Source of the DNA: Desulfosporosinus acididurans
GTDB lineage: Bacteria > Bacillota > Desulfitobacteriia > Desulfitobacteriales > Desulfitobacteriaceae
NCBI RefSeq assembly: GCF_001029285.1
Contig: NZ_LDZY01000003.1
Location: forward strand, 310,001 to 374,000
Direction: 5' to 3'
Length of the DNA stretch: 64,000 nucleotides
Part shown: positions 1 to 64,000 of the stretch, in pieces
How positions within the stretch are numbered: the first letter of the stretch is position 1
Layout of the letters: each line of letters opens with the position of its first letter
Made by a program: the position numbers and the translations under genes
The notes under the pieces: model-generated
What the model was told of the DNA's origin: nothing
The model's input: the letters and a program-made list of their open reading frames with translations, nothing else
Databases searched by the model: none

Positions 1-2
1 TC

Positions 3-362
3 AAAAAGCCTTTGTGGAAGTTTACGACGATTATTCCTGAATCAATTGCCAACATTCTTATGACTGTTGTTATTTTTCCGTGTGTTGCTTTATTATTTCT
101 CCCTTATTTTCCGAGAAAGAATTTTTTTAAGCAATTAATGTATGTCTGCTTCTGGACATTCATTTTTTCATTGATTGAATGGTGGGCATTACGAATGCAC
201 CGCTTTACTCATTTTAACGGTTGGACCTTAACATATTCTGTGATTTTTAATTTTGGCATGTTTATTCTTCTTAAAATACATTATGAGAATCCGCGCTGGG
301 CATGGCTGATTTCAATAGCTGCAGGCGTCTTTATAATGGCTTATTTTGAAATACCTTTCTGA
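3..362 (+). CDS. CBO0543-type integral membrane protein, 5' end outside window
   Basis: The reading frame is open to the left edge of the window, so the N-terminus is missing; the TTG at 12 is probably not the true start. The visible part, about 119 residues, is almost entirely membrane protein, with four hydrophobic segments (roughly window codons 15-36, 42-62, 72-92 and 98-118) and short charged loops such as PRKNFFK and HYENPRW. The pattern and the opening Lys-Pro-Leu-Trp-Lys resemble the small CBO0543 family of clostridial and bacillar membrane proteins, whose function is unknown. It lies just upstream of the gerA operon on the same strand. The family call is moderately secure; no function is proposed. 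Confidence 0.55.
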   Translation, partial: KKPLWKFTTIIPESIANILMTVVIFPCVALLFLPYFPRKNFFKQLMYVCFWTFIFSLIEWWALRMHRFTHFNGWTLTYSVIFNFGMFILLKIHYENPRWAWLISIAAGVFIMAYFEIPF

Positions 363-381
363 TGACATTGTTAGTTGTTGT

Positions 382-410
382 GCATAATCAATGTAGTGCG
401 GGAGAAAATA
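382..410 (+). promoter_or_regulatory. Candidate forespore (sigma-F/sigma-G) promoter of the gerA operon
   Basis: GCATA at 382-386 and GGAGAAAATA at 401-410 fit the forespore pattern GYWTA, 14-16 bases, GGNRANANTN. gerA operons are forespore genes in Bacillus. The leader would be very short, because the ribosome-binding site starts near 418, so this is only a candidate. Confidence 0.3.
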
Positions 411-432
411 AGCGGATAAGGAGGAGAAAGCG

Positions 433-2007
433 TTGCGCAGCTGGATGAAAATGCTCAAAGAACTTACCCTTCGTCCTAAGGTTCATCAGGTTAGAAAGTC
501 CCCTGCCTATTCCTTTGATGAAGACCTTGCTAAGCCGGTTTCGGGGCAAAAAGCAAAAGAAATTTTGTCTAAGAGCAGTGATATTGTTTTTCGGGAATTC
601 TATCTTCAAGGAAAAGAATCTATTCCCTGCCTAATGGCAGGGGTTGATGGCCTAGTTGATAAAAACCTTTTGGATCAATTTGTATTAAAGCCTCTTATGG
701 TTGATTTGCCGGGGCGTCGGGAATTAGCTCAGCTGACGTTGTCTAATGTAGTTGACAGCACTATTCAATATCTTCTGCCCGGTCTTGAAATCAAAAAAAT
801 CTCGAAATTGAGTGACGCCATTAACGCAATTTTGTCCGGTGATGCGGTAATTTTTTTTGGTGAGTCCAAGGAAGCAATTGTTATCGGAGCTAGAGGGTGG
901 GCTAATGCCGGGATTAACGAACCTGTAGCTGAGTCAGTAATTAAAGGCCCTCACGAGGGATTTACAGAAACACTAAGAATAAATACATCTCTGTTACGGC
1001 GAAAAATCAAACATCCCTCCTTGAGGCTGATATCATTAAAGCTTGGTGAGTTAACTAATACTGATATAGTTGTCACCTATGTGGACAAGGTCGCTAGTCC
1101 TGATATTGTTTCCGAAGTATTGAAAAGGCTGAGCACCATTAAAATGGACGGGGTATTAGAAAGCGGCTATATCGAAGAAATGATTGAGGACTTTCCCTAT
1201 TCGCCTTTTCCTCAAATTGCTTATACAGAAAGGCCCGATGTACTGGCAGGTAAGCTTTTGGAAGGAAAAGTGGGTATCATGGTTGATGGAACTCCAATAG
1301 TTTTAGTTGTCCCAGCCATTTTAACGCAATTTTTAAATGTTAATGAAGATTACTATCAACGCGCTATGACAGCAGTATTGTTTCGCTTTGTTCGCTATAT
1401 TGGAGCCTTTATTGCTGTGACGGCTCCAAGTGTTTATATTGCAGTGACTACTTTTCATCAGGAAATTATTCCGACTGATCTCTTGATGAGCATTTCAGCA
1501 GGACGAGAAGGAGTGCCTTTTCCAGCTCTTTTAGAGGCTTTACTTATGACAATAGTCTTGGAGATCTTACAAGAGGCCGGGCTTCGTTTGCCGAGACCGA
1601 TTGGTCAAACTATTGGTATTGTCGGTGCTTTAATCATAGGAGATGCTGCAGTAAAGGCTAGCTTAGTAAGTCCGTTGATGGTTATTGTCATAGGAATAAC
1701 TGCCGTATCGAGCTATGCTATCCCCTACTACGATTTGAGCTTGGCGGTACGGCTTACACGTTTTCCACTTATGATTTTAGCCGGAAGTCTTGGCTTTTTC
1801 GGTGTCGCTGTCGGGTTTTATGCAGGTTTAATTCACCTCTTAAGCCTTCGTTCTTTTGGGGTACCGTACATGAGCCCTATTGCCCCAATGCGCATTCGGT
1901 CATTGTTACAGGATACATTTGTACGAGCTCCATGGTGGGCGATGAAACGAAGACCGCAGCTTTTGGAAATAGAGAACCCTCAATCAGGAGGGAAGGGAAA
2001 AGAATAA
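433..2007 (+). CDS. gerAA: Spore germination protein GerAA family (germinant receptor A subunit)
   Basis: A subunit of a GerA-type nutrient germinant receptor, which sits in the spore inner membrane and triggers germination when small nutrients bind. The 524 residues have the family layout: a soluble N-terminal half (about 1-290) and a C-terminal membrane domain with several helices (about 295-490), including a conserved-looking AGREGVPFPALLEALLM region. The TTG start follows the strong ribosome-binding site AAGGAGGAG at 418-426. It is followed at 2 bases by gerAB, and gerAC follows in turn, so all three receptor subunits are in one operon. Transcription in the forespore is expected from the family. 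The germinant cannot be told from sequence. Confidence 0.93.
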   Translation: MRSWMKMLKELTLRPKVHQVRKSPAYSFDEDLAKPVSGQKAKEILSKSSDIVFREFYLQGKESIPCLMAGVDGLVDKNLLDQFVLKPLMVDLPGRRELAQLTLSNVVDSTIQYLLPGLEIKKISKLSDAINAILSGDAVIFFGESKEAIVIGARGWANAGINEPVAESVIKGPHEGFTETLRINTSLLRRKIKHPSLRLISLKLGELTNTDIVVTYVDKVASPDIVSEVLKRLSTIKMDGVLESGYIEEMIEDFPYSPFPQIAYTERPDVLAGKLLEGKVGIMVDGTPIVLVVPAILTQFLNVNEDYYQRAMTAVLFRFVRYIGAFIAVTAPSVYIAVTTFHQEIIPTDLLMSISAGREGVPFPALLEALLMTIVLEILQEAGLRLPRPIGQTIGIVGALIIGDAAVKASLVSPLMVIVIGITAVSSYAIPYYDLSLAVRLTRFPLMILAGSLGFFGVAVGFYAGLIHLLSLRSFGVPYMSPIAPMRIRSLLQDTFVRAPWWAMKRRPQLLEIENPQSGGKGKE

Positions 2008-2009
2008 CT

Positions 2010-3110
2010 ATGGAAAGAATCTCTCCACATCAGTTCATGACCTTAGGGGGAGCTGTACTCATGGGTACGACATTTCTCCCGGTTGCGTCTATCGTCAGCA
2101 GTGCCGGCGGCCGAGACGGCTGGATGATTGTTTTACCCGCCTTTATCTTGGGGATACCTTATGGCTTAATGGTACTTTCATTACTGTCTCAATTTCCTAA
2201 TAAAAATTTATTACAGGTTTCGGAGATAGTCTTTGGCAAAGGAATAGGAAAACTTATCGGTGTTCTTTATATCCTAATCACAGGTTATTTTGGCGGTTTG
2301 CTTCTGGGACAAGTAGGAGATATTTATGAACGTTCAATTATGCCCTTGACTCCCATAAGTCTGTTTTATTTAGGGACAATAATTCTTGTCTTTTATTTGT
2401 GTAAGTCCGGAATTGAAGTATTCGCCCGGTTCTCAGAAGTTATTTTTCCTTTGATTATCTTAGCATTAATCTTGAACTTAACGCTTTCAATCTCGCGAAT
2501 CGAGCCGGGCGTGCTGCTGCCAATTCTCAGTGAAGGGGTAATGCCGCTTTTCTGGGGAGGTCTTAAAGTAGCTCCCTTCGTTATGGAATATATACTTTTC
2601 ATGGCCGGGATTTTAGCATTCCTGCCTACTGATATGAAGGAGATTGGACAATTAAGGAGAGAAGTTTGGCGGGCAGTATTTTTGGTGGGGATCTTAGACA
2701 TGTTTGTGGCATTCACGCAAATCCTTGTATTTGGGCCCTTCGAAACGACTCGGATTGTGTATGGTTTATTAGTTTTAGGGAAAATGGTAGAAGTAAGCCG
2801 CACAGTGGCAGGTGTTGAATCATTATTTTTGGGGGTTTGGCTTGGGGCCTTGGTCATAAAGATTAGCGCTTTTTTATTCACTGTAGTTTGGGGCCTGGAG
2901 ACTGTAATGAACCTTAAAGGTCTAAAATGGGAAATTGCGGTTTGTGCGGTCTTTATGGGGATTGCCTTTGGTTTTGTAAGGGGATCTGTATTGATTTCTG
3001 AAATATCGTTCGTTGATAACTATCTTATTTTGCCATTCACCACTATTTGGATACTAGGACTTTGGGGAACAGCGCGCTGGAAGAAGGGGAAAAACATCCG
3101 TGGAAACTAG
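2010..3110 (+). CDS. gerAB: Spore germination protein GerAB family (B subunit, transporter-like)
   Basis: B subunit of the germinant receptor, an APC-superfamily-like membrane protein thought to bind the germinant. The 366 residues form about ten hydrophobic segments with few long loops, typical of GerAB/spore permease proteins of about 365 residues. I chose ATG 2010 because the protein begins MERISPHQFM, as in the family, and GGAGGGAAGGG lies upstream; the frame is open for 26 further codons inside gerAA. The gene starts 2 bases after the gerAA stop and overlaps gerAC by 11 bases, suggesting coupled translation. Confidence 0.93.
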   Translation: MERISPHQFMTLGGAVLMGTTFLPVASIVSSAGGRDGWMIVLPAFILGIPYGLMVLSLLSQFPNKNLLQVSEIVFGKGIGKLIGVLYILITGYFGGLLLGQVGDIYERSIMPLTPISLFYLGTIILVFYLCKSGIEVFARFSEVIFPLIILALILNLTLSISRIEPGVLLPILSEGVMPLFWGGLKVAPFVMEYILFMAGILAFLPTDMKEIGQLRREVWRAVFLVGILDMFVAFTQILVFGPFETTRIVYGLLVLGKMVEVSRTVAGVESLFLGVWLGALVIKISAFLFTVVWGLETVMNLKGLKWEIAVCAVFMGIAFGFVRGSVLISEISFVDNYLILPFTTIWILGLWGTARWKKGKNIRGN

Positions 3111-4308
3111 AAGACATCAAAAAGTTAATAGAATTGCGGCCTTAATTTTAATAGTATGTCTCTTATTCTTGCCGGGATGTTGGGGAAAACGGGAAGTTGA
3201 AGAATTGGCACCTCTGATCGGCGTGGGGTTTGATCTTGGAAAGAAGCCGGGAACATTTCTGATAACCATGCAATTAGCCAAACCTAAACAAGGCGGAGGA
3301 GAATCCGCGGCCAAAATCGAAGATCGAACCTTTAGTGTAGAAGTTGCCAGCGCTCGCGAAGCAACAGAAATGGTGTATAAGATTTCCAGCCGTATACCCT
3401 TTATGGGCTCTTTAAAGGTCATAGTTATAGGGGAAGGTGCGGCCAAAGCCGGTTTTACCGATATCATTGATTTCGCTCAGCGGTTTTCAGAGTTTCGGCG
3501 GACAATGTACCTTGTTTTGACAAAAGGAAAGGCTCAAACTCTTTTAAATATAAAATTGCGCGATGGAGAACTTCCGGCTATGAGCATTAAGAATCATATG
3601 GAGCAAGGCAATAATCTTTCTACCTTTCCTACAGTTCGGCTGGGACATTACTTAACAATTATTGGCTCACAGAGTACGGCTCCAATTCTTCCCGTCGTTG
3701 AAACTATAAAGTCAGGAGAGGATGGCATTGAATATAATAACGCAAAGGAGGGAAAGGAACTACATATACAAGGTTCAGGTGTTTTGCGCGGAGATCACTT
3801 AGTGGATTACCTTACAGATAAGGAAACTAAAGGGTACATGTGGCTTGAAAACAATGTTCAAAATTGTTTAATAAATACAATGGATGATAAAGACAAGGTT
3901 AGTTTTGGCGGACAAGTTTTGAAATCTAAGACTAGATATAAATTATTCGACAATAACGGAGTAATCGGTCTTCAGTACCAGATTCAAGCAAGTATTTCCG
4001 TCGATGAGGTAATGGGTGTAAAGCAACAACTTTCGGAACCGGAATGGGTCGATCTTATGAATCAGGCAGAAACTAGTTATGCCAAAGTCATTCAAGAAGA
4101 ATGTGAGATGTCAATCAAAAAAGAGAGGGATTTGAGTCTTGATTTTTTAGGGATTGGGCGGCTGATTGACGAGAGAGACCCTTCGTATTGGAAGACCATA
4201 AAAGACCAATGGGAAGAGAAGATTGCAGATTTTCCTCTTAACCTGAATGTGCAGGTTTCTGTTCATCATTCAGGGATGTCAAGCAGCAGTTCTACGACTA
4301 ACGATTAA
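3100..4308 (+). CDS. gerAC: Spore germination lipoprotein GerAC family (C subunit)
   Basis: C subunit of the germinant receptor, a lipoprotein on the outer face of the spore inner membrane. The GTG start at 3100 gives a signal peptide with the lipobox LPGC at about residues 25-28, so Cys28 would be lipidated. The next residues, WGKREVEELAPLIGVGFD, are characteristic of GerAC proteins. Length is 402 residues, as usual for the family. The gene overlaps gerAB and completes the operon. The C-terminus ends in a Ser/Thr-rich tail (SSSSSTT), which looks unstructured. Confidence 0.93.
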   Translation: METRRHQKVNRIAALILIVCLLFLPGCWGKREVEELAPLIGVGFDLGKKPGTFLITMQLAKPKQGGGESAAKIEDRTFSVEVASAREATEMVYKISSRIPFMGSLKVIVIGEGAAKAGFTDIIDFAQRFSEFRRTMYLVLTKGKAQTLLNIKLRDGELPAMSIKNHMEQGNNLSTFPTVRLGHYLTIIGSQSTAPILPVVETIKSGEDGIEYNNAKEGKELHIQGSGVLRGDHLVDYLTDKETKGYMWLENNVQNCLINTMDDKDKVSFGGQVLKSKTRYKLFDNNGVIGLQYQIQASISVDEVMGVKQQLSEPEWVDLMNQAETSYAKVIQEECEMSIKKERDLSLDFLGIGRLIDERDPSYWKTIKDQWEEKIADFPLNLNVQVSVHHSGMSSSSSTTND

Positions 4309-4332
4309 TTCAGTACGAGAAGGGGAAGAATA
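4303..4332 (+). promoter_or_regulatory. Candidate sigma-F promoter of gin/csfB
   Basis: GATTA (4303-4307; consensus GYWTA, one mismatch), a 15-base spacer, then GGGAAGAATA (4323-4332), which fits GGNRANANTN throughout. It overlaps the end of gerAC and lies 35 bases before the gin ATG. csfB is a sigma-F gene in B. subtilis, so the placement makes sense. Confidence 0.4.
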
Positions 4333-4366
4333 GGTGCAGGAGGAAGTACTAAGGGGGAACGTAACT

Positions 4367-4630
4367 ATGATAAAATCAGATACTATTCAGTCAAGAGGCC
4401 CAAGTGAGGGAACCGACTCGATAAAGGATCAGAAAACGGTTATCAATAAAGGAAAGGTCTATCCGGTTTGTTATCGCTGTGCTCAAGTTCCTAAAAATGG
4501 ATTATATGACGGATTTAGAATAAGAGGAATGTTTTTCTGCTCTGATTGTCAACGGGAGTTGTACTCTGCCGACCAGGATACTCCAGAATATCGAGAATTC
4601 TTAGTTTTAATCCAAGGACTTTTATTTTAA
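4367..4630 (+). CDS. csfB: Anti-sigma factor Gin/CsfB
   Basis: Small zinc protein that binds and restrains sigma factors during sporulation; in B. subtilis, Gin inhibits sigma-G in the forespore until engulfment and sigma-E in later stages. The sequence shows the family zinc motif: CYRC at about residues 33-36 and CSDC at about 58-61, with GLYDGF and RGMFF between. I chose ATG 4367 (87 residues) because AAGGGGG ends 9 bases before it; an in-frame GTG at 4334 would add 11 residues. It follows gerAC by about 60 bases and may have its own forespore promoter. In Bacillus, csfB also sits upstream of the yaaO-tmk-holB genes, matching the next genes here. Confidence 0.85.
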   Translation: MIKSDTIQSRGPSEGTDSIKDQKTVINKGKVYPVCYRCAQVPKNGLYDGFRIRGMFFCSDCQRELYSADQDTPEYREFLVLIQGLLF

Positions 4631-4640
4631 TACTTATTAT

Positions 4641-4676
4641 CATAACCCGGGATATTGATTCAAATCTCGGGTTATG
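4641..4676 (+). terminator. Stem-loop after gin, terminator-like but without a U-tract
   Basis: CATAACCCGGGAT (4641-4653) pairs with ATCTCGGGTTATG (4664-4676): a 13-bp stem with one G-U pair and a 10-base loop. No run of T follows on either strand, so intrinsic termination is uncertain. Confidence 0.35.
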
Positions 4677-4771
4677 AAATGTAGATGAAATATTGGCTTA
4701 GATGTGATAAAATAGTTTGAATATGATGTATTGATATAAAGCGTTATAAACCATTTAATGGAGGTTCATTG

Positions 4772-6211
4772 GTGGGTGATCTGGGAGAGGGATTGAGCCA
4801 ATATCAGAAACAGGGGTTTTGCTCTTTCCATACTCCTGGCCATAAAGGGCAACAGGAGTTTTTTCATGACTTTGATTTCTGCGGATTTGATTTAACAGAA
4901 CTTCCGGGACTCGATATGCTCCATTCACCGAAGGGAATTATAGATCAAGCACAGAAACGTTCGGCCGAAATATTTGGAGCGGATGAAACATTTTTTTTGG
5001 TCGGCGGGGGGACTGTCGGCAATCAGGCCATGTTTATGTCCCTTACGAATACGGTGAATCAGGTTATTATTGAAAGGAGTTCCCATCGCTCTGTAATGTC
5101 GGCTTTGGTTCTCAGCGGATTAAAACCGGACTATCTAAAACCTATTATTCATCCGGATTTTAACCTTCCCTTGGGTTTGGACTTACGTCCTGAGCGATTT
5201 CCTTGGTCAAATATCGCTGCCTGTCATGTTACTTATCCTAGTTATTATGGAACGTGTATAGAGCTGCGAGACCTTTTAAATAAAAGGACAAATTTAGCAC
5301 CGGATGTGCCGGTGTTTGTCGATCAAGCGCACGGCTCTCATTTTATGGGATTCTTGTTTCCTGCGAGTGCCTTAACATTGGGTGCAGATCTTGTCTTACA
5401 TAGTACTCATAAGACGCTTGCTGCTTTAACTCAGTCAGCTATGCTCCATGTTCAAGGCTCGAGAGTTTCCCGTATTCGATTAAGACAAAGCTTGGAACTG
5501 CTTCAATCATCAAGCCCCAGCTACCTATTGTTAGCGTCTCTGGAACGAGCCGGGGAATATGCTTTGGATCTATGGCGCTGGGAGTACCTTAAAGAAGAAG
5601 TCGAAAATCTTCAGCAAAGGGTTGGGGAGAAATTCCGCATACTCTCTCAGAACGATGTTGGGACTTATGGTATAGATGCTTTGGATTGGTCAAAAATTCT
5701 GATTAATACGCGGCCGCTGGGATTGCCTGCTTCTCGCTGTGTTGAATTTTTGCGTGGGGAATTTGGCCTGGAACCTGAATTATGGGACGAAGAGAATATT
5801 TTGTTTTTGCTGGGAATCGGCAATACCCCTGAGGACATTCGGCGACTCACGAGGGGGTTAGAAAGATTGGCTGATTGTACTCAGCTATTGTCTTTAGGAT
5901 CTGAACATTTTAGAAAAAACGCTAGAGATGACAGAAGCGACGGTTTTCTTTTACCGCCCCAGATTCTCACACCACGAGAGGCCTTTTTTGCTAAAAAAAG
6001 GAGAGTTCCTCTGAAAGAGAGTTTAGGCCATATTGTCGGGGAAACTATTTCTCCATATCCGCCGGGTATTCCAATCGTTGTCATGGGAGAACAAATGACC
6101 CCGGAAGTTCTCGAGACACTGCTTGTTGTTGAAGAAGGACGTTGGCAAGGGTGGGAAGGCTGTGAAAGCCGAACAATTTGGATTGCGGAGGAGGAAAAAG
6201 GAATGTCATGA
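4772..6211 (+). CDS. PLP-dependent Orn/Lys/Arg decarboxylase family protein (YaaO-like)
   Basis: Fold-type I pyridoxal-phosphate enzyme of the ornithine/lysine/arginine decarboxylase major family; the substrate cannot be fixed from sequence. The hallmark N-terminal HTPGHKGQ lies near residue 20, PVFVDQAHGSHF binds the cofactor ring, and HSTHKT places the Schiff-base lysine near residue 214. The C-terminal small domain, with the family's PPGIP motif, follows to residue 479. The GTG at 4772 is 7 bases after GGAGG; a TTG one codon upstream is also possible. It overlaps holB by 4 bases. B. subtilis yaaO also lies between csfB and holB, but tmk, yaaQ and yaaR, found there, are absent here. Confidence 0.85.
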   Translation: MGDLGEGLSQYQKQGFCSFHTPGHKGQQEFFHDFDFCGFDLTELPGLDMLHSPKGIIDQAQKRSAEIFGADETFFLVGGGTVGNQAMFMSLTNTVNQVIIERSSHRSVMSALVLSGLKPDYLKPIIHPDFNLPLGLDLRPERFPWSNIAACHVTYPSYYGTCIELRDLLNKRTNLAPDVPVFVDQAHGSHFMGFLFPASALTLGADLVLHSTHKTLAALTQSAMLHVQGSRVSRIRLRQSLELLQSSSPSYLLLASLERAGEYALDLWRWEYLKEEVENLQQRVGEKFRILSQNDVGTYGIDALDWSKILINTRPLGLPASRCVEFLRGEFGLEPELWDEENILFLLGIGNTPEDIRRLTRGLERLADCTQLLSLGSEHFRKNARDDRSDGFLLPPQILTPREAFFAKKRRVPLKESLGHIVGETISPYPPGIPIVVMGEQMTPEVLETLLVVEEGRWQGWEGCESRTIWIAEEEKGMS

Positions 6212-7086
6212 ATCTAGCACAGGCTCTTTTAGAAAAGGCGGCTCGAGAAGAACAATTGGCACATCTTTTACTCTTCCATGGGGGAAGTGAATTACATCGG
6301 CGGGAAGAGGCTCTTCGGATCGCCCAGATTTTAAATTGTTTTTCGCCAAAATTAGAAAGACCGTGTCAAAATTGTATAGCCTGCCATAAAATTTCCGGTT
6401 TTAACCATCCGGATGTACTGTGGCTGAAACCGCTTAAGACAACGATTGGAATCGAACAAGTTCTTGCCTGGCATGAAAAGGTTTATTTAAAACATTACGA
6501 AGGAAACTATAAAGTTTCTATAATCGAACAGGCAGACACGTTAACGCTGCCTGCGGCGAATGCACTTTTAAAAGTTATTGAAGAACCTCCGGAGCATTGT
6601 GTTATTATCCTTAGTGCCGGAAATGCGGAAGGAATATTGCCTACAATACAAAGTCGTGCTCAATTAATTTATTTTTCTGATCCTCCCGAAGACGAGTGGC
6701 TAAGGGAATTGGGAGCGGAAAATCAGCAGGAAGCCAGATTAGCTCTGGAGTTAAGCGGGGAAAACCAAACCCTGGCGACTGCAATAATGGAGCAGGGTGT
6801 TTCCTCTCTTCAAGAATGGGTTTCTAGATTTTTTCAGGTTGTTAAGGATAAGGATTTTCTGGCGCTTTTTTCTCTTTTCCCCTTAGACAAAAACCAAGTA
6901 AGTATCTATCTGCAGGTTTTAGCTGTTAGGATACAGGAAGGCATCCGTAATGGCGCGAACCAACCTTTTGAACTTCTGGCAATTGGTAAAGCTAATGAAG
7001 CGTTAAGACAACAAGTAAATCCGAGATTGGTTATAGAAGTATTGGCTTTAGAACTATTTCAACAAGGAGGGGTTCTCTGTGATTGA
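6208..7086 (+). CDS. holB: DNA polymerase III delta' subunit
   Basis: Delta' subunit of the clamp-loader complex, which opens and loads the beta clamp during replication. The 292 residues begin with an AAA+ module in which the Walker A region is replaced by LLLFHGGSELHRREE with no GKT, as expected for delta', which does not hydrolyse ATP. A zinc module with four cysteines follows at about residues 42-60 (CFS...CQNCIAC). The sensor-1 region carries SRAQ in TIQSRAQ. ATG 6208 overlaps the decarboxylase stop (ATGA) and has GGAGGAGG upstream. The gene overlaps ricT by 8 bases, so the order holB-ricT-yabA is translationally coupled, as in Bacillus. Confidence 0.92.
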   Translation: MNLAQALLEKAAREEQLAHLLLFHGGSELHRREEALRIAQILNCFSPKLERPCQNCIACHKISGFNHPDVLWLKPLKTTIGIEQVLAWHEKVYLKHYEGNYKVSIIEQADTLTLPAANALLKVIEEPPEHCVIILSAGNAEGILPTIQSRAQLIYFSDPPEDEWLRELGAENQQEARLALELSGENQTLATAIMEQGVSSLQEWVSRFFQVVKDKDFLALFSLFPLDKNQVSIYLQVLAVRIQEGIRNGANQPFELLAIGKANEALRQQVNPRLVIEVLALELFQQGGVLCD

Positions 7087-7891
7087 GGTTGTCGGTGTTC
7101 GCTTTAAAAATGCGGGTAAAATATACTATTTCTCTCCGGGAGATCTTAAGCTTGAGGCCTCGGACCGGGTGATTGTTGAAACCGCAAGAGGTATTGAATT
7201 CGGTGAATTGGTGATCCCTCCTCGAATGGTAGCTGATGAGGAAGTGGTACTTCCTTTAAAGCAGGTTATTAGAAAAGCCACACCAGCTGATGAACAGTTT
7301 GTAGAGCAAAATAGAATAAAGGAAAAAGATGCTTTTCAAATTTGCTTAAAGAAAATATCCGAGCATCAGCTGCCAATGAAATTAGTTGACGTTGAGTATA
7401 CTTTTGACGGAAATAAGATTATTTTTTCGTTTACAGCTGAAGGAAGAGTTGACTTTCGGGAATTAGTGAAAGATTTGGCGGCCATTTTCCGTACGCGTAT
7501 TGAGTTAAGGCAAATAGGAGTTAGAGATGAAGCTAAGATGCTGGGAGGAGTCGGTTCCTGCGGCAGAATACTTTGCTGCACATCATTTTTGGGGGATTTT
7601 GAACCGGTTTCCATCCGTATGGCAAAGGACCAAAAATTATCTCTAAACCCAACAAAGATCTCTGGAATTTGCGGGCGGCTTATGTGTTGCCTGAAGTATG
7701 AAAATGGCTGTTATAGACCTAATGATAAGGAAATGTATGCCCAAGACTTAGAAGACATTAAGATGCTGGAAATTCTGGAGGAATCGAATCTTCTTGTCGA
7801 TAACCCTGTCGCCAATGCTAGTAAAATGAATGGCAAACAGCGTTGTAATAGGAAAGGGGAAAAGCCCAAAGGAAAGAGTGATAAGGTATGA
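7079..7891 (+). CDS. ricT: RicT (YaaT), PSP1-domain regulator of RNA processing and development
   Basis: Member of the Ric complex (RicA-RicF-RicT), which in B. subtilis carries iron-sulfur clusters and modulates RNase Y-dependent mRNA maturation, and promotes competence, biofilm formation and sporulation. The sequence has the PSP1 C-terminal domain with the signatures [17 protein letters not shown] and [13 protein letters not shown], whose cysteines are those expected to bind the cluster. Length is 270 residues, as usual, with a Lys/Arg-rich tail. GTG 7079 has AAGGAGGGG just upstream and lies inside the holB end; the stop overlaps yabA ATG by 4 bases. Confidence 0.92.
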
Positions 7892-8193
7892 GTCAGTTAA
7901 CTCAAGCCCTTACAGAAGTGGAAGAAAAATTGCGTTCCCTGCTGGAGGAAGTTAACCAATTGATACCTTACGTCAAGGCTTTAGAAGAAGAAAATATCAA
8001 ACTAAAGCGTGAGTGTACTCTTCCGGAAAAGGAGACGGAGCGGGTTATTGCCAATGCCGAACATATCCAAGGTGTTGCCCATGATAACTTAGAGCGACTC
8101 TATCATGAAGGATTTCACGTTTGTCATCTTCATTTCGGGCAGCCTTTAGAAGGGGATTGTCTGTTTTGTATGGGCTTTTTACGGAAAGACTAG
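7888..8193 (+). CDS. yabA: Replication initiation control protein YabA
   Basis: Negative regulator of chromosome replication in Firmicutes: it binds DnaA and the DnaN clamp and prevents over-initiation. The 101 residues show the expected two-part structure, an N-terminal heptad-rich coiled coil (about residues 3-47) for tetramerisation and a C-terminal zinc module (HVCHLHFG...[10 protein letters not shown]). The gene overlaps ricT by 4 bases, as in the usual holB-ricT-yabA order. Its presence is notable beside the DnaA-box triplet at about 41.3 kb of this window. Confidence 0.9.
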
Positions 8194-8229
8194 AATTAAA
8201 GGATATTTTAAGGTCGGGAGTCTTTAGAC

Positions 8230-9066
8230 ATGTTAGTTAAAGGTACATTATATGTATGTGGGACCCCAATTGGCAATTTGGCAGATATAACGCTGCGTGT
8301 CTTAGATACATTGCGGAATGTTGATTTAATAGCCGCTGAAGATACACGTCATTCACGTAAGCTTTTACAGCACTATCAGATAAGTACCCATTTGACAAGT
8401 TATCATGAGCACAACGAGAAGAAGAAATCGTTAGAACTCGTAGAACGACTTAAAGCAGGCCAAACAGTCGCTCTTATTAGTGATGCGGGACTACCTGGAA
8501 TTTCTGATCCGGGAGGTGAGGTTGTTCGGCTGTGTCTTGAAGAAAATATTCCGGTGGATGTTCTGCCTGGACCGAATGCGGCTCTGACGGCTTTGATTTT
8601 ATCGGGTATGCCGGCCGAACATTTTACGTTTTATGGTTTTTTGCCAATTTCAGCAGGGGAGAGAAAACGTAGTTTAGAAGGCCTGGCAAATCGTCAAGAA
8701 ACTTTGATCTTTTATGAGGCTCCCCATCGATTATTAAGCACCTTACAAGGATTGTCGGAATCCTTCGGTGACCGTGAAGCTGCAGTTGTTCGTGAGTTAA
8801 CAAAAGTGCATCAGCAAGTTCATAAGAATTATCTTTTTAAGCTAAGAGAAGAGTTTGAAAAGACCCCTCCGCGGGGAGAATGCTGCATAGTCATTGCTCC
8901 ATTTGTGCCAGAAAAATTAGCAGGCGGGCCTCAAGACTGGTGTATTGAAGTCAATGAGGGAATACAGCGGGGGTTAACCAAAAAAGAAGCCATGAAAGAA
9001 GTAGCTAAGCGTTATGGAGTGAAAAAGTCGGAGGTATATCAAGCCTTAATCGAAGAATTAAAGTAG
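8230..9066 (+). CDS. rsmI: 16S rRNA (cytidine1402-2'-O)-methyltransferase RsmI
   Basis: Tetrapyrrole-methylase-fold enzyme that methylates the ribose 2'-OH of C1402 in the 16S rRNA P-site region using S-adenosylmethionine. The 278 residues start with the family opening GTLYVCGTPIGNLADIT and contain AAEDTRHSRKLL, SDAGLPGISDPG and the GPNAAL motif. A C-terminal helical extension is present (about 235-278). It follows yabA by 36 bases and closes this cluster ahead of a hairpin terminator. Confidence 0.93.
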   Translation: MLVKGTLYVCGTPIGNLADITLRVLDTLRNVDLIAAEDTRHSRKLLQHYQISTHLTSYHEHNEKKKSLELVERLKAGQTVALISDAGLPGISDPGGEVVRLCLEENIPVDVLPGPNAALTALILSGMPAEHFTFYGFLPISAGERKRSLEGLANRQETLIFYEAPHRLLSTLQGLSESFGDREAAVVRELTKVHQQVHKNYLFKLREEFEKTPPRGECCIVIAPFVPEKLAGGPQDWCIEVNEGIQRGLTKKEAMKEVAKRYGVKKSEVYQALIEELK

Positions 9067-9068
9067 AA

Positions 9069-9093
9069 TAAAAAGAAGGCCGATCCGGCCTTC
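9069..9093. terminator. Bidirectional terminator between rsmI and abrB
   Basis: GAAGGCCGATCCGGCCTTC at 9075-9093 folds into an 8-bp stem. Read on the minus strand it is followed by TTTTTATTC, a good U-tract for abrB; on the plus strand the T-run (about 9102-9106) is offset. It separates two converging genes. Confidence 0.7.
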
Positions 9094-9150
9094 AAGGAGA
9101 GTTTTTAATATCTCTATACACAAACTTCTATCTATGTAAAACTGTTAAGC

Positions 9151-9438
9151 TTAGACAGCTTTAGAACCGGTATCTACGTTGCCAAGGATAGCTTCTCCCA
9201 TTGCAACAGCACATTCACGGCAAACATTTTTACCATGGAAAAGTTGATTGTCACTGGCATTACCACAAAATACACAAGCCGGCTCATACTTTTTAAGAAT
9301 AATTCTTTCTTGGTCCACATAAATTTCCAGAGCGTCTTTTTCGTCAATTCCCAAAGTACGGCGAAGTTCGATAGGTAAAACAATGCGGCCAAGTTCATCA
9401 ACTTTTCTCACGATTCCTGTTGATTTCATCATCTTCAC
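9151..9438 (-). CDS. abrB: Transition-state regulator AbrB
   Basis: Swapped-hairpin AbrB DNA-binding protein, a global repressor of post-exponential and sporulation genes during growth. The first 50 residues carry the AbrB domain (STGIVRKVDELGRIVLPIELRRTLGI). The C-terminal half has two CxxC pairs (CVFC, CREC), a zinc-ribbon-like feature of clostridial and bacillar AbrB proteins. ATG 9438 is 9 bases from AAGGGAG; in-frame ATGs at 9432 and 9429 cannot be excluded. The gene is divergent from metG, the same neighbourhood as abrB-metS of B. subtilis. Confidence 0.9.
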   Translation of the reverse strand: MKMMKSTGIVRKVDELGRIVLPIELRRTLGIDEKDALEIYVDQERIILKKYEPACVFCGNASDNQLFHGKNVCRECAVAMGEAILGNVDTGSKAV

Positions 9439-9458
9439 TCACTCCCTTTACTACAACT

Positions 9459-9509
9459 TTCGACAGAAAACTACAACCTTATGATACCAATGGTTCCAAT
9501 TAAAGTCAA
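9459..9509 (-). promoter_or_regulatory. abrB promoter with a Spo0A box just downstream
   Basis: On the minus strand, TTGACT (9509-9504), a 17-base spacer and TATCAT (9486-9481) form a good sigma-A promoter with a start expected near 9474. A perfect 0A box, TGTCGAA, lies at 9465-9459, about +10 to +16. In B. subtilis, Spo0A-P represses abrB by binding just downstream of its promoter, so the arrangement fits the same switch. Confidence 0.65.
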
Positions 9510-9589
9510 CCACTTTTAAACATGATTAGGAATTAAATTTCTTAAATAAAAAATAGCATTTACATATTAATTTTTTATTATGGATATAC

Positions 9590-9619
9590 TTGACAAATAT
9601 GAGTTAATGTGTCGATAAT
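9590..9619 (+). promoter_or_regulatory. Sigma-A promoter of metG
   Basis: TTGACA (9590-9595), an 18-base spacer and GATAAT (9614-9619), 24 bases before the metG start. Confidence 0.55.
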
Positions 9620-9643
9620 TCATAGATTGAGAGGAGATCTAAC

Positions 9644-11575
9644 GTGAACTATTACATTACAACCCCAATTTTTTATCCTAATTCGAGTCCCCATATTGGC
9701 ACTGCCTATACCACGGTTGCTGCAGATGTCTTGGCTCGTTATCATAGAATGCTGGGAGATCAGGTTTATTTTTTAACGGGTACCGATGAAAATGCGCAAA
9801 AGATTGTTCGTACTGCGGAAGCCCATCATCTTGAACCGCAAACTTATGTAGATGGTGTTGTAGAGCGCTTCAAAGAGTTGTGGAAATCATTGGATATTTC
9901 CAATAACGATTTTATTCGGACGACAGAGGAACGTCACGGAAAAGTGGTTCAACAAATTTTCGCCAAATTATATGAACAAGGTGATATTTACAAATCAGAG
10001 TATTCAGGCTGGTATTGTACACCTTGTGAAACATTCTGGACTGAAAGTAAGCTGATTGATGGAAAATGTCCCAACCCAGATTGCTTGCGCAGTGTAGAAT
10101 TGTTAAAAGAAGAGAGCTATTTTTTCCGTTTGTCAAAATATCAAAATGCACTCCTTCAATACATTGAAGAACATCCTGATTTTATTCAGCCCCTTTCCCG
10201 GCGCAATGAAATGATTCGTTTTATTGAAAGCGGCTTAGAAGATCTTTGTGTTTCCAGAACGACATTTAAGTGGGGAATTAAGGTGCCTTTCGATCCCAAG
10301 CATGTGGTTTATGTTTGGCTTGACGCCTTAATCAACTATATTTCTGCTTTAGGTTACCCAGACGGAGAAAATTATCAAAAGTACTGGCCGGCTAACGTTC
10401 AAATTATGGGGAAAGATATCGTTCGCTTCCATGCGATTATTTGGCCTATTATTTTGATGGCTCTTGACCTCCCTCTTCCGCGTCTTGTTTATGGGCATGG
10501 GTGGTATTTGTCGAAAGATGGAGGAAAAATCTCGAAATCACGTGGGAATGTTCAAGATTCCTTTGAACTAATTAAAAGGTATGGTTCAGATGCTATCCGT
10601 TATTTTCTGTTGCGTGAAATGCAGGTTGGAACTGATGGAACATACTCTGAGGATAATTTAGTGGAACGAATTAATAGTGATTTGGCTAATGATTTCGGTA
10701 ATTTTGTTTCTCGAAGTTTGGCTATGGTCGTTAAGTATCGAGGAGGAGTTGTTCCTCGACCAGTTCAAGATGGTCCTTTAGAGATGGAATTAAAAACCTT
10801 AAGTTCGGAAGTTAAAAAGGGCGTAGACGAAAGCCTTGGACGTTGTGACCTGGCAAGTGCCCTGGAACAAATTTGGCGTTTTATAGCCCGCTGCAATAAG
10901 TACGTTGATGAAACTGCTCCTTGGTCCTTAGCGAAGCAGGAGGATCAACAGGAGCGTCTTGATACTGTTCTTTATACTTTTGTAGAATCTATTCGAATTA
11001 TGGCGATTTTGACCGCTCCCTTTATGCCGGGAATTACTCCTCGAATATGTTCACTCCTTAGCAGCGATGAGCATCTTATTCGCTGGGAAGAGGCGGATCA
11101 ATGGGGAATCATAAATTCGGGTGCCAGCGTCCAAAAGGGTGAACAACTCTTCCCGCGAATTGATATTTCTCAATACGCTGAAGAGGTGGCGAAACCAGTG
11201 GAATCTGAACCTAAGCAAGAAACTAAACATGTGGAACTTGAACCAATGAAGGAAGAAATTAGTATTGAGGATTTTGCGAAACTTGATTTAAGAGTTGGAA
11301 AAGTTCTGAGTGCCGAGAAGGTTGCCAAGACGGATAAACTCCTGAAATTAGAAATCGAAATCTCTGGACAAGTGCGTACGGTTGTTTCCGGTATTGCTCA
11401 ACATTATGCTCCGGAAGACTTGATTAATAAATCTGTAGTAGTTGTTGCCAATCTAAAGCCGGCAAAGTTAAGAGGAATAACGTCTCAGGGTATGATTTTG
11501 GCAGCATCACAGGGAGAAGTTCTTGAAGTACTTACGCTTGACAAAGAACTTCCTGGCGGAGCACAAGTGAAATGA
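9644..11575 (+). CDS. metG: Methionyl-tRNA synthetase, with C-terminal tRNA-binding domain
   Basis: Charges tRNA-Met with methionine. The 643 residues show a class I catalytic domain with the HIGH-type motif PHIGTAYT near residue 17 and KISKS near 295. A zinc knuckle lies at about residues 125-147 (CTPC, then CPNPDC). An anticodon-binding domain is followed by a linker of acidic repeats (about 510-530) and an EMAP/Trbp111-type tRNA-binding domain (about 538-643), a common dimerising extension. The GTG start follows GAGGAG. The stop overlaps the tatD start. Confidence 0.95.
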   Translation: MNYYITTPIFYPNSSPHIGTAYTTVAADVLARYHRMLGDQVYFLTGTDENAQKIVRTAEAHHLEPQTYVDGVVERFKELWKSLDISNNDFIRTTEERHGKVVQQIFAKLYEQGDIYKSEYSGWYCTPCETFWTESKLIDGKCPNPDCLRSVELLKEESYFFRLSKYQNALLQYIEEHPDFIQPLSRRNEMIRFIESGLEDLCVSRTTFKWGIKVPFDPKHVVYVWLDALINYISALGYPDGENYQKYWPANVQIMGKDIVRFHAIIWPIILMALDLPLPRLVYGHGWYLSKDGGKISKSRGNVQDSFELIKRYGSDAIRYFLLREMQVGTDGTYSEDNLVERINSDLANDFGNFVSRSLAMVVKYRGGVVPRPVQDGPLEMELKTLSSEVKKGVDESLGRCDLASALEQIWRFIARCNKYVDETAPWSLAKQEDQQERLDTVLYTFVESIRIMAILTAPFMPGITPRICSLLSSDEHLIRWEEADQWGIINSGASVQKGEQLFPRIDISQYAEEVAKPVESEPKQETKHVELEPMKEEISIEDFAKLDLRVGKVLSAEKVAKTDKLLKLEIEISGQVRTVVSGIAQHYAPEDLINKSVVVVANLKPAKLRGITSQGMILAASQGEVLEVLTLDKELPGGAQVK

Positions 11576-12336
11576 TTTGGGATACGCATGCGCATCTTGA
11601 TGACGAGGTATATGAAGAAGATTTTCAAGATGTCTTAGAAAGAATTAAGTCTTCAGGAATTTCTCGAGTTACGAATGTTGGCTATGACCTTCCTTCTTCT
11701 AAAAGGTCAGTGCAGCTTGCCCAGAATTACGATTTCATCTATGCAGCTATCGGTATCCATCCTCACAATGCAGAAGAGTTTAGTGATGACGTTATGGCTC
11801 AACTGCAAGCTTTGGCTCAACAGCCCAAGGTTCTGGCCTGGGGGGAAATTGGCCTTGATTATTATCGGGATTTATCTCCACGAACTATTCAACAAGAGGT
11901 TTTTGTTCAACAGATTGACTTGGCCAACAAAGTTGGCCTGCCGATTGTAATTCATGACCGGGACGCCCATCAGGATGTTTTAGAAATTGTCAAAGCCCAC
12001 CCGCCGAAACATGGAGGAGTCTTCCACTGTTATTCAGGTTCCTGGGAAATGGCGAAAGTTCTTTTAAAGCTTGGGTTCTATCTTTCTTTTGCCGGCCCTT
12101 TAACGTTTAAAAATGCCCGCCATACTGTTGAGGTGGCAAGAAATGCCCCCATCGACCGTATTCTTGCGGAGACAGATTCTCCCTATTTAACCCCGGAACC
12201 GCGACGAGGCAAACGCAACGAACCTGCTTATGTAAGGGAAGTAGTCAGGAAACTCGCTGAAATCAAAGAACTGAGCATTGAAGAAATGGCTCTCCAGACG
12301 ATGCATAACGCAGAAACAATATTTAAGCTTGTTTAA
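11572..12336 (+). CDS. tatD: TatD family metal-dependent deoxyribonuclease
   Basis: TIM-barrel metal-dependent hydrolase, probably a 3'-5' DNA exonuclease in the YabD/TatD group. Metal ligands are visible: DTHAHLDD near the N-terminus, the Glu of GEIGLDYYRD, His in IHDRDAH, FHCYSG, and the Asp of ETDSPYLTPEPRRGKRNEP near residue 203. Length is 254 residues, as usual. ATG 11572 overlaps the metG stop (ATGA), and metG-tatD order is conserved in Firmicutes. An intrinsic terminator follows. Confidence 0.93.
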   Translation: MIWDTHAHLDDEVYEEDFQDVLERIKSSGISRVTNVGYDLPSSKRSVQLAQNYDFIYAAIGIHPHNAEEFSDDVMAQLQALAQQPKVLAWGEIGLDYYRDLSPRTIQQEVFVQQIDLANKVGLPIVIHDRDAHQDVLEIVKAHPPKHGGVFHCYSGSWEMAKVLLKLGFYLSFAGPLTFKNARHTVEVARNAPIDRILAETDSPYLTPEPRRGKRNEPAYVREVVRKLAEIKELSIEEMALQTMHNAETIFKLV

Positions 12337-12348
12337 ACTGGTTAAAAA

Positions 12349-12376
12349 GGACCTTCAGGAGAAGGTTCTTTTTTTT
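12349..12376 (+). terminator. Intrinsic terminator after tatD
   Basis: GGACCTTC and GAAGGTTC (12349-12368) pair around an AGGA loop and are followed by eight T residues (12369-12376). Confidence 0.85.
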
Positions 12377-12413
12377 GAATTTGCTTCATACCTTCTGATT
12401 AAGGAGGGATAGG

Positions 12414-13412
12414 ATGTATTCGCTACCGATCACCACGTATTCCGATTATTGGCGGGCAACCAAGACTTGGAGTTCGTATCTGGGCGGTTTAGCAGTGTTT
12501 GCAGCTGGTACAAGATATTCAGCACTGAAAGCTCCAGATATATCTCAGACCATGTCTGTTCCTTATCAACAAGTAAAACAACCACAGACTATTCAAAAAC
12601 CGAAACTTGAGATAGGCCTTTTAGACTCACGCAGGAAATTACTACGTGTCGGAAATATTAGTCGCGGAGCTCCTGCCTTAGGCGGCAGTAATTTAAAATC
12701 GCGTATTTCAGAGCCAAGCAGCCTGGAAGTTGTAAATGATGCAGGTAAACTTTACACAGCTGAAACGCTAAATCAGGTTAAGGATTCAAATCAGAACGAT
12801 TTAGGGGAAACGTCGCAAAAGGAACATTTAAGTGAAGATAGGTCTATCAAGGGTTCAGGAAGCATGATGACGAGCGATATTCAAGTTGTAGACAAAGAAA
12901 TTGCCTATGATACGCAGGTTATAGAATCGGATCAGCTTCTTCCCGGAATGAGCAAGGTTCAGGAAGAAGGGGAAACTGGTGTTTTGAGACAGGTGGTTAA
13001 GACCTATAAGGTAGATGGACAACCATTGAATCAACAAATACAACTTTCCTTTGAATTAAAAAGGCCTAAGAAAAAAGTTGTAATTCAAAACTCAAAGCCG
13101 GTTGTCGGAGAACACTTTGACATTGACAAATTGAATATTAGTAAAACGTTAACAATGGAGTCAACGGCTTATACTTATACAGGCAACAAAACGGCAACGG
13201 GACTAACGCCAAGACAAGGCATTATAGCCGTAGACCCCAGAGTCATCGCTATGGGAAGTAAAGTATATGTAGAAGGGTATGGGTATGCTATAGCAGCTGA
13301 TACGGGCGGAGATATCAAAGGCAATAGGATTGATTTGTTTTTTACAAACCTTAGACAATGCTTGGATTGGGGAAGAAAGCCTGTACGCATACACATCCTA
13401 AAATCCATATAA
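12414..13412 (+). CDS. G5- and 3D-domain cell-wall protein
   Basis: Probably an exported peptidoglycan-active protein. The 332 residues have a weak hydrophobic N-terminal segment (about 20-34), a low-complexity polar stretch (about 60-150), a G5 domain (about 155-240, with TYKVDGQPLNQQIQ) and a C-terminal 3D domain (about 245-330). The 3D domain carries the family's double-psi-barrel signature: STAYTYTG, TGLTPRQGIIAVDP, and ADTGGDIKGNRIDLFF with the Asp residues typical of lytic transglycosylases. It is followed directly by a second G5-3D gene. The export signal is not a classical one, so location is inferred. Confidence 0.75.
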   Translation: MYSLPITTYSDYWRATKTWSSYLGGLAVFAAGTRYSALKAPDISQTMSVPYQQVKQPQTIQKPKLEIGLLDSRRKLLRVGNISRGAPALGGSNLKSRISEPSSLEVVNDAGKLYTAETLNQVKDSNQNDLGETSQKEHLSEDRSIKGSGSMMTSDIQVVDKEIAYDTQVIESDQLLPGMSKVQEEGETGVLRQVVKTYKVDGQPLNQQIQLSFELKRPKKKVVIQNSKPVVGEHFDIDKLNISKTLTMESTAYTYTGNKTATGLTPRQGIIAVDPRVIAMGSKVYVEGYGYAIAADTGGDIKGNRIDLFFTNLRQCLDWGRKPVRIHILKSI

Positions 13413-13492
13413 TGGAAAAAAAGTTTTTGACAACCAACTACTTATCAATTAAAATGAGGTTGGTTGATTGCTATGGGTTTTGGAGGGATTCA

Positions 13493-14665
13493 ATGTTTCA
13501 GAATTCTCGAACTACGGTTTTGGCGTTAGTTCGCAGAGGTCGCTTAGGTAAAGCTGCAGTTGCCCTCGTGATTTTTTTCCTGCTTGCCTGCGGAATTCTG
13601 GCCTTCAATATGAAAACAATTAAGATTGAAGTTGATAACAAAGTAATACCTGTGACAACGATTTTTAATACTGTCGGGCAAGCCCTTGCAAATTCCAACT
13701 TAGAGTTTAACCCTGAGGATGTAGTGGATCCTCCTCGAAATTCAAGAATTACCAAAGGTATGAGGGTCGTTGTTACAAGAAGCATACCGATTCACCTTAC
13801 TGTAGATAAACAGACTCTCTCAGTGAGGACTACGGCTAAGACGGTCGGTGAAGCAATTAATGATTTGTCAGAACGCTATGGCCTTCAAATTAAAGACGTC
13901 GATGAAGTTAATGAACCACGTTCCGAAGACCTTAAAGAGCAAATGGATATTAAAGTGCGAAGGTCTGTTCCGGTTGTTGTGCAAGCGGATGGAAAGACAA
14001 TCAATACTTTTTTAGCGCCCCGCACAGTAGCTGAGGTCTTAAAGAAGTTGAATATTGTTTTGGGAGCAAAGGATAAGGTTTCTCTGGCGCTTAACCACAT
14101 ATTGACGGCTAATGAAAAGGTTAAGGTAGTAAGAGTGGCTGAAAAGGTGGAAACTGAGAAAAGTGAAATTCCCTATCAGATGGTAACTCAGCCTGGGGAT
14201 TATCCTGTTGGATTACCTGATAAAGTCATTAGCCGCGGTTCTAATGGTATTCAGGAACAGACTATACGTTTAACCCTCGAAGATGGAAAAGAAGTCGATC
14301 GGCAAATTCTTGAGCAGCGTGTGGTTGCCGCTCCTATCAATGAACTCGTTTCTCGGGGAGCGCAAACATCTGTTTCTCGCGGCGGGCAGACGATTAATTT
14401 TAAAAAGGCCTATATTATGAGAGCAACGGCTTACTGTATTCCCGGCGGTATAACGAAAACTGGAGCGCCGGTTCAATGGGGAGTAGTTGCTGTTGATCCG
14501 AGGGTTATTCCTTTAGGCTCGAAGGTTTATGTAGATGGTTATGGGAGCGGACGTGCTTTGGATACAGGAGGCCTGATACAAGGCAATCGAATTGACCTAT
14601 ATATGGATTCTCAAGCGGCTGCAATGTCTTGGGGCGTTCGTTATGTATTAATTTACCTTCAGTAA
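13493..14665 (+). CDS. yabE: YabE/RpfB-like protein: DUF348 repeats, G5, 3D domain
   Basis: Cell-wall protein related to B. subtilis YabE and resuscitation-promoting factors. The 390 residues contain an N-terminal membrane anchor (about 20-38), three DUF348 ubiquitin-like repeats (about 40-80, 97-140, 160-200), a G5 domain (about 212-290) and a C-terminal 3D domain (about 310-388) with ATAYC, VAVDPRVIPLGSKVYV and DTGGLIQGNRIDLYM. ATG 13493 follows TGGAGGG; the frame extends 45 codons upstream without a family-like sequence. In B. subtilis, yabE also lies between tatD and rnmV. Confidence 0.88.
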   Translation: MFQNSRTTVLALVRRGRLGKAAVALVIFFLLACGILAFNMKTIKIEVDNKVIPVTTIFNTVGQALANSNLEFNPEDVVDPPRNSRITKGMRVVVTRSIPIHLTVDKQTLSVRTTAKTVGEAINDLSERYGLQIKDVDEVNEPRSEDLKEQMDIKVRRSVPVVVQADGKTINTFLAPRTVAEVLKKLNIVLGAKDKVSLALNHILTANEKVKVVRVAEKVETEKSEIPYQMVTQPGDYPVGLPDKVISRGSNGIQEQTIRLTLEDGKEVDRQILEQRVVAAPINELVSRGAQTSVSRGGQTINFKKAYIMRATAYCIPGGITKTGAPVQWGVVAVDPRVIPLGSKVYVDGYGSGRALDTGGLIQGNRIDLYMDSQAAAMSWGVRYVLIYLQ

Positions 14666-14668
14666 TTA

Positions 14669-14705
14669 TGGTGACCATTCTCTTGTTGAAGTGGAAATGT
14701 TTTCA
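14669..14705 (+). repeat. Degenerate copy of the dispersed hairpin repeat
   Basis: TATGGTGACCATTCTC then CTTGTTGAAGTGG. The first part aligns with the 18.45 kb copy (TATGGTGAACCACTCCC); the second shares a 13-base run with the 16.9 kb copy. It begins 3 bases after the yabE stop, the placement seen for the other copies. The stem is eroded. Confidence 0.4.
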
Positions 14706-14740
14706 AAAGGCTCCTGAAAAGTTTATTCAGGGGCTTTTCC
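14705..14740 (+). terminator. Hairpin terminator after yabE
   Basis: AAAAGGCTCCTGAA (14705-14718) pairs with TTCAGGGGCTTTT (14726-14738) around a 7-base loop. The descending arm ends in TTTT, giving a short U-tract. Confidence 0.65.
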
Positions 14741-14761
14741 TATGATCATCAAACATCTATG

Positions 14762-14883
14762 CCCCGGGCAGCTCCACCGGACATCTTCGTGCTAAACCTT
14801 CGGATAATACCTAAGGCGAGAAGTTATAACTTTTAACTTAGGGTCATAGTCTTTAGGGTAACCTAAGAAACGGGGGAATTTGA
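14762..14883 (+). promoter_or_regulatory. Structured leader that can hide the cwlD ribosome-binding site
   Basis: CCCCG (14762-14766) is complementary to CGGGG (14871-14875), which overlaps the GGGGG ribosome-binding site 7 bases before the cwlD ATG. Between them are mutually exclusive arms: ACCTAAG (14809-14815), CTTAGGGT (14837-14844), TTTAGGGT (14852-14859) and CCTAAG (14862-14867), plus the palindrome AAGTTATAACTT (14821-14832). The layout is that of a translational riboswitch or protein-responsive leader. I do not recognise the class. Confidence 0.4.
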
Positions 14884-15591
14884 ATGCGTCTGCTTTTGGG
14901 AGTACCGGGAAAGAAAATGGCAATTGGTTTTGTTCTTGGGGTTATGAGTTTGTTAATTTTTTCAGTACTTTGGCAGGGCTCCACAGCAGTCGTTAGTCAT
15001 TTCGCAGAACATTATACGGTAATGCTCGATCCCGGGCATGGTGGGTACGATCCGGGAGCAATTTCATCTCAGGGAGTTTATGAAAAATCGATCAACCTGC
15101 AAATTGCTCAAAAAGTTAAGGAAATGCTTAGGCCCTCCGGTATTGAGGTTTTTTTAACGAGAGAGGAAGATATTGACTATGTGCCTGCCGGAGTTAAAGG
15201 GAAAATTACGAAAAAGCAAATTGATCTAAACCGCCGTATAGCAATGGCCAGTCGAGCAAAAGCCGATGTGTTTGTCAGCCTTCATGTCAATGCTACACCT
15301 CAGGGACGGAATTCCGGAGCTGAGACATTTTATCATTATAAATCAAAATCAGGCAAAGAATTAGCTGAATTAATCCAACAAGAACTGATAAAAATACCAG
15401 CAATGAATCGAAGAATTGCCAAACCGGGAGATTTTTATATCATCAATAATACAAGTATGCCGGCAGTTATTGTTGAAGTAGGGTATTTATCCAGTGCTAA
15501 AGAACAAAAAAAGCTTCAACAATCATGGTATCAAGAACAATTATCCAGAGCAATTGCTAAAGGGATTGCCCGATATTTTGAAATACCATAA
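14884..15591 (+). CDS. cwlD: N-acetylmuramoyl-L-alanine amidase, CwlD-like
   Basis: Zinc amidase of the Amidase_3 family, which cuts the bond between MurNAc and L-alanine. CwlD makes muramic-delta-lactam in spore cortex so that germination enzymes can recognise it. The 235 residues (B. subtilis CwlD has 237) start with a membrane anchor (about 12-33). Catalytic and zinc residues are visible: His52 in DPGHGG, Glu67 in YEKSINLQ, His133 in SLHVNA and Glu198 in VEVGYLSS. There are no binding repeats, which favours CwlD over a vegetative autolysin. The start is fixed by GGGGG 7 bases upstream. Confidence 0.8.
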   Translation: MRLLLGVPGKKMAIGFVLGVMSLLIFSVLWQGSTAVVSHFAEHYTVMLDPGHGGYDPGAISSQGVYEKSINLQIAQKVKEMLRPSGIEVFLTREEDIDYVPAGVKGKITKKQIDLNRRIAMASRAKADVFVSLHVNATPQGRNSGAETFYHYKSKSGKELAELIQQELIKIPAMNRRIAKPGDFYIINNTSMPAVIVEVGYLSSAKEQKKLQQSWYQEQLSRAIAKGIARYFEIP

Positions 15592-15628
15592 TTAATAACT
15601 ATAGGATAAATTATACTCTTAGAACTAT

Positions 15629-15636
15629 CATACATA
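15629..15636 (+). promoter_or_regulatory. Candidate mother-cell (sigma-E-type) -10 element of the GH18 gene
   Basis: CATACATA matches the sigma-E -10 pattern CATACANT at 7 of 8 positions, 66 bases before the lipoprotein start. The -35 region is weak, so this is tentative. Confidence 0.25.
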
Positions 15637-15701
15637 ACGTTGTTTGAAGCGGGGAGAATAAAGTCAGTAACCGAATCTATTCGAAGGAGTTGAAGCGCAG
15701 C

Positions 15702-16874
15702 ATGAAACGGTTTCTGACTTTTATGATGAGCAGTACCCTGATTCTGGGACTTGCCTTAACAGGATGTTCGAATGTACCGACTCCTAACACGCCATCAAAT
15801 CAACAACAGCAAACTTCAAAGAGTACACAACCCCCGAAAGCTGAGGCTGGAGCCACTCGGGATTCTGTTTTGGGATCAGACAAACGAGTTGTTATGGGAT
15901 TTTACACAGACCCAGAAGGGCCGACTCCCGGTTCAAAGGCATCTATGACCAAGAATGGAAAGATGCTTGATGAAGTTGCCTTTTTCTGGTATTCCTTTGA
16001 TGGTTCAGGAAAAGTGATTCCAGCAGGAAATGTTGATATGAGCGCCAAAAATACGGCGAAAAAAAATGGTTCGAAAGTCTATGCCTTGGTTCATAACATG
16101 AATATGAGCGGAAGTGTAGGGTTTGATGCCAATTTAGCGCATCGTGTTTTAGCAAACGCCGGAGCACGTTCCAATTTCGTCACAAATTTGGTAAATCTCG
16201 CAATGAAAGATAACTGGGATGGAATTTCTGTTGATATCGAGAAAACACCACCTGCTGACCGCAACAATTTTTCGGCCTTTGTGGCGCAATTAGGCAAAGC
16301 ATTGAAGGCCAAGGATAAAGTCCTCAATATCTCTATTCCTGCAAAGTTTGTGGATTATCCTTCTGATTTGTGGTCTGGTGCTTATGATTACGCGGCAATT
16401 GGTAAAGCAGCCGATCAAGTTGTTCTTATGACTTATGATGAACATGGTATGGGAACAACGCAAGGACCTATTGCTTCACAGGGTTGGGTTGATCGTGTTA
16501 TTACCTTTGCAGTTGGCAAGATCCCCAGCAATAAGATCGTAATGGGACTTCCCGTATATGCTTATGACTGGGGTTCAAATAAGCCATTAATGCCGGATTA
16601 TTTATCCTATGCTCAAGCTGTTGCACGAGCCAAAAAACATGGCGTTCAAATTTTAACTGATCCCAGTGCTAAAGTTCCACAGTTTACCTATACGGTAAAT
16701 GGAGTTCGACACGAAGTATTTTTTGAAAATGCAGCAAGTTTAAAAACAAAAATGAAGTATACATTACAACACAAGCTGCATGGTGTCGCTATTTGGCGTC
16801 TTGGAATGGAGGATCCCTCAATTTGGAATTCTGTGTCGAGTACCTTTGGAACAAATAAAACAACAGCTAAGTAG
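15702..16874 (+). CDS. Glycoside hydrolase family 18 lipoprotein
   Basis: Secreted, lipid-anchored glycosidase, probably an N-acetylglucosaminidase acting on peptidoglycan or cortex, like the spore YaaH/SleL group. The signal peptide ends in lipobox LTGC (Cys at about residue 22), followed by a Pro/Gln/Thr-rich linker. The GH18 barrel shows the DGxxxDxE signature as DGISVDIE, with the catalytic Glu near residue 180, and later VVLMTYDEHG and GVAIWRLGMEDP. I prefer ATG 15702 because the upstream TTG at 15690 touches the ribosome-binding site AAGGAG. The neighbours yabE and cwlD-like point to a cell-wall role. The stop codon lies in the dispersed repeat. Confidence 0.82.
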   Translation: MKRFLTFMMSSTLILGLALTGCSNVPTPNTPSNQQQQTSKSTQPPKAEAGATRDSVLGSDKRVVMGFYTDPEGPTPGSKASMTKNGKMLDEVAFFWYSFDGSGKVIPAGNVDMSAKNTAKKNGSKVYALVHNMNMSGSVGFDANLAHRVLANAGARSNFVTNLVNLAMKDNWDGISVDIEKTPPADRNNFSAFVAQLGKALKAKDKVLNISIPAKFVDYPSDLWSGAYDYAAIGKAADQVVLMTYDEHGMGTTQGPIASQGWVDRVITFAVGKIPSNKIVMGLPVYAYDWGSNKPLMPDYLSYAQAVARAKKHGVQILTDPSAKVPQFTYTVNGVRHEVFFENAASLKTKMKYTLQHKLHGVAIWRLGMEDPSIWNSVSSTFGTNKTTAK

Positions 16875-16970
16875 TGAACTCGTTCAGCTAAGCTGAACGC
16901 CTAGCCCAGCCCATAACAAATGCTATCGCTTAAAACTCCCACTTGTTGAAGTGGGAGTTTTACATTGGAT
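16872..16970 (+). repeat. Dispersed hairpin repeat, copy A
   Basis: TAGTGAACTCGTTCAGC, a small hairpin (GTTCAGC/GCTGAAC), GCCTAGCCC, TAACAAATGCTATCGC, then a strong terminal hairpin AAAACTCCCACTT / AAGTGGGAGTTTT (about 16932-16961) and TAC-ATTGGATAAA. The first three bases are the stop codon of the GH18 gene. The T-run after the stem could end transcription. Confidence 0.75.
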
Positions 16971-17045
16971 AAATTAAATCAAAATTTGAGTCTTTGCCGA
17001 ATCTCAGGTAAGATAAAAGGAGTTGGAAACGGAGGGAATATTGTA

Positions 17046-17597
17046 GTGATCAAGGAACTTATAGTGGTAGAAGGGAAAAATGACGCCCATGCAGTTCGTC
17101 TAGCCCTGGGAAATGTTGATATTCTTTGGACTGAAGGCTTTGGACTAACAAAGGAAAAACTAGAATATATTGCTGAAATGGCAGTTCGCCAAGGTGTCAT
17201 TGTTTTTACAGACCCTGATACCGTTGGAGAGCAGATTCGAAAGCGTATAGGTAACTATGTTCCTCAGGTTAAGCATGCTTATCTTAGTAAAAAGGCTGCG
17301 ACGAAACGGGGAGACATTGGGGTGGAGAATGCCAACCTCGAAGAAATTCGCCGTGCTTTCGCTCATATTCAACAGGAGCAAGAGAGTTCAGTTGAGACAT
17401 TTACCATGGACGATTTATGGTCGGCAGGCCTTGCGGGTTCGAGCCGGGCAAGTGATTTTCGCTTGGCCTTAGGGAGACGATTAGGAATAGGTGACAATAA
17501 TGCTAAACAATTTCTTCACCGCTTGAACCGGTTTGGGATATCTCGAGAATTATTTTTTAAGGTAGTTGAGGAGGCTAGGCATGGAGAGTACTGCTGA
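17046..17597 (+). CDS. rnmV: Ribonuclease M5
   Basis: Toprim-fold endonuclease that matures 5S rRNA by trimming both ends of the precursor. The Toprim signatures are VVEGKNDAHAVRLA near the N-terminus and FTDPDTVGEQIRKRI near residue 60, giving the acidic metal site. Length from GTG 17046 is 183 residues, as in the family; GGAGGG ends 9 bases before it, and the upstream 27 codons do not look like protein. It overlaps ksgA by 17 bases, the usual rnmV-ksgA order. An rRNA operon lies at the right end of this window. Confidence 0.92.
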   Translation: MIKELIVVEGKNDAHAVRLALGNVDILWTEGFGLTKEKLEYIAEMAVRQGVIVFTDPDTVGEQIRKRIGNYVPQVKHAYLSKKAATKRGDIGVENANLEEIRRAFAHIQQEQESSVETFTMDDLWSAGLAGSSRASDFRLALGRRLGIGDNNAKQFLHRLNRFGISRELFFKVVEEARHGEYC

Positions 17598-18408
17598 ATA
17601 TGTCAGACGTCTCATCCGAAGTGGTTCACGTGCTTATAAATCCCTGGGACAAGTTTTTCTGGTCAGCGATCAGGCAATTGAGGGGATTGTTAAAGCAAGC
17701 ACTTTTAGACCGGATGTGCCCCTGGTGGAAATTGGCCCTGGTCTGGGCGTCTTAACACGAGCTTTGGCCCCCAAAGTCGAAAAGATGTGGGCTGTTGAAT
17801 TAGACTCCCAGAAAATTGATACTTTGAAGAAAGAGCTGCAGGGACTTCCCATCGAATTTGTACATATGGATGCACTTGAACTTAATTTAAAAGAACTTTG
17901 GGGAGATCAAAAGGGATATTTGGTCGGCAATTTGCCCTATTATATTACAAGTCCTCTCATCATGCATTTTTTAGATCAAGAAGACATTTTGAGCGGGATG
18001 ACAATCATGGTTCAAAAAGAGGTAGCTGACAGGATAGCTGCCCGTCCGGGGAGTAGAACTTATGGGGTTTTATCCATAGCTGTTCAAGTTTCGGCCCAGG
18101 TTACAAAAGTAATGGATGTCATGCCCAGGGATTTTTGGCCGGCCCCGAAAGTAACATCTTCTGTGTTACGATTAGATCTTCGCCCTTATCCAGGTCTCGA
18201 AGTCGATAAAACAAAGTTTTTTCGAGTTGTAAAAGCTGCTTTCAGCCAGCGTCGTAAAACCCTGGGAAACTCTCTTTCTGCAGGTTTAGCCCTGGATAAG
18301 GAAGTTGTTGTTAAAGAATTGAATATGGCTGGAATCTCAGATGGACGACGGGCAGAGTCATTAAGCATTGAGGAATTTCAGATTGTAACGAAGTTATTTT
18401 ACTCATAG
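17581..18408 (+). CDS. ksgA: 16S rRNA dimethyladenosine transferase KsgA
   Basis: Dimethylates A1518 and A1519 in helix 45 of 16S rRNA, a late step in small-subunit assembly. The Rossmann methyltransferase core shows EIGPGLGVLTRAL (SAM motif I) and the catalytic NLPYYITSP (motif IV). The C-terminal helical domain includes FSQRRKTLGNSL. Length is 275 residues from ATG 17581, which has TTGAGGAGG upstream and lies within the rnmV end. Confidence 0.94.
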   Translation: MESTAEYVRRLIRSGSRAYKSLGQVFLVSDQAIEGIVKASTFRPDVPLVEIGPGLGVLTRALAPKVEKMWAVELDSQKIDTLKKELQGLPIEFVHMDALELNLKELWGDQKGYLVGNLPYYITSPLIMHFLDQEDILSGMTIMVQKEVADRIAARPGSRTYGVLSIAVQVSAQVTKVMDVMPRDFWPAPKVTSSVLRLDLRPYPGLEVDKTKFFRVVKAAFSQRRKTLGNSLSAGLALDKEVVVKELNMAGISDGRRAESLSIEEFQIVTKLFYS

Positions 18409-18446
18409 TTAACTACAGAAGTAGAAAGTTTTTGAAGCAAGGTATG

Positions 18447-18495
18447 GTGAACCACTCCCACTTTTAGAAGAAGTGAGAGTCTTACGAATTGGATA
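18447..18495 (+). repeat. Dispersed hairpin repeat, copy B (short form)
   Basis: GTGAACC joined directly to ACTCCCACTT, a loop, GAAGTGAGAGTCTTACG and ATTGGATAA. It lacks the middle module of copies A and D. One stem base differs (GTGAGAG against GTGGGAG), so it is slightly decayed. It follows ksgA. Confidence 0.65.
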
Positions 18496-18519
18496 AGTTA
18501 GAGAAATATCTTATAAAAG

Positions 18520-18554
18520 GAAAGCCTTATTGTATTAATTAGGCTTTCTTTTTT
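18520..18554 (+). terminator. Intrinsic terminator after ksgA
   Basis: AAAGCCTTA and TTAGGCTTT arms (about 18520-18547) with an AT-rich loop, followed by CTTTTTT. Confidence 0.7.
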
Positions 18555-18678
18555 ATACAACAACATTTTAGAAATGTCTATCTTTTCAGGAGCAAGCATA
18601 AAATTGGAGAAATTTCCGAATTCTATGGAAGCGTATTTTTTGTTTCAATATAAGGATTAAATTAAAGGGAGGATAGGT

Positions 18679-19272
18679 TTGAGTAAAGAAAGTAACCATT
18701 GGTTAATGAAGTGGTCAAATATTATTGCCACACTGGCGACAACTGTATTGGCAATAACTGCTTTAATTACTGTTTATTTGACGGTTGCCGCCTGGAAAGT
18801 ACAGCAAGAAACAGCGCGGCCATACTTTGTTTTGAAGGAATCACCTCAAGTGGTTTTAGGGAATGAGCTGAGTTTAGAATTAAAATTTAATAATGTTGGA
18901 GTTCATCCGGCAGTAAATTTATCAAGTGAAACTATTGTCTTTGATGAAACATTATCGGGAGAACCGATTCACCATGACGAATCAGCCATTGTCAACGAAA
19001 TTCCCAAAGATGCTCTGTCAAGTCTGGTAATGATACTTCCAAGTGAGAAGCCTAATTATCAGCAAAGTGATATCAAGCCTCATTATGTTGTTGTTGACTT
19101 ACAATATGGAGATCCAATTTTAAATAAATCATATAACCAAACTATTTATATGAAATGGAATGGCATCGAAAAAGGCAAAGTTCAGCCAACGGTTCACGTT
19201 CGGGTCGATGAGAAGACGAAAGTATTACAATACTTTCAGAAACACGGGATAGACCTCAAAGAGAGGAGTTGA
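18679..19272 (+). CDS. Membrane-anchored protein of unknown function
   Basis: I do not recognise this 197-residue protein. It has one membrane helix near the N-terminus (about residues 13-38; IIATLATTVLAITALITVY), preceded by a short polar head. A polar domain of about 155 residues follows, rich in beta-type sequence and with no cysteines, suggesting an N-in, C-out anchored protein. The TTG start follows GGGAGGA. It stands alone between a repeat/terminator and a converging glycosyltransferase, only 10 bases away. Bacillus has no counterpart in this position, so it is probably an accessory gene. Confidence 0.6.
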   Translation: MSKESNHWLMKWSNIIATLATTVLAITALITVYLTVAAWKVQQETARPYFVLKESPQVVLGNELSLELKFNNVGVHPAVNLSSETIVFDETLSGEPIHHDESAIVNEIPKDALSSLVMILPSEKPNYQQSDIKPHYVVVDLQYGDPILNKSYNQTIYMKWNGIEKGKVQPTVHVRVDEKTKVLQYFQKHGIDLKERS

Positions 19273-19282
19273 TAGTTTCTGG

Positions 19283-20161
19283 TTAAACATTAGTTTCGTC
19301 TGATGATATTGAACTGCAAGCTAAGACAGGGGTTCTGGGAAGAATAACATGTTGTTCGTAAAATATGTCTCGAGATTTTAACGATTGTTCCCAAGTTTGG
19401 AGCAGATCAAAACGTCTTTCCGGATGATAACCAAGTAACTGATGCTTGCCGAGTGAACGAGTTGAAGGAAGATCTTGGCTCAGCGCCATTCCCATAAGGC
19501 AATCGCCGATAATGGTTTCGGCAATTAAGCGGGCATGGCCCCGATGTTTTCTGGGAGAGTGAAGTCTTTGATGGGGAATGGATGTTGCTACTTTTATCGC
19601 GAGATCCAATCTTTTGGCCCAAAATAAGGTGAGAGGCGGAATCGCAATAGCCTCAGAAGGGATATTTAACAAAGCCCGCTTGGAAAGGGCATGAGGTCCG
19701 TGTGTTGGGGTAGATAGGCCAAGACTTTTAAATAAATCGAGTTCGCGATTGAGCTTGGCACGAAATTTCAGAACAAGATTGGCCAGCTTTTGGCGGTTGG
19801 TTATATAGGGATAACAATTTGTTAGAGCGACATCAACTCCAGAGTTCACTGTTGTGATGAGAGAAAGCAGGTTTTGATAGATATCCCCGGACATATCGCC
19901 GTCAATAAAAAGGGTTCCATCTACGCCTAAAGAGCGAGCATAAAGGGACCCTACCGCTCGTGGTATATCAATGCCTAAAGGGTCAGAAAAGAACAATATA
20001 TGGATACGGGAATCAGGAATGGAACGAGCAAGTTCTAAAGTCTGATCTGTGCAGCCATTGAGAACTAAAATAATATAATCTACGGGAAGACGCAAAACCG
20101 TTGTTAAAACTGCCAAAATGCTCTTCTCCTCATTTTTGGCGGGTATGATCGCTGAGAACAT
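19283..20161 (-). CDS. Family 2 glycosyltransferase
   Basis: GT-A fold enzyme that transfers a sugar from a nucleotide donor to an unknown acceptor. The N-terminus has the family signature SAIIPAKNEEKSI, then VLNGCTDQTLELAR, and FIDGDMSGD supplies the metal-binding DxD-type motif near residue 87. No membrane helices are evident in the 292 residues, so it is likely cytosolic or peripheral. It is divergent from yabG, with about 90 bases between them holding an inverted repeat. A spore-coat or exosporium sugar role is possible from context but unproven. Confidence 0.8.
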   Translation of the reverse strand: MFSAIIPAKNEEKSILAVLTTVLRLPVDYIILVLNGCTDQTLELARSIPDSRIHILFFSDPLGIDIPRAVGSLYARSLGVDGTLFIDGDMSGDIYQNLLSLITTVNSGVDVALTNCYPYITNRQKLANLVLKFRAKLNRELDLFKSLGLSTPTHGPHALSKRALLNIPSEAIAIPPLTLFWAKRLDLAIKVATSIPHQRLHSPRKHRGHARLIAETIIGDCLMGMALSQDLPSTRSLGKHQLLGYHPERRFDLLQTWEQSLKSRDIFYEQHVILPRTPVLACSSISSDETNV

Positions 20162-20197
20162 TCTTGCTCCTCCTTTGGGATTTACTAGTTATAGTAT

Positions 20198-20227
20198 ATG
20201 TCGTTTGCTGGTATGCGACATAAGATA
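20198..20227 (+). promoter_or_regulatory. Inverted repeat and sigma-K-like -10 element before yabG
   Basis: ATGTCG (20198-20203) and CGACAT (20216-20221) form an inverted repeat between the divergent glycosyltransferase and yabG genes. It overlaps CATAAGATA (20219-20227), an exact fit to the sigma-K -10 pattern CATANNNTA. yabG is a sigma-K gene in B. subtilis. The -35 is not clear. Confidence 0.35.
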
Positions 20228-20254
20228 TAGCGAAAAGGGGAAGGAGGGGAGTCC

Positions 20255-21091
20255 ATGTTTCGAGTCGGGGATATCGTAGCCAGACGTTCTCATCAGCAGG
20301 ATATTTATTTTCACATCGTCAATGTCATTGATGGTAATCCTGAAGAGCGTTCGGCGATCATCAAAGGGCTTAATTTAAGGCTATTAGCTGATGCTCCGTT
20401 TTCGGATCTTGTGTTTAAAAGTCCAGTCGAAGTAATGAACTATGAACGAGAAGATAATAAAATGATCTATAAAAAGTTACACAAGCTTACAAGTCAGAGA
20501 AAGGCAGTACAGGACGACTTAAAGGAATATTTTGAAATCCCCGGCCGGGTTCTGCAGTTAGATGGGGATCAAGAGTATTTAAATCAATGTATAAGGACCT
20601 ATCGTCAAATGGGAATTGAAGCCAAGGGGATTTGTAAAAGTGAGGTAGAACAACCAAAAGTAATTCGTAAAATTTTGCAAGAAAATCCAACGGATATTTT
20701 AGTGTTAACTGGGCATGATGGATTTCTGCGAGGGAAAAAGGATTTTCATAGTCTAGACAGTTATCGGAGTTCGAGGTATTTTGTAGAGTCAGTTTTAGAG
20801 GCCCGCCGCTTTCAGCCTAATCGAGATGGCCTGGTTATTTTTGCCGGGGCCTGTCAATCTAACTATGAGGCTATTCTGGAAGCGGGAGCAAATTTCGCTT
20901 CATCACCGAAGAGGATGTTGATTCATGCTTTTGATCCGGTGTTTATAGTCGAAAGAATCGCTTTTACTCCCATGGATCAAATTGTCTCAGTCAAAGACAT
21001 TTTAATGCATACAATCACAGGAACGGACGGGGTTGGCGGGATCGAGACACGGGGGCAAATGCGGCGAGGTTATCCGAGAAGCCCTTATTGA
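20255..21091 (+). CDS. yabG: Sporulation-specific protease YabG
   Basis: Cysteine protease that processes coat proteins during late sporulation and, in Clostridioides, proteins controlling germination. The 278 residues match YabG in length and content: N-terminal FRVGDIVARRSHQQDIYFHIV, the central DILVLTGHDGF and the FAGACQSNYEAILEAGANFASSP region, which would carry the catalytic His and Cys. The start follows AAGGAGGGGAG. In Bacillus, yabG also follows ksgA closely. Expression in the mother cell late in sporulation is expected. Confidence 0.93.
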   Translation: MFRVGDIVARRSHQQDIYFHIVNVIDGNPEERSAIIKGLNLRLLADAPFSDLVFKSPVEVMNYEREDNKMIYKKLHKLTSQRKAVQDDLKEYFEIPGRVLQLDGDQEYLNQCIRTYRQMGIEAKGICKSEVEQPKVIRKILQENPTDILVLTGHDGFLRGKKDFHSLDSYRSSRYFVESVLEARRFQPNRDGLVIFAGACQSNYEAILEAGANFASSPKRMLIHAFDPVFIVERIAFTPMDQIVSVKDILMHTITGTDGVGGIETRGQMRRGYPRSPY

Positions 21092-21098
21092 TGTGTTA

Positions 21099-21137
21099 GA
21101 GAGCGGTTGTGTTTAACAGACCGCTCTCGTTTCTCTT
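21099..21137 (+). terminator. Terminator after yabG
   Basis: GAGAGCGGT (21099-21107) pairs perfectly with ACCGCTCTC (21120-21128), followed by a T-rich GTTTCTCTT. It lies between two converging genes. Confidence 0.65.
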
Positions 21138-21182
21138 AATCTCATTTTTATCCACTTGTATCAATGGATGGTTCCTTGCTAT

Positions 21183-21521
21183 CTACGATTGAATTTTAAC
21201 AGGTGTGCCTATTTCTACATGTTGGTAAACAAATTCCGCGTCCTGGTTATACATGCGGATACAGCCTTTCGATACAGCTTGACCAATACTGGCTGGGTTA
21301 TTTGTGCCATGAATTCCATATTGAGGAAGAGAAAGGCCCATCCAGCGGCTGCCAAAAACTCCTCCGGGATACATAGCTTTGGCTGCGATGTAGAAGAAAC
21401 CATGGGGCGTGGGAGTTTCGTTTTTGCCAACGGCAATTGGAAAACGATATATTAGGCGGTTGTCTTCGTAAAGCTCAAGTTGGCGGCGTTGAGTATGAAC
21501 AACAAGAGAAGAACTGGACAT
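21183..21521 (-). CDS. L,D-transpeptidase (YkuD domain) without signal peptide
   Basis: A minimal YkuD-fold catalytic domain. The motif HGTNNPASIGQAVSKGCIRM supplies the catalytic His and Cys of L,D-transpeptidases, which make 3-3 crosslinks or attach groups to peptidoglycan. From ATG 21521 the protein is 112 residues. The ATG at 21530 lies one base from AGGAGG, too close to use, so I prefer the second, 10 bases away. The frame stays open for about 60 codons upstream, but that part has no signal peptide. It therefore lacks an evident export signal. It converges on yabG and diverges from cphB. Confidence 0.82.
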   Translation of the reverse strand: MSSSSLVVHTQRRQLELYEDNRLIYRFPIAVGKNETPTPHGFFYIAAKAMYPGGVFGSRWMGLSLPQYGIHGTNNPASIGQAVSKGCIRMYNQDAEFVYQHVEIGTPVKIQS

Positions 21522-21642
21522 TGATTTCATGCCTCCTTTCTTCACTAAAGGGTATATTTCATGGTATGTAAGGAATTCTTGAATGTTCGTTGCATAATAC
21601 CCCTTCTTTAGGCGGAAAATAAAAGGGACTGGAGGGATTTTT

Positions 21643-22443
21643 TTGACAGAACATGTGGAAGGAAGGCTGCTCATCATTGGCGGCGCTGAAGATAAAAAGA
21701 ATGAGTGTAAAATTCTCAAACGCTTTGTTCAAGAAGCAGGGGGAAAGGAGAGCCGGATTACGGTTTTGACAGCCGCAACAGAATTACCTTTGCAAGTGGG
21801 AAATGAGTATCATTCCTTATTTCTTGAATTAGGGGCGCGAGAGGTACAGGTTCTCGATGTTTCTGATCGTATACAGGCCAACAGGAGAGGGATTGGTAAG
21901 GAGTTTGAAAACTCAACAGGGGTTTTCTTTACCGGCGGAGATCAATTAAGAATTACCGGTTTGTTGGGCGGAACTATCTTGGGAAGTACACTCCAACAAT
22001 TATATGAACGTGGAGTTATTATTGCAGGGACCAGCGCAGGGGCTTCTGTGATGTCGGATACGATGATCGTAGGCGGCGAAGCAGGGACTGCTAAAAAAGA
22101 TTCTTTAACCATGGCGCCGGGACTCGGCCTTTTGCGTTCTGTAGTTATTGATCAGCATTTTGCTCAACGGGGACGGATAGGTCGTCTCTTATCAGCAATA
22201 TCTCACAACCCTTATGTTCTTGGAGTTGGCATCGATGAAGATACGGCAATTTTAGTTCAAGATGATGCAAGGTTTACTGTAGTGGGCAGTAATACAGTAA
22301 CGGTGGCAGATGCATCTTCCTCCACTACCACTAATGTTTCTGAAACAAGTCCGGGCCAGTCCTTAGTGTTAAGTCCGATTTTGCTGCATGTTCTATCCGA
22401 TGGTTATGGCTTTGACCTTAAACGAAGGGAATCCTTACTATAA
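21643..22443 (+). CDS. cphB: Cyanophycinase
   Basis: Serine peptidase of family S51 that breaks cyanophycin, the Asp-Arg storage polymer, into beta-Asp-Arg dipeptides. The 266 residues have LLIIGGAEDKKNECKIL at the start, FFTGGDQLRI, and the nucleophile Ser near residue 131 in GTSAGASVMS. A His follows in VIDQHFAQRGRIGRLL. The TTG start follows GGAGGGA. It is followed 91 bases later by cphA, so synthesis and breakdown are paired. Confidence 0.92.
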   Translation: MTEHVEGRLLIIGGAEDKKNECKILKRFVQEAGGKESRITVLTAATELPLQVGNEYHSLFLELGAREVQVLDVSDRIQANRRGIGKEFENSTGVFFTGGDQLRITGLLGGTILGSTLQQLYERGVIIAGTSAGASVMSDTMIVGGEAGTAKKDSLTMAPGLGLLRSVVIDQHFAQRGRIGRLLSAISHNPYVLGVGIDEDTAILVQDDARFTVVGSNTVTVADASSSTTTNVSETSPGQSLVLSPILLHVLSDGYGFDLKRRESLL

Positions 22444-22534
22444 AGGACTGATTTAGAGGGAGGAATACCAAACGGAAAAAAGGTTAAAACTATTGTAGTA
22501 TGATCCATGCTATTGAAGGGAGAAAAACAACATA

Positions 22535-25183
22535 ATGGAGATAAGAGAAATCCAAGCGATCGAAGGGGCTAATGTTTATTGCCATCGGCCAATTATTCGA
22601 GCGATTGTGGATCTCCAAGAATGGACGGAACGCTTCAGTAATGAGTTAGGAGATTTTTCTTCTCGTCTTATCCAAACGTTGCCATCATTAGGTGAGCACT
22701 ATTGTTCCAAAGGGAAACCGGGAGGTTTTTTAGAGCGTTTGCATGAAGGCACTTTAATAGGACATGTGATTGAGCACGTAACTATTGAATTGCTGACCCA
22801 GGCGGGGCAGACGGTTAAATACGGCAAAACAATGGCTATCCTTGAAGAACCGGGCTGTTATGAAATTATCTTTAACTATGAAGCAAAAGAGGGGGCAATT
22901 GAAGCGTTTCGCCAAGGATTCGCTTTAGTTAAGGCTCTTTTGAAGAACGGAAACTATAACGTTTCAGAGGCAATTCGGAGAATCGAAAATGTAATGAATG
23001 ATTATAAACTTGGAGTTTCAACGCAAATGATTGTTGATGCATGCCAAGAACGGGGTATCCCTGTATGCCGGTTAAATGGCGGCAGCTTGCTCCAATTAGG
23101 TTATGGCCGCAGTCAACGACGGATTCAGGCGACCGTTACCGGAGAAACTTCAAGTATTGGGGTAGATATTGCCTGTGATAAAGAATTAACGAAGAAGATC
23201 CTTAGTGAAGGAGGAATTCCGGTTCCCTGGGGAGTAATCGTTAACACGGAAGAAGATGCTGTAGAGGCCTTTCTTGAAATGAATACCACCGTAGTGATTA
23301 AACCTTTGCGAGGTAATCAGGGAAAGGGGGTTACTTTACAGCTCTCAGATGCCAGTGAAGTTAAATCTGCTTTTAAGGTTGCTCAAACTTATGGAGAATG
23401 GGCTATCGTTGAAGAATACATTTCCGGACAACATTATCGCTTGGTCGTTGTGGGAGGGCGTTTGATAGCTGCAGCCCAAAGAATTCCGGCACATGTGGTA
23501 GGCGATGGGGTATCAACTATTGCTGAATTAGTAGACAAGATTAACAAGGATCCACAGCGCGGGGATGATCATGAGAAAGCTTTAACGAAAATTAAGATTG
23601 ATCCAGTGGTGCTTCTGACACTTTCCCAAAAAAGAATGACGACTTCCACCATTCCATCCTTGGGAGAGATTGTTTATTTGCGGGATAGTGCCAATCTGAG
23701 TACCGGAGGTATCGCGCTGGATGTGACGGATCAGGTCCATCCTGATAATGTCGAGTTAGCCGTATATGCTGCTCGATTAATTGGGTTAGATGTTGCAGGG
23801 GTAGACATAGTTATCGAAGATATTGCAGAGTCCTATCGAAACAATAATGGGCATATTATTGAAGTTAACGCAGCACCAGGTATACGCATGCACCATTTTC
23901 CAAGCATTGGTCAATCGCGGGACGTTGGAAAGGCTATTCTTGATCATATCATGCCAACAGGAAACGGGAGGATTCCTATAATCGCCATTACAGGTACCAA
24001 TGGGAAAACCACAACAACTCGGATGATCAGCAAAATGCTGAGTGACCAACAGCTTCAGGTAGGTATGACCTCAACTGATGGCATTTATTTTAACCAGAAA
24101 TTATGGCTCAAAGGAGATATGACAGGACCGGAAAGTGCCAAAATTGTTTTAAGGCATCCGGATGTCCAGGTGGCAGTTCTTGAAACCGCACGGGGAGGGA
24201 TACTGCGAGCAGGTTTAGGTTACGACTATGCTGATGTCGCGGTCATCACCAATGTTTCAATAGATCATCTCGGGCAGTATGGAATCGAAACCCTTGAGGA
24301 TATTGCCCATGTCAAGAGCCTTGTCGCGGAGGTTGTTAAACCTCATAGTTATGTTGTATTAAATGCTGATGACCCCCAGGTTGTTGCTATGGCTAAACGC
24401 ACACAGGGACGAGTTATTTTATTCAGTACAGAGAAGGATAATATTCATGTTCGAAAACACCTGGGTTTAGGCGGAACAGCTGTCTTCGTCATACGCGGAA
24501 TGATTGTACTTTGTCAGGGCTCAGAAAGTTCTCGAATCTGTTCAGTAAAACAGCTTCCGGTTACATGGGACGGAAAGGCAAAACATAACCTCCAAAACGC
24601 GTTAGCGGCTGTTGCTGCAGGGTGGGCTTTAGGGTTAAGCGCTGTAACGATACGAAATTCTTTGAAAGCTTTCTCTTCAGACGTAAATTGTAACCGGGGA
24701 CGTTTAAATCTTTATGAATTAAATGGGATTCAAGTTGTTGTTGATTATGGACATAATGCTGCTGGAATTGGGGAAGTATGTAAGACCTTAAAACAACTTA
24801 GCTGTAAATCCTTAGTAGGGTGCATTACCGTCCCGGGTGATCGTCCCGATGAGCTGGTGCGCGAAGTTGGCAGGGTTTCCGCTCAAGGTTTTAACCGGCT
24901 TGTGATTCGTGAGGATACAGACTTACGGGGACGAAAACGCGGAGAAATTGCCAATATCCTTTATGATGAAGCGGTCCGTTCCGGAATGGATAAAAATAAG
25001 ATTATAATAGTTCTTTCCGAAATAGAAGCATTTAAGCAAGGTCTCAATAGTTGTAAATCCGGAGATACCTTTGTCATGTTTTATGAACATCTCGAACCGA
25101 TTGAAGAAGAAATTCAGCGGAGATTGGAGCTGCAAACCGAAAGTAAAAAATCTATCCCCCATGAATTGGCGGTCGGAGGTTAA
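22535..25183 (+). CDS. cphA: Cyanophycin synthetase
   Basis: Makes cyanophycin, a poly-Asp backbone with Arg side chains, using ATP and no ribosome. The 882 residues have the CphA1 three-part layout: an N-terminal domain (about 1-160), an ATP-grasp domain (about 200-475) that adds Asp, and a Mur-ligase-like domain (about 480-870) that adds Arg. The Mur P-loop is GTNGKTTTTRM near residue 486. The polymer is an N-rich reserve known in cyanobacteria and some clostridia. Its place between yabG and ispE, where Bacillus has veg and sspF, raises a possible link with sporulation. Confidence 0.94.
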   Translation: MEIREIQAIEGANVYCHRPIIRAIVDLQEWTERFSNELGDFSSRLIQTLPSLGEHYCSKGKPGGFLERLHEGTLIGHVIEHVTIELLTQAGQTVKYGKTMAILEEPGCYEIIFNYEAKEGAIEAFRQGFALVKALLKNGNYNVSEAIRRIENVMNDYKLGVSTQMIVDACQERGIPVCRLNGGSLLQLGYGRSQRRIQATVTGETSSIGVDIACDKELTKKILSEGGIPVPWGVIVNTEEDAVEAFLEMNTTVVIKPLRGNQGKGVTLQLSDASEVKSAFKVAQTYGEWAIVEEYISGQHYRLVVVGGRLIAAAQRIPAHVVGDGVSTIAELVDKINKDPQRGDDHEKALTKIKIDPVVLLTLSQKRMTTSTIPSLGEIVYLRDSANLSTGGIALDVTDQVHPDNVELAVYAARLIGLDVAGVDIVIEDIAESYRNNNGHIIEVNAAPGIRMHHFPSIGQSRDVGKAILDHIMPTGNGRIPIIAITGTNGKTTTTRMISKMLSDQQLQVGMTSTDGIYFNQKLWLKGDMTGPESAKIVLRHPDVQVAVLETARGGILRAGLGYDYADVAVITNVSIDHLGQYGIETLEDIAHVKSLVAEVVKPHSYVVLNADDPQVVAMAKRTQGRVILFSTEKDNIHVRKHLGLGGTAVFVIRGMIVLCQGSESSRICSVKQLPVTWDGKAKHNLQNALAAVAAGWALGLSAVTIRNSLKAFSSDVNCNRGRLNLYELNGIQVVVDYGHNAAGIGEVCKTLKQLSCKSLVGCITVPGDRPDELVREVGRVSAQGFNRLVIREDTDLRGRKRGEIANILYDEAVRSGMDKNKIIIVLSEIEAFKQGLNSCKSGDTFVMFYEHLEPIEEEIQRRLELQTESKKSIPHELAVGG

Positions 25184-25192
25184 TACTAATTT

Positions 25193-25247
25193 AGTGAACT
25201 CGTTCAGCACTCCCACTTGTAGAAGTGGGAGTTTTACGGTTGGATAA
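25193..25247 (+). repeat. Dispersed hairpin repeat, copy C (short form)
   Basis: TAGTGAACTCGTTCAGC is fused directly to ACTCCCACTTGTAGAAGTGGGAGTTTTACG (split here only by the loop GT-AG), then TTGGATAAA. It keeps the two ends of copies A and D but lacks the middle module. It begins 9 bases after the cphA stop and could end cphA transcription. Confidence 0.75.
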
Positions 25248-25390
25248 ATTTGTGAATTATGAAGCGATGGAATTCCTTCGCTTCTTTTCTTTTTGTTTTG
25301 TTTCATTTCATGAGAGAACGCTGGAATCCTTCGGAAAAACATGTATAATAAAAAGAAATGCAATCCTAACGTTCGGAGATGGTTATAGTA

Positions 25391-26257
25391 ATGAAACATC
25401 CTTTCCTTACAACGTTCGCTTATGCTAAGATAAATTTTGCCTTAGCGGTTCTAGGAATTAGGGATGATGGATATCATGAACTTCAAAGTGTAATGCAATC
25501 AATTGACTTACATGACATTGTACGGGTGAGGCGTAGTGGTGAGACTATAACGTGTCACTGTGGAGAGCTAAGCGGCAGAGGAAATCTTGCGTATATAGCG
25601 GCCGAATTATTTTTCAGGGAGCTTGGGATTTCTGATGGCGTAGAAATTGATATTGACAAGAAAATCCCAATTCAGGCCGGTTTAGCCGGCGGGAGCAGCG
25701 ATGCGGCCGCGACACTGCGGCTATTAAATCAACTTTATGACAAACCTTTGACAGCGGAAAAGCTGTTAGACCTCGCAGGGGAGTGTGGCGCCGATGTGGC
25801 CTTCTGTTTGAGGGGGGGGACCATGTGGGCTACGGGACGCGGAGAACGGCTGGAATTATTGCCAAACGTTCCTAATATTGATCTGGTCTTGGTTAAACCA
25901 ACATTAGGCGTAAATACTGGGGAAGCTTATCGAAGGTTTGATAGAGAGGGTAAACCCGGATATCTCTCGAGATCGGATTGGGAGAAAGCATTAAAGGAAT
26001 CGTCGCCACAGCAGATTGCAGCGTTGTTATCCAATGATTTAGAGATTGCTTCAATTCTAATGGTCCCGAAGATTTTCGAACTTAAGCAACAATTGTTGGA
26101 AGAGAACTGTTATGGGACTTTAATGTCAGGCAGCGGATCGAGCGTTTTTGGGATTGCTAAAGACAATGAACATGCACGAAGTGTTGCCGAAAAATTGAGA
26201 AAAAGAGGCTGTAAAAACGTTTGGGTTACCAAAACTGTAGGTAGTGAAGCAATATAG
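25391..26257 (+). CDS. ispE: 4-diphosphocytidyl-2-C-methyl-D-erythritol kinase
   Basis: GHMP-family kinase that phosphorylates CDP-methylerythritol in the non-mevalonate isoprenoid pathway. The sequence shows AYAKINFALAVLGIRDDGYHEL at the start (split by family motifs I and the DGYH loop), the ATP loop AGLAGGSSDAAATLR, and the C-terminal MSGSGSSVFGIA. I chose ATG 25391, giving 288 residues; the ATG at 25379 abuts GGAG and is too close. It leads the ispE-GntR-purR-spoVG run, the same order as ispE-purR-spoVG in Bacillus. Confidence 0.93.
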   Translation: MKHPFLTTFAYAKINFALAVLGIRDDGYHELQSVMQSIDLHDIVRVRRSGETITCHCGELSGRGNLAYIAAELFFRELGISDGVEIDIDKKIPIQAGLAGGSSDAAATLRLLNQLYDKPLTAEKLLDLAGECGADVAFCLRGGTMWATGRGERLELLPNVPNIDLVLVKPTLGVNTGEAYRRFDREGKPGYLSRSDWEKALKESSPQQIAALLSNDLEIASILMVPKIFELKQQLLEENCYGTLMSGSGSSVFGIAKDNEHARSVAEKLRKRGCKNVWVTKTVGSEAI

Positions 26258-26277
26258 TGTGAAAGGGGAGCTGTTAA

Positions 26278-26973
26278 ATGGAAAAACGATTATTACCGGT
26301 AGTGCTTGATGGTTATAAACCTTTGCGGGAGATAGTTTTTGAATCCATGCGAGAGGCAATTCTTAATGGAGTTCTTGAACCCGGGGAGAGATTAATGGAA
26401 ATTCAGCTGGCCGAAGAAATGGGTGTCAGCAGAACTCCTGTACGCGAAGCTATACGCAAATTGGAACTGGAAAATTTTGTCGTTATGATTCCTCGTAAAG
26501 GTGCTTATGTAGCGGGAGTTTCTCTCAAAGACGTTGCGGATGTTTTTGAAATACGCTCAGCCCTGGAGGGCCTGGCTGCAGGCTTGGCTGCGGAGCGGGT
26601 CACAGATGAAGAATTAGAACAAATGGAGCAGGCATTATTTTACCGGGTGCATGAAGGCGAAATGGATTTAGAGCAAATTGTTAAATCTGACACAGATTTC
26701 CATGCCCTTGTTTATAAAGCAAGCCGCAACGAACGCTTAATTCAAATCCTGGCGAATTTGCGGGAACAAATTCAACGCTTTCGATCAACTTCTTTAGCGG
26801 TTCCCGGTCGGAACAAGGATGCTATCGAAGAACATCGCATGATTGTAGAAGCCTTAAGAAATCACAACAGTGAAGAGGCTCAAGCACTGGCTATGGCTCA
26901 TATCGTGACTGCCGAGAATGTTATGTTTGAGACTTTAAGAATGAAGAACGATCCCGGTAAGGCGGACAAATAA
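26278..26973 (+). CDS. GntR-family transcription regulator, FadR/FCD subgroup
   Basis: DNA-binding regulator with an N-terminal winged helix (residues about 10-75; QLAEEMGVSRTPVREAIRKLE is split around its recognition helix) and a C-terminal all-helical FCD ligand domain (about 85-220). FCD proteins usually sense organic acids through a metal site; His residues such as those in DTDFHALVY and EEHRMIV fit. The effector is unknown. It starts 20 bases after ispE and 2 bases before purR, so it is part of that operon; Bacillus lacks it at this position, but many clostridia have it. Confidence 0.85.
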   Translation: MEKRLLPVVLDGYKPLREIVFESMREAILNGVLEPGERLMEIQLAEEMGVSRTPVREAIRKLELENFVVMIPRKGAYVAGVSLKDVADVFEIRSALEGLAAGLAAERVTDEELEQMEQALFYRVHEGEMDLEQIVKSDTDFHALVYKASRNERLIQILANLREQIQRFRSTSLAVPGRNKDAIEEHRMIVEALRNHNSEEAQALAMAHIVTAENVMFETLRMKNDPGKADK

Positions 26974-26975
26974 TC

Positions 26976-27824
26976 GTGGAAAAGATGAAACGGGCGGAAC
27001 GTATGGTGGCTATCACCCAATTATTAATGGCAAACCCGAATATTCTGACTCCACTGACCTTTTTTGCAGAACGATTTGGTACTGCAAAATCTACTATTAG
27101 TGAGGATCTAATGGCAGTTAAAGGGAGTTTACAGCTTTCCGGACAAGGACGTTTGGAAACTATTTCTGGAGCAGCAGGTGGGGTGCGTTATATTCCCGAA
27201 ATTTCAGATAAAGAAGCGGCTCACTTTTTAAGCAGCCTGGCACAGCGGCTCAGCGAGAAAGAAAGAATTTTAGCGGGCGGCTTTCTTTATATGACTGATC
27301 TGCTTTATGATCCGGCAGTTCTTCGTCCACTGGGACTGATTTTTGCAAGTGCTTTCAGAGAGAAGGAACCTGAAGTTGTTGTTACCATTGAAACAAAGGG
27401 AATTCCTTTGGCTTTGGTTACCGCAGAAGCCCTCGGCTTGCCCATGGTGGTTATTCGTACAGGAAATAAAGTAACTGAGGGTTCTTCAGTAAGTATTAAT
27501 TATGTTTCTGGATCATCTCGTCGTATTCAGACCATGTCTCTGTCACGAAGGGCTCTGGATCCCAGGCGTAAAGTTCTGGTGATTGACGATTTTATGAAGG
27601 CAGGAGGTACTGCCTTAGGTATTAAGAATTTAATGCACGAATTTGAAGCAGATGTTATCGGTATCGGAGTTCTGGTAGAAACTCAAATAACCTCTGAGGC
27701 AAAGCTTGTAGATGGGTATCTATCACTTTTGAAGCTGCGTGAACTCGATCTTAATTGCGGAAAGTCAACTATAGTCCCCGATGATTTGCTATTCGCTAAA
27801 ATATTAGGCAATTATTCAACCTAA
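26976..27824 (+). CDS. purR: Purine operon repressor PurR
   Basis: Firmicute PurR represses purine-biosynthesis genes and is released by PRPP. The 282 residues have an N-terminal winged helix (about 1-75; TAKSTISEDLMAVK) and a C-terminal phosphoribosyltransferase-like domain with the PRPP loop VLVIDDFMKAGGTALG near residue 205. The GTG start follows the GntR stop by 2 bases. prs, whose product is PRPP, lies 2 kb downstream, and the purR-spoVG-glmU-prs order is as in Bacillus. Confidence 0.93.
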   Translation: MEKMKRAERMVAITQLLMANPNILTPLTFFAERFGTAKSTISEDLMAVKGSLQLSGQGRLETISGAAGGVRYIPEISDKEAAHFLSSLAQRLSEKERILAGGFLYMTDLLYDPAVLRPLGLIFASAFREKEPEVVVTIETKGIPLALVTAEALGLPMVVIRTGNKVTEGSSVSINYVSGSSRRIQTMSLSRRALDPRRKVLVIDDFMKAGGTALGIKNLMHEFEADVIGIGVLVETQITSEAKLVDGYLSLLKLRELDLNCGKSTIVPDDLLFAKILGNYST

Positions 27825-27848
27825 TCAAAATTTTCCCGAATTGCAGGC

Positions 27849-27873
27849 AGGATTTTTTTACCATGCAGAGAAT
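27849..27873 (+). promoter_or_regulatory. Sigma-H promoter of spoVG
   Basis: AGGATTT (27849-27855), a 14-base spacer and GAAT (27870-27873) fit the sigma-H pattern RNAGGAWWW / RNNGAAT. As I recall the B. subtilis spoVG promoter, it has the same elements and the same spacing. It lies about 50 bases before the gene. Confidence 0.65.
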
Positions 27874-27921
27874 AACATTATGGACAGACCTGGAAAGCAA
27901 AGGGAAGGGTGGTGATTCATA

Positions 27922-28176
27922 ATGAATATTACTGATGTGAGGGTTCGAAAGATTAACACGGAAGGTAAGATGAAGGCAGTGGTTTCTGTGACCTTTGATA
28001 ATGCATTTGTTGTGCATGATGTCAAAGTAGTCGAAGGGATGAATGGCATCTTTGTTGCGATGCCCAGCCGAAAAACACCTGAGGGAGAATTTCGTGATAT
28101 CGCTCACCCTATTTCCGCTGCAGCACGGGAAGTCATTCAGACTGCTGTTTTAAAAGCGTATCAAGAAGCGATCTAA
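27922..28176 (+). CDS. spoVG: SpoVG, RNA/DNA-binding developmental regulator
   Basis: Small, highly conserved regulator that affects asymmetric septation in Bacillus and binds RNA and DNA in several Firmicutes. The 84 residues include the whole family core: [27 protein letters not shown] and [23 protein letters not shown]. The ATG follows GGGTGGTGATT. A sigma-H-type promoter lies upstream and a terminator follows, so it is probably its own unit after the purR operon. Confidence 0.95.
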
Positions 28177-28191
28177 TTAATTTAAAAGATT

Positions 28192-28219
28192 AAGGAGACC
28201 TTTGAGGTCTTCTTTTTTT
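28192..28219 (+). terminator. Intrinsic terminator after spoVG
   Basis: AAGGAGACC and GGTCTTCTT arms around TTTGA, followed by a run of seven T residues ending at 28219. Confidence 0.8.
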
Positions 28220-28385
28220 GTGGGCAAAAATAAGCAGGTTTTTGAAAAGTCTGTATACTCTAGTTATACGTTTTCTTTTTGATATATCGTTGTACTAAAA
28301 AAGGATTTTGGGCATATTTGACGAATAAAGAACTTTTGGAATGTAAAAATCTGTAGAGGTTAAACTAAATTGGAGGCGAATAGAA

Positions 28386-29759
28386 ATGCCTGATTTGGTA
28401 GCGGTGATCATGGCTGCTGGAAAAGGAACAAGAATGCGATCAAAATTGCCAAAGGTTATGCATTCATTAGCAGGGAAACCGCTCATTGAACATGTCTTGG
28501 ACGTGGCCAACCAAGTTGGGATTGAACGACCTTTCGTGATTGTCGGACATGGACGTGAGGCTGTTGCGGCCAAAGTTCAAGAACGCGCAGAGATAGTAGT
28601 TCAAACTGAACAAATGGGAACAGGACACGCTATCATGCAAGCTTTGCCCTATTTGGAAGGCGCTCAAACGGTACTTGTTCTGAGCGGGGATCAGCCGTTA
28701 CTTAAACCTGAGTCACTTCAAGCTCTCTTAAAACTGCATCAAGATGGAGAAGCCTGTGCTACTGTCTTAACGGCTTATTTAGATGAGCCGTTTGGTTATG
28801 GGCGGGTCCTTAAAGATGGTGATCAACTTGTAAGGATTGTCGAGGAAAAAGACGCAACTTCTGATGAACGCTTAATTAAAGAAATTAACACTGGTACCTA
28901 TTGTTTTAGAGGATCAGCGCTCAAAGATGCTTTAGCAAAAATTAGTCCTCAAAATGCTCAAGGAGAATATTATCTTACCGATGTTTTTGATATCTTTTTA
29001 AAGCAAGGAGAACGAATACTGACCTATTGCACCGAAGATTCTTATGAAGCGCTGGGGATTAATAGCAGGAGCCAGCTGGCAGAGGCAGAGGGAATTCTGC
29101 GCGAGCGCATTCTTGAACATTGGATGGCAGAGGGAGTAACGATTGTTGACCCTGCTTCAACCTTTATTGATACTGAAGTAAGGCTGTCCCAGGATGTCAC
29201 GATCCTGCCTTTCACCCGGCTTTTGGGGAAAACCAAGGTCCAGGAGGATGCTGTAATTGGTCCTCAGACAACGTTGGAAAACTGTGAGGTAGGAAGTGGT
29301 TCTGAAGTAACCTATACGGTTGCCAAAAATACGAAAATTGGCGAGCGCTGTCATATTGGGCCTTTTGCGTATTTGCGGCCTGGTACAAGCCTAGAGGCAG
29401 ATGTAAAGGTTGGGGATTTTGTCGAAATTAAAAATAGTAAAATAGAAGCGGGGGCTAAAGTCCCTCACTTGAGTTATATAGGTGATGCGCAGATTGGAAA
29501 GGCTGCAAATATTGGAGCAGGTACGATTACCTGCAATTATGACGGCAGCAGTAAACATCCTACGAAAATTGGAGACCATACTTTTATTGGCAGTAATACG
29601 AATTTAGTGGCTCCCGTTGAAGTGGGAGACTATGCTGTAACAGGTGCAGGTTCAACGATTACTAAAAATGTTCCTGCAAAGGCCTTGGCAGTGGAACGGA
29701 GTCAACAAATAATTAAGGAACAATGGCATCGCGAAAAGAGAAATAGGGGGCAAAAATAG
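28386..29759 (+). CDS. glmU: Bifunctional UDP-N-acetylglucosamine pyrophosphorylase / glucosamine-1-phosphate acetyltransferase
   Basis: Makes UDP-GlcNAc for peptidoglycan by two reactions. The N-terminal Rossmann-like half (about 1-230) holds the uridylyltransferase with [17 protein letters not shown] and GDQPLL. The C-terminal half (about 250-457) is a left-handed beta helix of hexapeptide repeats with the acetyltransferase, including SYIGDAQIG and [14 protein letters not shown]. Length is 457 residues, as usual. A weak TTGACG element lies near 28318. It is followed at 2 bases by prs, as in Bacillus. Confidence 0.95.
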
Positions 29760-29761
29760 GC

Positions 29762-30703
29762 ATGGCAGCAAAAGAATTTAAGATTTTCTGTGGAAATGCC
29801 AATCGACCGTTAGCACAGGAAATTGTTGATTATCTGGGAGTTCCACTTGGGGACGCTAAAATTAAACGTTTCCGAGACGGAGAAATCTCTATTGTCATTG
29901 ATGAAAGTGTCCGGGGATCAGATATTTATGTGGTTCAGCCGACCTGTTTTCCAACCAATGACAACATTATGGAATTGCTTATTATGATTGATGCGATGCG
30001 CCGGGCTTCGGCACGCCGAATTACTGCTGTAATGCCTTATTACGGCTATGCTCGCCAAGAACGTAAATCAAGGGCCAGAGACCCAATTACTGCCAAACTT
30101 ATGGCTAATCTAATAACCACCGCAGGTGCTGACCGTGTTGTAACCATGGATTTGCACGCCCCTGCAATCCAGGGTTTCTTTGATATCCCTCTTGATCACT
30201 TACCCGGTGTTCCGATTCTTGCAGAGTACTTCCGCGAAAAGGGTTTGGGAAATCTCTGTGTTGTTTCGCCGGATTTGGGCGGAGTTACCAGGGCGCGAAA
30301 CCTTGCGGAACGCATTGGCGCTTCCCTTGCCATTATCGATAAACGACGGCCTGAACCAAATGTTTCCGAAATCATGAATGTCATCGGCGAATTAAAAGGA
30401 AAAACAGTAATCATGATTGATGATATCATTGATACCGCCGGAACGATTACTCAAGGCGCTCAAGCGCTCCTTGAGCGTGGTGCTAAAGAAGTATACGCCT
30501 GTTGTACGCATGCTGTCCTATCCGGGCCGGCTATCGAACGTCTCGAGAACTCAGTGCTGCAGGAAGTTGTGGTTACGAATACAATTCCTCTCGGTCAAGA
30601 GAAAACAATTCCTCGAATTAAGGTGCTTTCAGTGGCTCCGCTTTTAGGAGAAGCAATTGTTCGTATTCACGAAGATCTCTCAGTGAGTAAACTTTTTAGT
30701 TAA
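29762..30703 (+). CDS. prs: Ribose-phosphate pyrophosphokinase
   Basis: Makes PRPP from ribose-5-phosphate and ATP for nucleotide, His and Trp synthesis. The 313 residues carry RFRDGEI, the flexible-loop region [19 protein letters not shown], the metal-binding [11 protein letters not shown] and the PRPP loop [12 protein letters not shown] near residue 220. The gene starts 2 bases after the glmU stop and ends at a strong bidirectional terminator. Confidence 0.96.
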
Positions 30704-30741
30704 AAAGAAGACCCCTGGGGTATTTACCCCAGGGGTTCTTT
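30701..30741. terminator. Bidirectional terminator between prs and the PRC-barrel gene
   Basis: ACCCCTGGGG (30711-30720) pairs perfectly with CCCCAGGGGT (30727-30736). The minus strand continues into TCTTCTTTTTAAC, a good U-tract; the plus strand into TCTTTGGTTTG. The stem contains the last codons and stop of the minus-strand gene. Confidence 0.8.
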
Positions 30742-31452
30742 GGTTTGAGGAGTTTCCGGCGGATCTTGATCTTCTGTCGGTGTTATGTCCAGTTCGGTTA
30801 CAATTACGGGAGGTTTTTCTTCCGGAGTCTCCAAATTATTGTTGTCATGTTTTTGCTTTTTGAAGTAATTGCTAACTGCATGGGTTGTTTCGGAGGCACG
30901 ATGGGACGTTGAATGTAAAAGATTTTTAAAGGATTCACTAAGTCCCTTGTCGGCAACGGACAGATAATTTTCGCTTCCCCGCTGAGTAACAATGACATCA
31001 TGTCCCAGGGTTGTAATATAGTCTGCGGACATCCAAGCCTTGCCGTTCAGGAACCCATTGAGTTTTCCGGACGAGATTTCAATTTGGGTTATTTTCCCTG
31101 AATTTGGATCAATATAATATTCATCAGCTGTTCCGAGGGTTTTTCCGGATTCGGTGATTATCTTTGTGCCGATAATTGCCAGCTTTTCTTTAACTAATTC
31201 TAACAGTTCGGGAAGATTTGAGGTTTTTTCCACGTGGGTTTCTTTATCAATGGTGATTGCGTCATCGCCGACACTGATGACTTTGGCATAGGGTATAATG
31301 CGTTGATCTTTAAAAAATCCTTTGGGGTCCACAATAATTGCAGCGAGCGATTTTGTTCCGGCATCGAGGACCAGACTTTTTACAAATCCTATTTGCTGTC
31401 CTTCTTGAAGGGAGATAATGGGTAAGGATAAAAATTTTCTACTTGGCTTCAA
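30724..31452 (-). CDS. PRC-barrel domain protein
   Basis: The 242 residues contain two PRC-barrel domains (about 5-75, LPIISLQEGQQIGFVKSLVL; and 88-165, IGTKIITESGKTLGTADEYY), small beta barrels found in RimM and many YlmC/YrrD-like Firmicute proteins. The C-terminal third (about 170-242) is polar, with a Lys-rich part and a Pro/Glu/Asp-rich tail, probably disordered. No signal peptide or helix is seen. It resembles B. subtilis YrrD in domain use. Function is unknown. It stands alone on the minus strand between prs and pth. Confidence 0.75.
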   Translation of the reverse strand: MKPSRKFLSLPIISLQEGQQIGFVKSLVLDAGTKSLAAIIVDPKGFFKDQRIIPYAKVISVGDDAITIDKETHVEKTSNLPELLELVKEKLAIIGTKIITESGKTLGTADEYYIDPNSGKITQIEISSGKLNGFLNGKAWMSADYITTLGHDVIVTQRGSENYLSVADKGLSESFKNLLHSTSHRASETTHAVSNYFKKQKHDNNNLETPEEKPPVIVTELDITPTEDQDPPETPQTKEPLG

Positions 31453-31545
31453 AAGCTCACCCCCTTATGGTGAAGATTTATTCGTTGCTTATCCATAATG
31501 AATGTATTCGGAAAAGAAGATGAATATGCTTAGGAGGGTATTTAA

Positions 31546-32103
31546 ATGAAGGTTATTGTCGGCCTGGGCAATCCGGGAGCTCAATATGCAGAGACACGTC
31601 ATAATGTTGGCTTTCTGTTTCTTGACGGTCTAGCCGAAGTCTTAGGGCTTCAGTTTCGAGCCAAATTTCAGGGATTATGGGCAGAAGGTTTCCTGCAAGG
31701 GGAGCGCTTGTTGTTCTTGAAGCCTCAAACCTTTATGAATTTAAGCGGACATTCAGTTAAAGAACTTGTTAACTTCTACAAAATTGCTGCAGAGGATGTC
31801 CTGATTGTCCACGATGATATGGATTTGCCCTTGGGCAAACTGCGTTTGCGCGATCACGGGAGCGCCGGAGGGCATAACGGAATTAAATCAATTTTAGGCG
31901 AGTTAGGCACAGAAGCCTTCTGGAGACTCAAGTTAGGTATAGGCCGGCCGCCAAAAGAGTGGGATCCTGCACGCTATGTCCTTTCGACTTTCGGAGAAAG
32001 TGAGCTGCCTATTATTGAAGACTTATTAGAGAGGGCAGAAAAAGTGGCAGGTCTTTGGATTAAGGGAGATACAAACCGGGCCATGAATTTATACCATCGT
32101 TAA
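31546..32103 (+). CDS. pth: Peptidyl-tRNA hydrolase
   Basis: Releases tRNA from peptidyl-tRNAs that drop off the ribosome. The 185 residues carry [18 protein letters not shown] with the catalytic His near residue 20, [10 protein letters not shown], and [18 protein letters not shown] with the Asp near 93 ([11 protein letters not shown] follows). ATG 31546 follows TAGGAGGGT. The order pth-fin-mfd matches Bacillus, though ctc/rplY, which precedes pth there, is missing. Confidence 0.95.
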
Positions 32104-32119
32104 CCTGGTATAACCTTTC

Positions 32120-32141
32120 GCACTAGGGGTAATTCTAGTGC
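32120..32141 (+). repeat. Small inverted repeat before fin
   Basis: GCACTAG (32120-32126) and CTAGTGC (32135-32141) form a perfect 7-bp inverted repeat with an 8-base loop between pth and fin, ending just before the AGGGAGGTGA ribosome-binding site. It could be an operator or an attenuating hairpin. Confidence 0.4.
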
Positions 32142-32158
32142 TAGGGAGGTGAAACGGG

Positions 32159-32335
32159 ATGAGGGTTATGAAAGTATGTCATGCCTGTGACAGGATCCTA
32201 GGAGAGATTGAGCTTGATGACTTGACCAGCGCCGATTCGGACTCTATAATGGATATCGTTGGAAATGTCTCTTATACCCTTTGTCCAGATTGTCTGAATG
32301 AACTGAAAACAGAGTCTGGAAATGTTTTTCATTAA
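32159..32335 (+). CDS. fin: Anti-sigma-F factor Fin
   Basis: Small zinc protein that binds sigma-F and helps the forespore switch to sigma-G. The 58-residue gene starts at ATG 32159, 7 bases after the strong AGGGAGGTGA. The protein (MRVMKVCHACDRILGEIEL...) has two cysteine pairs, CHAC at 7-10 and CPDC at about 44-47, the Fin zinc pattern, and a short acidic middle. Its position between pth and mfd is the same as fin (yabK) in Bacillus, which is the main reason for the call; the sequence is shorter than B. subtilis Fin (about 76 residues). An in-frame ATG at 32168 is a less likely start. Confidence 0.82.
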   Translation: MRVMKVCHACDRILGEIELDDLTSADSDSIMDIVGNVSYTLCPDCLNELKTESGNVFH

Positions 32336-32385
32336 AGATATTTCAGTACTAAGAGTTTAGGGCGGACAATAATTTGTTAAATGTA

Positions 32386-32408
32386 GGCATGTCGCTTGAC
32401 GCCATGCC
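32386..32408 (+). repeat. Inverted repeat near the mfd start
   Basis: GGCATG (32386-32391) and CATGCC (32403-32408) pair around an 11-base loop. It lies inside the longest possible mfd frame but before the start I prefer, so it is more likely untranslated. Confidence 0.35.
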
Positions 32409-32481
32409 TTATTATCAGTTTAGAGGAGTAGGCAAGTGGGGGTCCCATGATGGACGTTCATCTTTTTTGCCGCCCGAAAGG

Positions 32482-35400
32482 ATGGGTGTTTTGAAAATAA
32501 TTCGTGATTACCTCTGCCGGGGGCTGGATATTGACAAGATTGAGGGGTCCCTAAGGTCAGGAGAATGGCCTCAAATGATTTATGATTTAAGCGGCAGTCA
32601 AAAGGCAGCTCTGATCTCCCAACTATTGCAGAATTCAACCCCGGGATTAGTGTTGACCTATTCTGAAGAACAGGCTCAAAAGTGGACTGCGGATTTAAAA
32701 ACATGGTGCCCTCAAAAAACGATCTTACATTTTCCCGCTACTGAGTGGCTCCCCTTTGAAGTTCTGGGAAAAAGCAAAGAAACGACGGCGGAGAGAATTC
32801 GTGTTTTTAATCGTCTGTCATTGGATCAAGACTGCACGGTTGTTGCCTCTGTATTAGCATTAGAGCGGCGCGTGTTTCCACTTCGGCGCTGGAAGGATTA
32901 TTCCCTGACCTTAGAAGTGGGAAAAGGGTATATGCTCAATGATATTCTTTCAATCCTGATTTCTGGAGGATATGAGCGTGTCGAAACGGTTGAAGGAAAG
33001 GGTCAGTTTGCCCTGAGAGGGGGGATTTTAGATATTGCCCCTCTTGATGGAGAAGCCCTGCGTATAGAATTTTTCGATGAAGAAGTGGATTCTATTCGAA
33101 CTTTTAATCTTGAAACCCAGAAATCGATTTCGTCTCAAGAGAGAGTTTTAATCTCTCCGGCAATGGAATATGTAGTAACAAGGGAAGAACTTGAAGAACT
33201 GCGCTTTACTATTCGGGCAGAAGCCCGCAAAGCGACAGGCCGCCTGCAGCGAGCAGGCAGAACAGAAGCAGCGGAGCGTTTGCGCAGCAGGGTGATTTTC
33301 CTCGAAGAACGTTTGCAGCAGGGAATCCTCGATGAGAATGTCTATCCATTCCTAAGTTTGGTTAATACGCCTCTCGTTCCCTTTTTCTCATATTTGGCCG
33401 AAAATCATTATGTCATCTTAGATGAGCCGCTGCGCTTAAAAGAACAGTTAGAGTTTCAGGCTAATGAACGCTTGATGGAATTTACACAGCAATTAGAACA
33501 GGGTGAAGGCTTTGTCCACCCTGAGACTCTGTTTATCAGGTATGAAGATTTGCTGAGGCACGGCCAAAAAAATCCTTTCATTGGTCTCTCTACGTTAATA
33601 AGGCAGACGCCGGGTCTGACTCCTAAACGGGTTTTTAATCTCAACGCCCGTTCTCTGACCGGTTTTATGGGAAAAACAAGCAAGTTAGTGGATGAAATCG
33701 AACATTATAGGGATGCAGGAAATATTGTTGCTCTCTTCGCGGGAGATGAGGAACATACTGAGCGTTTGCTCCAAGGTCTTAAGGACAGGGGGGTCACAGC
33801 CAGCCGCAAAAATCTCGAAGATACAATTGAAGATGGACATGTATATGTCTATCCGTATTCCTTGGATCAAGGCTTTGAACTGCCTCTGGGAAAACTCGTG
33901 GTGCTTACGGAAGCTGAAATTTACAAACGCGAGAGTAAGGTCGCCGGAAAGAAACCGAGTCCTGCTTCGACAAAAAATATTTATGTCTCGGACCTAAAAC
34001 CCGGGGATTATGTAGTTCACGTTCATCATGGAATTGGGCAATTTACCGGGATTGAACGCTTAGAGGTTGCCGGAATAGAAAAGGATTACTTTGGAATTCG
34101 CTATGCCGGTGAGGATCGCCTTTACGTTCCTTTGGACCAACTTCATCTTTTACAAAAGTATTTAGGAAGTGCTGCGGAGAGTTTGCCCAAGCTCTACAAG
34201 CTCGGAGGAACTGAGTGGCATAAAGTAAAAAGCAAAACCCGCTCCGCGGTTAAAGAAATGGCTTTTGATTTACTAAAGCTCTATGCCCAGCGGGAGGCTA
34301 CTTCGGGATATGCCTTTTCACCGGACAATGTTTGGCAGATAGAATTCGAAGAGAAATTTCCTTATGTTGAAACAGACGATCAACTACAGTGTATTGCCGA
34401 TATTAAACGGGATATGATGCTTTCTCGTCCTATGGACCGGCTTCTTTGCGGAGATGTAGGTTATGGGAAAACAGAGGTTGCTCTCAGAGCAGTATTTAAG
34501 GCGGTTATGGACAGCAAGCAGGTAGCCTTCTTAGTTCCGACCACCATCCTGGCACAACAACATTTCAACACTTTGCGCGAACGATTTACAGGGTATCCCA
34601 TAACGATTGATATGTTGAGCCGGTTTCGTTCGCCTAAGGAGCAGAAAGAAATCATCCAGGGCCTAAAAGAAGGACGGATTGATGTTATTGTAGGAACCCA
34701 TCGCATTTTAGCGGATGCTGTTAAATTTAAGGATTTAGGGCTTTTGATTATCGACGAGGAACAACGTTTCGGAGTTGCCCATAAAGAAAAACTGAAAACC
34801 ATTAAGGGTAATGTTGATGTGCTCACCTTGTCGGCAACACCGATTCCCCGAACTCTTCATATGTCCCTAGTCGGAGTCAGGGACATGAGCGTAATAGAAA
34901 CTCCGCCGGAAGGCAGATATCCCGTACAAACCTATGTCACGGAGTTTCGGCCTGACGTAGTGCGGGATGCTATAAGACGGGAACTTCAACGGGGAGGACA
35001 GGTGTTTTTTGTTCACAATCGAGTTGAGGATATGGACAAGGTTACTAACTTTTTAGGTCAATTAGTTCCGGAGGCTCGTTTTGGTGTGGCTCATGGACAG
35101 ATGCGGGAATCCATGCTGGAACGGGTTATGCTTGATTTTTTGGAACAGCAAACGGATGTCCTAGTTTCAACTACGATTATTGAAACAGGTCTTGATATGC
35201 CCAACGTCAATACACTGATTATTGATGAAGCTGACCGCATGGGTTTGTCCCAGTTATATCAGCTTCGCGGCAGAGTTGGAAGGTCAAACCGCAAAGCCTA
35301 TGCTTATCTTCTGTATAAACCTCAGAAAGTTCTTACAGAAATAGCTGAGAAACGGCTGGCTGCCATTCGTGAGTTTACCGAATTTGGAGCAGGTTTTAAG

Positions 35401-36021
35401 ATTGCTATGCGGGATTTGGAAATTCGCGGTGCAGGGAATTTGATCGGGGCTCAACAGCATGGCCATTTAGCAGCTGTCGGCTTCGAACTTTATAGTCAGA
35501 TGCTCAAGGAAGCAGTTCAGGAATTGCGGGGAGAAAAGGTTGAAGAAGCTGCAGAGCCAAGTATTGAGCTGCAAATCGATGCCTATTTGCCTGATTCTTA
35601 TGTCGCTGATAAGCAAACTAAGGCTTCTTTGTATCAGCGGCTGGCCAAGGTTGCCGACGAGGCAGAACTTGGAGAAATGGTTGATGAATTAATAGATCGT
35701 TTTGGAGCGCCGCCTCGTGAGGTGGAACATTTAATTGAAATTATCCGTATCAAGCTTTTAGCCGGTCCGATTCGCATAGAACAAATTCAACAAACAAAAC
35801 AAAATATCAGCCTTCGCTTTGGAGCAGATCTTGGGATGTCCGGAGAGAGGTTAATGGCCATCGCTTCAGCTTCTCCCTTGCCCCTGTCGTTTAATTCTCT
35901 GCCTAATGGAAATCTGGAATGTAAGGTTCGCACTCGTACGCTTGATCAAGAAGAGGTGATTGGGGCAGTGCGGCGTGTCCTTATAATTTTTGGGAACATT
36001 GCTTCGAGGGGAACTCCCTGA
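32482..36021 (+). CDS. mfd: Transcription-repair coupling factor Mfd
   Basis: ATP-dependent translocase that removes RNA polymerase stalled at DNA damage and recruits UvrA. From ATG 32482 it is 1179 residues, normal for Mfd. The order is: UvrB-like N-terminal domains (about 1-480), the RNA polymerase interaction domain (about 490-560, beginning near GDYVVHVHHGIGQF), the RecG-like helicase (Walker A GDVGYGKTEVA, DEEQ box, LSATPIPRTL) and a C-terminal TRCF domain. The frame is open upstream to a TTG at 32374 (1215 residues), but those 36 codons are not family-like and contain an inverted repeat; the exact start is uncertain. Confidence 0.94.
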   Translation: MGVLKIIRDYLCRGLDIDKIEGSLRSGEWPQMIYDLSGSQKAALISQLLQNSTPGLVLTYSEEQAQKWTADLKTWCPQKTILHFPATEWLPFEVLGKSKETTAERIRVFNRLSLDQDCTVVASVLALERRVFPLRRWKDYSLTLEVGKGYMLNDILSILISGGYERVETVEGKGQFALRGGILDIAPLDGEALRIEFFDEEVDSIRTFNLETQKSISSQERVLISPAMEYVVTREELEELRFTIRAEARKATGRLQRAGRTEAAERLRSRVIFLEERLQQGILDENVYPFLSLVNTPLVPFFSYLAENHYVILDEPLRLKEQLEFQANERLMEFTQQLEQGEGFVHPETLFIRYEDLLRHGQKNPFIGLSTLIRQTPGLTPKRVFNLNARSLTGFMGKTSKLVDEIEHYRDAGNIVALFAGDEEHTERLLQGLKDRGVTASRKNLEDTIEDGHVYVYPYSLDQGFELPLGKLVVLTEAEIYKRESKVAGKKPSPASTKNIYVSDLKPGDYVVHVHHGIGQFTGIERLEVAGIEKDYFGIRYAGEDRLYVPLDQLHLLQKYLGSAAESLPKLYKLGGTEWHKVKSKTRSAVKEMAFDLLKLYAQREATSGYAFSPDNVWQIEFEEKFPYVETDDQLQCIADIKRDMMLSRPMDRLLCGDVGYGKTEVALRAVFKAVMDSKQVAFLVPTTILAQQHFNTLRERFTGYPITIDMLSRFRSPKEQKEIIQGLKEGRIDVIVGTHRILADAVKFKDLGLLIIDEEQRFGVAHKEKLKTIKGNVDVLTLSATPIPRTLHMSLVGVRDMSVIETPPEGRYPVQTYVTEFRPDVVRDAIRRELQRGGQVFFVHNRVEDMDKVTNFLGQLVPEARFGVAHGQMRESMLERVMLDFLEQQTDVLVSTTIIETGLDMPNVNTLIIDEADRMGLSQLYQLRGRVGRSNRKAYAYLLYKPQKVLTEIAEKRLAAIREFTEFGAGFKIAMRDLEIRGAGNLIGAQQHGHLAAVGFELYSQMLKEAVQELRGEKVEEAAEPSIELQIDAYLPDSYVADKQTKASLYQRLAKVADEAELGEMVDELIDRFGAPPREVEHLIEIIRIKLLAGPIRIEQIQQTKQNISLRFGADLGMSGERLMAIASASPLPLSFNSLPNGNLECKVRTRTLDQEEVIGAVRRVLIIFGNIASRGTP

Positions 36022-36057
36022 TATACTGGACTAAGTGAATTGAAAGGGTGTGTCGGA

Positions 36058-37026
36058 ATGAAAAAATCCCGGCTGGGGATACTAGTGAGTATTCTTATGG
36101 TGACGCTGATCACTGTGGGGTGTTCCTCGCTGGTTGACGGCAAATGGGCAGCCAAAGTTAACGGAGAATCTATCTCAGTTAAGGACTATGATGCTCGTGT
36201 GGCAGAGGCTCAAAAAACCTACGAGAATCAAGGCATGAAGTTTGATACAGACCAAGGAAAACAAGCGTTGACCCAAATTAAAAGTCAAGTCCTAGAGCGA
36301 ATGATTGAAGGTAAAATTCTTGACCAAGAGGTTAAGAACCTTAAGTTGAAGACAGAGGATCCTGCTATTAAGAGTCAGGAAGACACTATAAAAAAGAATA
36401 TGGGAACAGATGCTAAATTTCAGGATATGCTAAACCAACAAGGAATGAGCGAATCGGAATTAAAGAACTTCTTAGCGGTTTATACCAAGATAACCACGGA
36501 TGTGAAACAGCCGACAGAGAGCGAAGTTCAAGCCTATTTTGAGAAAAACAAAGCCAATTATGGCCAGCCTGAGAGTGTTACTGCTCATCATATTTTGCTC
36601 AAGACTGAAGCTGAGGCCAAAGCAATTATTGCCCAGTTAGAACAGGCCCAAAAAAATAACGTTCAGATTCTTCCTTTGTTCGAACAATTAGCGAAAGAAA
36701 AATCTATTGAACCGGGAGCCAAGCAGTCGGGAGGAGATCTTGGCACCTTTACGAAAGGGAAAATGGTGCCGGAGTTTGAAGCGGCGGCCTTTGCTCAGAA
36801 GGTAGGGACATTTTCCACAACTCCGGTTAAAACGCAGTTCGGTTATCATGTAATTTACGTTCAAGCGCATACGCCTGCTACTACTCCGGATTTTGCGAAA
36901 GTAAAGACTCAAGTAACCCAGGATGCTTTTAATGCGGCTAAGGACACCAAATTTCAGACGTTTTTTGATGACCTGCGTAAAAAAGCTAAGATTGAATATG
37001 CTAAAGGATATCAACCGGCAAGTTAA
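36058..37026 (+). CDS. PrsA-like peptidyl-prolyl isomerase lipoprotein
   Basis: Extracytoplasmic foldase helping secreted proteins fold. The 322 residues have a signal peptide with lipobox TVGC (Cys at about residue 22). A SurA-like N-terminal chaperone region (about 30-165) and a parvulin PPIase domain (about 175-290) follow, the latter with TAHHILLKTEAEA, GGDLGTFTKGKMVPEFE and FGYHVIYV. ATG 36058 is chosen because the upstream TTG at 36040 precedes the AAAGGGTG ribosome-binding site. Bacillus has no such gene between mfd and spoVT, but it is common there in clostridia. Confidence 0.88.
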   Translation: MKKSRLGILVSILMVTLITVGCSSLVDGKWAAKVNGESISVKDYDARVAEAQKTYENQGMKFDTDQGKQALTQIKSQVLERMIEGKILDQEVKNLKLKTEDPAIKSQEDTIKKNMGTDAKFQDMLNQQGMSESELKNFLAVYTKITTDVKQPTESEVQAYFEKNKANYGQPESVTAHHILLKTEAEAKAIIAQLEQAQKNNVQILPLFEQLAKEKSIEPGAKQSGGDLGTFTKGKMVPEFEAAAFAQKVGTFSTTPVKTQFGYHVIYVQAHTPATTPDFAKVKTQVTQDAFNAAKDTKFQTFFDDLRKKAKIEYAKGYQPAS

Positions 37027-37040
37027 GGGTGATAAAAAAA

Positions 37041-37069
37041 GAAGGCAAAATTTATTGCCTTCTTTTTTT
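37041..37069 (+). terminator. Intrinsic terminator after the PrsA-like gene
   Basis: GAAGGCAA and TTGCCTTC arms (37041-37062) followed by seven T residues, with seven A residues before the stem. Confidence 0.88.
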
Positions 37070-37085
37070 GTGCATTGGAAAATAA

Positions 37086-37116
37086 TGAATAATTGGCAAT
37101 CTCTAGATATATACTA
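37086..37116 (+). promoter_or_regulatory. Sigma-G promoter of spoVT
   Basis: TGAATA (37086-37091), an 18-base spacer and TATACTA (37110-37116) match the sigma-G consensus TGAATA / CATACTA with one mismatch. spoVT is a sigma-G gene in B. subtilis. A leader of about 60 bases follows. Confidence 0.65.
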
Positions 37117-37184
37117 TCATTGATCTGAAATAGTAATAGAAAGGACGAAATGAGTCTTCGGGAACAAAGGAGGAATGTGCGCCT

Positions 37185-37751
37185 ATGAAAGCAACAGGCA
37201 TTGTAAGAAGAATTGATGACCTCGGTCGTGTCGTTATTCCAAAGGAAATTCGTCGGACTCTTCGTATCCGGGAAGGAGATCCGTTAGAGATTTTTGTAGA
37301 TCGTGAAGGGGAAGTTATCCTAAAAAAATACTCCCCGATAAGAGAATTAGGGGAGTTTGCCAAGGAGTATGCTGATTCGTTGTTTGAAGCAACCGGACAC
37401 ATTACTTGCATTTCGGATAGAGATACTATTATTGCAGTGGCAGGCGCTTCGAAGAAAGAGTATTTAAATAAACCAATTGATCATCCAGTGGAACAGGCCA
37501 TGGAGGAAAGGAGAACTATTCAAATCGGGTTGACGAACTCCGGTGAGACCAATGTACCTAAAATTAGCGACGATGACGAAGACGATAAAGCAAAAATAGT
37601 CTGTGAAGTCATCGCCCCCATAATATCCCAAGGGGACCCTATCGGAGCGGTTATTATCATATCGAAAGAGCCAAATGCCAAGATGGGGGATTTAGAAATT
37701 AAATTGGTAGAGACGGCAGCAGTATTTTTGGCCAAACAAATGGAGCAATAG
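37185..37751 (+). CDS. spoVT: Stage V sporulation regulator SpoVT
   Basis: Forespore transcription factor that tunes sigma-G genes, including germination genes. The 188 residues join an AbrB-type swapped-hairpin DNA-binding domain (about 1-52; ATGIVRRIDDLGRVVIPKEI) to a GAF-like domain (about 57-180), which separates it from AbrB. The ATG follows AAAGGAGGAA. An acidic insert (DDDEDDK, about 124-130) is visible. It is flanked by terminators on both sides, so it is a single-gene unit with its own promoter. Confidence 0.94.
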   Translation: MKATGIVRRIDDLGRVVIPKEIRRTLRIREGDPLEIFVDREGEVILKKYSPIRELGEFAKEYADSLFEATGHITCISDRDTIIAVAGASKKEYLNKPIDHPVEQAMEERRTIQIGLTNSGETNVPKISDDDEDDKAKIVCEVIAPIISQGDPIGAVIIISKEPNAKMGDLEIKLVETAAVFLAKQMEQ

Positions 37752-37823
37752 GCGTTACTATAAATTAGTTACTCTTATACTTCCGGAATGTAATTATATA
37801 TTAATTGAATTTCTGGTCGTAGG

Positions 37824-37850
37824 AATAAAGCGGTACTCCCGCTTTATTTT
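37824..37850 (+). terminator. Intrinsic terminator after spoVT
   Basis: AATAAAGCGG (37824-37833) pairs perfectly with CCGCTTTATT (37839-37848), followed by TT-ACTTT. Confidence 0.75.
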
Positions 37851-37884
37851 ACTTTATGCTACACTAGCTTTAGGAGGTGAAAGA

Positions 37885-39342
37885 ATGTCTTCGTGTCTTC
37901 ATGTCATTGGTCTTGGCCCTTCGGGGCTTGAACAATTAACGTTAGGAAACTATCGCCGTCTTTGTAACGCCAAGAAGGTTTTTGTAAGAACTTTGCATCA
38001 TCCCTGTGTTCAGGAATTAATGGCGGAAGGCGTTCAGTTAGAATCCTTTGATGAAGTTTATGATTCGGAGGATACCTTTGAAGAGGTGTATCAAAAGATA
38101 ACGGAACGATTAAGAACAGAGTTAGGAAAGGACTCGGAAGTTATTTATGCCGTGCCAGGTCATCCTATGGTAGCTGAGAAAACTATTCAGCTGCTCTGGA
38201 AAAATTTAAGACCAGAATATGAAGTAATTGTTCATCCTGCTATGAGCTTTGTTGATGAGATTTTCCGGGTACTGAATTTTGATCCCATTGAAGGGATGCT
38301 TATTCGAAATTATGATGCGCTCAAAGATGCGGGACTAACAGGGAGAGAGTGGCTCATTATTCCTCAGGTTTATAATCAACTCATTGCTTCTGAGGTTAAA
38401 CTTGATCTCATGAGTTCCTATCCCGATGAGGCAGATGTCTTTATTGTACAGGGACTGGGCACTTACAATGAGCGGGTGGACAAGCATCCTCTTTTCGAAA
38501 TGGATCATGGTTCCTTTGATCACCTAACGACAATCGTCTTGCCACCTTGTTCGGAGGTTATTTCTTGGACAAAATTACTTCAAATCATGGAAATTTTGCG
38601 TTCGCCAGATGGTTGTGCTTGGGATCGCGAACAAAATCATCAAACCTTAAAACCTTGTCTGATTGAAGAGAGCTATGAGGTATTAGAGGCGATCGAAAAA
38701 GAGGATATGTATAATTTATGTGAAGAGTTGGGAGACTTATTACTGCAAGTTGTATTTCATGCTCAAATTGCCTCAGAGAACAAGATATTTGAAAGTCAGG
38801 ATGTTTTACAAGGGATTATTCAAAAACTGCTTCGCAGGCATCCTCACGTATTCGGTGAAGAAGTGCTTGAAACTGCTGACGATGTGATTCGTTCATGGGA
38901 TAGAATTAAACAAGAGGAAAAGGCTGACACAAAGGAAGAAAGAGGCTTTTTCAGTGACCCTAAAGGGTTGCCTGCTCTTATGCTGGCTTCCTCAACGCAG
39001 CGCCGGGCGGCTAAAATAGGGTTCGATTGGAGTGATCTGGAGGGACCATGCCAGAAGGTTCAGGAAGAATTACTTGAGCTGCAGAATGCCTTAAAAACCG
39101 GAGTAGGTATTCGGGAGGAATTTGGGGATTTGTTGTTTGCAATGGTCAATGTATCGAGATTCCTTAAATTGGACGCAGAGGAAGTTCTAAGGGAAGCAGT
39201 ACATAAGTTTCAGGCGCGTTTCCTTAAAATGGTGGAATTAAGCCGCGAAGAAGGTCAAAAAATTGAGCAACTATCCCTTAACGAAATGGATGCCTATTGG
39301 GAAAAGGCAAAATTACAAGAAAAAGGCGGCAAATTAATGTAA
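37885..39342 (+). CDS. mazG: MazG nucleotide pyrophosphohydrolase with N-terminal tetrapyrrole-methylase domain (YabN type)
   Basis: Two-part protein that probably clears aberrant nucleoside triphosphates. Residues about 1-215 form a tetrapyrrole (SAM-dependent) methylase-like domain (HVIGLGPSGLEQLTLG; VIYAVPGHPMVAEK) of unknown activity. Residues about 225-485 contain the MazG part with two all-alpha NTP-PPase units whose metal-binding acids are seen in EESYEVLEAIE and EEFGDLLFAMVN. Length is 485 residues, as for YabN of B. subtilis. The ATG follows TAGGAGGTGA. It is followed by hup and rqcP. Confidence 0.93.
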   Translation: MSSCLHVIGLGPSGLEQLTLGNYRRLCNAKKVFVRTLHHPCVQELMAEGVQLESFDEVYDSEDTFEEVYQKITERLRTELGKDSEVIYAVPGHPMVAEKTIQLLWKNLRPEYEVIVHPAMSFVDEIFRVLNFDPIEGMLIRNYDALKDAGLTGREWLIIPQVYNQLIASEVKLDLMSSYPDEADVFIVQGLGTYNERVDKHPLFEMDHGSFDHLTTIVLPPCSEVISWTKLLQIMEILRSPDGCAWDREQNHQTLKPCLIEESYEVLEAIEKEDMYNLCEELGDLLLQVVFHAQIASENKIFESQDVLQGIIQKLLRRHPHVFGEEVLETADDVIRSWDRIKQEEKADTKEERGFFSDPKGLPALMLASSTQRRAAKIGFDWSDLEGPCQKVQEELLELQNALKTGVGIREEFGDLLFAMVNVSRFLKLDAEEVLREAVHKFQARFLKMVELSREEGQKIEQLSLNEMDAYWEKAKLQEKGGKLM

Positions 39343-39425
39343 TCTTACGCGAATAAGCAGGAGATTGATTATTTATCGCGAAATATAGTTTACGAGATAA
39401 GATCAGTTATTTAGGAGGGACTAGT

Positions 39426-39701
39426 TTGAATAAGGCTGAGTTAGTAAGTGCAGTTGCTGAGAAGGCAGAAATGTCCAAGAAGGACGCAGAAAAGGCAGTA
39501 AGTGCCGTTTTCGCTACGATCGAAGAATCTTTAGCACAAAACGAAAAAGTCCAATTAGTGGGCTTTGGGACTTTTGAAGTCAAAGAACGTGCTGAAAGAA
39601 CGGGAAGAAACCCGCAAACTAAGGAGACAATTGTCATTCCTGCCGCTAAGGTGCCTGGTTTTAAAGCGGGAAAAGCTCTAAAGGATGCAGTCCAAAAGTA
39701 A
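39426..39701 (+). CDS. hup: HU family DNA-binding protein
   Basis: Nucleoid protein that bends and compacts DNA as a dimer. The 91 residues match HU throughout: [20 protein letters not shown] (start), [24 protein letters not shown], with the Pro-containing DNA-intercalating arm [11 protein letters not shown]. The TTG start follows TAGGAGGGA. It lies between mazG and rqcP, a frequent clostridial position, and ends at a strong terminator. Confidence 0.95.
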
Positions 39702-39719
39702 GGATTTGGACTTTTGAGA

Positions 39720-39753
39720 AATCAGGTTCCGGTTATACTGGAACCTGATTTTT
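39720..39753 (+). terminator. Intrinsic terminator after hup
   Basis: AATCAGGTTCC (39720-39730) pairs with GGAACCTGATT (39740-39750) and runs into TTT. The dispersed repeat copy D begins directly at its T-run. Confidence 0.88.
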
Positions 39754-39938
39754 AGTGAACTCGTTCAGCTAAAGCTGAACATCGAGACTTCGGTGACGAA
39801 AGTGTCCTGTGGACACTTTCGCCGAAAGCGCCTAGCCCGTAACAAATGCTATCGCGCTAAAGGATGGACTTTACCCCCACCGAAGCAGAGTACGGGGACC
39901 CACTCCCACTTAAAGAAGTGGGAGTCTTACGATTGGAT
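39752..39938 (+). repeat. Dispersed hairpin repeat, copy D (full-length form)
   Basis: The longest copy, 187 bases: TTAGTGAACTCGTTCAGC with its small hairpin (GTTCAGC/GCTGAAC); a long hairpin CTTCGG...CGAAAGTGTCC / GGACACTTTCG...CGAAAG (about 39788-39827), absent from the others; GCCTAGCCC; TAACAAATGCTATCGC; a CCCC/GGGG arm near 39874 and 39896; and the terminal hairpin ACTCCCACTT / AAGTGGGAGT (39902-39925) with CTTACG and ATTGGAT. The ends match copies A-C. The shape recalls an IS200/IS605 right end or its guide-RNA region without a transposase gene. Confidence 0.75.
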
Positions 39939-39986
39939 GAAAACTGGGTCCGAGTTTTGAAAAGGGAGGGTTATTGACAGTAACTT

Positions 39987-40253
39987 ATGCGTATTGACAA
40001 ATACTTAAAAGTTTCTCGCCTGATTAAACGACGCACAGTTGCCAAAGATGTTTGTGCAGGAGAAAAAATCAGTATCAATGGACGAATTGTTAAACCCTCT
40101 GCGGAAGTTAAACCGGGAGACCAGATCATTCTGGAAATGGCTAATCATGTCGTAGAAGTAAAAGTTTTGGCTACCCCCAATAGCGTTAAGGCTAACGAAG
40201 CCCACACCCTCTATGAATTAATCAGAGATGAACGAAGGACAGAGTCTTGTTAA
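39987..40253 (+). CDS. rqcP: S4-domain ribosome quality control factor RqcP (YabO)
   Basis: RNA-binding protein of the bacterial ribosome-associated quality control pathway; with RqcH it helps add Ala tails to peptides stalled on the 50S subunit. The 88 residues are essentially one S4 domain (about 1-60): MRIDKYLKVSRLIKRRTVAKD and EKISINGRIVKPSAEVKPGD. Length agrees with B. subtilis YabO (86). The ATG lies 18 bases after GGGAGGG; a closer ribosome-binding site is not obvious. It precedes yabP-yabQ-divIC, the usual order. Confidence 0.9.
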   Translation: MRIDKYLKVSRLIKRRTVAKDVCAGEKISINGRIVKPSAEVKPGDQIILEMANHVVEVKVLATPNSVKANEAHTLYELIRDERRTESC

Positions 40254-40275
40254 AAAGGCTCTGTCTTTTAGTTTT
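40238..40275 (+). terminator. Terminator overlapping the rqcP stop
   Basis: GACAGAG (40238-40244) pairs with CTCTGTC (40259-40265), followed by TTTTAGTTTTT. The 5' arm lies in the last codons of rqcP. Confidence 0.65.
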
Positions 40276-40353
40276 TAAAAGTGTTTCGGTATGTCTAAAG
40301 GACAGTCAAACTGAATAGGGTTTAAGAAGAAAAAAGTGTTGGGGGGATGGGGC

Positions 40354-40632
40354 ATGGCAGACAGTTTTGGTAAGGGACATCGCCTTGTCATGGAAAACCG
40401 AGAAATGATTGCATTGACAGGAGTGAAAAAGGTTCAGTCCTTTGATCCGAAAGAAATTATTCTTGAAACGGAATTAGGGATACTTAGCATTAAAGGGGAG
40501 CAGTTGGGAATTAAACAGCTTAACCTTGAAGAAAGTATGGTCGACATTCAAGGATATGTTAGTGCTCTCATTTATCATCGGAGTACCGGAGGGAACTCTC
40601 GGCAAGGTATAATGCATAAAATTTTTCGGTAG
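40354..40632 (+). CDS. yabP: Sporulation protein YabP
   Basis: Mother-cell protein needed, with YabQ, for normal spore formation; homologous to YqfC. The 92 residues carry the family core HRLVMENREMIALTGVKKVQSF and LGILSIKGEQLGIKQLNLEE, predicted as a beta-rich fold. ATG 40354 is preferred over a GTG at 40336 because the GGGGGGATGGGG ribosome-binding site lies between them. yabQ follows 10 bases later. Sigma-E control is expected from the family, but I see no convincing sigma-E promoter. Confidence 0.9.
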   Translation: MADSFGKGHRLVMENREMIALTGVKKVQSFDPKEIILETELGILSIKGEQLGIKQLNLEESMVDIQGYVSALIYHRSTGGNSRQGIMHKIFR

Positions 40633-40642
40633 GTAAAGGTTC

Positions 40643-41191
40643 TTGAAAAGTTTTCCTCAGATTAAGGAGAGGAGGGGAAAGACTATCTCGGAATTTATGG
40701 CTTTTTTTTGGGTCGTTGCAGCAGGATTAATGGTGGGTGTAGTCTTTGATTTTTTTCGAACGTTTAGGCGTTGGCAGAAATGGGGGCCTGTCGTAACGTT
40801 CGCAGGAGATATCCTCTTTTCTCTTATTGCTTTGGTTATCCTCTATCGATTGTTTTTTAAAGCAAATGCACTGGCCTTTAGGTTTTATAATGTTTGGGGC
40901 AGTCTCTTGGGCCTTGTCTTATATTTGAGGATTTTCAGCTACTCTCTAAAAAAAGGATATTTCAAACTATTCCAATTGGTTGCCGCCCTTTTAAAGCTTT
41001 TCGCCGGAGGGGTTATGATTCCGGTTCGAGGGCTCGTTCTTCTTATGCGCCCGCCCTATGCGATTTTATGTTGGTTTAGTTTGCTTTGCTTTCGTATTGG
41101 AGAACATATTATTTATCGGCCCCTAGTAAATCTGGAAATAACTATAAAGGAGTGGTGGAGACAATTATGGCCGCCTAGGACTAATGGGTAA
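40643..41191 (+). CDS. yabQ: Spore cortex biosynthesis protein YabQ
   Basis: Membrane protein of the outer forespore membrane needed for spore cortex formation. The 182 residues show four hydrophobic stretches (about 17-37, 50-70, 78-98, 108-150) with the typical AAGLMVGVVFDFFRTFRRW. The TTG start has only a weak AAAGG; an in-frame ATG 17 codons later is possible. It follows yabP closely and the pair is probably co-transcribed in the mother cell. Confidence 0.88.
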   Translation: MKSFPQIKERRGKTISEFMAFFWVVAAGLMVGVVFDFFRTFRRWQKWGPVVTFAGDILFSLIALVILYRLFFKANALAFRFYNVWGSLLGLVLYLRIFSYSLKKGYFKLFQLVAALLKLFAGGVMIPVRGLVLLMRPPYAILCWFSLLCFRIGEHIIYRPLVNLEITIKEWWRQLWPPRTNG

Positions 41192-41283
41192 AAATTACCA
41201 AAGGGGTTGATTCGCTTCTAAGGAGTAGTTATAATAATTTGTGTAACTGATTGTAGGTCCTTTGTAGTTTTTTTGTAATTAAT

Positions 41284-41316
41284 TTGTCCACAAAGTTATC
41301 CACAAACTGTGTATAA
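41284..41316 (+). promoter_or_regulatory. Triplet of DnaA boxes at 12-base intervals
   Basis: TTGTCCACA (41284-41292, one mismatch), TTATCCACA (41296-41304, perfect) and TGTGTATAA (41308-41316, the reverse complement of TTATACACA, also a consensus box). The three 9-mers start exactly 12 bases apart, with 3-base spacers, behind an AT-rich stretch. They lie 24 bases before the sigma-like gene that overlaps divIC. Confidence 0.7.
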
Positions 41317-41339
41317 CTATTGAGCAAGGGTGTGCCGCA

Positions 41340-41582
41340 GTGCAGATTGAAATCAGAGGCTTGGAAAAACTTAGCTTTCGTGAACGTCAAGCAGTGATCC
41401 TTAAAGAAAGCGGGAAATCTTTGGAGGCCATCGCCAAGCAGCTTCAGCTTAGTTCAAGCTCTGTAGCCACGTTACTAAATCGTGCCCGGAGTAAAGGGTA
41501 TGAAATCGTATGCATTATACCAAGTGGAGAGCTTGGTTTGGAAGGAGCAGATTGGGATGAAGAAATCTTATCAGAAGATTAA
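41340..41582 (+). CDS. Small sigma-70 region-4-like helix-turn-helix protein
   Basis: An 80-residue protein whose first 55 residues resemble sigma factor region 4: LSFRERQAVILKESGKSLEAIAK is the scaffold helix and LQLSSSSVATLLNRARSKG the recognition helix. No region 2 is present, so it is not a complete sigma factor. The last 20 residues are acidic. The GTG start has only a weak GGGTGTG upstream. It overlaps divIC by 26 bases, so expression of the two is linked. B. subtilis has no gene here. It may be a small transcription regulator; targets are unknown. Confidence 0.7.
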   Translation: MQIEIRGLEKLSFRERQAVILKESGKSLEAIAKQLQLSSSSVATLLNRARSKGYEIVCIIPSGELGLEGADWDEEILSED

Positions 41583-41868
41583 ACCGCAAAAACGACAAAA
41601 GCCTCATCTTCGGCTAGGAACAATCGCCCTTTTGCTTCTTGTTTTTCTGGGGGTCGGCAGTTCTGCCTGGCAGCTTTGGAAACTTCATGTTTCGGTTGAG
41701 CAGCAGATTAATCAATTGACTCAACAAAAAGAAGGACTAATGCAACAAGAAAAGTCACTTCATGAAGAGATTGCCGAATTAAATACTCCCAGTTATGTTG
41801 AACAATTGGCCCGGGAACAACTAGGTCTTGTTAAACATGGCGAAATCCTTATTTCTCCCAAGAATTAG
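41557..41868 (+). CDS. divIC: Septum formation initiator DivIC/FtsB family
   Basis: Bitopic divisome protein that, with FtsL and DivIB, activates septal wall synthesis. The 103 residues have a basic cytoplasmic head (about 1-20), one membrane helix (about 21-42), an extracellular coiled coil (about 45-78; QQINQLTQQKEGLMQQEKSL) and the conserved tail YVEQLAREQLGLVKHGE. ATG 41557 has AAGGAG 9 bases upstream; the frame is open further, inside the sigma-like gene. Bacillus also has divIC right after yabQ. Confidence 0.9.
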   Translation: MKKSYQKIKPQKRQKPHLRLGTIALLLLVFLGVGSSAWQLWKLHVSVEQQINQLTQQKEGLMQQEKSLHEEIAELNTPSYVEQLAREQLGLVKHGEILISPKN

Positions 41869-41892
41869 TAAGTAACATTGATTTTAAAAACC

Positions 41893-41922
41893 TTGACAGT
41901 TACGAAATTTACTGCATATAAT
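41893..41922 (+). promoter_or_regulatory. Sigma-A promoter of yabR
   Basis: TTGACA (41893-41898), an 18-base spacer and TATAAT (41917-41922), both hexamers perfect, 45 bases before the gene. Confidence 0.8.
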
Positions 41923-41967
41923 ATAATTATGTATAGATAGATCATCACAAGGAGGAGTTTACTTCGT

Positions 41968-42357
41968 ATGGCCATTGACGTTGGCAGTATTGTTGAAGGA
42001 GTCGTTACCGGGATCACGAACTTTGGAGCATTTATTGAATTGCCGGATAGAGTAACCGGACTTGTACATATCTCGGAAGTTGCTGATGCTTATGTCAAGG
42101 ATGTTCGGGATTATTTAAAAGAACAAGATCATGTTAAGGTAAAGGTCATTCATGTCGACGAAAAGGGTAAAATCGGTCTCTCGATTAAACAAGCTAATCC
42201 TACTGTTCGTAATACTAGTCGTGAACGCCGAGTTCCGCCAACGGTGTCCTTTGAGGATAAATTGGCCAAGTTTATTAAAGATAGTGATGAACGTCAGACA
42301 GAATTTCGCCGCGCCACAGAATCCAAACGTGGTGGAAGAGGCTCAAGCAGATACTAG
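41968..42357 (+). CDS. yabR: S1-domain RNA-binding protein (YabR)
   Basis: General-stress-type RNA-binding protein with one S1 domain (about residues 1-72; VGSIVEGVVTGITNFGAFIELP; VTGLVHISEVADAYVKDVRDYL is the family loop). The C-terminal half (about 75-129) is charged and probably disordered, ending in an Arg/Gly/Ser tail. The ATG follows AAGGAGG. The order divIC-yabR-spoIIE is conserved. It is a single-gene unit with a perfect sigma-A promoter and its own terminator. Confidence 0.88.
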   Translation: MAIDVGSIVEGVVTGITNFGAFIELPDRVTGLVHISEVADAYVKDVRDYLKEQDHVKVKVIHVDEKGKIGLSIKQANPTVRNTSRERRVPPTVSFEDKLAKFIKDSDERQTEFRRATESKRGGRGSSRY

Positions 42358-42362
42358 GAATT

Positions 42363-42383
42363 AACCGCCGTAAGGCGGTTTTT
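42363..42383 (+). terminator. Intrinsic terminator after yabR
   Basis: AACCGCC (42363-42369) and GGCGGTT (42374-42380) with a GTAA loop and a five-T run. Confidence 0.88.
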
Positions 42384-42385
42384 CT

Positions 42386-42490
42386 TATACTGTCAGAAAG
42401 TATAACTTCGTTGCATACTTTCCTCCTGCATAAGTGCAACTAACCTGCCGCCTGCGCCAGAGGCTTGGCGCCAGCCAAGTTTTCTTTATA
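42386..42490 (+). repeat. Multi-hairpin element between yabR and spoIIE
   Basis: GAAAGTAT (42396-42403) pairs with ATACTTTC (42415-42422); GTTGCA (about 42410) can instead pair with TGCAAC (about 42435); and CTTGGC (42464-42469) pairs with GCCAAG (42474-42479), followed by TTTTCTTT like a terminator. There is no reading frame. The composition differs from the flanks and recalls a dispersed intergenic element of related genomes, but there is only one copy in this window. Confidence 0.45.
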
Positions 42491-42588
42491 TTTAGAAGTC
42501 AGGGACAGCAAGAAGATATGAAAATGCTGGCGTTTTAAAGAGGCCGTGGGCATATGGCGGAGTCGTGAAGAGATTATCTATGAATGAC

Positions 42589-42652
42589 GTCGAAAGTTGT
42601 TTTCCAAGCCTGACTATAGTAGACAAGCTTTGCTAATCCTTTAAGCTATAAT
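42589..42652 (+). promoter_or_regulatory. Spo0A-type promoter of spoIIE
   Basis: A -10 TATAAT (42647-42652) is preceded at an unusual 21-base spacing by TAGACA (42620-42625). This wide spacing is the known mark of Spo0A-P-activated sigma-A promoters such as B. subtilis spoIIG and spoIIE. CGTCGAA (42588-42594) upstream is one base from the 0A box TGTCGAA. Confidence 0.5.
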
Positions 42653-42681
42653 ATTACCATAAAAAGGTAAGAGGTGATATT

Positions 42682-44781
42682 ATGGCTGAGTGGGCAACCT
42701 TAAAAGTTAACCAAGGGCTGCGCAGCGGGATTTCTCTGGAAAGCACATTTCTGCCTATTATTTTTGGCGGATGCTTAGCTCGGGGCACTATCTTAGGCCT
42801 CCATCCCTTCGGGATTGCCTTCGGTGCTGCTGTCATTTTACTTGGCGAGCGCGGGTCCTTGTTCGGTTTATTAGGGATTGTACTGGGGACAGTTTCTCTC
42901 GGTATAACCTCACTAAACGACGTATCCTTTGTGGTTCAAATCATTGTTATTTTAGCAGCTATGTACGTGCTGCTGCCTTTCATTCGTAAGAAAAGACATG
43001 AGGGAACCTACTTGATTCTTATTACAGGTTTAATGGTGGCAATAGTTACTTCTTTGACCGTAAGTTTTTCCAAATCGGACACTTATGCCCTATTTCTAGT
43101 GGCCCTTCAGAGTATTTTAGCAGGTGGCTTTGCAATTATTATTTGGTTTGCCATGAAGCATAAAGAGGCAATTTGGAGGGGAGAATTTCAGCGTGAGCAA
43201 GGAATAGCTTGGCTGATCATTCTTGTTGGTATTATTAGTGGGCTTCAGGGGGTTCAAGTAAGGGAGATAAACTTTTCCATTGTGTTGATGAGCTTTTTCA
43301 CCTTATTTGTATCTGAACGTTACGGAGCTGGTACTTCAGCGGGTGTTGGCGCTATCCTTGGTTTTTTGCCACAGCTGACCGTAAGCAATGAAAATTTAAT
43401 GGCTGCCGGTATTTATGGACTGGCAGGTTTCTGTACAGGAGCCTTTCGAAGGTTCGGGAAAATTGGACTTGGAACAGCATTTATTGCTGTAATGTTGATG
43501 CTAACCGTCTTCCTGCGCCAGGATGCGGTTTATTCCCAGTTAATCTCTTCTGTTGTCGGCTTATTTCTTTTTTTTCTCTGGCCTGGCATTTCGCAGCAAA
43601 GGGATTTTTTGAAACCTAAGGTTATACCTGAAGTTGAAACAACAGTTTCGAAGGTAAAAGCTATGGCAGAGATCTTTGATCAAATTGCTTTAAGTTATCA
43701 GGCCGCAGAAACGGAATCTTTTGAGACACGGCAGGAAGTCCCCGAACTTATGAATGTTTTGGTTGAACGTGTTTGTTACAATTGTCCAACGGTTGACGTC
43801 TGCTGGAAGAGAGAATTTTATAAAACCTATCATATTTTCTTTGAACTCTTTGGACTCGTTGAAAATGAGCCTGACGTTAAGCTGCAATCTTTACCGGTTG
43901 AGTGGAAGCGTCATTGCGGCCGGCTCAAAGAAATGTTGTTAGGGGTTCAATTTATTCTGGAACAACAAAAGAACCAAGAGACCTGGCGGCGGCGTCTGGT
44001 CCTCAATCAGGAGGCTTTATCGCGGCAATTTTTGAATGTCTCTCAGGTTATCGGGAATCTCGCTAAGGAACTTCATACACAGCGTAATTGGGAAGTAGTT
44101 AAACCTTCGAATTTAGCACGCCGGCGGCGTAATTTTCTTGATGTCGGAGTTGCTTCTTTCACAAAATCAGGCAACGGACTAAGCGGAGATAATTATGCTT
44201 CAATTGCTTTCTCCAGAACCCAGCATGCTTTTATTTTAAGTGATGGAATGGGAGTGGGGGAGAAGGCAGCGAAAATGAGCGCAACAGCGCTGGCTCTCCT
44301 AGAACAGTTGCTTACTACAGGCTTTGATCCGATAGGCTCAATTCAAGCCTTAAACTCTATCCTGGTATTGCGTTCACCTGAAGAAAGTTTTGTAACTATT
44401 GATATGGCAATTCTCGATTTGGAATCATCGAACTTAAAATTAATTAAAGCGGGAGCTGCGTCTTCTTATCTCATTACCTCTGAAGAGGTAAAAAGACTCG
44501 TTTCTTCGAGCCTTCCGGTGGGAATATTGAATCAAATTGAAATTCCAATCATAGATGAAGAGATGCAAGGCGGAGAAACCCTTGTGATGATCACCGACGG
44601 AATGCAAGATGTTTTGAAAGAAGGACCGGACTGGATTCAGGAAATTTTGAAACAATCTGTTTCGTTAAAATCCCAGGATCTGGCTGATTTGATTTGTAAT
44701 GAGGCTAGACGGCTTTCTGAGGGAGAATTAGAGGATGATGGAATAGTACTTGTCATCCGCAAAAATTACTGGAATGAATGA
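42682..44781 (+). CDS. spoIIE: Stage II sporulation protein E (serine phosphatase)
   Basis: Membrane PP2C phosphatase that dephosphorylates SpoIIAA-P and so activates sigma-F in the forespore; it also binds FtsZ at the polar septum. The 699 residues have about ten N-terminal membrane helices (about 20-315), a central region with a cysteine group (CYNCPTVDVCW, about 364-374), and a C-terminal phosphatase domain (about 480-695) with LSDGMGVGEKAA and the later MITDGMQD. It is shorter than the Bacillus protein (about 820), as in other clostridia. The ATG follows AGAGGTGAT. Confidence 0.94.
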   Translation: MAEWATLKVNQGLRSGISLESTFLPIIFGGCLARGTILGLHPFGIAFGAAVILLGERGSLFGLLGIVLGTVSLGITSLNDVSFVVQIIVILAAMYVLLPFIRKKRHEGTYLILITGLMVAIVTSLTVSFSKSDTYALFLVALQSILAGGFAIIIWFAMKHKEAIWRGEFQREQGIAWLIILVGIISGLQGVQVREINFSIVLMSFFTLFVSERYGAGTSAGVGAILGFLPQLTVSNENLMAAGIYGLAGFCTGAFRRFGKIGLGTAFIAVMLMLTVFLRQDAVYSQLISSVVGLFLFFLWPGISQQRDFLKPKVIPEVETTVSKVKAMAEIFDQIALSYQAAETESFETRQEVPELMNVLVERVCYNCPTVDVCWKREFYKTYHIFFELFGLVENEPDVKLQSLPVEWKRHCGRLKEMLLGVQFILEQQKNQETWRRRLVLNQEALSRQFLNVSQVIGNLAKELHTQRNWEVVKPSNLARRRRNFLDVGVASFTKSGNGLSGDNYASIAFSRTQHAFILSDGMGVGEKAAKMSATALALLEQLLTTGFDPIGSIQALNSILVLRSPEESFVTIDMAILDLESSNLKLIKAGAASSYLITSEEVKRLVSSSLPVGILNQIEIPIIDEEMQGGETLVMITDGMQDVLKEGPDWIQEILKQSVSLKSQDLADLICNEARRLSEGELEDDGIVLVIRKNYWNE

Positions 44782-44940
44782 GAATTATTTACATGTATAA
44801 TTATTTGTGCAGCAGGAAATCAGAAATGTATGTCGAATCAAACTATTGTGATATTTCGCTAAACGGATTTATACCAGTTGGTAAAGCTTTCTGTGCCTGT
44901 CATTCAGAAAGAAAAATTATAATAAGGGAGCGGATTTATT

Positions 44941-46701
44941 ATGGCTTGGGATGCAACAAAACTCAAAGATTGGCAAATTGCCGAAGAAGCCGAAAAGACC
45001 ATGCCCACTATTGATCAATTGGTAGAAAAATTATCCCTTGAAAAGGACGAATTAATTCCTTATGGGAAAACGCCAAAGGTTGATTTTTTGAAGGTAATGG
45101 AACGTCTCAAAAACAAGTCCGATGGTTATTATATTGAAGTCACAGCAATTACTCCTACGCCTCTTGGCGAAGGAAAGACAACGACATCATTAGGGTTAAT
45201 TGAGGGGCTTGCGAAACGAGGAGTTAAGGTTGGGGGCGCAATTCGTCAACCATCCGGAGGACCGACCATGAACATTAAAGGCACTGCTGCTGGTGGCGGC
45301 AATGCCCTGTTGATTCCTATGACGGAATTTTCTCTCGGTTTAACCGGTGATATAAATGATATTATGAATGCCCATAATCTGGCGATGGTTGCTCTTAATG
45401 CCCGCATGCAGCATGAGGCCAACTACACTGACGAAGAACTTGCCAAAAGAGGCTTAAAACGTCTGGACATAGATCCCAAAAATGTTGAAATGGGCTGGAT
45501 TATTGACTTCGCAGCTCAAGGGTTACGAAATATTATTATAGGGATTGGCGGGAAAAAAGACGGCTTTCAAATGCAGTCAAAATTCGGAATTGCAGTAAGT
45601 TCGGAGTTAATGGCCATTTTAGCAATTGCCAAGGATCTTCCAGACCTAAGAGAACGGATTGGTAATATTATTGTAGCCTATAACAAGAAGGGTGAACCTG
45701 TAACTACTAAGGATCTGGAAGTCGACGGTGCAATGACTGCTTGGATGCGCAATACGATAAATCCGACGATTTGCTATTCCGCTGAGGGGCAGCCAGTTAT
45801 GGTTCATGCCGGTCCCTTTGCTAATATTGCCATTGGGCAGTCTTCGATTATTGCAGACCGTTTAGGTCTCAAGATGTTTGACTATCACGTTACGGAGAGT
45901 GGATTTGCAGCAGACATTGGATTTGAAAAGTTCTGGAACGTCAAGGCTCGTTTGGGCGGCCTGAAACCTAATGTTTCCGTCCTTGTGGCGACAATCCGTG
46001 CCTTAAAAATGCATGGAGGAGGGCCTGCTGTTATACCTGGACGCCCGCTTCCGGAAGAATATGTACAAGAAAATCTTGAACTTGTCGAAAAAGGGTGTGC
46101 TAATTTACTTCATCATCTTAAGACTGTTAAAAAATCGGGCATAGTGCCAGTTGTCTGTGTCAATGGCTTCTATACGGATACGGAAGCTGAAATCAATCTG
46201 GTTAAGAAGATCGTGAAAGAAGCCGGAGCACGCTGCGCCTATTCCAACCATTGGCTCGAAGGCGGCGATGGCGCTCTGGAATTAGCAGACGCGGTCATGG
46301 AGGCTTGTCAAGAAAAGTCAGATTTCAAATGTCTCTATCCTCTTGAAATGCCGCTGCGTCAACGTGTCGAGCTTATTGCCAAGGAAGTTTATGGTGCCGA
46401 TGGTGTAGACTGGTCTCCGGAAGCGGAAGCCAAGGCTAAAAAGTTTGAATCGGATCCCCACTATGCCGATTTTTCCACGATGATGGTCAAAACTCATTTA
46501 AGTTTGTCCCATGATCCTGCCTTAAAAGGAGTTCCCAAGGGCTGGAGGCTGCCAATTCGTGACGTTTTAGTATATGGCGGTGCAAAATTCCTCTGCCCAA
46601 TGGCAGGAACAATCACTTTAATGCCCGGTACAGGTTCTGACCCCGCTTACAGAAGAATCGATGTTGATACCAAAACAGGTAAAGTCAGCGGTTTATTCTA
46701 A
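44941..46701 (+). CDS. fhs: Formate-tetrahydrofolate ligase
   Basis: Joins formate to tetrahydrofolate with ATP, giving 10-formyl-THF; a step of the methyl branch of the Wood-Ljungdahl pathway and of one-carbon supply. The 586 residues include the P-loop [18 protein letters not shown] near residue 75 and FTHFS signatures such as [15 protein letters not shown] and [14 protein letters not shown]. It is about 25 residues longer at the N-terminus than many homologues (about 557). The ATG follows AAGGGAG. It is a single gene between spoIIE and a terminator; the 150-base region before it shows no recognised riboswitch. Confidence 0.95.
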
Positions 46702-46739
46702 AGCAAAGGGGAATAACTCAATAGATTTGAAACTTATTT

Positions 46740-46764
46740 GGCCCCGAGAAATCGGGGTCTTTTC
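46740..46764 (+). terminator. Intrinsic terminator after fhs
   Basis: GGCCCCGA and TCGGGGTC arms (46740-46759) with a GAAA-type loop and a TTTT run. The remaining 175 bases to tilS are AT-rich; a TATAAT lies at 46897-46902, but I see no good -35. Confidence 0.75.
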
Positions 46765-46940
46765 CTTCGACATCCTGCAATCTGTCTGCCAGAAAGTTGT
46801 AGAGAGATAAACCTTAATAATTATTAAATATTTTTTTGTCAAATGAACGTTTTATGGAAGTATGGCGTTGTGTTTATTCGGAGAGAATGTTAAGGTTATA
46901 ATGTTTAATAGGAGTTTTTGATCAGAGCGGAGAATCGACG

Positions 46941-48353
46941 ATGTTCGAAGAATTGCGTACTTACATATTGCCTAATCTGATTCCGAGAAATTCCAAATTG
47001 CTGGTCGCTGTGTCAGGAGGCCCTGATTCTATGGCATTAGGGCATATACTTTGGCGATACATGCGGGAAGACCCTGCTCAGGGAATTTCACTCGTTATTT
47101 CCCATATCCATCATGGGGTTCGGAAAGAATCGGACCAGGAATTGGAACTTGTTCGAGAAATGGCAGAGCGATGGGAAGTTCCTTGCCGGATTCATCGTTT
47201 CGACTCTATCGGCTATGCTCAAGCCATGGGGAAATCCTTTGAAGAAGCCGCGAGAGAGTGGAGGTATGCTCGTTGGCGGGAGGATATGCGAGAAGATGGG
47301 TGCACTCTTTTAGCAACAGCACATCATTTAGGCGATCAAGCTGAGACTATTCTTTATCGCTTACTGAGAGGAAGCGGAGCTGCTGGCTTAACAGGTATAT
47401 ATCCGTCAAGAGACTCCATAATTCGTCCCTTGCTGACATTTACAAAGGCAGATATTTTTAGATACTGTGATCAAGAGGGGTTACCTTATGCCATCGATCA
47501 GACAAATCGGCAGCCGATTTATGTCCGAAATCGAATTCGCTTGGAACTAATACCGTTATTGGAGCGAGATTATAATCCAAGGCTTCAGGAAGCCTTGGGA
47601 AGGATGGGAGAACTTCTGCGCTGGGATGAGGATTATTTAGCTCAGCAAGTGGAAAAGGCTTGGAATGTATATGCTTTAAATGGACAGCAAGCGATTGGAT
47701 TAAAGCCGGCGGTCTTTAATGAACCGGCTGCGATTCTTTCGCGCCTGCTGCGATACGCGGCGACGATGGTCACTGGGGAACGCAGAGGGTTAAGTTATGC
47801 TTACATAACCAGAATTATGTCCTCTCAAGGCAAGTCAGGATGGAAACAAGATCTGCCGGGTTTAACTGTAAAAATTAATGAAGAGGGTATATGGTTTTGC
47901 AATAAAGTCCAGGCTATAGAGAAGGACTCTAAACCTTCGTTTTCGGATATTTCCTTAGAATTGGGAAAGCGGATCAAAATTCCTGGTTATGAGGCTGAAA
48001 TTACGCTGTTAACAGAAAAGGAGTTCAAATTAGCGGAGGAAGGATTGAGAGACTCCGATAATGAAGTGGCAATCTTTGATCAAGAGTTATTGATTCAAAC
48101 ACAGGGCCGGCTTATGTGTCGAACACGGCGACAAGGCGATAAAATGTGGTTCCCGGGTGTCGGGCACAAGGCTTTAAAAAAGGTATTTCAGGAAGGTAAA
48201 ATTTCTGCCTTTAGGAGGAGCAAATTACCGCTTGTTGCGGTTGGAGACGAGGTGCTCTGGATTCCGGGTCTTCGTCAGAGCGGCTTGTGGCCGCCGCAGA
48301 AACAATCTTCAAAAGTATATTGTATGATTATAGCCACAAACTGGGAGTTCTAA
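46941..48353 (+). CDS. tilS: tRNA(Ile)-lysidine synthetase
   Basis: Modifies C34 of the tRNA that reads AUA to lysidine, so it is charged with isoleucine. The 470 residues show the N-type ATP pyrophosphatase P-loop SGGPDS (residues 25-30), then ISHIHHGVR, AREWRYARW and the TAHHLGDQAETILYRLLRGSG region. TilS substrate-binding and C-terminal domains follow (about 220-470). In Bacillus, tilS is followed by hprT and ftsH; hprT is missing here. Confidence 0.93.
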   Translation: MFEELRTYILPNLIPRNSKLLVAVSGGPDSMALGHILWRYMREDPAQGISLVISHIHHGVRKESDQELELVREMAERWEVPCRIHRFDSIGYAQAMGKSFEEAAREWRYARWREDMREDGCTLLATAHHLGDQAETILYRLLRGSGAAGLTGIYPSRDSIIRPLLTFTKADIFRYCDQEGLPYAIDQTNRQPIYVRNRIRLELIPLLERDYNPRLQEALGRMGELLRWDEDYLAQQVEKAWNVYALNGQQAIGLKPAVFNEPAAILSRLLRYAATMVTGERRGLSYAYITRIMSSQGKSGWKQDLPGLTVKINEEGIWFCNKVQAIEKDSKPSFSDISLELGKRIKIPGYEAEITLLTEKEFKLAEEGLRDSDNEVAIFDQELLIQTQGRLMCRTRRQGDKMWFPGVGHKALKKVFQEGKISAFRRSKLPLVAVGDEVLWIPGLRQSGLWPPQKQSSKVYCMIIATNWEF

Positions 48354-48363
48354 TTTGAATTCA

Positions 48364-48392
48364 TTGTAAAAGGAAATTCAGCATGGTATAAT
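48364..48392 (+). promoter_or_regulatory. Sigma-A promoter of ftsH
   Basis: TTGTAA (48364-48369), a 17-base spacer and a perfect TATAAT (48387-48392), about 57 bases before ftsH. Confidence 0.7.
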
Positions 48393-48448
48393 ATGTGGAA
48401 TTGCTTTGTAAGATTAGGCGGTTTGCCAACTAGAGAGGAGGACCATAT

Positions 48449-50353
48449 TTGAAGGTCTTTAAGAACGCAACAATTTATGTGCTCATAATTCTTATGGCAA
48501 TTGTATTAATTAAATGGTCGGCCCCTCCCGTGAACAAAGACGTGGGAATGGACTATACTACATTTAAAAGAGATGTAGTAAATAACCAGGTTAAAGATGT
48601 TTCAGGTATCATTGAAAACAATACCATTAAGTATACGGTTACATTAAAAGACGAGACGAAGCATGATGTGGTTGGCTACGCCGATGATCCGCAGCTTGCC
48701 TCCGATTTGTTATCCCATGGAGTTCCGCTTAACTTATCCGAACCGACTGAGTCACCTTGGTGGGTCGGGCTATTATCCACGCTTCTGCCAACTCTCGCTA
48801 TCGTGGGCCTGTTCTTCTTTATGATGCAGCAAAGCCAGGGCGGTGGTAATCGCGTCATGCAGTTTGGGAAAAGTAAGGCTCGCCTTGTCGGTGAAGACAA
48901 GAAGAAAGTAACTTTTGCTGATGTAGCGGGTGCTGATGAAGTTAAAGAAGAACTACAAGAAGTGGTTGAGTTTCTAAAGTTCCCTAAGAAGTTTAACGAA
49001 TTAGGGGCTAAGATTCCTACAGGAGTATTATTATTCGGCCCTCCTGGGACTGGTAAAACATTACTGGCTCGTGCTGTTTCCGGAGAAGCCGGTGTCCCGT
49101 TTTTCAGCATAAGTGGTTCCGATTTTGTAGAGATGTTTGTCGGAGTCGGCGCTTCGAGAGTTCGTGATTTATTTGAACAGGCTAAAAAAAGTGCACCGTG
49201 CATTGTTTTTATCGATGAAATAGATGCTGTTGGGCGGCAGCGGGGCGCTGGTTTAGGCGGCGGCCATGATGAGAGAGAACAAACTTTGAACCAACTTCTC
49301 GTTGAAATGGACGGTTTTAACGGAAATGACGGTGTTATCATTATTGCGGCAACGAATAGAGCTGATGTACTAGACCCAGCCCTTTTACGCCCTGGCCGTT
49401 TTGATCGGCAAATTGTTGTCGATGCTCCAGACGTAAAAGGACGTGAAGAAATCTTAAAAGTTCATGCCAAAGGCAAGCCTATTACTACAGAAGTTGATTT
49501 GGAAGTTATTGCGCGTCGAACTGCGGGTTTCACCGGTGCAGATATATCAAATCTCCTTAACGAAGCTGCTCTTCTTTCCGCACGAAGAGGCGAAAACCAA
49601 ATTCGCCAACAAACGATCGAAGAGTCGATCGAACGAGTTATTGCCGGTCCGGAGAAGAAAACTCGAGTCATGAGTGCTTTTGAAAGGAAACTTGTTTCCT
49701 ATCATGAGGCCGGACATGCATTGCTTGGAGAGCTGCTTACTCATACTGATCCTTTGCATAAAGTGTCCATAATCCCACGTGGGAGAGCCGGTGGATATAC
49801 ACTCCTGCTTCCTAAAGAAGATCGCAATTATATGACAAAATCTCAGCTGCTTGATCAGGTTACAATGTTATTAGGCGGACGTGTGGCTGAATCTGTGATC
49901 CTGCATGAAATAAGTACGGGAGCTTCTAACGACTTGGAGCGCGCAACAGGTATTGTCCGCAAAATGATTACTGAACTTGGGATGTCTGAGGAACTAGGAC
50001 CTCTAACCTTCGGACATAAAGAAGAACAAGTTTTTCTGGGAAGAGATATTTCTCGTGATCGCAGTTACAGCGATGCAGTAGCCTATGCTATAGACAAAGA
50101 GGCTCGTCGTATTATTGATGACTGTTATCAGAAGGCTCAAACTTTAATACGGGAAAATATTGACAAGCTTCATGCTATTGCCCAAGCTTTGATGGAAAAA
50201 GAAACTTTAGATGTAAACAGTTTTGCTGCAATAATGGCTCAATTTGACAAGCCTGCAGTTGAAGGTCAAAAGGAAACAACGGTCGATTTGGAAAAGAAAC
50301 CGGAAGATCTGCCATCACAAACCCTTGAAGAAGAGTTAAATAAGATTGAGTGA
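48449..50353 (+). CDS. ftsH: ATP-dependent zinc metalloprotease FtsH
   Basis: Membrane-bound AAA+ protease that removes misfolded and regulatory membrane and cytosolic proteins. The 634 residues have two membrane helices (about 5-23 and 107-127) flanking an extracytoplasmic domain, an AAA+ domain (Walker A GPPGTGKT near 196, [12 protein letters not shown], second region of homology [11 protein letters not shown]) and a zinc protease domain with HEAGH near residue 418. The TTG start follows GAGAGGAGG. A Glu-rich tail ends the protein. Confidence 0.96.
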
Positions 50354-50385
50354 ATAAAGATTATTAGTGGAGGGAGATTATGTGT

Positions 50386-50835
50386 ATGGAAAGAACATTC
50401 TTGATGTTGAAGCCGGATGCCGTTCAACGTGGGCTGGTCGGGAGAATTGTTGCTAAGTTAGAAGACAAGGGCTTCAAGCTCGTCGGAATGAAGTTCATCC
50501 AGGTAGATCGTGCATTGGCTGAAGCTCATTATGCTGAACATAAGGGCAAAGGGTTTTTCGAACCAACCGTGGCTTATATAATGTCATCGCCCGTTGTTGC
50601 TATGGTTTGGCAAGGAAAGAATGTTGTGGCTTTGGCAAGAGAGCTGATGGGAGCCACAAACCCCGCGAATGCTAATCCAGGGTCAATTCGGGGTAAATAT
50701 GGAATGGACATTAGCCGCAATGTAATCCATGGTTCGGATTCTGTGGCGAGTGCCGAACGTGAAATTGCCCTTTATTTTAAACCTGAAGAGCTTGTCGACT
50801 ATACTAAAGCCGGGGAAGATTGGTTAAGCGAGTAA
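50386..50835 (+). CDS. ndk: Nucleoside diphosphate kinase
   Basis: Balances nucleoside triphosphates by phosphate exchange through a phospho-histidine. The 149 residues match the family length and show [16 protein letters not shown] at the start and NVIHGSDS with the catalytic His near residue 115. ATG 50386 is 8 bases after GGAGGGAG; the ATG two codons upstream is too close. It follows ftsH by 32 bases and may be co-transcribed. A terminator follows. Confidence 0.96.
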
Positions 50836-50866
50836 AAATTTGATTTATCCTTTTTGGTATACAACT

Positions 50867-50893
50867 AGGGACGCCCTGATGGGTGTCCTTTTT
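50867..50893 (+). terminator. Intrinsic terminator after ndk
   Basis: AGGGACGCCC (50867-50876) pairs with GGGTGTCCTT (50881-50890) around a TGAT loop, with a five-T run. Confidence 0.85.
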
Positions 50894-50927
50894 AAAAATT
50901 TGCTCTCTTTTTGGAGGTGGCAATGAG

Positions 50928-51638
50928 ATGCAGTTGGAGATTAGGGAACGATCCTTACTAGGTTTAGGGTCTGTATTGATTGGTTTTCTGTTTGTAATGC
51001 TGCTCAAGGCGCATGGGATTGCTGGCAATGATCCTTTAGGGCAAGAAACGGCAGTACCAAATTTAGTTCAAACCGAACTCGAAAATCAGCAGATTTCTGT
51101 GGAAAATGATAAGCTGCGGCAAGAACTTGCGAAGTATGCTCAAGGCCAAAGTGCCTCGACTTTAGCGAATCAACAACTTCAAGACGCTGAAATGAATAGC
51201 GGGTTAATAGCTGTTTCGGGACCGGGGTTACGAATTACCCTTGATGATTCAAAGCGAACAGTTCAGGGTCAAGATGATTTAAACAATTATTATATTCATG
51301 AGCAGTATATTCGGGAGATTTTTAATGCTCTATGGAATGGTGGAGCAGAGGCTATTGCAGTTAACGGGCAGCGTGTAACCACGAATACTGAGGTCTTTTG
51401 CGGGGGCTCTTTTATTCAAATTAATGGCACGCGTCAAATGCCGCCCTATGTTATTGAAGCAATTGGTGATAAGACTAACCTCACTGCGGCTCTCAAGTTT
51501 TATGGATGGGATAGGCTGGGGGATTTTCAACAACAGTATGGGATTACACGTAAACTTGAGATCGAACAAAATTTAATTTTGCCAGCCGGAAAACTGAAGC
51601 CGTATCGCTTTGCTCAACCAGTTAAGGAGGGAACATAA
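50928..51638 (+). CDS. DUF881 family protein, first of a pair
   Basis: Membrane-anchored protein of the DUF881 (YlxW/YlxX-like) family, usually linked to cell division and wall genes; biochemical role unknown. The 236 residues have a short cytoplasmic head, one membrane helix (about 13-30), a coiled-coil part (about 46-85) and the DUF881 domain (about 95-225) with VSGPGLRITLDDSK, EAIAVNGQRVTTNTEVFC and YVIEAIGD. ATG 50928 follows GGAGGTGG. It overlaps the next gene by one base (TAATG), so the pair is translationally coupled. Confidence 0.85.
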   Translation: MQLEIRERSLLGLGSVLIGFLFVMLLKAHGIAGNDPLGQETAVPNLVQTELENQQISVENDKLRQELAKYAQGQSASTLANQQLQDAEMNSGLIAVSGPGLRITLDDSKRTVQGQDDLNNYYIHEQYIREIFNALWNGGAEAIAVNGQRVTTNTEVFCGGSFIQINGTRQMPPYVIEAIGDKTNLTAALKFYGWDRLGDFQQQYGITRKLEIEQNLILPAGKLKPYRFAQPVKEGT

Positions 51639-52339
51639 TGCATCGTTGGAAAAGAAGTTTAGCCCTCCCTGTTACGATGGTAGCTATTGCTTTAGGTTTT
51701 CTCGTCTCGTTACAGGCTCACACTCAAAAAAATGTTTCTGCGGCGGAACAAATAAGTGCTGAGCGTTTAACTCAAATGAAATCAGTATTAGCTAATTCCC
51801 AGGCCCAAAATGCCCAACTTCAGAAGGAACATCAGAATTTATTAACAGAGTTGGATACGGCGCGCAAAAAAGTAGGAACTGATCCTCAGGTGCTAGATCG
51901 ACTGAAGCAATTACAGATTCTTGAGGGGACACAAGCTGTTGAGGGTCCAGGCATACAAATAAGCATCGATGATCGTGGCAAAAACACGATCTTTCCTGTA
52001 AGTACTGAGGATATTACCAGGATGGTCAATACATTGAAATTTGCCGGAGCTGAAGCAATTAGTGTGAACGGACAACGCATTGTGAGTACAACAGCTATCG
52101 TTCTCAGTGGAAGTTCGACAATTCTCATCAACCAAGTTCCAATTAACCGAGCCGAAGGAGTTCCTTATGAATTGGATGCCATTGGAGATCCAGACACTCT
52201 TCTAGATTATTTCTCTAAAGTAGAGGCACCTACTTTGAAACAGAACGGACTGATAGTAAGTATTACGCGAAAAACCTTGACGATTCCCTCCTTTAAAGGT
52301 TCATACACCTTCAAATATGCAAAACCGATAGTCCCTTAA
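51638..52339 (+). CDS. DUF881 family protein, second of a pair
   Basis: Paralogue of the preceding gene with the same plan: membrane helix (about 9-26), coiled coil (about 38-75) and DUF881 domain (about 90-230) with VEGPGIQISIDDRG, GAEAISVNGQRIVSTTAIV and YELDAIGDPD. The 233 residues are clearly related to, but well diverged from, the first copy, so the duplication is old. The ATG shares a base with the upstream stop. A heterodimer is a reasonable guess. Confidence 0.85.
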   Translation: MHRWKRSLALPVTMVAIALGFLVSLQAHTQKNVSAAEQISAERLTQMKSVLANSQAQNAQLQKEHQNLLTELDTARKKVGTDPQVLDRLKQLQILEGTQAVEGPGIQISIDDRGKNTIFPVSTEDITRMVNTLKFAGAEAISVNGQRIVSTTAIVLSGSSTILINQVPINRAEGVPYELDAIGDPDTLLDYFSKVEAPTLKQNGLIVSITRKTLTIPSFKGSYTFKYAKPIVP

Positions 52340-52466
52340 GGATTTCCGTATTATGAGAAATAATGGCATTATAGAGAAGGGAATTCACTTAGTTTATCGA
52401 ATTTAAAATATTATTGGAATAATTCGATCAAGGTGAGTTACTGGCGATAGAAGTAAGTGAAAGCAG

Positions 52467-52488
52467 GCCTTGGGTGAATTCCCAAGGC
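52467..52488 (+). terminator. Hairpin between the DUF881 pair and the HD gene
   Basis: GCCTTGGG (52467-52474) pairs perfectly with CCCAAGGC (52481-52488) around TGAATT; a T-rich ACCTTCTTT follows. It is probably a terminator. Confidence 0.5.
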
Positions 52489-52512
52489 TTACCTTCTTTA
52501 TAACCACTTGCC

Positions 52513-53034
52513 TTGATTGCAGGTTGGGAGTGGGTCAAAATAAAACATTCGATGGCTCGCCTAAATCGGCTCTTAGATCATCGAGATTATGTTACCTATC
52601 AGGAGACAATCGATCAGTTAGAGAAAAATCGGCAGTTCTGTAAACATGGTTTTGATCACGGGATAAGTGTTGCTCGTATAGCTTATACCTATATTTTAGA
52701 GCAAGGCAGTCGTGCTCTTTCTAAAGAAGTAGTTTATGCCGCTGCCTTTCTTCATGATATAGGACGATGGATGGAGTATCAGAGCGGAGAAGACCACGCC
52801 GAAGCGAGTGCTGAACTAGCATTGCCGATACTTGAAGATTGTGAGTTTAAGCAAGAGGAAATTACGATTATTCTTAAGGGGATACGTGAACATCGCCAAC
52901 ACAGCGCAGTTGGTCTAAGTATATTAGGTAATGCTCTGGCTTTGGCTGACAATTGGGCAAGGGACTGCCGTCATTGCCCAGCTCAAAAAGAATGTCACAA
53001 ATATAATCAAGTAATGAGACTTATTACGTATTAA
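52513..53034 (+). CDS. HD-domain phosphohydrolase in the folate cluster
   Basis: Probable metal-dependent phosphohydrolase of the HD superfamily. The 173 residues contain HGFDHGISVARIA, FLHDIGRW (the HD pair) and a later His in GIREHRQHSAVG, followed by the Asp of ALALADNWARDC, a complete HD metal site. The C-terminus has a cysteine group (CRHCPAQKEC). No good ribosome-binding site supports TTG 52513; ATG 52552 is an alternative start. It lies 17 bases before folP, in front of folB and folK, so a folate-pathway substrate is an attractive inference. The family alone does not show this. Confidence 0.75.
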   Translation: MIAGWEWVKIKHSMARLNRLLDHRDYVTYQETIDQLEKNRQFCKHGFDHGISVARIAYTYILEQGSRALSKEVVYAAAFLHDIGRWMEYQSGEDHAEASAELALPILEDCEFKQEEITIILKGIREHRQHSAVGLSILGNALALADNWARDCRHCPAQKECHKYNQVMRLITY

Positions 53035-53051
53035 TTTGGAGGGTTCAACAT

Positions 53052-54266
53052 ATGCAAAGTTATGGCATGAGATGGGTTAGCATGGATGATCTGGAAGAGG
53101 CCAAAATGGCCTTAAAAGAAATTGGCACAGATTCTGCGGGAATTGCTCATATGGCCGGAAAAGGATTGGGACGAGGAATTAAACTTGAGCAAGTGCCCTT
53201 GCGTGTGGCTCATATTCTAAAGCAAGAGATGCTCTCTTTGGGCGGAGATGCAGCGGTCCATCGCAATGTGATTGTAAACCAAATTGAAATGACAGATATT
53301 ATGCTGCTTGGAACAGTTCGGCAGCTTGAGAGGCTTTCGACAAAAGTTTTATCTCAACCCTTCGGATTGAAGCAAATCGGCTCTGATTTGAGGAAATTGC
53401 TGGGCAATTTAGAACCTCCTAAATCCAGAATATTAAACTGCCGTGGCAAAGAATTAAGACTTGGTGAACGAACCTTAATTATGGGAATTTTAAATATAAC
53501 GCCTGACTCTTTTTCCGATGGGGGGAGATATAATAATCTTGAGGATGCGATCGCTCAAGCAGAACGAATGGCCGCTGAAGGGGCGGATATTCTGGATATC
53601 GGGGCAGAATCCACCCGGCCAGGACATCTTGAAGTTAGTGAGGAAGATGAATGGAAGCGCTTGGAACCTATTTTGAAAACTTTAGCGGAACGTGTTGATT
53701 TACCGCTTTCCATTGATACCTATAAAGCAAGTGTGGCGGCTAAGGCCCTTGAAGCCGGGGCCCATATAATTAATGATATTTGGGGCCTGCAAAAAGATCC
53801 TGAAATGGCAAGAGTTGTTGGTGAATATAGAGCTCCTGTGATTGTTATGCATAATCAGACGGAAACAACTTATCATCATTTAATGGGGGATATTCTGACA
53901 TTTTTAAAACAGAGTATTGGACTAGCCGAAGCCTATGGTTTAACGGGAGACCAAATTATCGTAGACCCGGGAATCGGCTTTGGCAAAACCCTGGAGCAAA
54001 ATCTTGAGGTCATGTCCCGCTTAGCAGAATTCAAGGCCTTAGGTCATCCCGTACTATTGGGAACATCTCGCAAATCCATGATCGGAAAAACGTTGGATCT
54101 AGCAGTTGATGAACGTTTGGAAGGGACGCTGGCGACAAGCATTCTTGGAGTGGCTGCCGGAGTAGACATTGTACGAGTTCATGATGTTCAAGAGAATCGC
54201 AGAGCTGTAGAAATGGCAGATGCCATAGTTCGAGGGCAGAGAGGAGTTAATTATGTCGGGGCATGA
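53052..54266 (+). CDS. folP: Dihydropteroate synthase with N-terminal extension
   Basis: Joins p-aminobenzoate to dihydropterin pyrophosphate in folate synthesis; the target of sulfonamides. The TIM-barrel enzyme occupies residues about 135-400 with LIMGILNITPDSFSDGG, GADILDIGAESTRPG, INDIWG, GIGFGKTLEQN and a Lys-Ser in TSRKSMIG. An additional N-terminal region of about 130 residues precedes it, making the protein 404 long against the usual 270-280. The extension, seen in some clostridial homologues, has no recognised catalytic motif. The ATG follows GGAGGG. It overlaps folB by 14 bases. Confidence 0.94.
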   Translation: MQSYGMRWVSMDDLEEAKMALKEIGTDSAGIAHMAGKGLGRGIKLEQVPLRVAHILKQEMLSLGGDAAVHRNVIVNQIEMTDIMLLGTVRQLERLSTKVLSQPFGLKQIGSDLRKLLGNLEPPKSRILNCRGKELRLGERTLIMGILNITPDSFSDGGRYNNLEDAIAQAERMAAEGADILDIGAESTRPGHLEVSEEDEWKRLEPILKTLAERVDLPLSIDTYKASVAAKALEAGAHIINDIWGLQKDPEMARVVGEYRAPVIVMHNQTETTYHHLMGDILTFLKQSIGLAEAYGLTGDQIIVDPGIGFGKTLEQNLEVMSRLAEFKALGHPVLLGTSRKSMIGKTLDLAVDERLEGTLATSILGVAAGVDIVRVHDVQENRRAVEMADAIVRGQRGVNYVGA

Positions 54267-54630
54267 TGCTATTCACCTTCGAGGCCTTGAGTTCTATGCC
54301 TATCATGGGGCTCTGCCTGAGGAACAGATTCTTGGGCAGAAATTCATAATAGACATTGATCTTTTTGTGGATCTCAGTCGGTCAGGAAGTTCAGATCAAG
54401 TTCAGGACACTATTCATTATGGTGAAGTTTACAATGTTATTAAAACTTGTGTGATGGATGATAAACATCAGTTGATAGAATATTTGGCTGAAAAAATTGC
54501 CCAAACAGTTTTGGCCCAGTTCAACTGCAAATCTGTTCGGGTAGAAGTACATAAGCCCCAAGCACCGGTTGCCGGCATTTTCCGAGACGTTTCCGTGGAG
54601 ATTTGGCGACCGGCAGGAGGAACAGCATGA
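54253..54630 (+). CDS. folB: Dihydroneopterin aldolase
   Basis: Cleaves 7,8-dihydroneopterin to 6-hydroxymethyl-dihydropterin and glycolaldehyde. The 125 residues carry LRGLEFYAYHGALPEEQILGQ (split by the catalytic Glu/Tyr region), the middle TIHYGEVY, LIEYLAEKIA and the KPQAPVAGIF motif with the catalytic Lys near residue 101. It starts inside the folP end and overlaps folK by 4 bases, so folP-folB-folK are tightly coupled. Confidence 0.95.
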   Translation: MSGHDAIHLRGLEFYAYHGALPEEQILGQKFIIDIDLFVDLSRSGSSDQVQDTIHYGEVYNVIKTCVMDDKHQLIEYLAEKIAQTVLAQFNCKSVRVEVHKPQAPVAGIFRDVSVEIWRPAGGTA

Positions 54631-55118
54631 GAGCATTTTTAGGATTGGGCAGTAATCTTGGGGACAGAGGCTACTATCTTAGCGAGGCTCTTTCGGCTTT
54701 AAAGCGTCCCGCCATAGCTATTCTGTCACTGTCACGAATCTATGAAACCGAACCTTGGGGAGTCCAGGAGCAGCAGCCTCTGTATTGGAATCAGGTGGTA
54801 GAGGTGGATACCACTCTTCCTCCCTTGGATCTGCTCCATGTCTGTCAAGAAATTGAACAGCAATTCGGACGAGTGCGTAAGGAACATTGGGGGTCCAGAA
54901 CGATTGACATTGATCTTCTAATTTATGATAATGTGGTTAGCGATTCGAAGGAATTAACATTACCTCATCCCTATCTGGAGGTTCGGGAGTTTGTACTGGC
55001 TCCCCTGCGTGAAATCGCGCCAAATCTTATTTTACCTTCGGGAAGACCAATTAGTAAGGTTTTTGGAGAGGGAAAGGTGTTTCCAAAAGAGCAATACTCG
55101 GAGCTCCAACAAGACTAA
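54627..55118 (+). CDS. folK: 2-amino-4-hydroxy-6-hydroxymethyldihydropteridine pyrophosphokinase
   Basis: Transfers pyrophosphate from ATP to hydroxymethyl-dihydropterin, making the FolP substrate. The 163 residues contain FLGLGSNLGDRGYYL, SRIYETEPWG, the metal-binding WGSRTIDIDLLIYD and the Arg-rich PHPYLEVREFVLAPL. ATG 54627 (ATGA overlap with folB) follows AGGAGG. It ends the fol operon. Confidence 0.95.
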   Translation: MRAFLGLGSNLGDRGYYLSEALSALKRPAIAILSLSRIYETEPWGVQEQQPLYWNQVVEVDTTLPPLDLLHVCQEIEQQFGRVRKEHWGSRTIDIDLLIYDNVVSDSKELTLPHPYLEVREFVLAPLREIAPNLILPSGRPISKVFGEGKVFPKEQYSELQQD

Positions 55119-55126
55119 ACTGTGAG

Positions 55127-55152
55127 CCGACGACATCGAAAGAGTTGTACGG
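55127..55152 (+). ncRNA. Candidate pan-type regulatory hairpin 1
   Basis: CCG (55127-55129), A, CGAC pairs with GTTG, TA, CGG (55150-55152): an outer 3-bp and inner 4-bp stem separated by unpaired A. It lies in the leader of the pantothenate genes and closely resembles hairpin 2. The Rfam pan motif is described as hairpins with bulged A residues, often in tandem, before panB, panC or panD. Confidence 0.4.
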
Positions 55153-55209
55153 TGGTTTTGGTGTCAACGAATGAATCATGCCTACCAAACTAATACTATT
55201 GCATAAACA

Positions 55210-55235
55210 CCGCTTGGATCATTGGACCGAGACGG
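55210..55235 (+). ncRNA. Candidate pan-type regulatory hairpin 2
   Basis: CCG (55210-55212), CTTGG pairs with CCGAG, A, CGG (55233-55235): outer 3-bp and inner 5-bp stem with a bulged A on the 3' side. Like hairpin 1 its 3' side reads ACGGNGG. It is followed 16 bases later by an intrinsic terminator, as in an attenuating leader. Confidence 0.45.
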
Positions 55236-55250
55236 AGGGTAGATTAAAGT

Positions 55251-55280
55251 GCCTTCACCTTGGTGAGGGTATTTTTTTTC
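55251..55280 (+). terminator. Leader terminator before the pan genes
   Basis: GCCTTCACC and GGTGAGGGT arms (55251-55270) followed by A and eight T residues (55272-55279). It comes after the two bulged hairpins and 92 bases before the first gene; it may serve as an attenuator or as the fol operon terminator. Confidence 0.75.
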
Positions 55281-55371
55281 ACTATCAAATTCCCACGCCG
55301 TAAAGCGGCACCACAGATTGTTGCTAAACCAGTTTAGAGAGTAGGTCTAAATGGAGTAGGGAGGGGAAAGA

Positions 55372-56241
55372 ATGAAGTTTGGGATTATCGGAACAGGGAT
55401 TGTCGGGACTGCGTTGGCACTTCGCTTAGAGGAGAAGGGTCACTATTGTATTGGTGTTCACACGCGAAGTCGCAGCTCTTATGAACGCTTCTGCCGGTAT
55501 TTGCCTAAAAACCATCTTACGTTGGATGAACTCGCCTCAACTGCGGATGGACTGTTTATAACTACCCAAGATGATTTAATCCGCACGGTGGCTGAAAACC
55601 TTAGTATTAGACCTTCGATTAAATCAGAACAACTTTGGGTTCACTGTTCAGGTTCACTCCCTTCGACTGTTCTGAGGGTCAAAGAGGATTTGTCTGTACG
55701 CTGTCTTTCTCTGCATCCTCTTCAGGCTTTTGCCAGCATAGAAAAGGCTTTGGAGATCTTAACCGGGACTCATTTTGGAATAGAAGGTGATGATGAAGAG
55801 TTTGGTGAGGGTCTTGTCAACGATCTGGGGGGGATTCCTCATCGCATCTTAGCGTCCCAGAAATCTATGTATCATGCAGGTGCCGTAGTTGCTTCAAATT
55901 ATCTGGTAGTATTGGCTTCTTTGGCTGTGGAACTTTTTGCTGAGGCCGGATTCCAAGAGAATGAAGCCTTGGCATCATTAATTCCTTTGATGCGAGGGAC
56001 TCTCTATAATCTGGAGCAGGTTGGACTCCCCCAAGCCTTGACAGGGCCGGTGGCGCGAGGCGATGTTAAAGTGGTACAAGGCCATTTAGACCATATGCCC
56101 TCGAAGCTCAAGGGAATATACAGGGAATTAGGGTTAAAAGCTCTGGAGCTCGGAGAAGACAAAAAGGCTCTACAAGGATTGACTTATTCTCCGGAAGATT
56201 TAAATAAGCTGAAATCAATGTTAGGCCATTTATTTAATTAA
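55372..56241 (+). CDS. DUF2520 protein with Rossmann NAD(P)-binding domain
   Basis: Putative oxidoreductase. The 289 residues begin with a Rossmann glycine motif GIIGTGIVGTALALRLEEKGH (split at the GxGxxG turn), followed by an NAD(P)-binding half (about 1-125) and a helical DUF2520 half (about 130-285), a layout like 6-phosphogluconate dehydrogenase and ketopantoate reductases. Genes of this family often stand next to panB/panC; here panC and panD follow, and panB is absent. A ketopantoate-reductase-like role is possible but inferred only from context. The ATG follows AGGGAGGGG. Confidence 0.75.
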   Translation: MKFGIIGTGIVGTALALRLEEKGHYCIGVHTRSRSSYERFCRYLPKNHLTLDELASTADGLFITTQDDLIRTVAENLSIRPSIKSEQLWVHCSGSLPSTVLRVKEDLSVRCLSLHPLQAFASIEKALEILTGTHFGIEGDDEEFGEGLVNDLGGIPHRILASQKSMYHAGAVVASNYLVVLASLAVELFAEAGFQENEALASLIPLMRGTLYNLEQVGLPQALTGPVARGDVKVVQGHLDHMPSKLKGIYRELGLKALELGEDKKALQGLTYSPEDLNKLKSMLGHLFN

Positions 56242-56352
56242 AATTGATATGAACTGCCAAAATTGTTGGTACTCTATTGACAGAGCTAAGATTTCCTTGA
56301 AAATTCACTGCACATCGAATTTACTATAAAGGTAGGAAAGGCGGACATAGGT

Positions 56353-57210
56353 ATGCTTAGAACTGCTAATATTTCAGAACTTCGTAAAATCATTAAAGAG
56401 GAAAAACAAAGGGGGAAAACCATCGTTCTTGTTCCTTCAATGGGTTACTTGCATAGAGGACATTTAACCTTAATTGAAAAGGCTAAAGAAACAGGGGCTT
56501 TTGTTGTTGTAAGTATTTTTGTTAATCCCCTGCAATTTGGACCTAATGAAGATTATGCACGTTATCCGAGGGATTTAGAAAGAGATGCACAATTAGTGGA
56601 AGAGTGCGGCGTTGATCTACTCTTTCACCCATCTGTGGAGGAAATGTATCCCAGACCCATGGTAACTTTTGTTGAGGTAGGTCAATTGGATAAGGTATTA
56701 TGCGGTGCGAATCGCCCCGGGCATTTCCGAGGAGTTACCACTGTTGTCAGCAAATTGTTTCATATTGTCCAGCCGGATATAGCCTTTTTTGGTCAAAAGG
56801 ATTATCAACAATACTTGATTATCCGACGAATGGTTAGTGATTTAAATCTTCCAATTGAAGTTCGAGGTGTACCTATTGTTCGAGAAAAAGATGGTCTAGC
56901 TCTCAGCTCGCGTAATGTCTTCTTATCGGCTGAACAACGCCAGGAAGCCTTAGTACTGTCTCGTAGTCTTCAAGAAGCGGCAGAATTGATTCGACGAGGA
57001 AAGCAATCAGCCCGAGACATTGAAGATTTTATTCGCACTGCCATTAGGCGTGACAGCCAAGGGGTTATCGATTATGTAGAGGTCAGGGACGCCGAGGATC
57101 TGTCGGAAGTTACAGAAATCAATCGGCAAGTACTAATTGCGCTAGCGGTGAAGTTTGGCCCAACGCGCTTAATTGATAATATAGTCGTGGAGGTTGAAAC
57201 TAATGTTTAG
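56353..57210 (+). CDS. panC: Pantothenate synthetase
   Basis: Condenses pantoate with beta-alanine using ATP. The 285 residues show [15 protein letters not shown] with the HxGH-type nucleotide site, [30 protein letters not shown] and the KSKS-like [11 protein letters not shown]. It overlaps panD by 8 bases. panB, needed to make pantoate, is not in the window. Confidence 0.95.
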
Positions 57211-57586
57211 AACGATGATGAAATCGAAAATTCACAGAGCAATCGTGACAGAAGCTAACCTTCAATATGTGGGGAGCGTGACGATAGACTCAGAATTGAT
57301 GCAAAAAGCGAATATTTTACCTAATGAGAAGGTTCAGATTGTCAATAATAATAATGGTGCCAGGTTTGAAACCTATGTCATTCCCGGAGAGCCGCATTCC
57401 GGTGTGATCTGTCTCAATGGTGCCGCAGCTCGACAGGTGCAGGTCGGAGATCAGGTAATTATTATTTCCTATTGTTTACTTACGGATGAGACAGCCCATA
57501 ATTACAAACCAAACGTTGTTTTTGTGGATGAGAATAATCGGCCAACTAAAATTGAGTCCGAAGAAATTCATGGACAAAAATCATAA
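57203..57586 (+). CDS. panD: Aspartate 1-decarboxylase
   Basis: Pyruvoyl-dependent enzyme that makes beta-alanine from aspartate. The 127-residue proenzyme cleaves itself at Gly-Ser in YVGSVTID, near residue 24-25, as expected. The N-terminal Lys in MMKSKIHRA and the later [20 protein letters not shown] are family motifs. ATG 57203 is 9 bases after GTGGAGG, within the panC end. The pair supplies both last inputs of pantothenate. Confidence 0.95.
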
Positions 57587-57612
57587 TTGGATCAAGCAGG
57601 GAGCAAAAGCGA

Positions 57613-58593
57613 ATGGCAAGTCACGATATTCTTCAGCTTCTCGTCTCTCTTCCCGGAGAGTTTGTATCGGGTGAAAGAATCAGCCAACAACTTAATGTCA
57701 CTAGAGCTTCAGTTTGGAAGCAGATTAAACAGCTAAAAGAAGAAGGATTTGATATAGAGGCCCATACCAAAAAAGGATATTGTCTCCGTAAAACTCCCAA
57801 TTCATTAAATGCTTGGGTTATTGAGCAAATGGTAGAAACCAAGTCCTTTGGGCATGTACTATCTATCGAGGACAAACTGAAATCAACAAATGCTAAGGCT
57901 AGGGAATTAGCACGTGAGGGAGGAATTCATGGTCAGGTTGTTATAGCAAAGTCGCAATATGCAGGACGTGGAAGAATGCAGAGGGAATGGCAGTCTCCGC
58001 TGGGAGGATTATGGATGTCGGTAATTATCCGGCCAAATTTGACTTTAGCCAATGCTTCAAAGCTAACCCTTGCTGCAAGTGTGGCGATTGTAGATGCTAT
58101 AGAAGAATTATATCAATTGCGGGTCGGAATTAAGTGGCCCAACGATCTTCTCTATAATGGCCAAAAGATTGCCGGAATACTCGGGGAAGTTGTTGGAGAA
58201 TGGAACAGAGTTCAGACCTTAATATTAGGAATTGGCATTAATGCTAATTTTTCAAGTGAAAAATTAGGTTCTATTTTAACGGCTGCAACATTAAAGGAAA
58301 TTTTAGGGTACGAGGTAGATTTGAATAGGTTGGCGGCCACGATTTTAGAGTACTTAGAAAAACAGGTTACAGCCCTGGAAGAAAATCTTTTTGAAGACCT
58401 ACGTTCTAATTGGATGGCTCGAGCGGTTGGTCTTGGAGAAGAAGTAAGGGTTTTGCGTGGTGAAGAGGTCTTTAGGGGCGTGTTTAAAGGAATTTCTCAA
58501 GATGGTGAATTGCTCCTGAGCACAGAACAGGGCGAAGAGCGGTTTTCTGCCGGAGAAGTTAGGTTGAGGTCTAAGCAGGGATCATATTTTTAG
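57613..58593 (+). CDS. birA: Bifunctional biotin protein ligase / biotin repressor
   Basis: Attaches biotin to carboxylase subunits and, as a biotinyl-AMP-bound dimer, represses biotin genes. The 326 residues begin with a winged helix (about 5-65; GERISQQLNVTRASVWKQIKQL is split by its turn), which makes it a repressor-type BirA. The ligase domain has YAGRGRMQREWQSPLGG (biotinyl-AMP loop) and KWPNDLLYNGQKIAGIL; an SH3-like C-terminal domain follows. A matching operator is found just downstream, in front of bioY. Confidence 0.94.
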   Translation: MASHDILQLLVSLPGEFVSGERISQQLNVTRASVWKQIKQLKEEGFDIEAHTKKGYCLRKTPNSLNAWVIEQMVETKSFGHVLSIEDKLKSTNAKARELAREGGIHGQVVIAKSQYAGRGRMQREWQSPLGGLWMSVIIRPNLTLANASKLTLAASVAIVDAIEELYQLRVGIKWPNDLLYNGQKIAGILGEVVGEWNRVQTLILGIGINANFSSEKLGSILTAATLKEILGYEVDLNRLAATILEYLEKQVTALEENLFEDLRSNWMARAVGLGEEVRVLRGEEVFRGVFKGISQDGELLLSTEQGEERFSAGEVRLRSKQGSYF

Positions 58594-58623
58594 AGAGATT
58601 CCTTACGGATACTTAGAAAGATA

Positions 58624-58676
58624 TTGCAAGTTATCGGCTCTTATTGTAAACTCAAAATAAAAAATAAGTTTACAAT
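58624..58676 (+). promoter_or_regulatory. bioY promoter with BirA operator
   Basis: ATTGTAAAC (58643-58651) and GTTTACAAT (58668-58676) are perfect inverted arms 16 bases apart, the known BirA-operator layout of Firmicutes. They overlap the -10 TAAACT (58647-58652) of a promoter whose -35 is TTGCAA (58624-58629, 17-base spacer), and end just at the GGAGGG ribosome-binding site. Confidence 0.8.
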
Positions 58677-58690
58677 GGAGGGCTAGATTT

Positions 58691-59224
58691 ATGAATGTTC
58701 GGAAATTAGCTATGTCATCGGTTTTTGCTGCATTAATGTGCTTAACAGGTATGCTGATACATTGGGCACCTGCCTTGATTCCTTTTAGTATACTTCCGGT
58801 TTTTGTGTATCTTTCGGGGCTTATTCTCGGAGCGGAATATGGTGCCATGGCAATGCTCGTTTATCTGGTATTGGGGCTGTTTGGACTGCCCGTTTTTGCT
58901 TCTGCACCGTTCGGGGGCTTAGGTTATATCTTAAAACCGACATTTGGCTTTCTGTTAGGTTATGTTGCGGCAGCTTATGTTGTGGGGCGTTTTTATCGTG
59001 AAGGAAGTCTTTGGCGGGCGATTACTGGTGTGTTCTTCGGTCTTATTGTTTTATATTTATTTGGTTTAAGTTATCTTTACGTAATTTTACATTGGGTTTT
59101 GCATCAAACAACAAGTATTGCGGGTGTTCTGGCGATCGGATTTGTCCCTTTACTTTTTATGGGAGATTTGATTAAGGCCGGACTCGCAGTCTGGGTTGGT
59201 CAAGAGATCGTTCGTCGGCGCTAA
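58691..59224 (+). CDS. bioY: Biotin transporter substrate-specific component BioY
   Basis: S-component of an energy-coupling-factor transporter; binds and imports biotin. The 177 residues form about six membrane helices, with the family N-terminal motif ([16 protein letters not shown]) and [18 protein letters not shown]. No ECF module genes (T and A components) are nearby, so it likely shares a common module. The ATG lies shortly after GGAGGG, and the gene has its own BirA-controlled promoter. Confidence 0.92.
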
Positions 59225-59259
59225 ACTGCCTCAAATCGTTAGGGAAAAGGAGTGGTAGT

Positions 59260-60027
59260 GTGATTCTTCTATTCGATGTAGGAAATACAAATATTGTTTT
59301 AGGGGTCTATGATGAAAGGACATTGACGCATCATTGGAGAGTTTCAACCGAAAAATCTCGAACTGTTGATGAGTATGCGGTTGTGATTAAAAATCTTTTT
59401 GACTTTAGTGGATTAAGCTTTAGGGAGATAAATGCTGTTGTCATTTCTTCCGTTGTCCCGCCTGTTATGCCTACCTTGGAAACGCTTGCTCGAAAATATT
59501 TTGGCGTAGAACCGCTTGTAGTGGGGCCGGGGATTAAGACAGGCATGCCGATTATTTATGATAACCCAAGGGAAGTTGGAGCTGATCGGATTGTAAACGC
59601 TGTTGCAGCTTATGCCAAATATGGCGGTCCCCTAGTCATTGTAGATTTTGGCACAGCAACAACGTTCTGTGTTGTTTCCAAACGGGGTGAATATTTAGGA
59701 GGGGCTATTGCGCCGGGGATTGGAATCTCAACTGAAGCCCTCTTCTTGCGTGCATCCAAATTACCAAGGGTCGAGATGGTAAAACCCACTTCGGTAATTG
59801 CTAAAAATACTGTTTCCGGAATGCAATCAGGGATATACTACGGTTTTACTGGCCAAGTTGATGGGATTGTTAAACGGATAAAAGAGGAATTAGGATCAGA
59901 GACTAAAGTTGTAGCAACTGGCGGGTTGGCGAAGATGATTTCTCAAGAATCTGAAACCATCGAAACAGTGGATCCTTTTCTGACCCTCGAAGGGCTACTA
60001 ATCATTTATGAACGGAATCAGAAATAA
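59260..60027 (+). CDS. coaX: Type III pantothenate kinase
   Basis: First step of coenzyme A synthesis, phosphorylating pantothenate; the type III enzyme is not inhibited by CoA and needs a monovalent cation. The 255 residues show the ASKHA-fold motifs [26 protein letters not shown] and [13 protein letters not shown]. The GTG start follows AAAAGGAG. It connects naturally with panC-panD upstream. Confidence 0.94.
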
Positions 60028-60044
60028 TTTATCGAGGAATGAAT

Positions 60045-61010
60045 ATGAATCTAGGAAATTATAACCTTGGAGTTCCTGTATTTTTAGCACCTTTAGCAGG
60101 AGTAACGGATAAGGCCTTTCGCGAAACGGTATGTGCCTTAGGCGGAAGAACTGTATGGACAGAAATGATCAGCGACAAAGCATTGAATTATCGTAATTCA
60201 AAAACGTTGAGCATGTTAGATTTAAGAGATGAGCCAGAGCCCAGGATTGTTCAGCTTTTCGGTTCAGATCCGGAAACAATGTCTCGGGCAGCTCTTTTGG
60301 CTCTAGATGCCGGTGCAAATGTTATTGATATAAACATGGGATGCCCTGCTCCTAAAATCATTAAAAATGGCGAGGGCTCGGCTCTGCTAAGAGATTTGCC
60401 GCGGGCACAAGCTATTGCGGCCGCTGTCGTAAAGGTTGTTAGTATTCCGGTTACGGTAAAGATTCGCCTTGGCTGGAATCACGATGAAATTGTGGCTTTG
60501 GAGATGGCTCGTCGTCTTGAGGCAGTGGGAGTTCAGATGTTAACTCTTCACGCCCGAACTCGAGAACAATTCTATTCGGGACGAGCTGATTGGTCCTGGA
60601 TCCAAAACGTTAAGCGTGAAGTTAAAATCCCTGTTATTGGCAACGGGGATATATTTTGTCCGGAAGATGCGCGTAAAATGATTGAGGAAACGGGATGTGA
60701 CGGTGTCATGATCGGCCGTGGAGCTTTGGGAAACCCCTGGCTTATTTCCCGAACCCAGCATTTCCTTGAACACGGCACAATAGTACCTGAACCACTCCTT
60801 GAAGAACGTCTTATGGTCGCCACGCAGCATTTTGAGCGAGTGTTGCGCTATAAGGGCGAACATATTGGTCTTAACGAAATGAGAAAACATGCTGTTTGGT
60901 ATATCAAAGGAGTACGAAATGCGGCACAATTCAGAGATATTATTATGCAAACAAGATCCGCTGATGAAATGAGAACCGTCTTGAGTCGAATATTACAAAA
61001 TGGGGAATAG
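60045..61010 (+). CDS. dusB: tRNA-dihydrouridine synthase DusB family
   Basis: Flavin enzyme that reduces uridine in the tRNA D-loop. The 321 residues have the TIM barrel with FLAPLAGVTDKAFRE, the catalytic Cys in NMGCPAPKI near residue 98, LTLHARTREQFYSG and VMIGRGALGNPWL, plus a C-terminal helical domain. ATG 60045 is 7 bases from GAGG; the ATG two codons earlier is too close. It lies just after coaX, and dusB-greA-lysS is close to the yacF-lysS order of Bacillus. Confidence 0.93.
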   Translation: MNLGNYNLGVPVFLAPLAGVTDKAFRETVCALGGRTVWTEMISDKALNYRNSKTLSMLDLRDEPEPRIVQLFGSDPETMSRAALLALDAGANVIDINMGCPAPKIIKNGEGSALLRDLPRAQAIAAAVVKVVSIPVTVKIRLGWNHDEIVALEMARRLEAVGVQMLTLHARTREQFYSGRADWSWIQNVKREVKIPVIGNGDIFCPEDARKMIEETGCDGVMIGRGALGNPWLISRTQHFLEHGTIVPEPLLEERLMVATQHFERVLRYKGEHIGLNEMRKHAVWYIKGVRNAAQFRDIIMQTRSADEMRTVLSRILQNGE

Positions 61011-61070
61011 ATTTTGTCGAAGAGAGAAAAACTATGGGAACATTGCTCGGTAAGAGGGAATGTGGTATCC

Positions 61071-61099
61071 TTGACAATATTTTGCAAGGTCCTTATAAT
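61071..61099 (+). promoter_or_regulatory. Consensus sigma-A promoter of greA
   Basis: TTGACA (61071-61076), exactly 17 bases, TATAAT (61094-61099): a perfect consensus promoter, the strongest in the window by inspection. It leaves a leader of about 120 bases with no recognised structure before greA. Confidence 0.85.
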
Positions 61100-61228
61100 A
61101 ACGAGTAATGTAATTGAGGAATTATTTTTTACAGTTCCTGGTTTAAATGAAGTACGCTAAAGCTGTTAGAAAGTGCAAGGTACTATAAATGGCACAATGC
61201 GTAGGACGAGAAAAGGGAGCGAGAAACT

Positions 61229-61699
61229 ATGCCTGAAAAAGAAGTCATTCTGACCTTAGAAGGCCTCAAAAAACTTGAGGAAGAGTTAGAACTAACAAAA
61301 ACAGTAAAGCGTCGAGAAGTTGCCTTGCGGATCAAGCAGGCCATTGACTTTGGTGATATTAGTGAAAACTCTGAATACGACGATGCTAAGAATGATCAAG
61401 CTTTTATCGAAGGTCGAATTATTACCCTGGAAAAGATGCTCAGGAATGCACGGGTTATTGATGAGGTTGAAGGAACAGATGTTGTAACCTTAGGTGCAAA
61501 GGTACGTTTGAAAGACGTTGATTATGGAGACGACGAAGAGTACTATATTGTTGGTTCAGCAGAAGCAGATCCGGGTACGAATAAGATTTCTAACGAGTCT
61601 CCGGTAGGTAAAGCCGTTTTGGGTCAAACAAAAGGATCTATCGTGGAAGTTAATGTACCTGCGGGGATTCTTCACTATCAAATCCTCGACATCAAGTAA
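61229..61699 (+). CDS. greA: Transcription elongation factor GreA
   Basis: Rescues backtracked RNA polymerase by stimulating transcript cleavage. The 156 residues have an N-terminal coiled coil (about 1-75) with the tip acids in [18 protein letters not shown] and a C-terminal FKBP-like domain (about 82-156; [19 protein letters not shown]). Length is as usual. It has its own consensus promoter and a hairpin after it. Confidence 0.96.
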
Positions 61700-61749
61700 G
61701 ATTAGAATCCCATTAGCAAATTAGGACAGAAAAAATAGGCTTTTTTCAG

Positions 61750-61800
61750 AGTGCAGTGTTTCTGTATGGTTAATCAAATACAGATCCTGCACTTTGTTTG
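61750..61800 (+). terminator. Long hairpin after greA
   Basis: AGTGCAG (61750-61756) and TTCTGTA (61760-61766) pair with TACAGAT (61779-61785) and CTGCACT (61787-61793); TTGTTTGTTG follows. It is a probable terminator with a loose U-tract. Confidence 0.5.
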
Positions 61801-61810
61801 TTGATCTTGA

Positions 61811-63439
<1,629 letters not shown>

Positions 63440-63555
63440 TTTGCCTTTGCTGATATCTCTAGATGCCTGGAATTGGTTAGGTATCTGAATTAAGCCAAAT
63501 TATTAAGAGCATATTATGGGCGTTGTCATAGAGTTATTTTGCTTGGTTAGGATTG

Positions 63556-63585
63556 AGAGTCTGACTAATAAGTTGGACTCTTTTT
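63556..63585 (+). terminator. Intrinsic terminator downstream of lysS
   Basis: AGAGTCTGAC and GTTGGACTCT arms (63556-63581) around TAATAA, with a five-T run. It lies about 115 bases after lysS; the stretch between shows nothing else I recognise. Confidence 0.65.
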
Positions 63586-63718
63586 CCATGGGATACATTG
63601 TTATCCGGGTTATAGAAGCAAGAAACATATAAAGATGATTGTCTTACCTATTGCGAGAATATGAAAGCATATTTAATAAATAGCACTATAAACCCTTATA
63701 AACACTGAATTATTATGG

Positions 63719-63748
63719 TTGAAAACGTTAATACAAATATGGTATATT
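63719..63748 (+). promoter_or_regulatory. rRNA operon promoter candidate 1
   Basis: TTGAAA (63719-63724), an 18-base spacer and TATATT (63743-63748), upstream of the rRNA leader. Confidence 0.5.
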
Positions 63749-63824
63749 AGTCATTGTTCGCTCGGCAATATATTAGAGAGAGCGAAACAATACAAATTCA
63801 AGCTAAATGGATTAAAAATAGATA

Positions 63825-63853
63825 TTGACTTTAACAGTCATTAATGGTATGAT
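63825..63853 (+). promoter_or_regulatory. rRNA operon promoter candidate 2
   Basis: TTGACT (63825-63830), a 17-base spacer and TATGAT (63848-63853), about 100 bases after the first. Tandem promoters are usual for rRNA operons. Confidence 0.6.
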
Positions 63854-63907
63854 TGAAATCTAGCTTGATAAGGGATATGTTTTTTAACAACTAATTCGTT
63901 TACAACA

Positions 63908-64000
63908 CTGGTCTTTGAAAACTAAACAACAAGGACAGCCAATGAGAGAAACTCGGAAGAGTTTCAAAAGAATCATGGAATCATGAGCAAGTCATCATCT
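63908..64000 (+). other. 16S rRNA leader, operon continues outside the window
   Basis: TCTTTGAAAACTAAACAA (from 63912) is the boxA-like antitermination leader found before 16S genes in Firmicutes. It is followed by a GAGAAACTC / GAGTTTC-type hairpin (about 63944-63966). The mature 16S start is not reached; it should lie within about a hundred bases of the right edge. Confidence 0.65.

Follow-up and report, generated by a model that had tools for sequence, protein, structure and literature searches.

What are the short hairpin-bearing repeats that follow stop codons in Desulfosporosinus acididurans, and why do they lie at gene ends? The question was raised by a stretch of 64,000 nucleotides (contig NZ_LDZY01000003.1, positions 310,001 to 374,000 of the forward strand; hereafter the window), in which a sequence-only reading had described five copies, after yabE, GH18, ksgA, cphA and hup. 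Base-level reading of the copies, together with a profile built from full-length ones, supports four of the five; the profile HMM and the covariance model both gave no match for the yabE copy at 14669-14705. The right end proposed for the ksgA copy stands, although its left end does not: GGTGAACC had been misread as TAGTGAAC, and its counterpart in the full element is the internal ...AAGCAAGGTATGGGAACC... segment. The features of the window are as follows, with states at orthologous sites given for the sister genome G008 and for G009.

16872..16874, plus strand: GH18 stop codon TAG (ORF 15690-16874), T from the flank and AG from the element; TAA in the empty allele
16873..16968, plus strand: GH18 copy, internally deleted; left end AGTGAACTCGTTCAGC, right hairpin ACTCCCACTT/AAGTGGGAGT, ends TTGG (sequence and profile)
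16969..16973, plus strand: target ATAAA at the GH18 copy; pre-insertion state in G008, AATAAAT
~18433..18492, plus strand: ksgA copy, left-truncated, right part only, 3' of ksgA (sequence and profile)
18493-18497, plus strand: target ATAAG at the ksgA copy
25193..25243, plus strand: cphA copy, minimal, left end fused directly to the right hairpin, 3' of a cphA-type gene
25244..25248, plus strand: target ATAAA at the cphA copy; G008, ...AAAAAATAAAAATTAAG...
39754..39936, plus strand: hup copy, full length, 3' of the hup terminator, ends TTGG; 5' hairpin, P2 closing stem, two internal hairpins and 3' terminal hairpin (sequence, BLAST, profile and covariance model)
39763..39780, plus strand: left-end subterminal hairpin of the hup copy, GTTCAGC-TAAA-GCTGAAC
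39900..39925, plus strand: right-end subterminal hairpin of the hup copy, ACTCCCACTT-loop-AAGTGGGAGT, then CTTACGATTGG
39937..39941, plus strand: target ATGAA at the hup copy; G008 ATAGA, G009 ATAAG

A large family of gene-less repeats

The family is real and far above chance, as judged by the covariance model and by a right-end pattern run with controls (19 real matches against 0 in the control). At full length the element measures about 183 bp, and it contains no gene. In the 4.6 Mb host genome (Desulfosporosinus group), at least 149 covariance-model matches were obtained at E<=0.001, a lower bound from 150 scored candidates, and at least 49 places match the full element by BLAST, from 40 scored candidates. 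The family proposed from the window thus extends through the genome and into its relatives: the element is present in 27 of 41 related genomes and 3 of 10 genera, including members of another family in the order. Viral contigs, plasmids and phages yielded no match to the repeat.

Empty sites, exact ends and target

The sister genome G008 is about 93% identical to the window at the DNA level, and the alignment breaks at the copies. Neither G008 nor G009 has any of the four window copies at the orthologous site, and 13 of the 22 testable host copies, these four included, have no same-site copy in G008. Because the element is absent from orthologous sites of the sister species, where empty sites are clean at two window sites and near-clean elsewhere, we conclude that it is mobile. 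Together with the lack of a gene inside, this bears out the earlier suggestion of a mobile non-autonomous element.

Several filled and empty junctions are blurred by sequence divergence; the joints are clean at host C1:121.8k, G008 C32:203k and GH18. At GH18, where automatic alignment was poor and the comparison was made by eye, the filled site reads GCTAAGT[AGTGAAC...CATTGG]ATAAATTAAATC and the empty one GCTAAGTAATAAATGTTAAATC, the joint in G008 falling between ..GCTAAGTA and ATAAATGTTAAATC... At host C1:121.8k, CTCGTGG[AGTGAAC...GATTG]AATCAAAGTGAT stands against the empty CTCGTGGAATCAAAGTGAT; here CTCGTGG runs directly into AATCAAAGTGAT when empty and reads CTCGTGG[element]ATCAAAGTGAT when filled. 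The reciprocal case, G008 C32:203k, is filled in G008 (ATTCCG[AGTGAAC...TTGG]ATAAATTGAG) and empty in the host (ATTCAGATAAATTGAG), with host TTCAG joined to ATAAATTGAG versus [..TTGG]ATAAATTGAG in G008. The hup site is TTTTT[AGTGAAC...TTGG]ATGAAAACTG when filled and TTTTTAATAGACACTG when empty.

From these comparisons it follows that the ATAAA after TTGG is a pre-existing target, and the true extent of the element is AGTGAACT…TTGG, followed by ATAAA. The ends claimed from the sequence alone were thus slightly off, having taken in ATAAA, which is target, and the T before AGTGAAC, which is flank. Flank profiles show no consensus to the left of AGTGAAC; on the right, ATAAA follows TTGG, with no consensus beyond it. 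No second copy of the target stands on the left, and the element has subterminal hairpins at both ends but lacks terminal inverted repeats. Hairpins at both ends, a fixed target without duplication, no inverted repeats and empty sites characterise single-strand transposons of the IS200/IS605 type, in agreement with the earlier comparison to these elements.

A conserved but often deleted interior

In a full copy, the left subterminal hairpin GTTCAGC-TAAA-GCTGAAC is followed by a closing stem, CTTCGG...CCGAAG, that encloses two hairpins, and then by the right subterminal hairpin, ACTCCCACTT...AAGTGGGAGT, and CTTACGATTGG. Among 21 diverse copies taken from several species, 90.5% of helix cells pair, against only 38-44% once the partners are shifted by 1-3 columns, and 55 cells show double changes compared with 4-11 in the shifted control; covarying pairs include CGAAAGTGTCC/GGACACTTTCG, CAATAATGTCC/GGACATTATTG and CGAAAGCCTCC/GGAGGGTTTCG. 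The interior is therefore a conserved, covarying multi-helix fold. A pseudoknot near the 3' hairpin (ACTCT/AGAGT) suggests itself on inspection, but with no more than 65% of its cells paired we do not claim it.

Modules are freely lost from this fold, the cphA copy consisting of the two ends joined. The ends alone appear to be necessary for spread, the interior being often deleted. In two other genomes (L176 and L216), the segment within the closing stem is inverted.

Ends and target shared with ISC elements

IscB (PF14239) is encoded in 3 of 30 genomes of the genus. The Desulfosporosinus IscB-TnpA elements start with AGTGAACTACC or (A)GTGAACTACC and end with hairpin-TTTTACG..CT, followed by TATAAA; HEARO RNA lies beside iscB in these elements, scoring 131 and 118 bits. 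A similar left end and a right TATAAA were found in Domibacillus, Niallia, Ktedonobacter, a spirochaete (Spirochaetia) MAG and other MAGs, so that the terminal match extends to distant phyla. An apparent IscB-less ISC element (G024 C51, L214) proved to be a 5'-deleted ISC element.

The repeat resembles these ISC transposons (IscB plus Y1 TnpA, IS200/IS605 superfamily) in its left end, AGTGAACT, which shares (A)GTGAACT with theirs, in a right subterminal hairpin followed by TTACG, and in insertion 5' of ATAAA, all three agreeing in position and orientation. Neither kind of element shows inverted repeats or target duplication. The plus strand of the window corresponds to the strand that codes for iscB and HEARO, and ATAAA is the published optimal 3' TAM of OrufIscB (PMC13180657). 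The match is short, about 8 nt on the left and TTACG plus the target on the right, and the hairpin sequences differ. Unlike ISC transposons, which occur in a few copies, the repeat is present in at least 149 and lacks iscB, tnpA and a HEARO covariance match.

With HEARO (RF02033, the IscB omega-RNA), the repeat shares GTGAACT at the left end of the element, a multi-helix folded RNA, the guide side on the left and the ATAAA side on the right. It differs in lacking the GTGAACT...AGTTCAC closing stem, in a length of about 183 nt when the right end is counted and, in the window, in lying below Rfam detection. The HEARO covariance model did not match the repeat interior at the gathering score, Rfam at permissive E-values returned nothing for a window copy and a second subfamily, and the repeat's own model, R1, had no hit among HEARO RNAs (best 12.3 bits, E 0.22).

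These likenesses raise the alternative that the repeat is an orphan omega-RNA, still transcribed as a guide for an IscB-like or other nuclease acting in trans. The left flank would be the guide, AGTGAAC... the scaffold and ATAAA the TAM, and the nuclease would cut the empty allele and so favour retention of the element. The positions of guide and TAM fit IscB logic, the helices covary between subfamilies, and the 5' order GTGAACT-stem-CTAAAG-stem-GGCTTC is HEARO-like by eye. However, the HEARO model has no match in the repeat, many copies have spread without the internal helices, and neither RRXRR (IscB, PF14239) nor HEARO was detected in the host or in more than 25 other genomes of the genus, the repeat being present in most of these others. 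We consider this reading unlikely. Slightly less likely again is the idea that the repeats are high-copy, stand-alone guide-type RNAs, protein-less descendants of IscB omega-RNAs, whose copies protect their own sites by still guiding a nuclease that acts in trans, either one from an ISC element present now and then or a protein not recognised as such.

Candidate partners in the genus

An autonomous element with the exact hairpins of the repeat was not found: the examined loci around the Y1 TnpA genes of 30 genus genomes do not have the repeat at their ends, and a scan of about 1.4 Mb for strict left and right end patterns gave only neighbouring or nested copies, with no gene enclosed by a pair. 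In the host, the Y1 TnpA and TnpB loci that were read likewise lack the repeat's ends, so the tnpA or tnpB gene with matching ends that the sequence-only reading had proposed to look for did not emerge. The proposed kinship with TnpB guide RNAs is not supported either: the conserved motif is placed 3', where IscB has its TAMs, and not 5', as in TnpB, and the TnpB elements read have different ends. We also rejected a TnpB element or TnpB omega-RNA as the source, since the left flank is unconserved and the TnpB loci do not carry the ends of the repeat.

About as improbable as stand-alone guide RNAs is movement of the repeats, as REP/REPIN-like sequences, by a RAYT (TnpA-REP) and not by an ISC-type TnpA. 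The host encodes a RAYT-like protein of 266 aa on C20, RAYTs occur in many genomes of the genus, and the high copy number and hairpins are REPIN-like. With REPINs and their RAYT (PMC3116915) the family has in common a high copy number, an extragenic location, hairpins and a link to HUH transposases; it differs from them in its two dissimilar hairpins, its defined ATAAA target and the lack of a matching RAYT-linked copy. The RAYT loci read (host C20, G008 and G009) carry repeats of the GGACCGTCCC or GGAACGGCTCCC types instead and none of this family, and the 183-bp element with its two different hairpins and ATAAA target matches ISC ends.

Further parallels are PATEs and MITEs derived from IS200/IS605 elements, for example in Halanaerobium (PMC7290912), which likewise consist of ends only, bear palindromes and are expected to be mobilised in trans. 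The present repeat differs from these in its conserved covarying interior, its copy number of at least 149 and its ends of ISC rather than TnpB type.

Position at gene ends

The earlier impression that the repeats prefer gene ends is borne out: among copies outside called ORFs on C1 and C3 (774 kb), the left end lies no more than 20 nt from a same-strand gene end in 18 of 59, compared with an expected 12% of intergenic or gene-end ATAAA sites, statistics that are approximate because they use simple ORF calls. In about 40% of copies the upstream gene is on the opposite strand, and copies are found in both orientations with respect to genes. No clear replication strand bias was seen, the copies being too few.

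The ATAAA target contains TAA and overlaps stop codons, and the left end AGTGA replaces the displaced stop. At GH18, where one copy had been said to contain the stop codon, this is indeed the case: the TAA of the empty allele becomes TAG across the junction. The location at stop codons likely results from selection against insertion into coding sequence combined with the overlap of ATAAA with TAA stops. Because ATAAA contains TAA and so often overlaps the stop codon region, the earlier alternative that the repeat has been adopted as a 3' end is unnecessary.

Nor does the terminal hairpin look like a typical terminator, a role that had been suggested for it. The commonest tail after it is TCTTACG, most copies having no U-run, and the terminator scan made no call at the window copies that it covered; a typical intrinsic terminator, with a G+C-rich stem and a U-run, was therefore rejected. 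A resident structural or regulatory repeat, kept at gene ends by selection as a terminator or mRNA 3'-end stabiliser, would account for the gene-end excess and the strong terminal hairpin, but is very unlikely given the empty sites in the sister species, the missing U-run in most copies, the lack of terminator calls at the window copies scanned and the many opposite-strand upstream genes.

Proposed origin and meaning

We therefore favour, with a probability of roughly 0.78, the reading of the repeats as protein-less (MITE- or PATE-like) transposons of the IS200/IS605 single-strand class whose ends and target are those of the ISC lineage. In this scheme another element would supply an ISC-type Y1 TnpA in trans, and this enzyme would bind the two subterminal hairpins in single-stranded form, cut out the AGTGAACT...TTGG segment and place it directly 5' of ATAAA, leaving the target unduplicated. 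Since the host has no iscB, no HEARO and no close ISC-type TnpA, the element would be mobilised in trans, now or formerly. The resident Y1 TnpAs are at best about 32-33% identical to ISC TnpA; the source may therefore be a lost element, an occasional arrival from outside or a cross-reacting resident enzyme. The interior is a conserved folded RNA or single-stranded DNA, probably inherited from an omega-RNA-bearing ancestor. Its fold may be conserved because it still works as a guide RNA, because the DNA form requires it or because it was passed on by source copies that were active.

That an element with ISC ends but no genes has reached at least 149 copies indicates that the end-recognition half of IscB transposons is open to parasitism, here in a genome without iscB, HEARO or a close ISC transposase. 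The family provides numerous natural insertions, presumably of single strands, whose empty sites can be read, together with a clear ATAAA target rule and an RNA-like covarying interior whose function, if any, is open to test. It also suggests a simple explanation for the location of such elements at stop codons.

Rearranged, truncated and solo repeat copies

Repeat copies at two loci in two other genomes (L176:1182-1361 and L216:7538-7712) carry an inversion of the segment enclosed by the closing stem, as if recombination had occurred between the two arms of this stem. At D. acididurans C6:173161-176229 (locus L058), a truncated copy is directly abutted at its left end, AGTGAACTCGTTCAG, by a decayed IS605 element, and a fragment of the right end of another copy lies upstream. 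Left hairpins of the family, about 26 nt long and with abrupt 3' borders, were found alone at the following positions:

D. acididurans C1:47449, solo left hairpin
D. acididurans C1:191636, solo left hairpin
G008 (sister species) C32:13133, solo left hairpin

The G008 hairpin is joined directly to an ATAAAT target; the same target in D. acididurans bears a full copy.

RAYT-like proteins and their repeats

A RAYT-like transposase of 266 aa is encoded at D. acididurans C20:24634-24966 (L063), and together with the repeats on its flanks (GGACCGTCCC / TGACAC), it forms a REP-type system that is distinct from the repeat family. Shorter RAYT-like proteins, of about 185-193 aa, are encoded in G008 C35 and in C3 of the related genome G009 (L203, L204), in the latter case near the repeats GGAACGGCTCCC...GGTTCCCGGAACC.

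Other elements in the window

55127-55239, 'pan' motif, cis-regulatory RNA (Rfam RF01749, 39.1 bits), with an ORF downstream, at 55372
42392-42479, 87-bp stretch without a counterpart in G008

The 87-bp stretch, which shows no kinship with the gene-less, ISC-ended family and has several related copies in G009, is probably another small mobile repeat.

Follow-up and report, generated by a model that had tools for sequence, protein, structure and literature searches.

A phased array with DnaA boxes in the leader of an HTH-divIC operon, a candidate composite operator conserved in about 100 genera

The DNA analysed here, called the window, is a stretch of 64,000 nucleotides from Desulfosporosinus acididurans (contig NZ_LDZY01000003.1, positions 310,001 to 374,000). 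An array of short units that includes DnaA boxes lies in the leader of a small HTH gene that overlaps divIC. The features, in window coordinates, are as follows.

40643 to 41191, forward strand: yabQ, upstream of the array; its start codon is unsettled and the protein was scanned from 40706.
41207 to 41235, forward strand: sigma-A-like promoter TTGATT-N17-TATAAT, with 2 mismatches and a 17-bp spacer.
41251 to 41283, forward strand: 5' part of the array, TTGTA units TTGTAGGTCCT, TTGTAGTTTTT and TTGTAATTAAT, 11 bp apart.
41284 to 41316, forward strand: 3' part of the array, TTGTCCACA, TTATCCACA and TGTGTATAA in 12-bp steps, conserved in relatives.
41340 to 41582, forward strand: gene of an 80-aa HTH protein with a sigma region 4 / GerE-like fold, judged the likely reader of the TTGT register.
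41557 to 41868, forward strand: divIC (DivIC match 1e-14), with a 26-bp overlap with the HTH gene.

A preliminary description had reported three DnaA boxes here, two perfect and one near-perfect with 3-base spacers, and the sequence confirmed them: TTGTCCACA at 41284 is a forward box with one mismatch to TTATNCACA, TTATCCACA at 41296 is a perfect forward box, and TGTGTATAA at 41308 is a perfect reverse box (reverse complement TTATACACA). The sigma-like/divIC gene pair said to follow the boxes was also recovered, together with a YabA-like ORF at 7888-8193. The window holds 3 perfect TTATNCACA boxes, against a mean of 2.3 in 300 dinucleotide shuffles, while two perfect boxes at most 15 bp apart appeared in 0 of the 300; two perfect boxes and one near-perfect box within 33 bp are closer than chance. 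Chance clustering was ruled out by this result and by the 11-bp phasing found across genera. The three boxes form the downstream half of a six-unit array (41251 to 41317), in which three TTGTA-type units come first. The adjacent AT-rich tract, described earlier as a separate feature, proved to be these further units, with TTGTA at 41251, 41262 and 41273. The TTGTA-11 pattern occurs without mismatch at this one place only in the genome, and the array-model score along the window was 24.3 here and 8.4 at the best unrelated place.

The only Pfam match of the HTH protein above the curated cut-off was Sigma70_r4_2 (9e-10), and no named NCBIfam family passed its cut-off. Structure prediction (pLDDT 88.7) gave a three-helix HTH of the sigma-region-4 / GerE type with two flanking strands. 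Its core can be superposed on the domains of sigma region 4, GerE and LuxR-type proteins, but the protein differs from those proteins by the extra N- and C-terminal strands. Foldseek against the PDB gave nothing significant beyond generic HTH, and E was never below 0.001. A sigma-70 factor was rejected, since the 80 aa hold the region-4-like HTH alone and the core-binding region 2 is missing. No title or abstract found in the literature search described the HTH gene.

Homologues of the HTH protein were present in 156 of 399 genomes and 110 of 267 genera of the same phylum, with one gene copy per genome among the genomes listed; 55 named contigs carried homologues, and the closest named relatives were Desulfosporosinus. 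One HTH locus was fetched per genus, and 104 genera were readable; being related, these genera are not independent observations in any of the 104-locus counts. Using an EM model, the unit [TA]TGT[ACG][CG]A[CTA]A[A] was derived, the array exceeded the 99% shuffle level in 100 of the 104 loci, and 368 of 392 unit steps were exactly 11 bp, the model and PWM having been trained on the same loci that they scored. Neither the histogram of distances nor the test of strand asymmetry, both given below, depends on the model. TTGT-to-TTGT distances of 11 bp were counted 96 times in the 104 genera (0.7 expected), those of 22 bp 66 times and those of 33 bp 33 times, with none at 10 bp and one at 12 bp. The 12-base interval first reported is therefore true of the window's three boxes, as an exception to a step that is usually 11 bp across genera. 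A perfect TTATNCACA was found in 64 of the 104 genera, against 0.8% of shuffles, and a related four-unit search matched about 20 of the 30 genomes of the genus, nearly always once. The preliminary description had staked its reading on box conservation in relatives, and with the element kept in about 100 genera that challenge falls away. Between genera whose proteins are 55-65% identical, non-coding DNA is expected to be saturated, so such conservation indicates selection. Some arrays do drift, as in genome G123, where units turned into TTGGGATAAGC without an evident change of the HTH recognition helix. At that locus (L136) the array that precedes the HTH gene has grown into TTGGGGTAACC and TTGGGATAAGC repeats at 11 bp, which are no longer DnaA-like.

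The array is fixed between promoter and start codon. In a scan with the sigma-H consensus, a sigma-H-like GCAGGAATT-N11-nnnGAATww was found ahead of the array in 55 of 104 loci against 11 expected, most of them sharing an 11-bp spacer, and the first unit typically lay about 6-20 bp past the -10 GAAT where such a promoter was found. In the window, a sigma-A-like promoter occupies the place of the sigma-H-like promoter of many other genera; sigma-A-like matches across the 104 loci (31 against 26 expected) were not above expectation. The site is thus near the operon promoter, where an operator is looked for, and because the array covers the transcript start, it fits repression or a roadblock.

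The array is present in a single copy per genome, at the HTH gene, so that the site adjoins the putative regulator gene and is inherited with it. In 31 HTH-positive genomes, four-unit arrays were located at the HTH gene and other matches were about as frequent as in the reversed control, while 24 HTH-negative genomes gave 3 matches against 3 in the control. In 98 of 104 genera the HTH gene was followed by a DivIC gene. The six genera without a recognisable DivIC there still had the array upstream of the HTH gene; in five it lay close to the HTH start, and in the remaining one the distance was about 118 bp. Among 18 DivIC-family loci from 14 genomes, the array was found only in G337, an HTH carrier, and was absent from the HTH-negative loci and from those of G015. 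The latter genome has a weak HTH homologue (1.6e-13) and lacks the array upstream of its divIC. Two candidates were rejected on these data: a divIC-specific site, since HTH-negative divIC-type loci lack the array and HTH loci without divIC keep it, and a regulon-wide operator, since four-unit arrays outside the HTH locus were at control level.

The units carry a DnaA signature. They come in two coupled types (odds ratio 41, p = 1e-35), one joining C6 to C8 and the other G5 to T8. Units with AC or CC at bases 5-6 mostly carry C at base 8 (TTGTCCACA), and units with G at base 5 mostly carry T at base 8 (TTGTGGATAA); TTGTCCACA and TGTGGATAA exemplify the two alternatives. Forward units precede reverse units, read 5' to 3', in 69 of 69 genera. 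Judged by these patterns, the two unit types are a single 9-mer, the DnaA box, in its two orientations. Genomes without the HTH gene have the same box pairs at dnaA/rpmH (oriC) and at spoIIR-ywlC. The pair TTRTNCACA-NN-TTGTGNATAA was observed at spoIIR-ywlC in the HTH-negative loci L288, L290, L292, L293 and L295, matching the B. subtilis site. In B. subtilis, ywlC is a strong DnaA site and is seemingly repressed by DnaA (PMC4447404). Helical spacing of DnaA sites matters at origins (see review PMC4285127).

A second, directional signature was found at box position 3. The G:A ratio there was 58:24 in forward array boxes and 18:72 in reverse ones (p = 1.5e-11), against 7:101 in dnaA-flanking boxes of 22 of these genomes (p = 2e-21), where the usual alternative is T. 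Compared with the origin of the same genome, reverse boxes are used alike and forward boxes are strongly shifted, having TTGT where origin boxes have TTAT or TTTT. Since DnaA alone predicts an equal preference in both orientations, DnaA was probably not the sole shaper of the array. A DnaA box of at most one mismatch does not accompany the element everywhere: 18 of 104 genera lack one and keep the 11-bp phasing (15 pairs, 0.1 expected), and the dnaA region keeps ordinary TTATNCACA boxes in those of them whose dnaA could be examined. The TTGT register and the box-less arrays appear to point to a second reader besides DnaA. Most simply this would be the HTH protein, to which the role is assigned by linkage; it could be another protein. 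The unit PWM also gives oriC clusters moderate scores, the two site types being not cleanly separable by sequence.

The oriC triplets upstream of dnaA in the same genomes resemble the array, with convergent boxes (box, box, box) in 11-12 bp steps, but their boxes have A or T at position 3 where the array has G, the TTGTA-11 array is absent there, and the array, unlike the triplets, is not beside dnaA or rpmH. The B. subtilis clusters outside oriC (ywlC, gcp, sda, yydA, trmE, ywcI) likewise consist of several boxes close to a promoter, some of them spaced by 11-12 bp, and the box pairs at spoIIR-ywlC in HTH-negative relatives are arranged as in the array; unlike those clusters, the array holds its boxes inside a longer, polar 11-bp series that includes TTGTA units and is linked to an HTH gene. 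Neither was divIC among the top-ranked published B. subtilis DnaA sites (it is unmentioned in PMC4447404), nor did the literature search find a paper with 'DnaA box' and divIC together.

Other box clusters were seen in genome G000. Immediately after tsaD (gcp), five perfect boxes fall within about 170 bp (region of G000:C10:190878-191052; L061 1475-1649); a DnaA-box cluster follows gcp in B. subtilis too, and the location may be conserved across distant Bacillota. Three perfect and two near-perfect boxes lie between argH and a nicotinate phosphoribosyltransferase gene (G000:C2:316131; L056 1492-1596). Four boxes in 11-12 bp steps, one perfect and three with one mismatch (G000:C4:246208-246240; L060 1489-1532), are at the end of an uncharacterised ORF upstream of a sigma-region-4-domain gene, possibly in a prophage region.

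We tentatively favour, at close to an even chance, a composite operator in the HTH-divIC leader, which would be bound by DnaA and by the autoregulating HTH protein. The polar array would have 3 to 10 units on one helix face, 11 bp apart, running from the transcription start or just after it. Its 5' units (TTGTA..., TTGTCCACA) would be read one way, cooperatively, by the HTH protein encoded next to them downstream, which would regulate the operon to which it belongs, most probably by repression or as a roadblock. At the 3' end, the forward box and the reverse boxes that follow it would be true DnaA boxes in most lineages, so that the level or ATP state of DnaA may act as a second input on the synthesis of the HTH protein and DivIC. 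Which protein is paired with which unit, the sign of the regulation and the link to replication and the cell cycle are what we infer from the arrangement.

It is possible, though rather unlikely, that DnaA acts alone, with the high-affinity 3' boxes seeding an ATP-DnaA filament that extends across the weaker units (TTGTCCACA and TTGTA), each a helical turn from the next, and that represses the HTH-divIC operon or sets its timing. This account is consistent with the box coupling and convergent order, with the strongest boxes standing at one end, with the identical box pairs at oriC and ywlC, and with the binding of B. subtilis DnaA to boxes with up to three mismatches (PMC4447404). However, weak sites should drift, yet unit position 3 is nearly always G and otherwise A, with T in 1 of 488 units; weak origin boxes are mostly TTTTCCACA, unlike the array units; and the 18 genera with box-less arrays and the tie of the array to the HTH gene, not to divIC, argue in the same direction. 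The DnaA-responsive promoter first proposed is partly supported, as far as the box pairs match oriC/ywlC architecture, but DnaA alone leaves part of the array unexplained.

Conversely, the array may be an autoregulatory site of the HTH protein in which the likeness to DnaA boxes is incidental. Its linkage to the HTH gene, the 18 genera with arrays but without DnaA boxes and the directional TTGT register all suit such a site; without DnaA, however, it is difficult to explain the coupling of forward and reverse box types (odds ratio 41) or the identical pairs at oriC and ywlC in genomes that lack the HTH gene, which makes this account distinctly unlikely.

A structural chromosomal site, either a cluster that titrates DnaA or a partition-like array of repeats served by a dedicated binding protein, is quite improbable. 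The array is in single copy and mostly near the origin, and non-oriC DnaA-box clusters of B. subtilis affect initiation timing (PMC13220808). Such a role is opposed by the fixed place of the array between promoter and start codon, by a location that tracks the yab-divIC neighbourhood, and by the lack of a linked partner ATPase or filament protein. Plasmid partition sites of the parC type consist of about 11-bp direct repeats by the gene of a small autoregulating DNA-binding protein. The array is likewise made of about 11-bp direct repeats beside a small DNA-binding protein gene, and it differs in having no filament ATPase, in having divIC as its neighbour and in the different protein fold expected.

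Very improbably, the UUGUA repeats would act in the transcript: the array occupies transcribed leader sequence as far as the start codon, but helical 11-bp phasing and two-strand box symmetry suit duplex DNA, and leader folding was just slightly below shuffles (mean z -0.8). The origin-like unwinding site of the preliminary description, or a second origin, was rejected, since the element is a leader/operator near a promoter, its AT-rich part is made of array units, and dnaA with its own boxes lies about 64 kb off on the same contig.

Beyond the composite operator, a more far-reaching version, which we regard as unlikely, is that the small HTH protein, widespread and unnamed, builds a cooperative filament on an 11-bp array dedicated to it, where, and perhaps also at oriC, it competes or cooperates with DnaA; the array would then be a replication-state sensor by which DivIC synthesis is set when sporulation or each division begins.

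The coupling of replication initiation to division is poorly understood in Gram-positive bacteria, and most DnaA targets known so far were identified in B. subtilis, in which this site was not found. The array offers a short, testable DNA element together with a specific protein: a probable DnaA-box-bearing operator, kept in about 100 genera, which stands before a division gene and an unstudied regulator.
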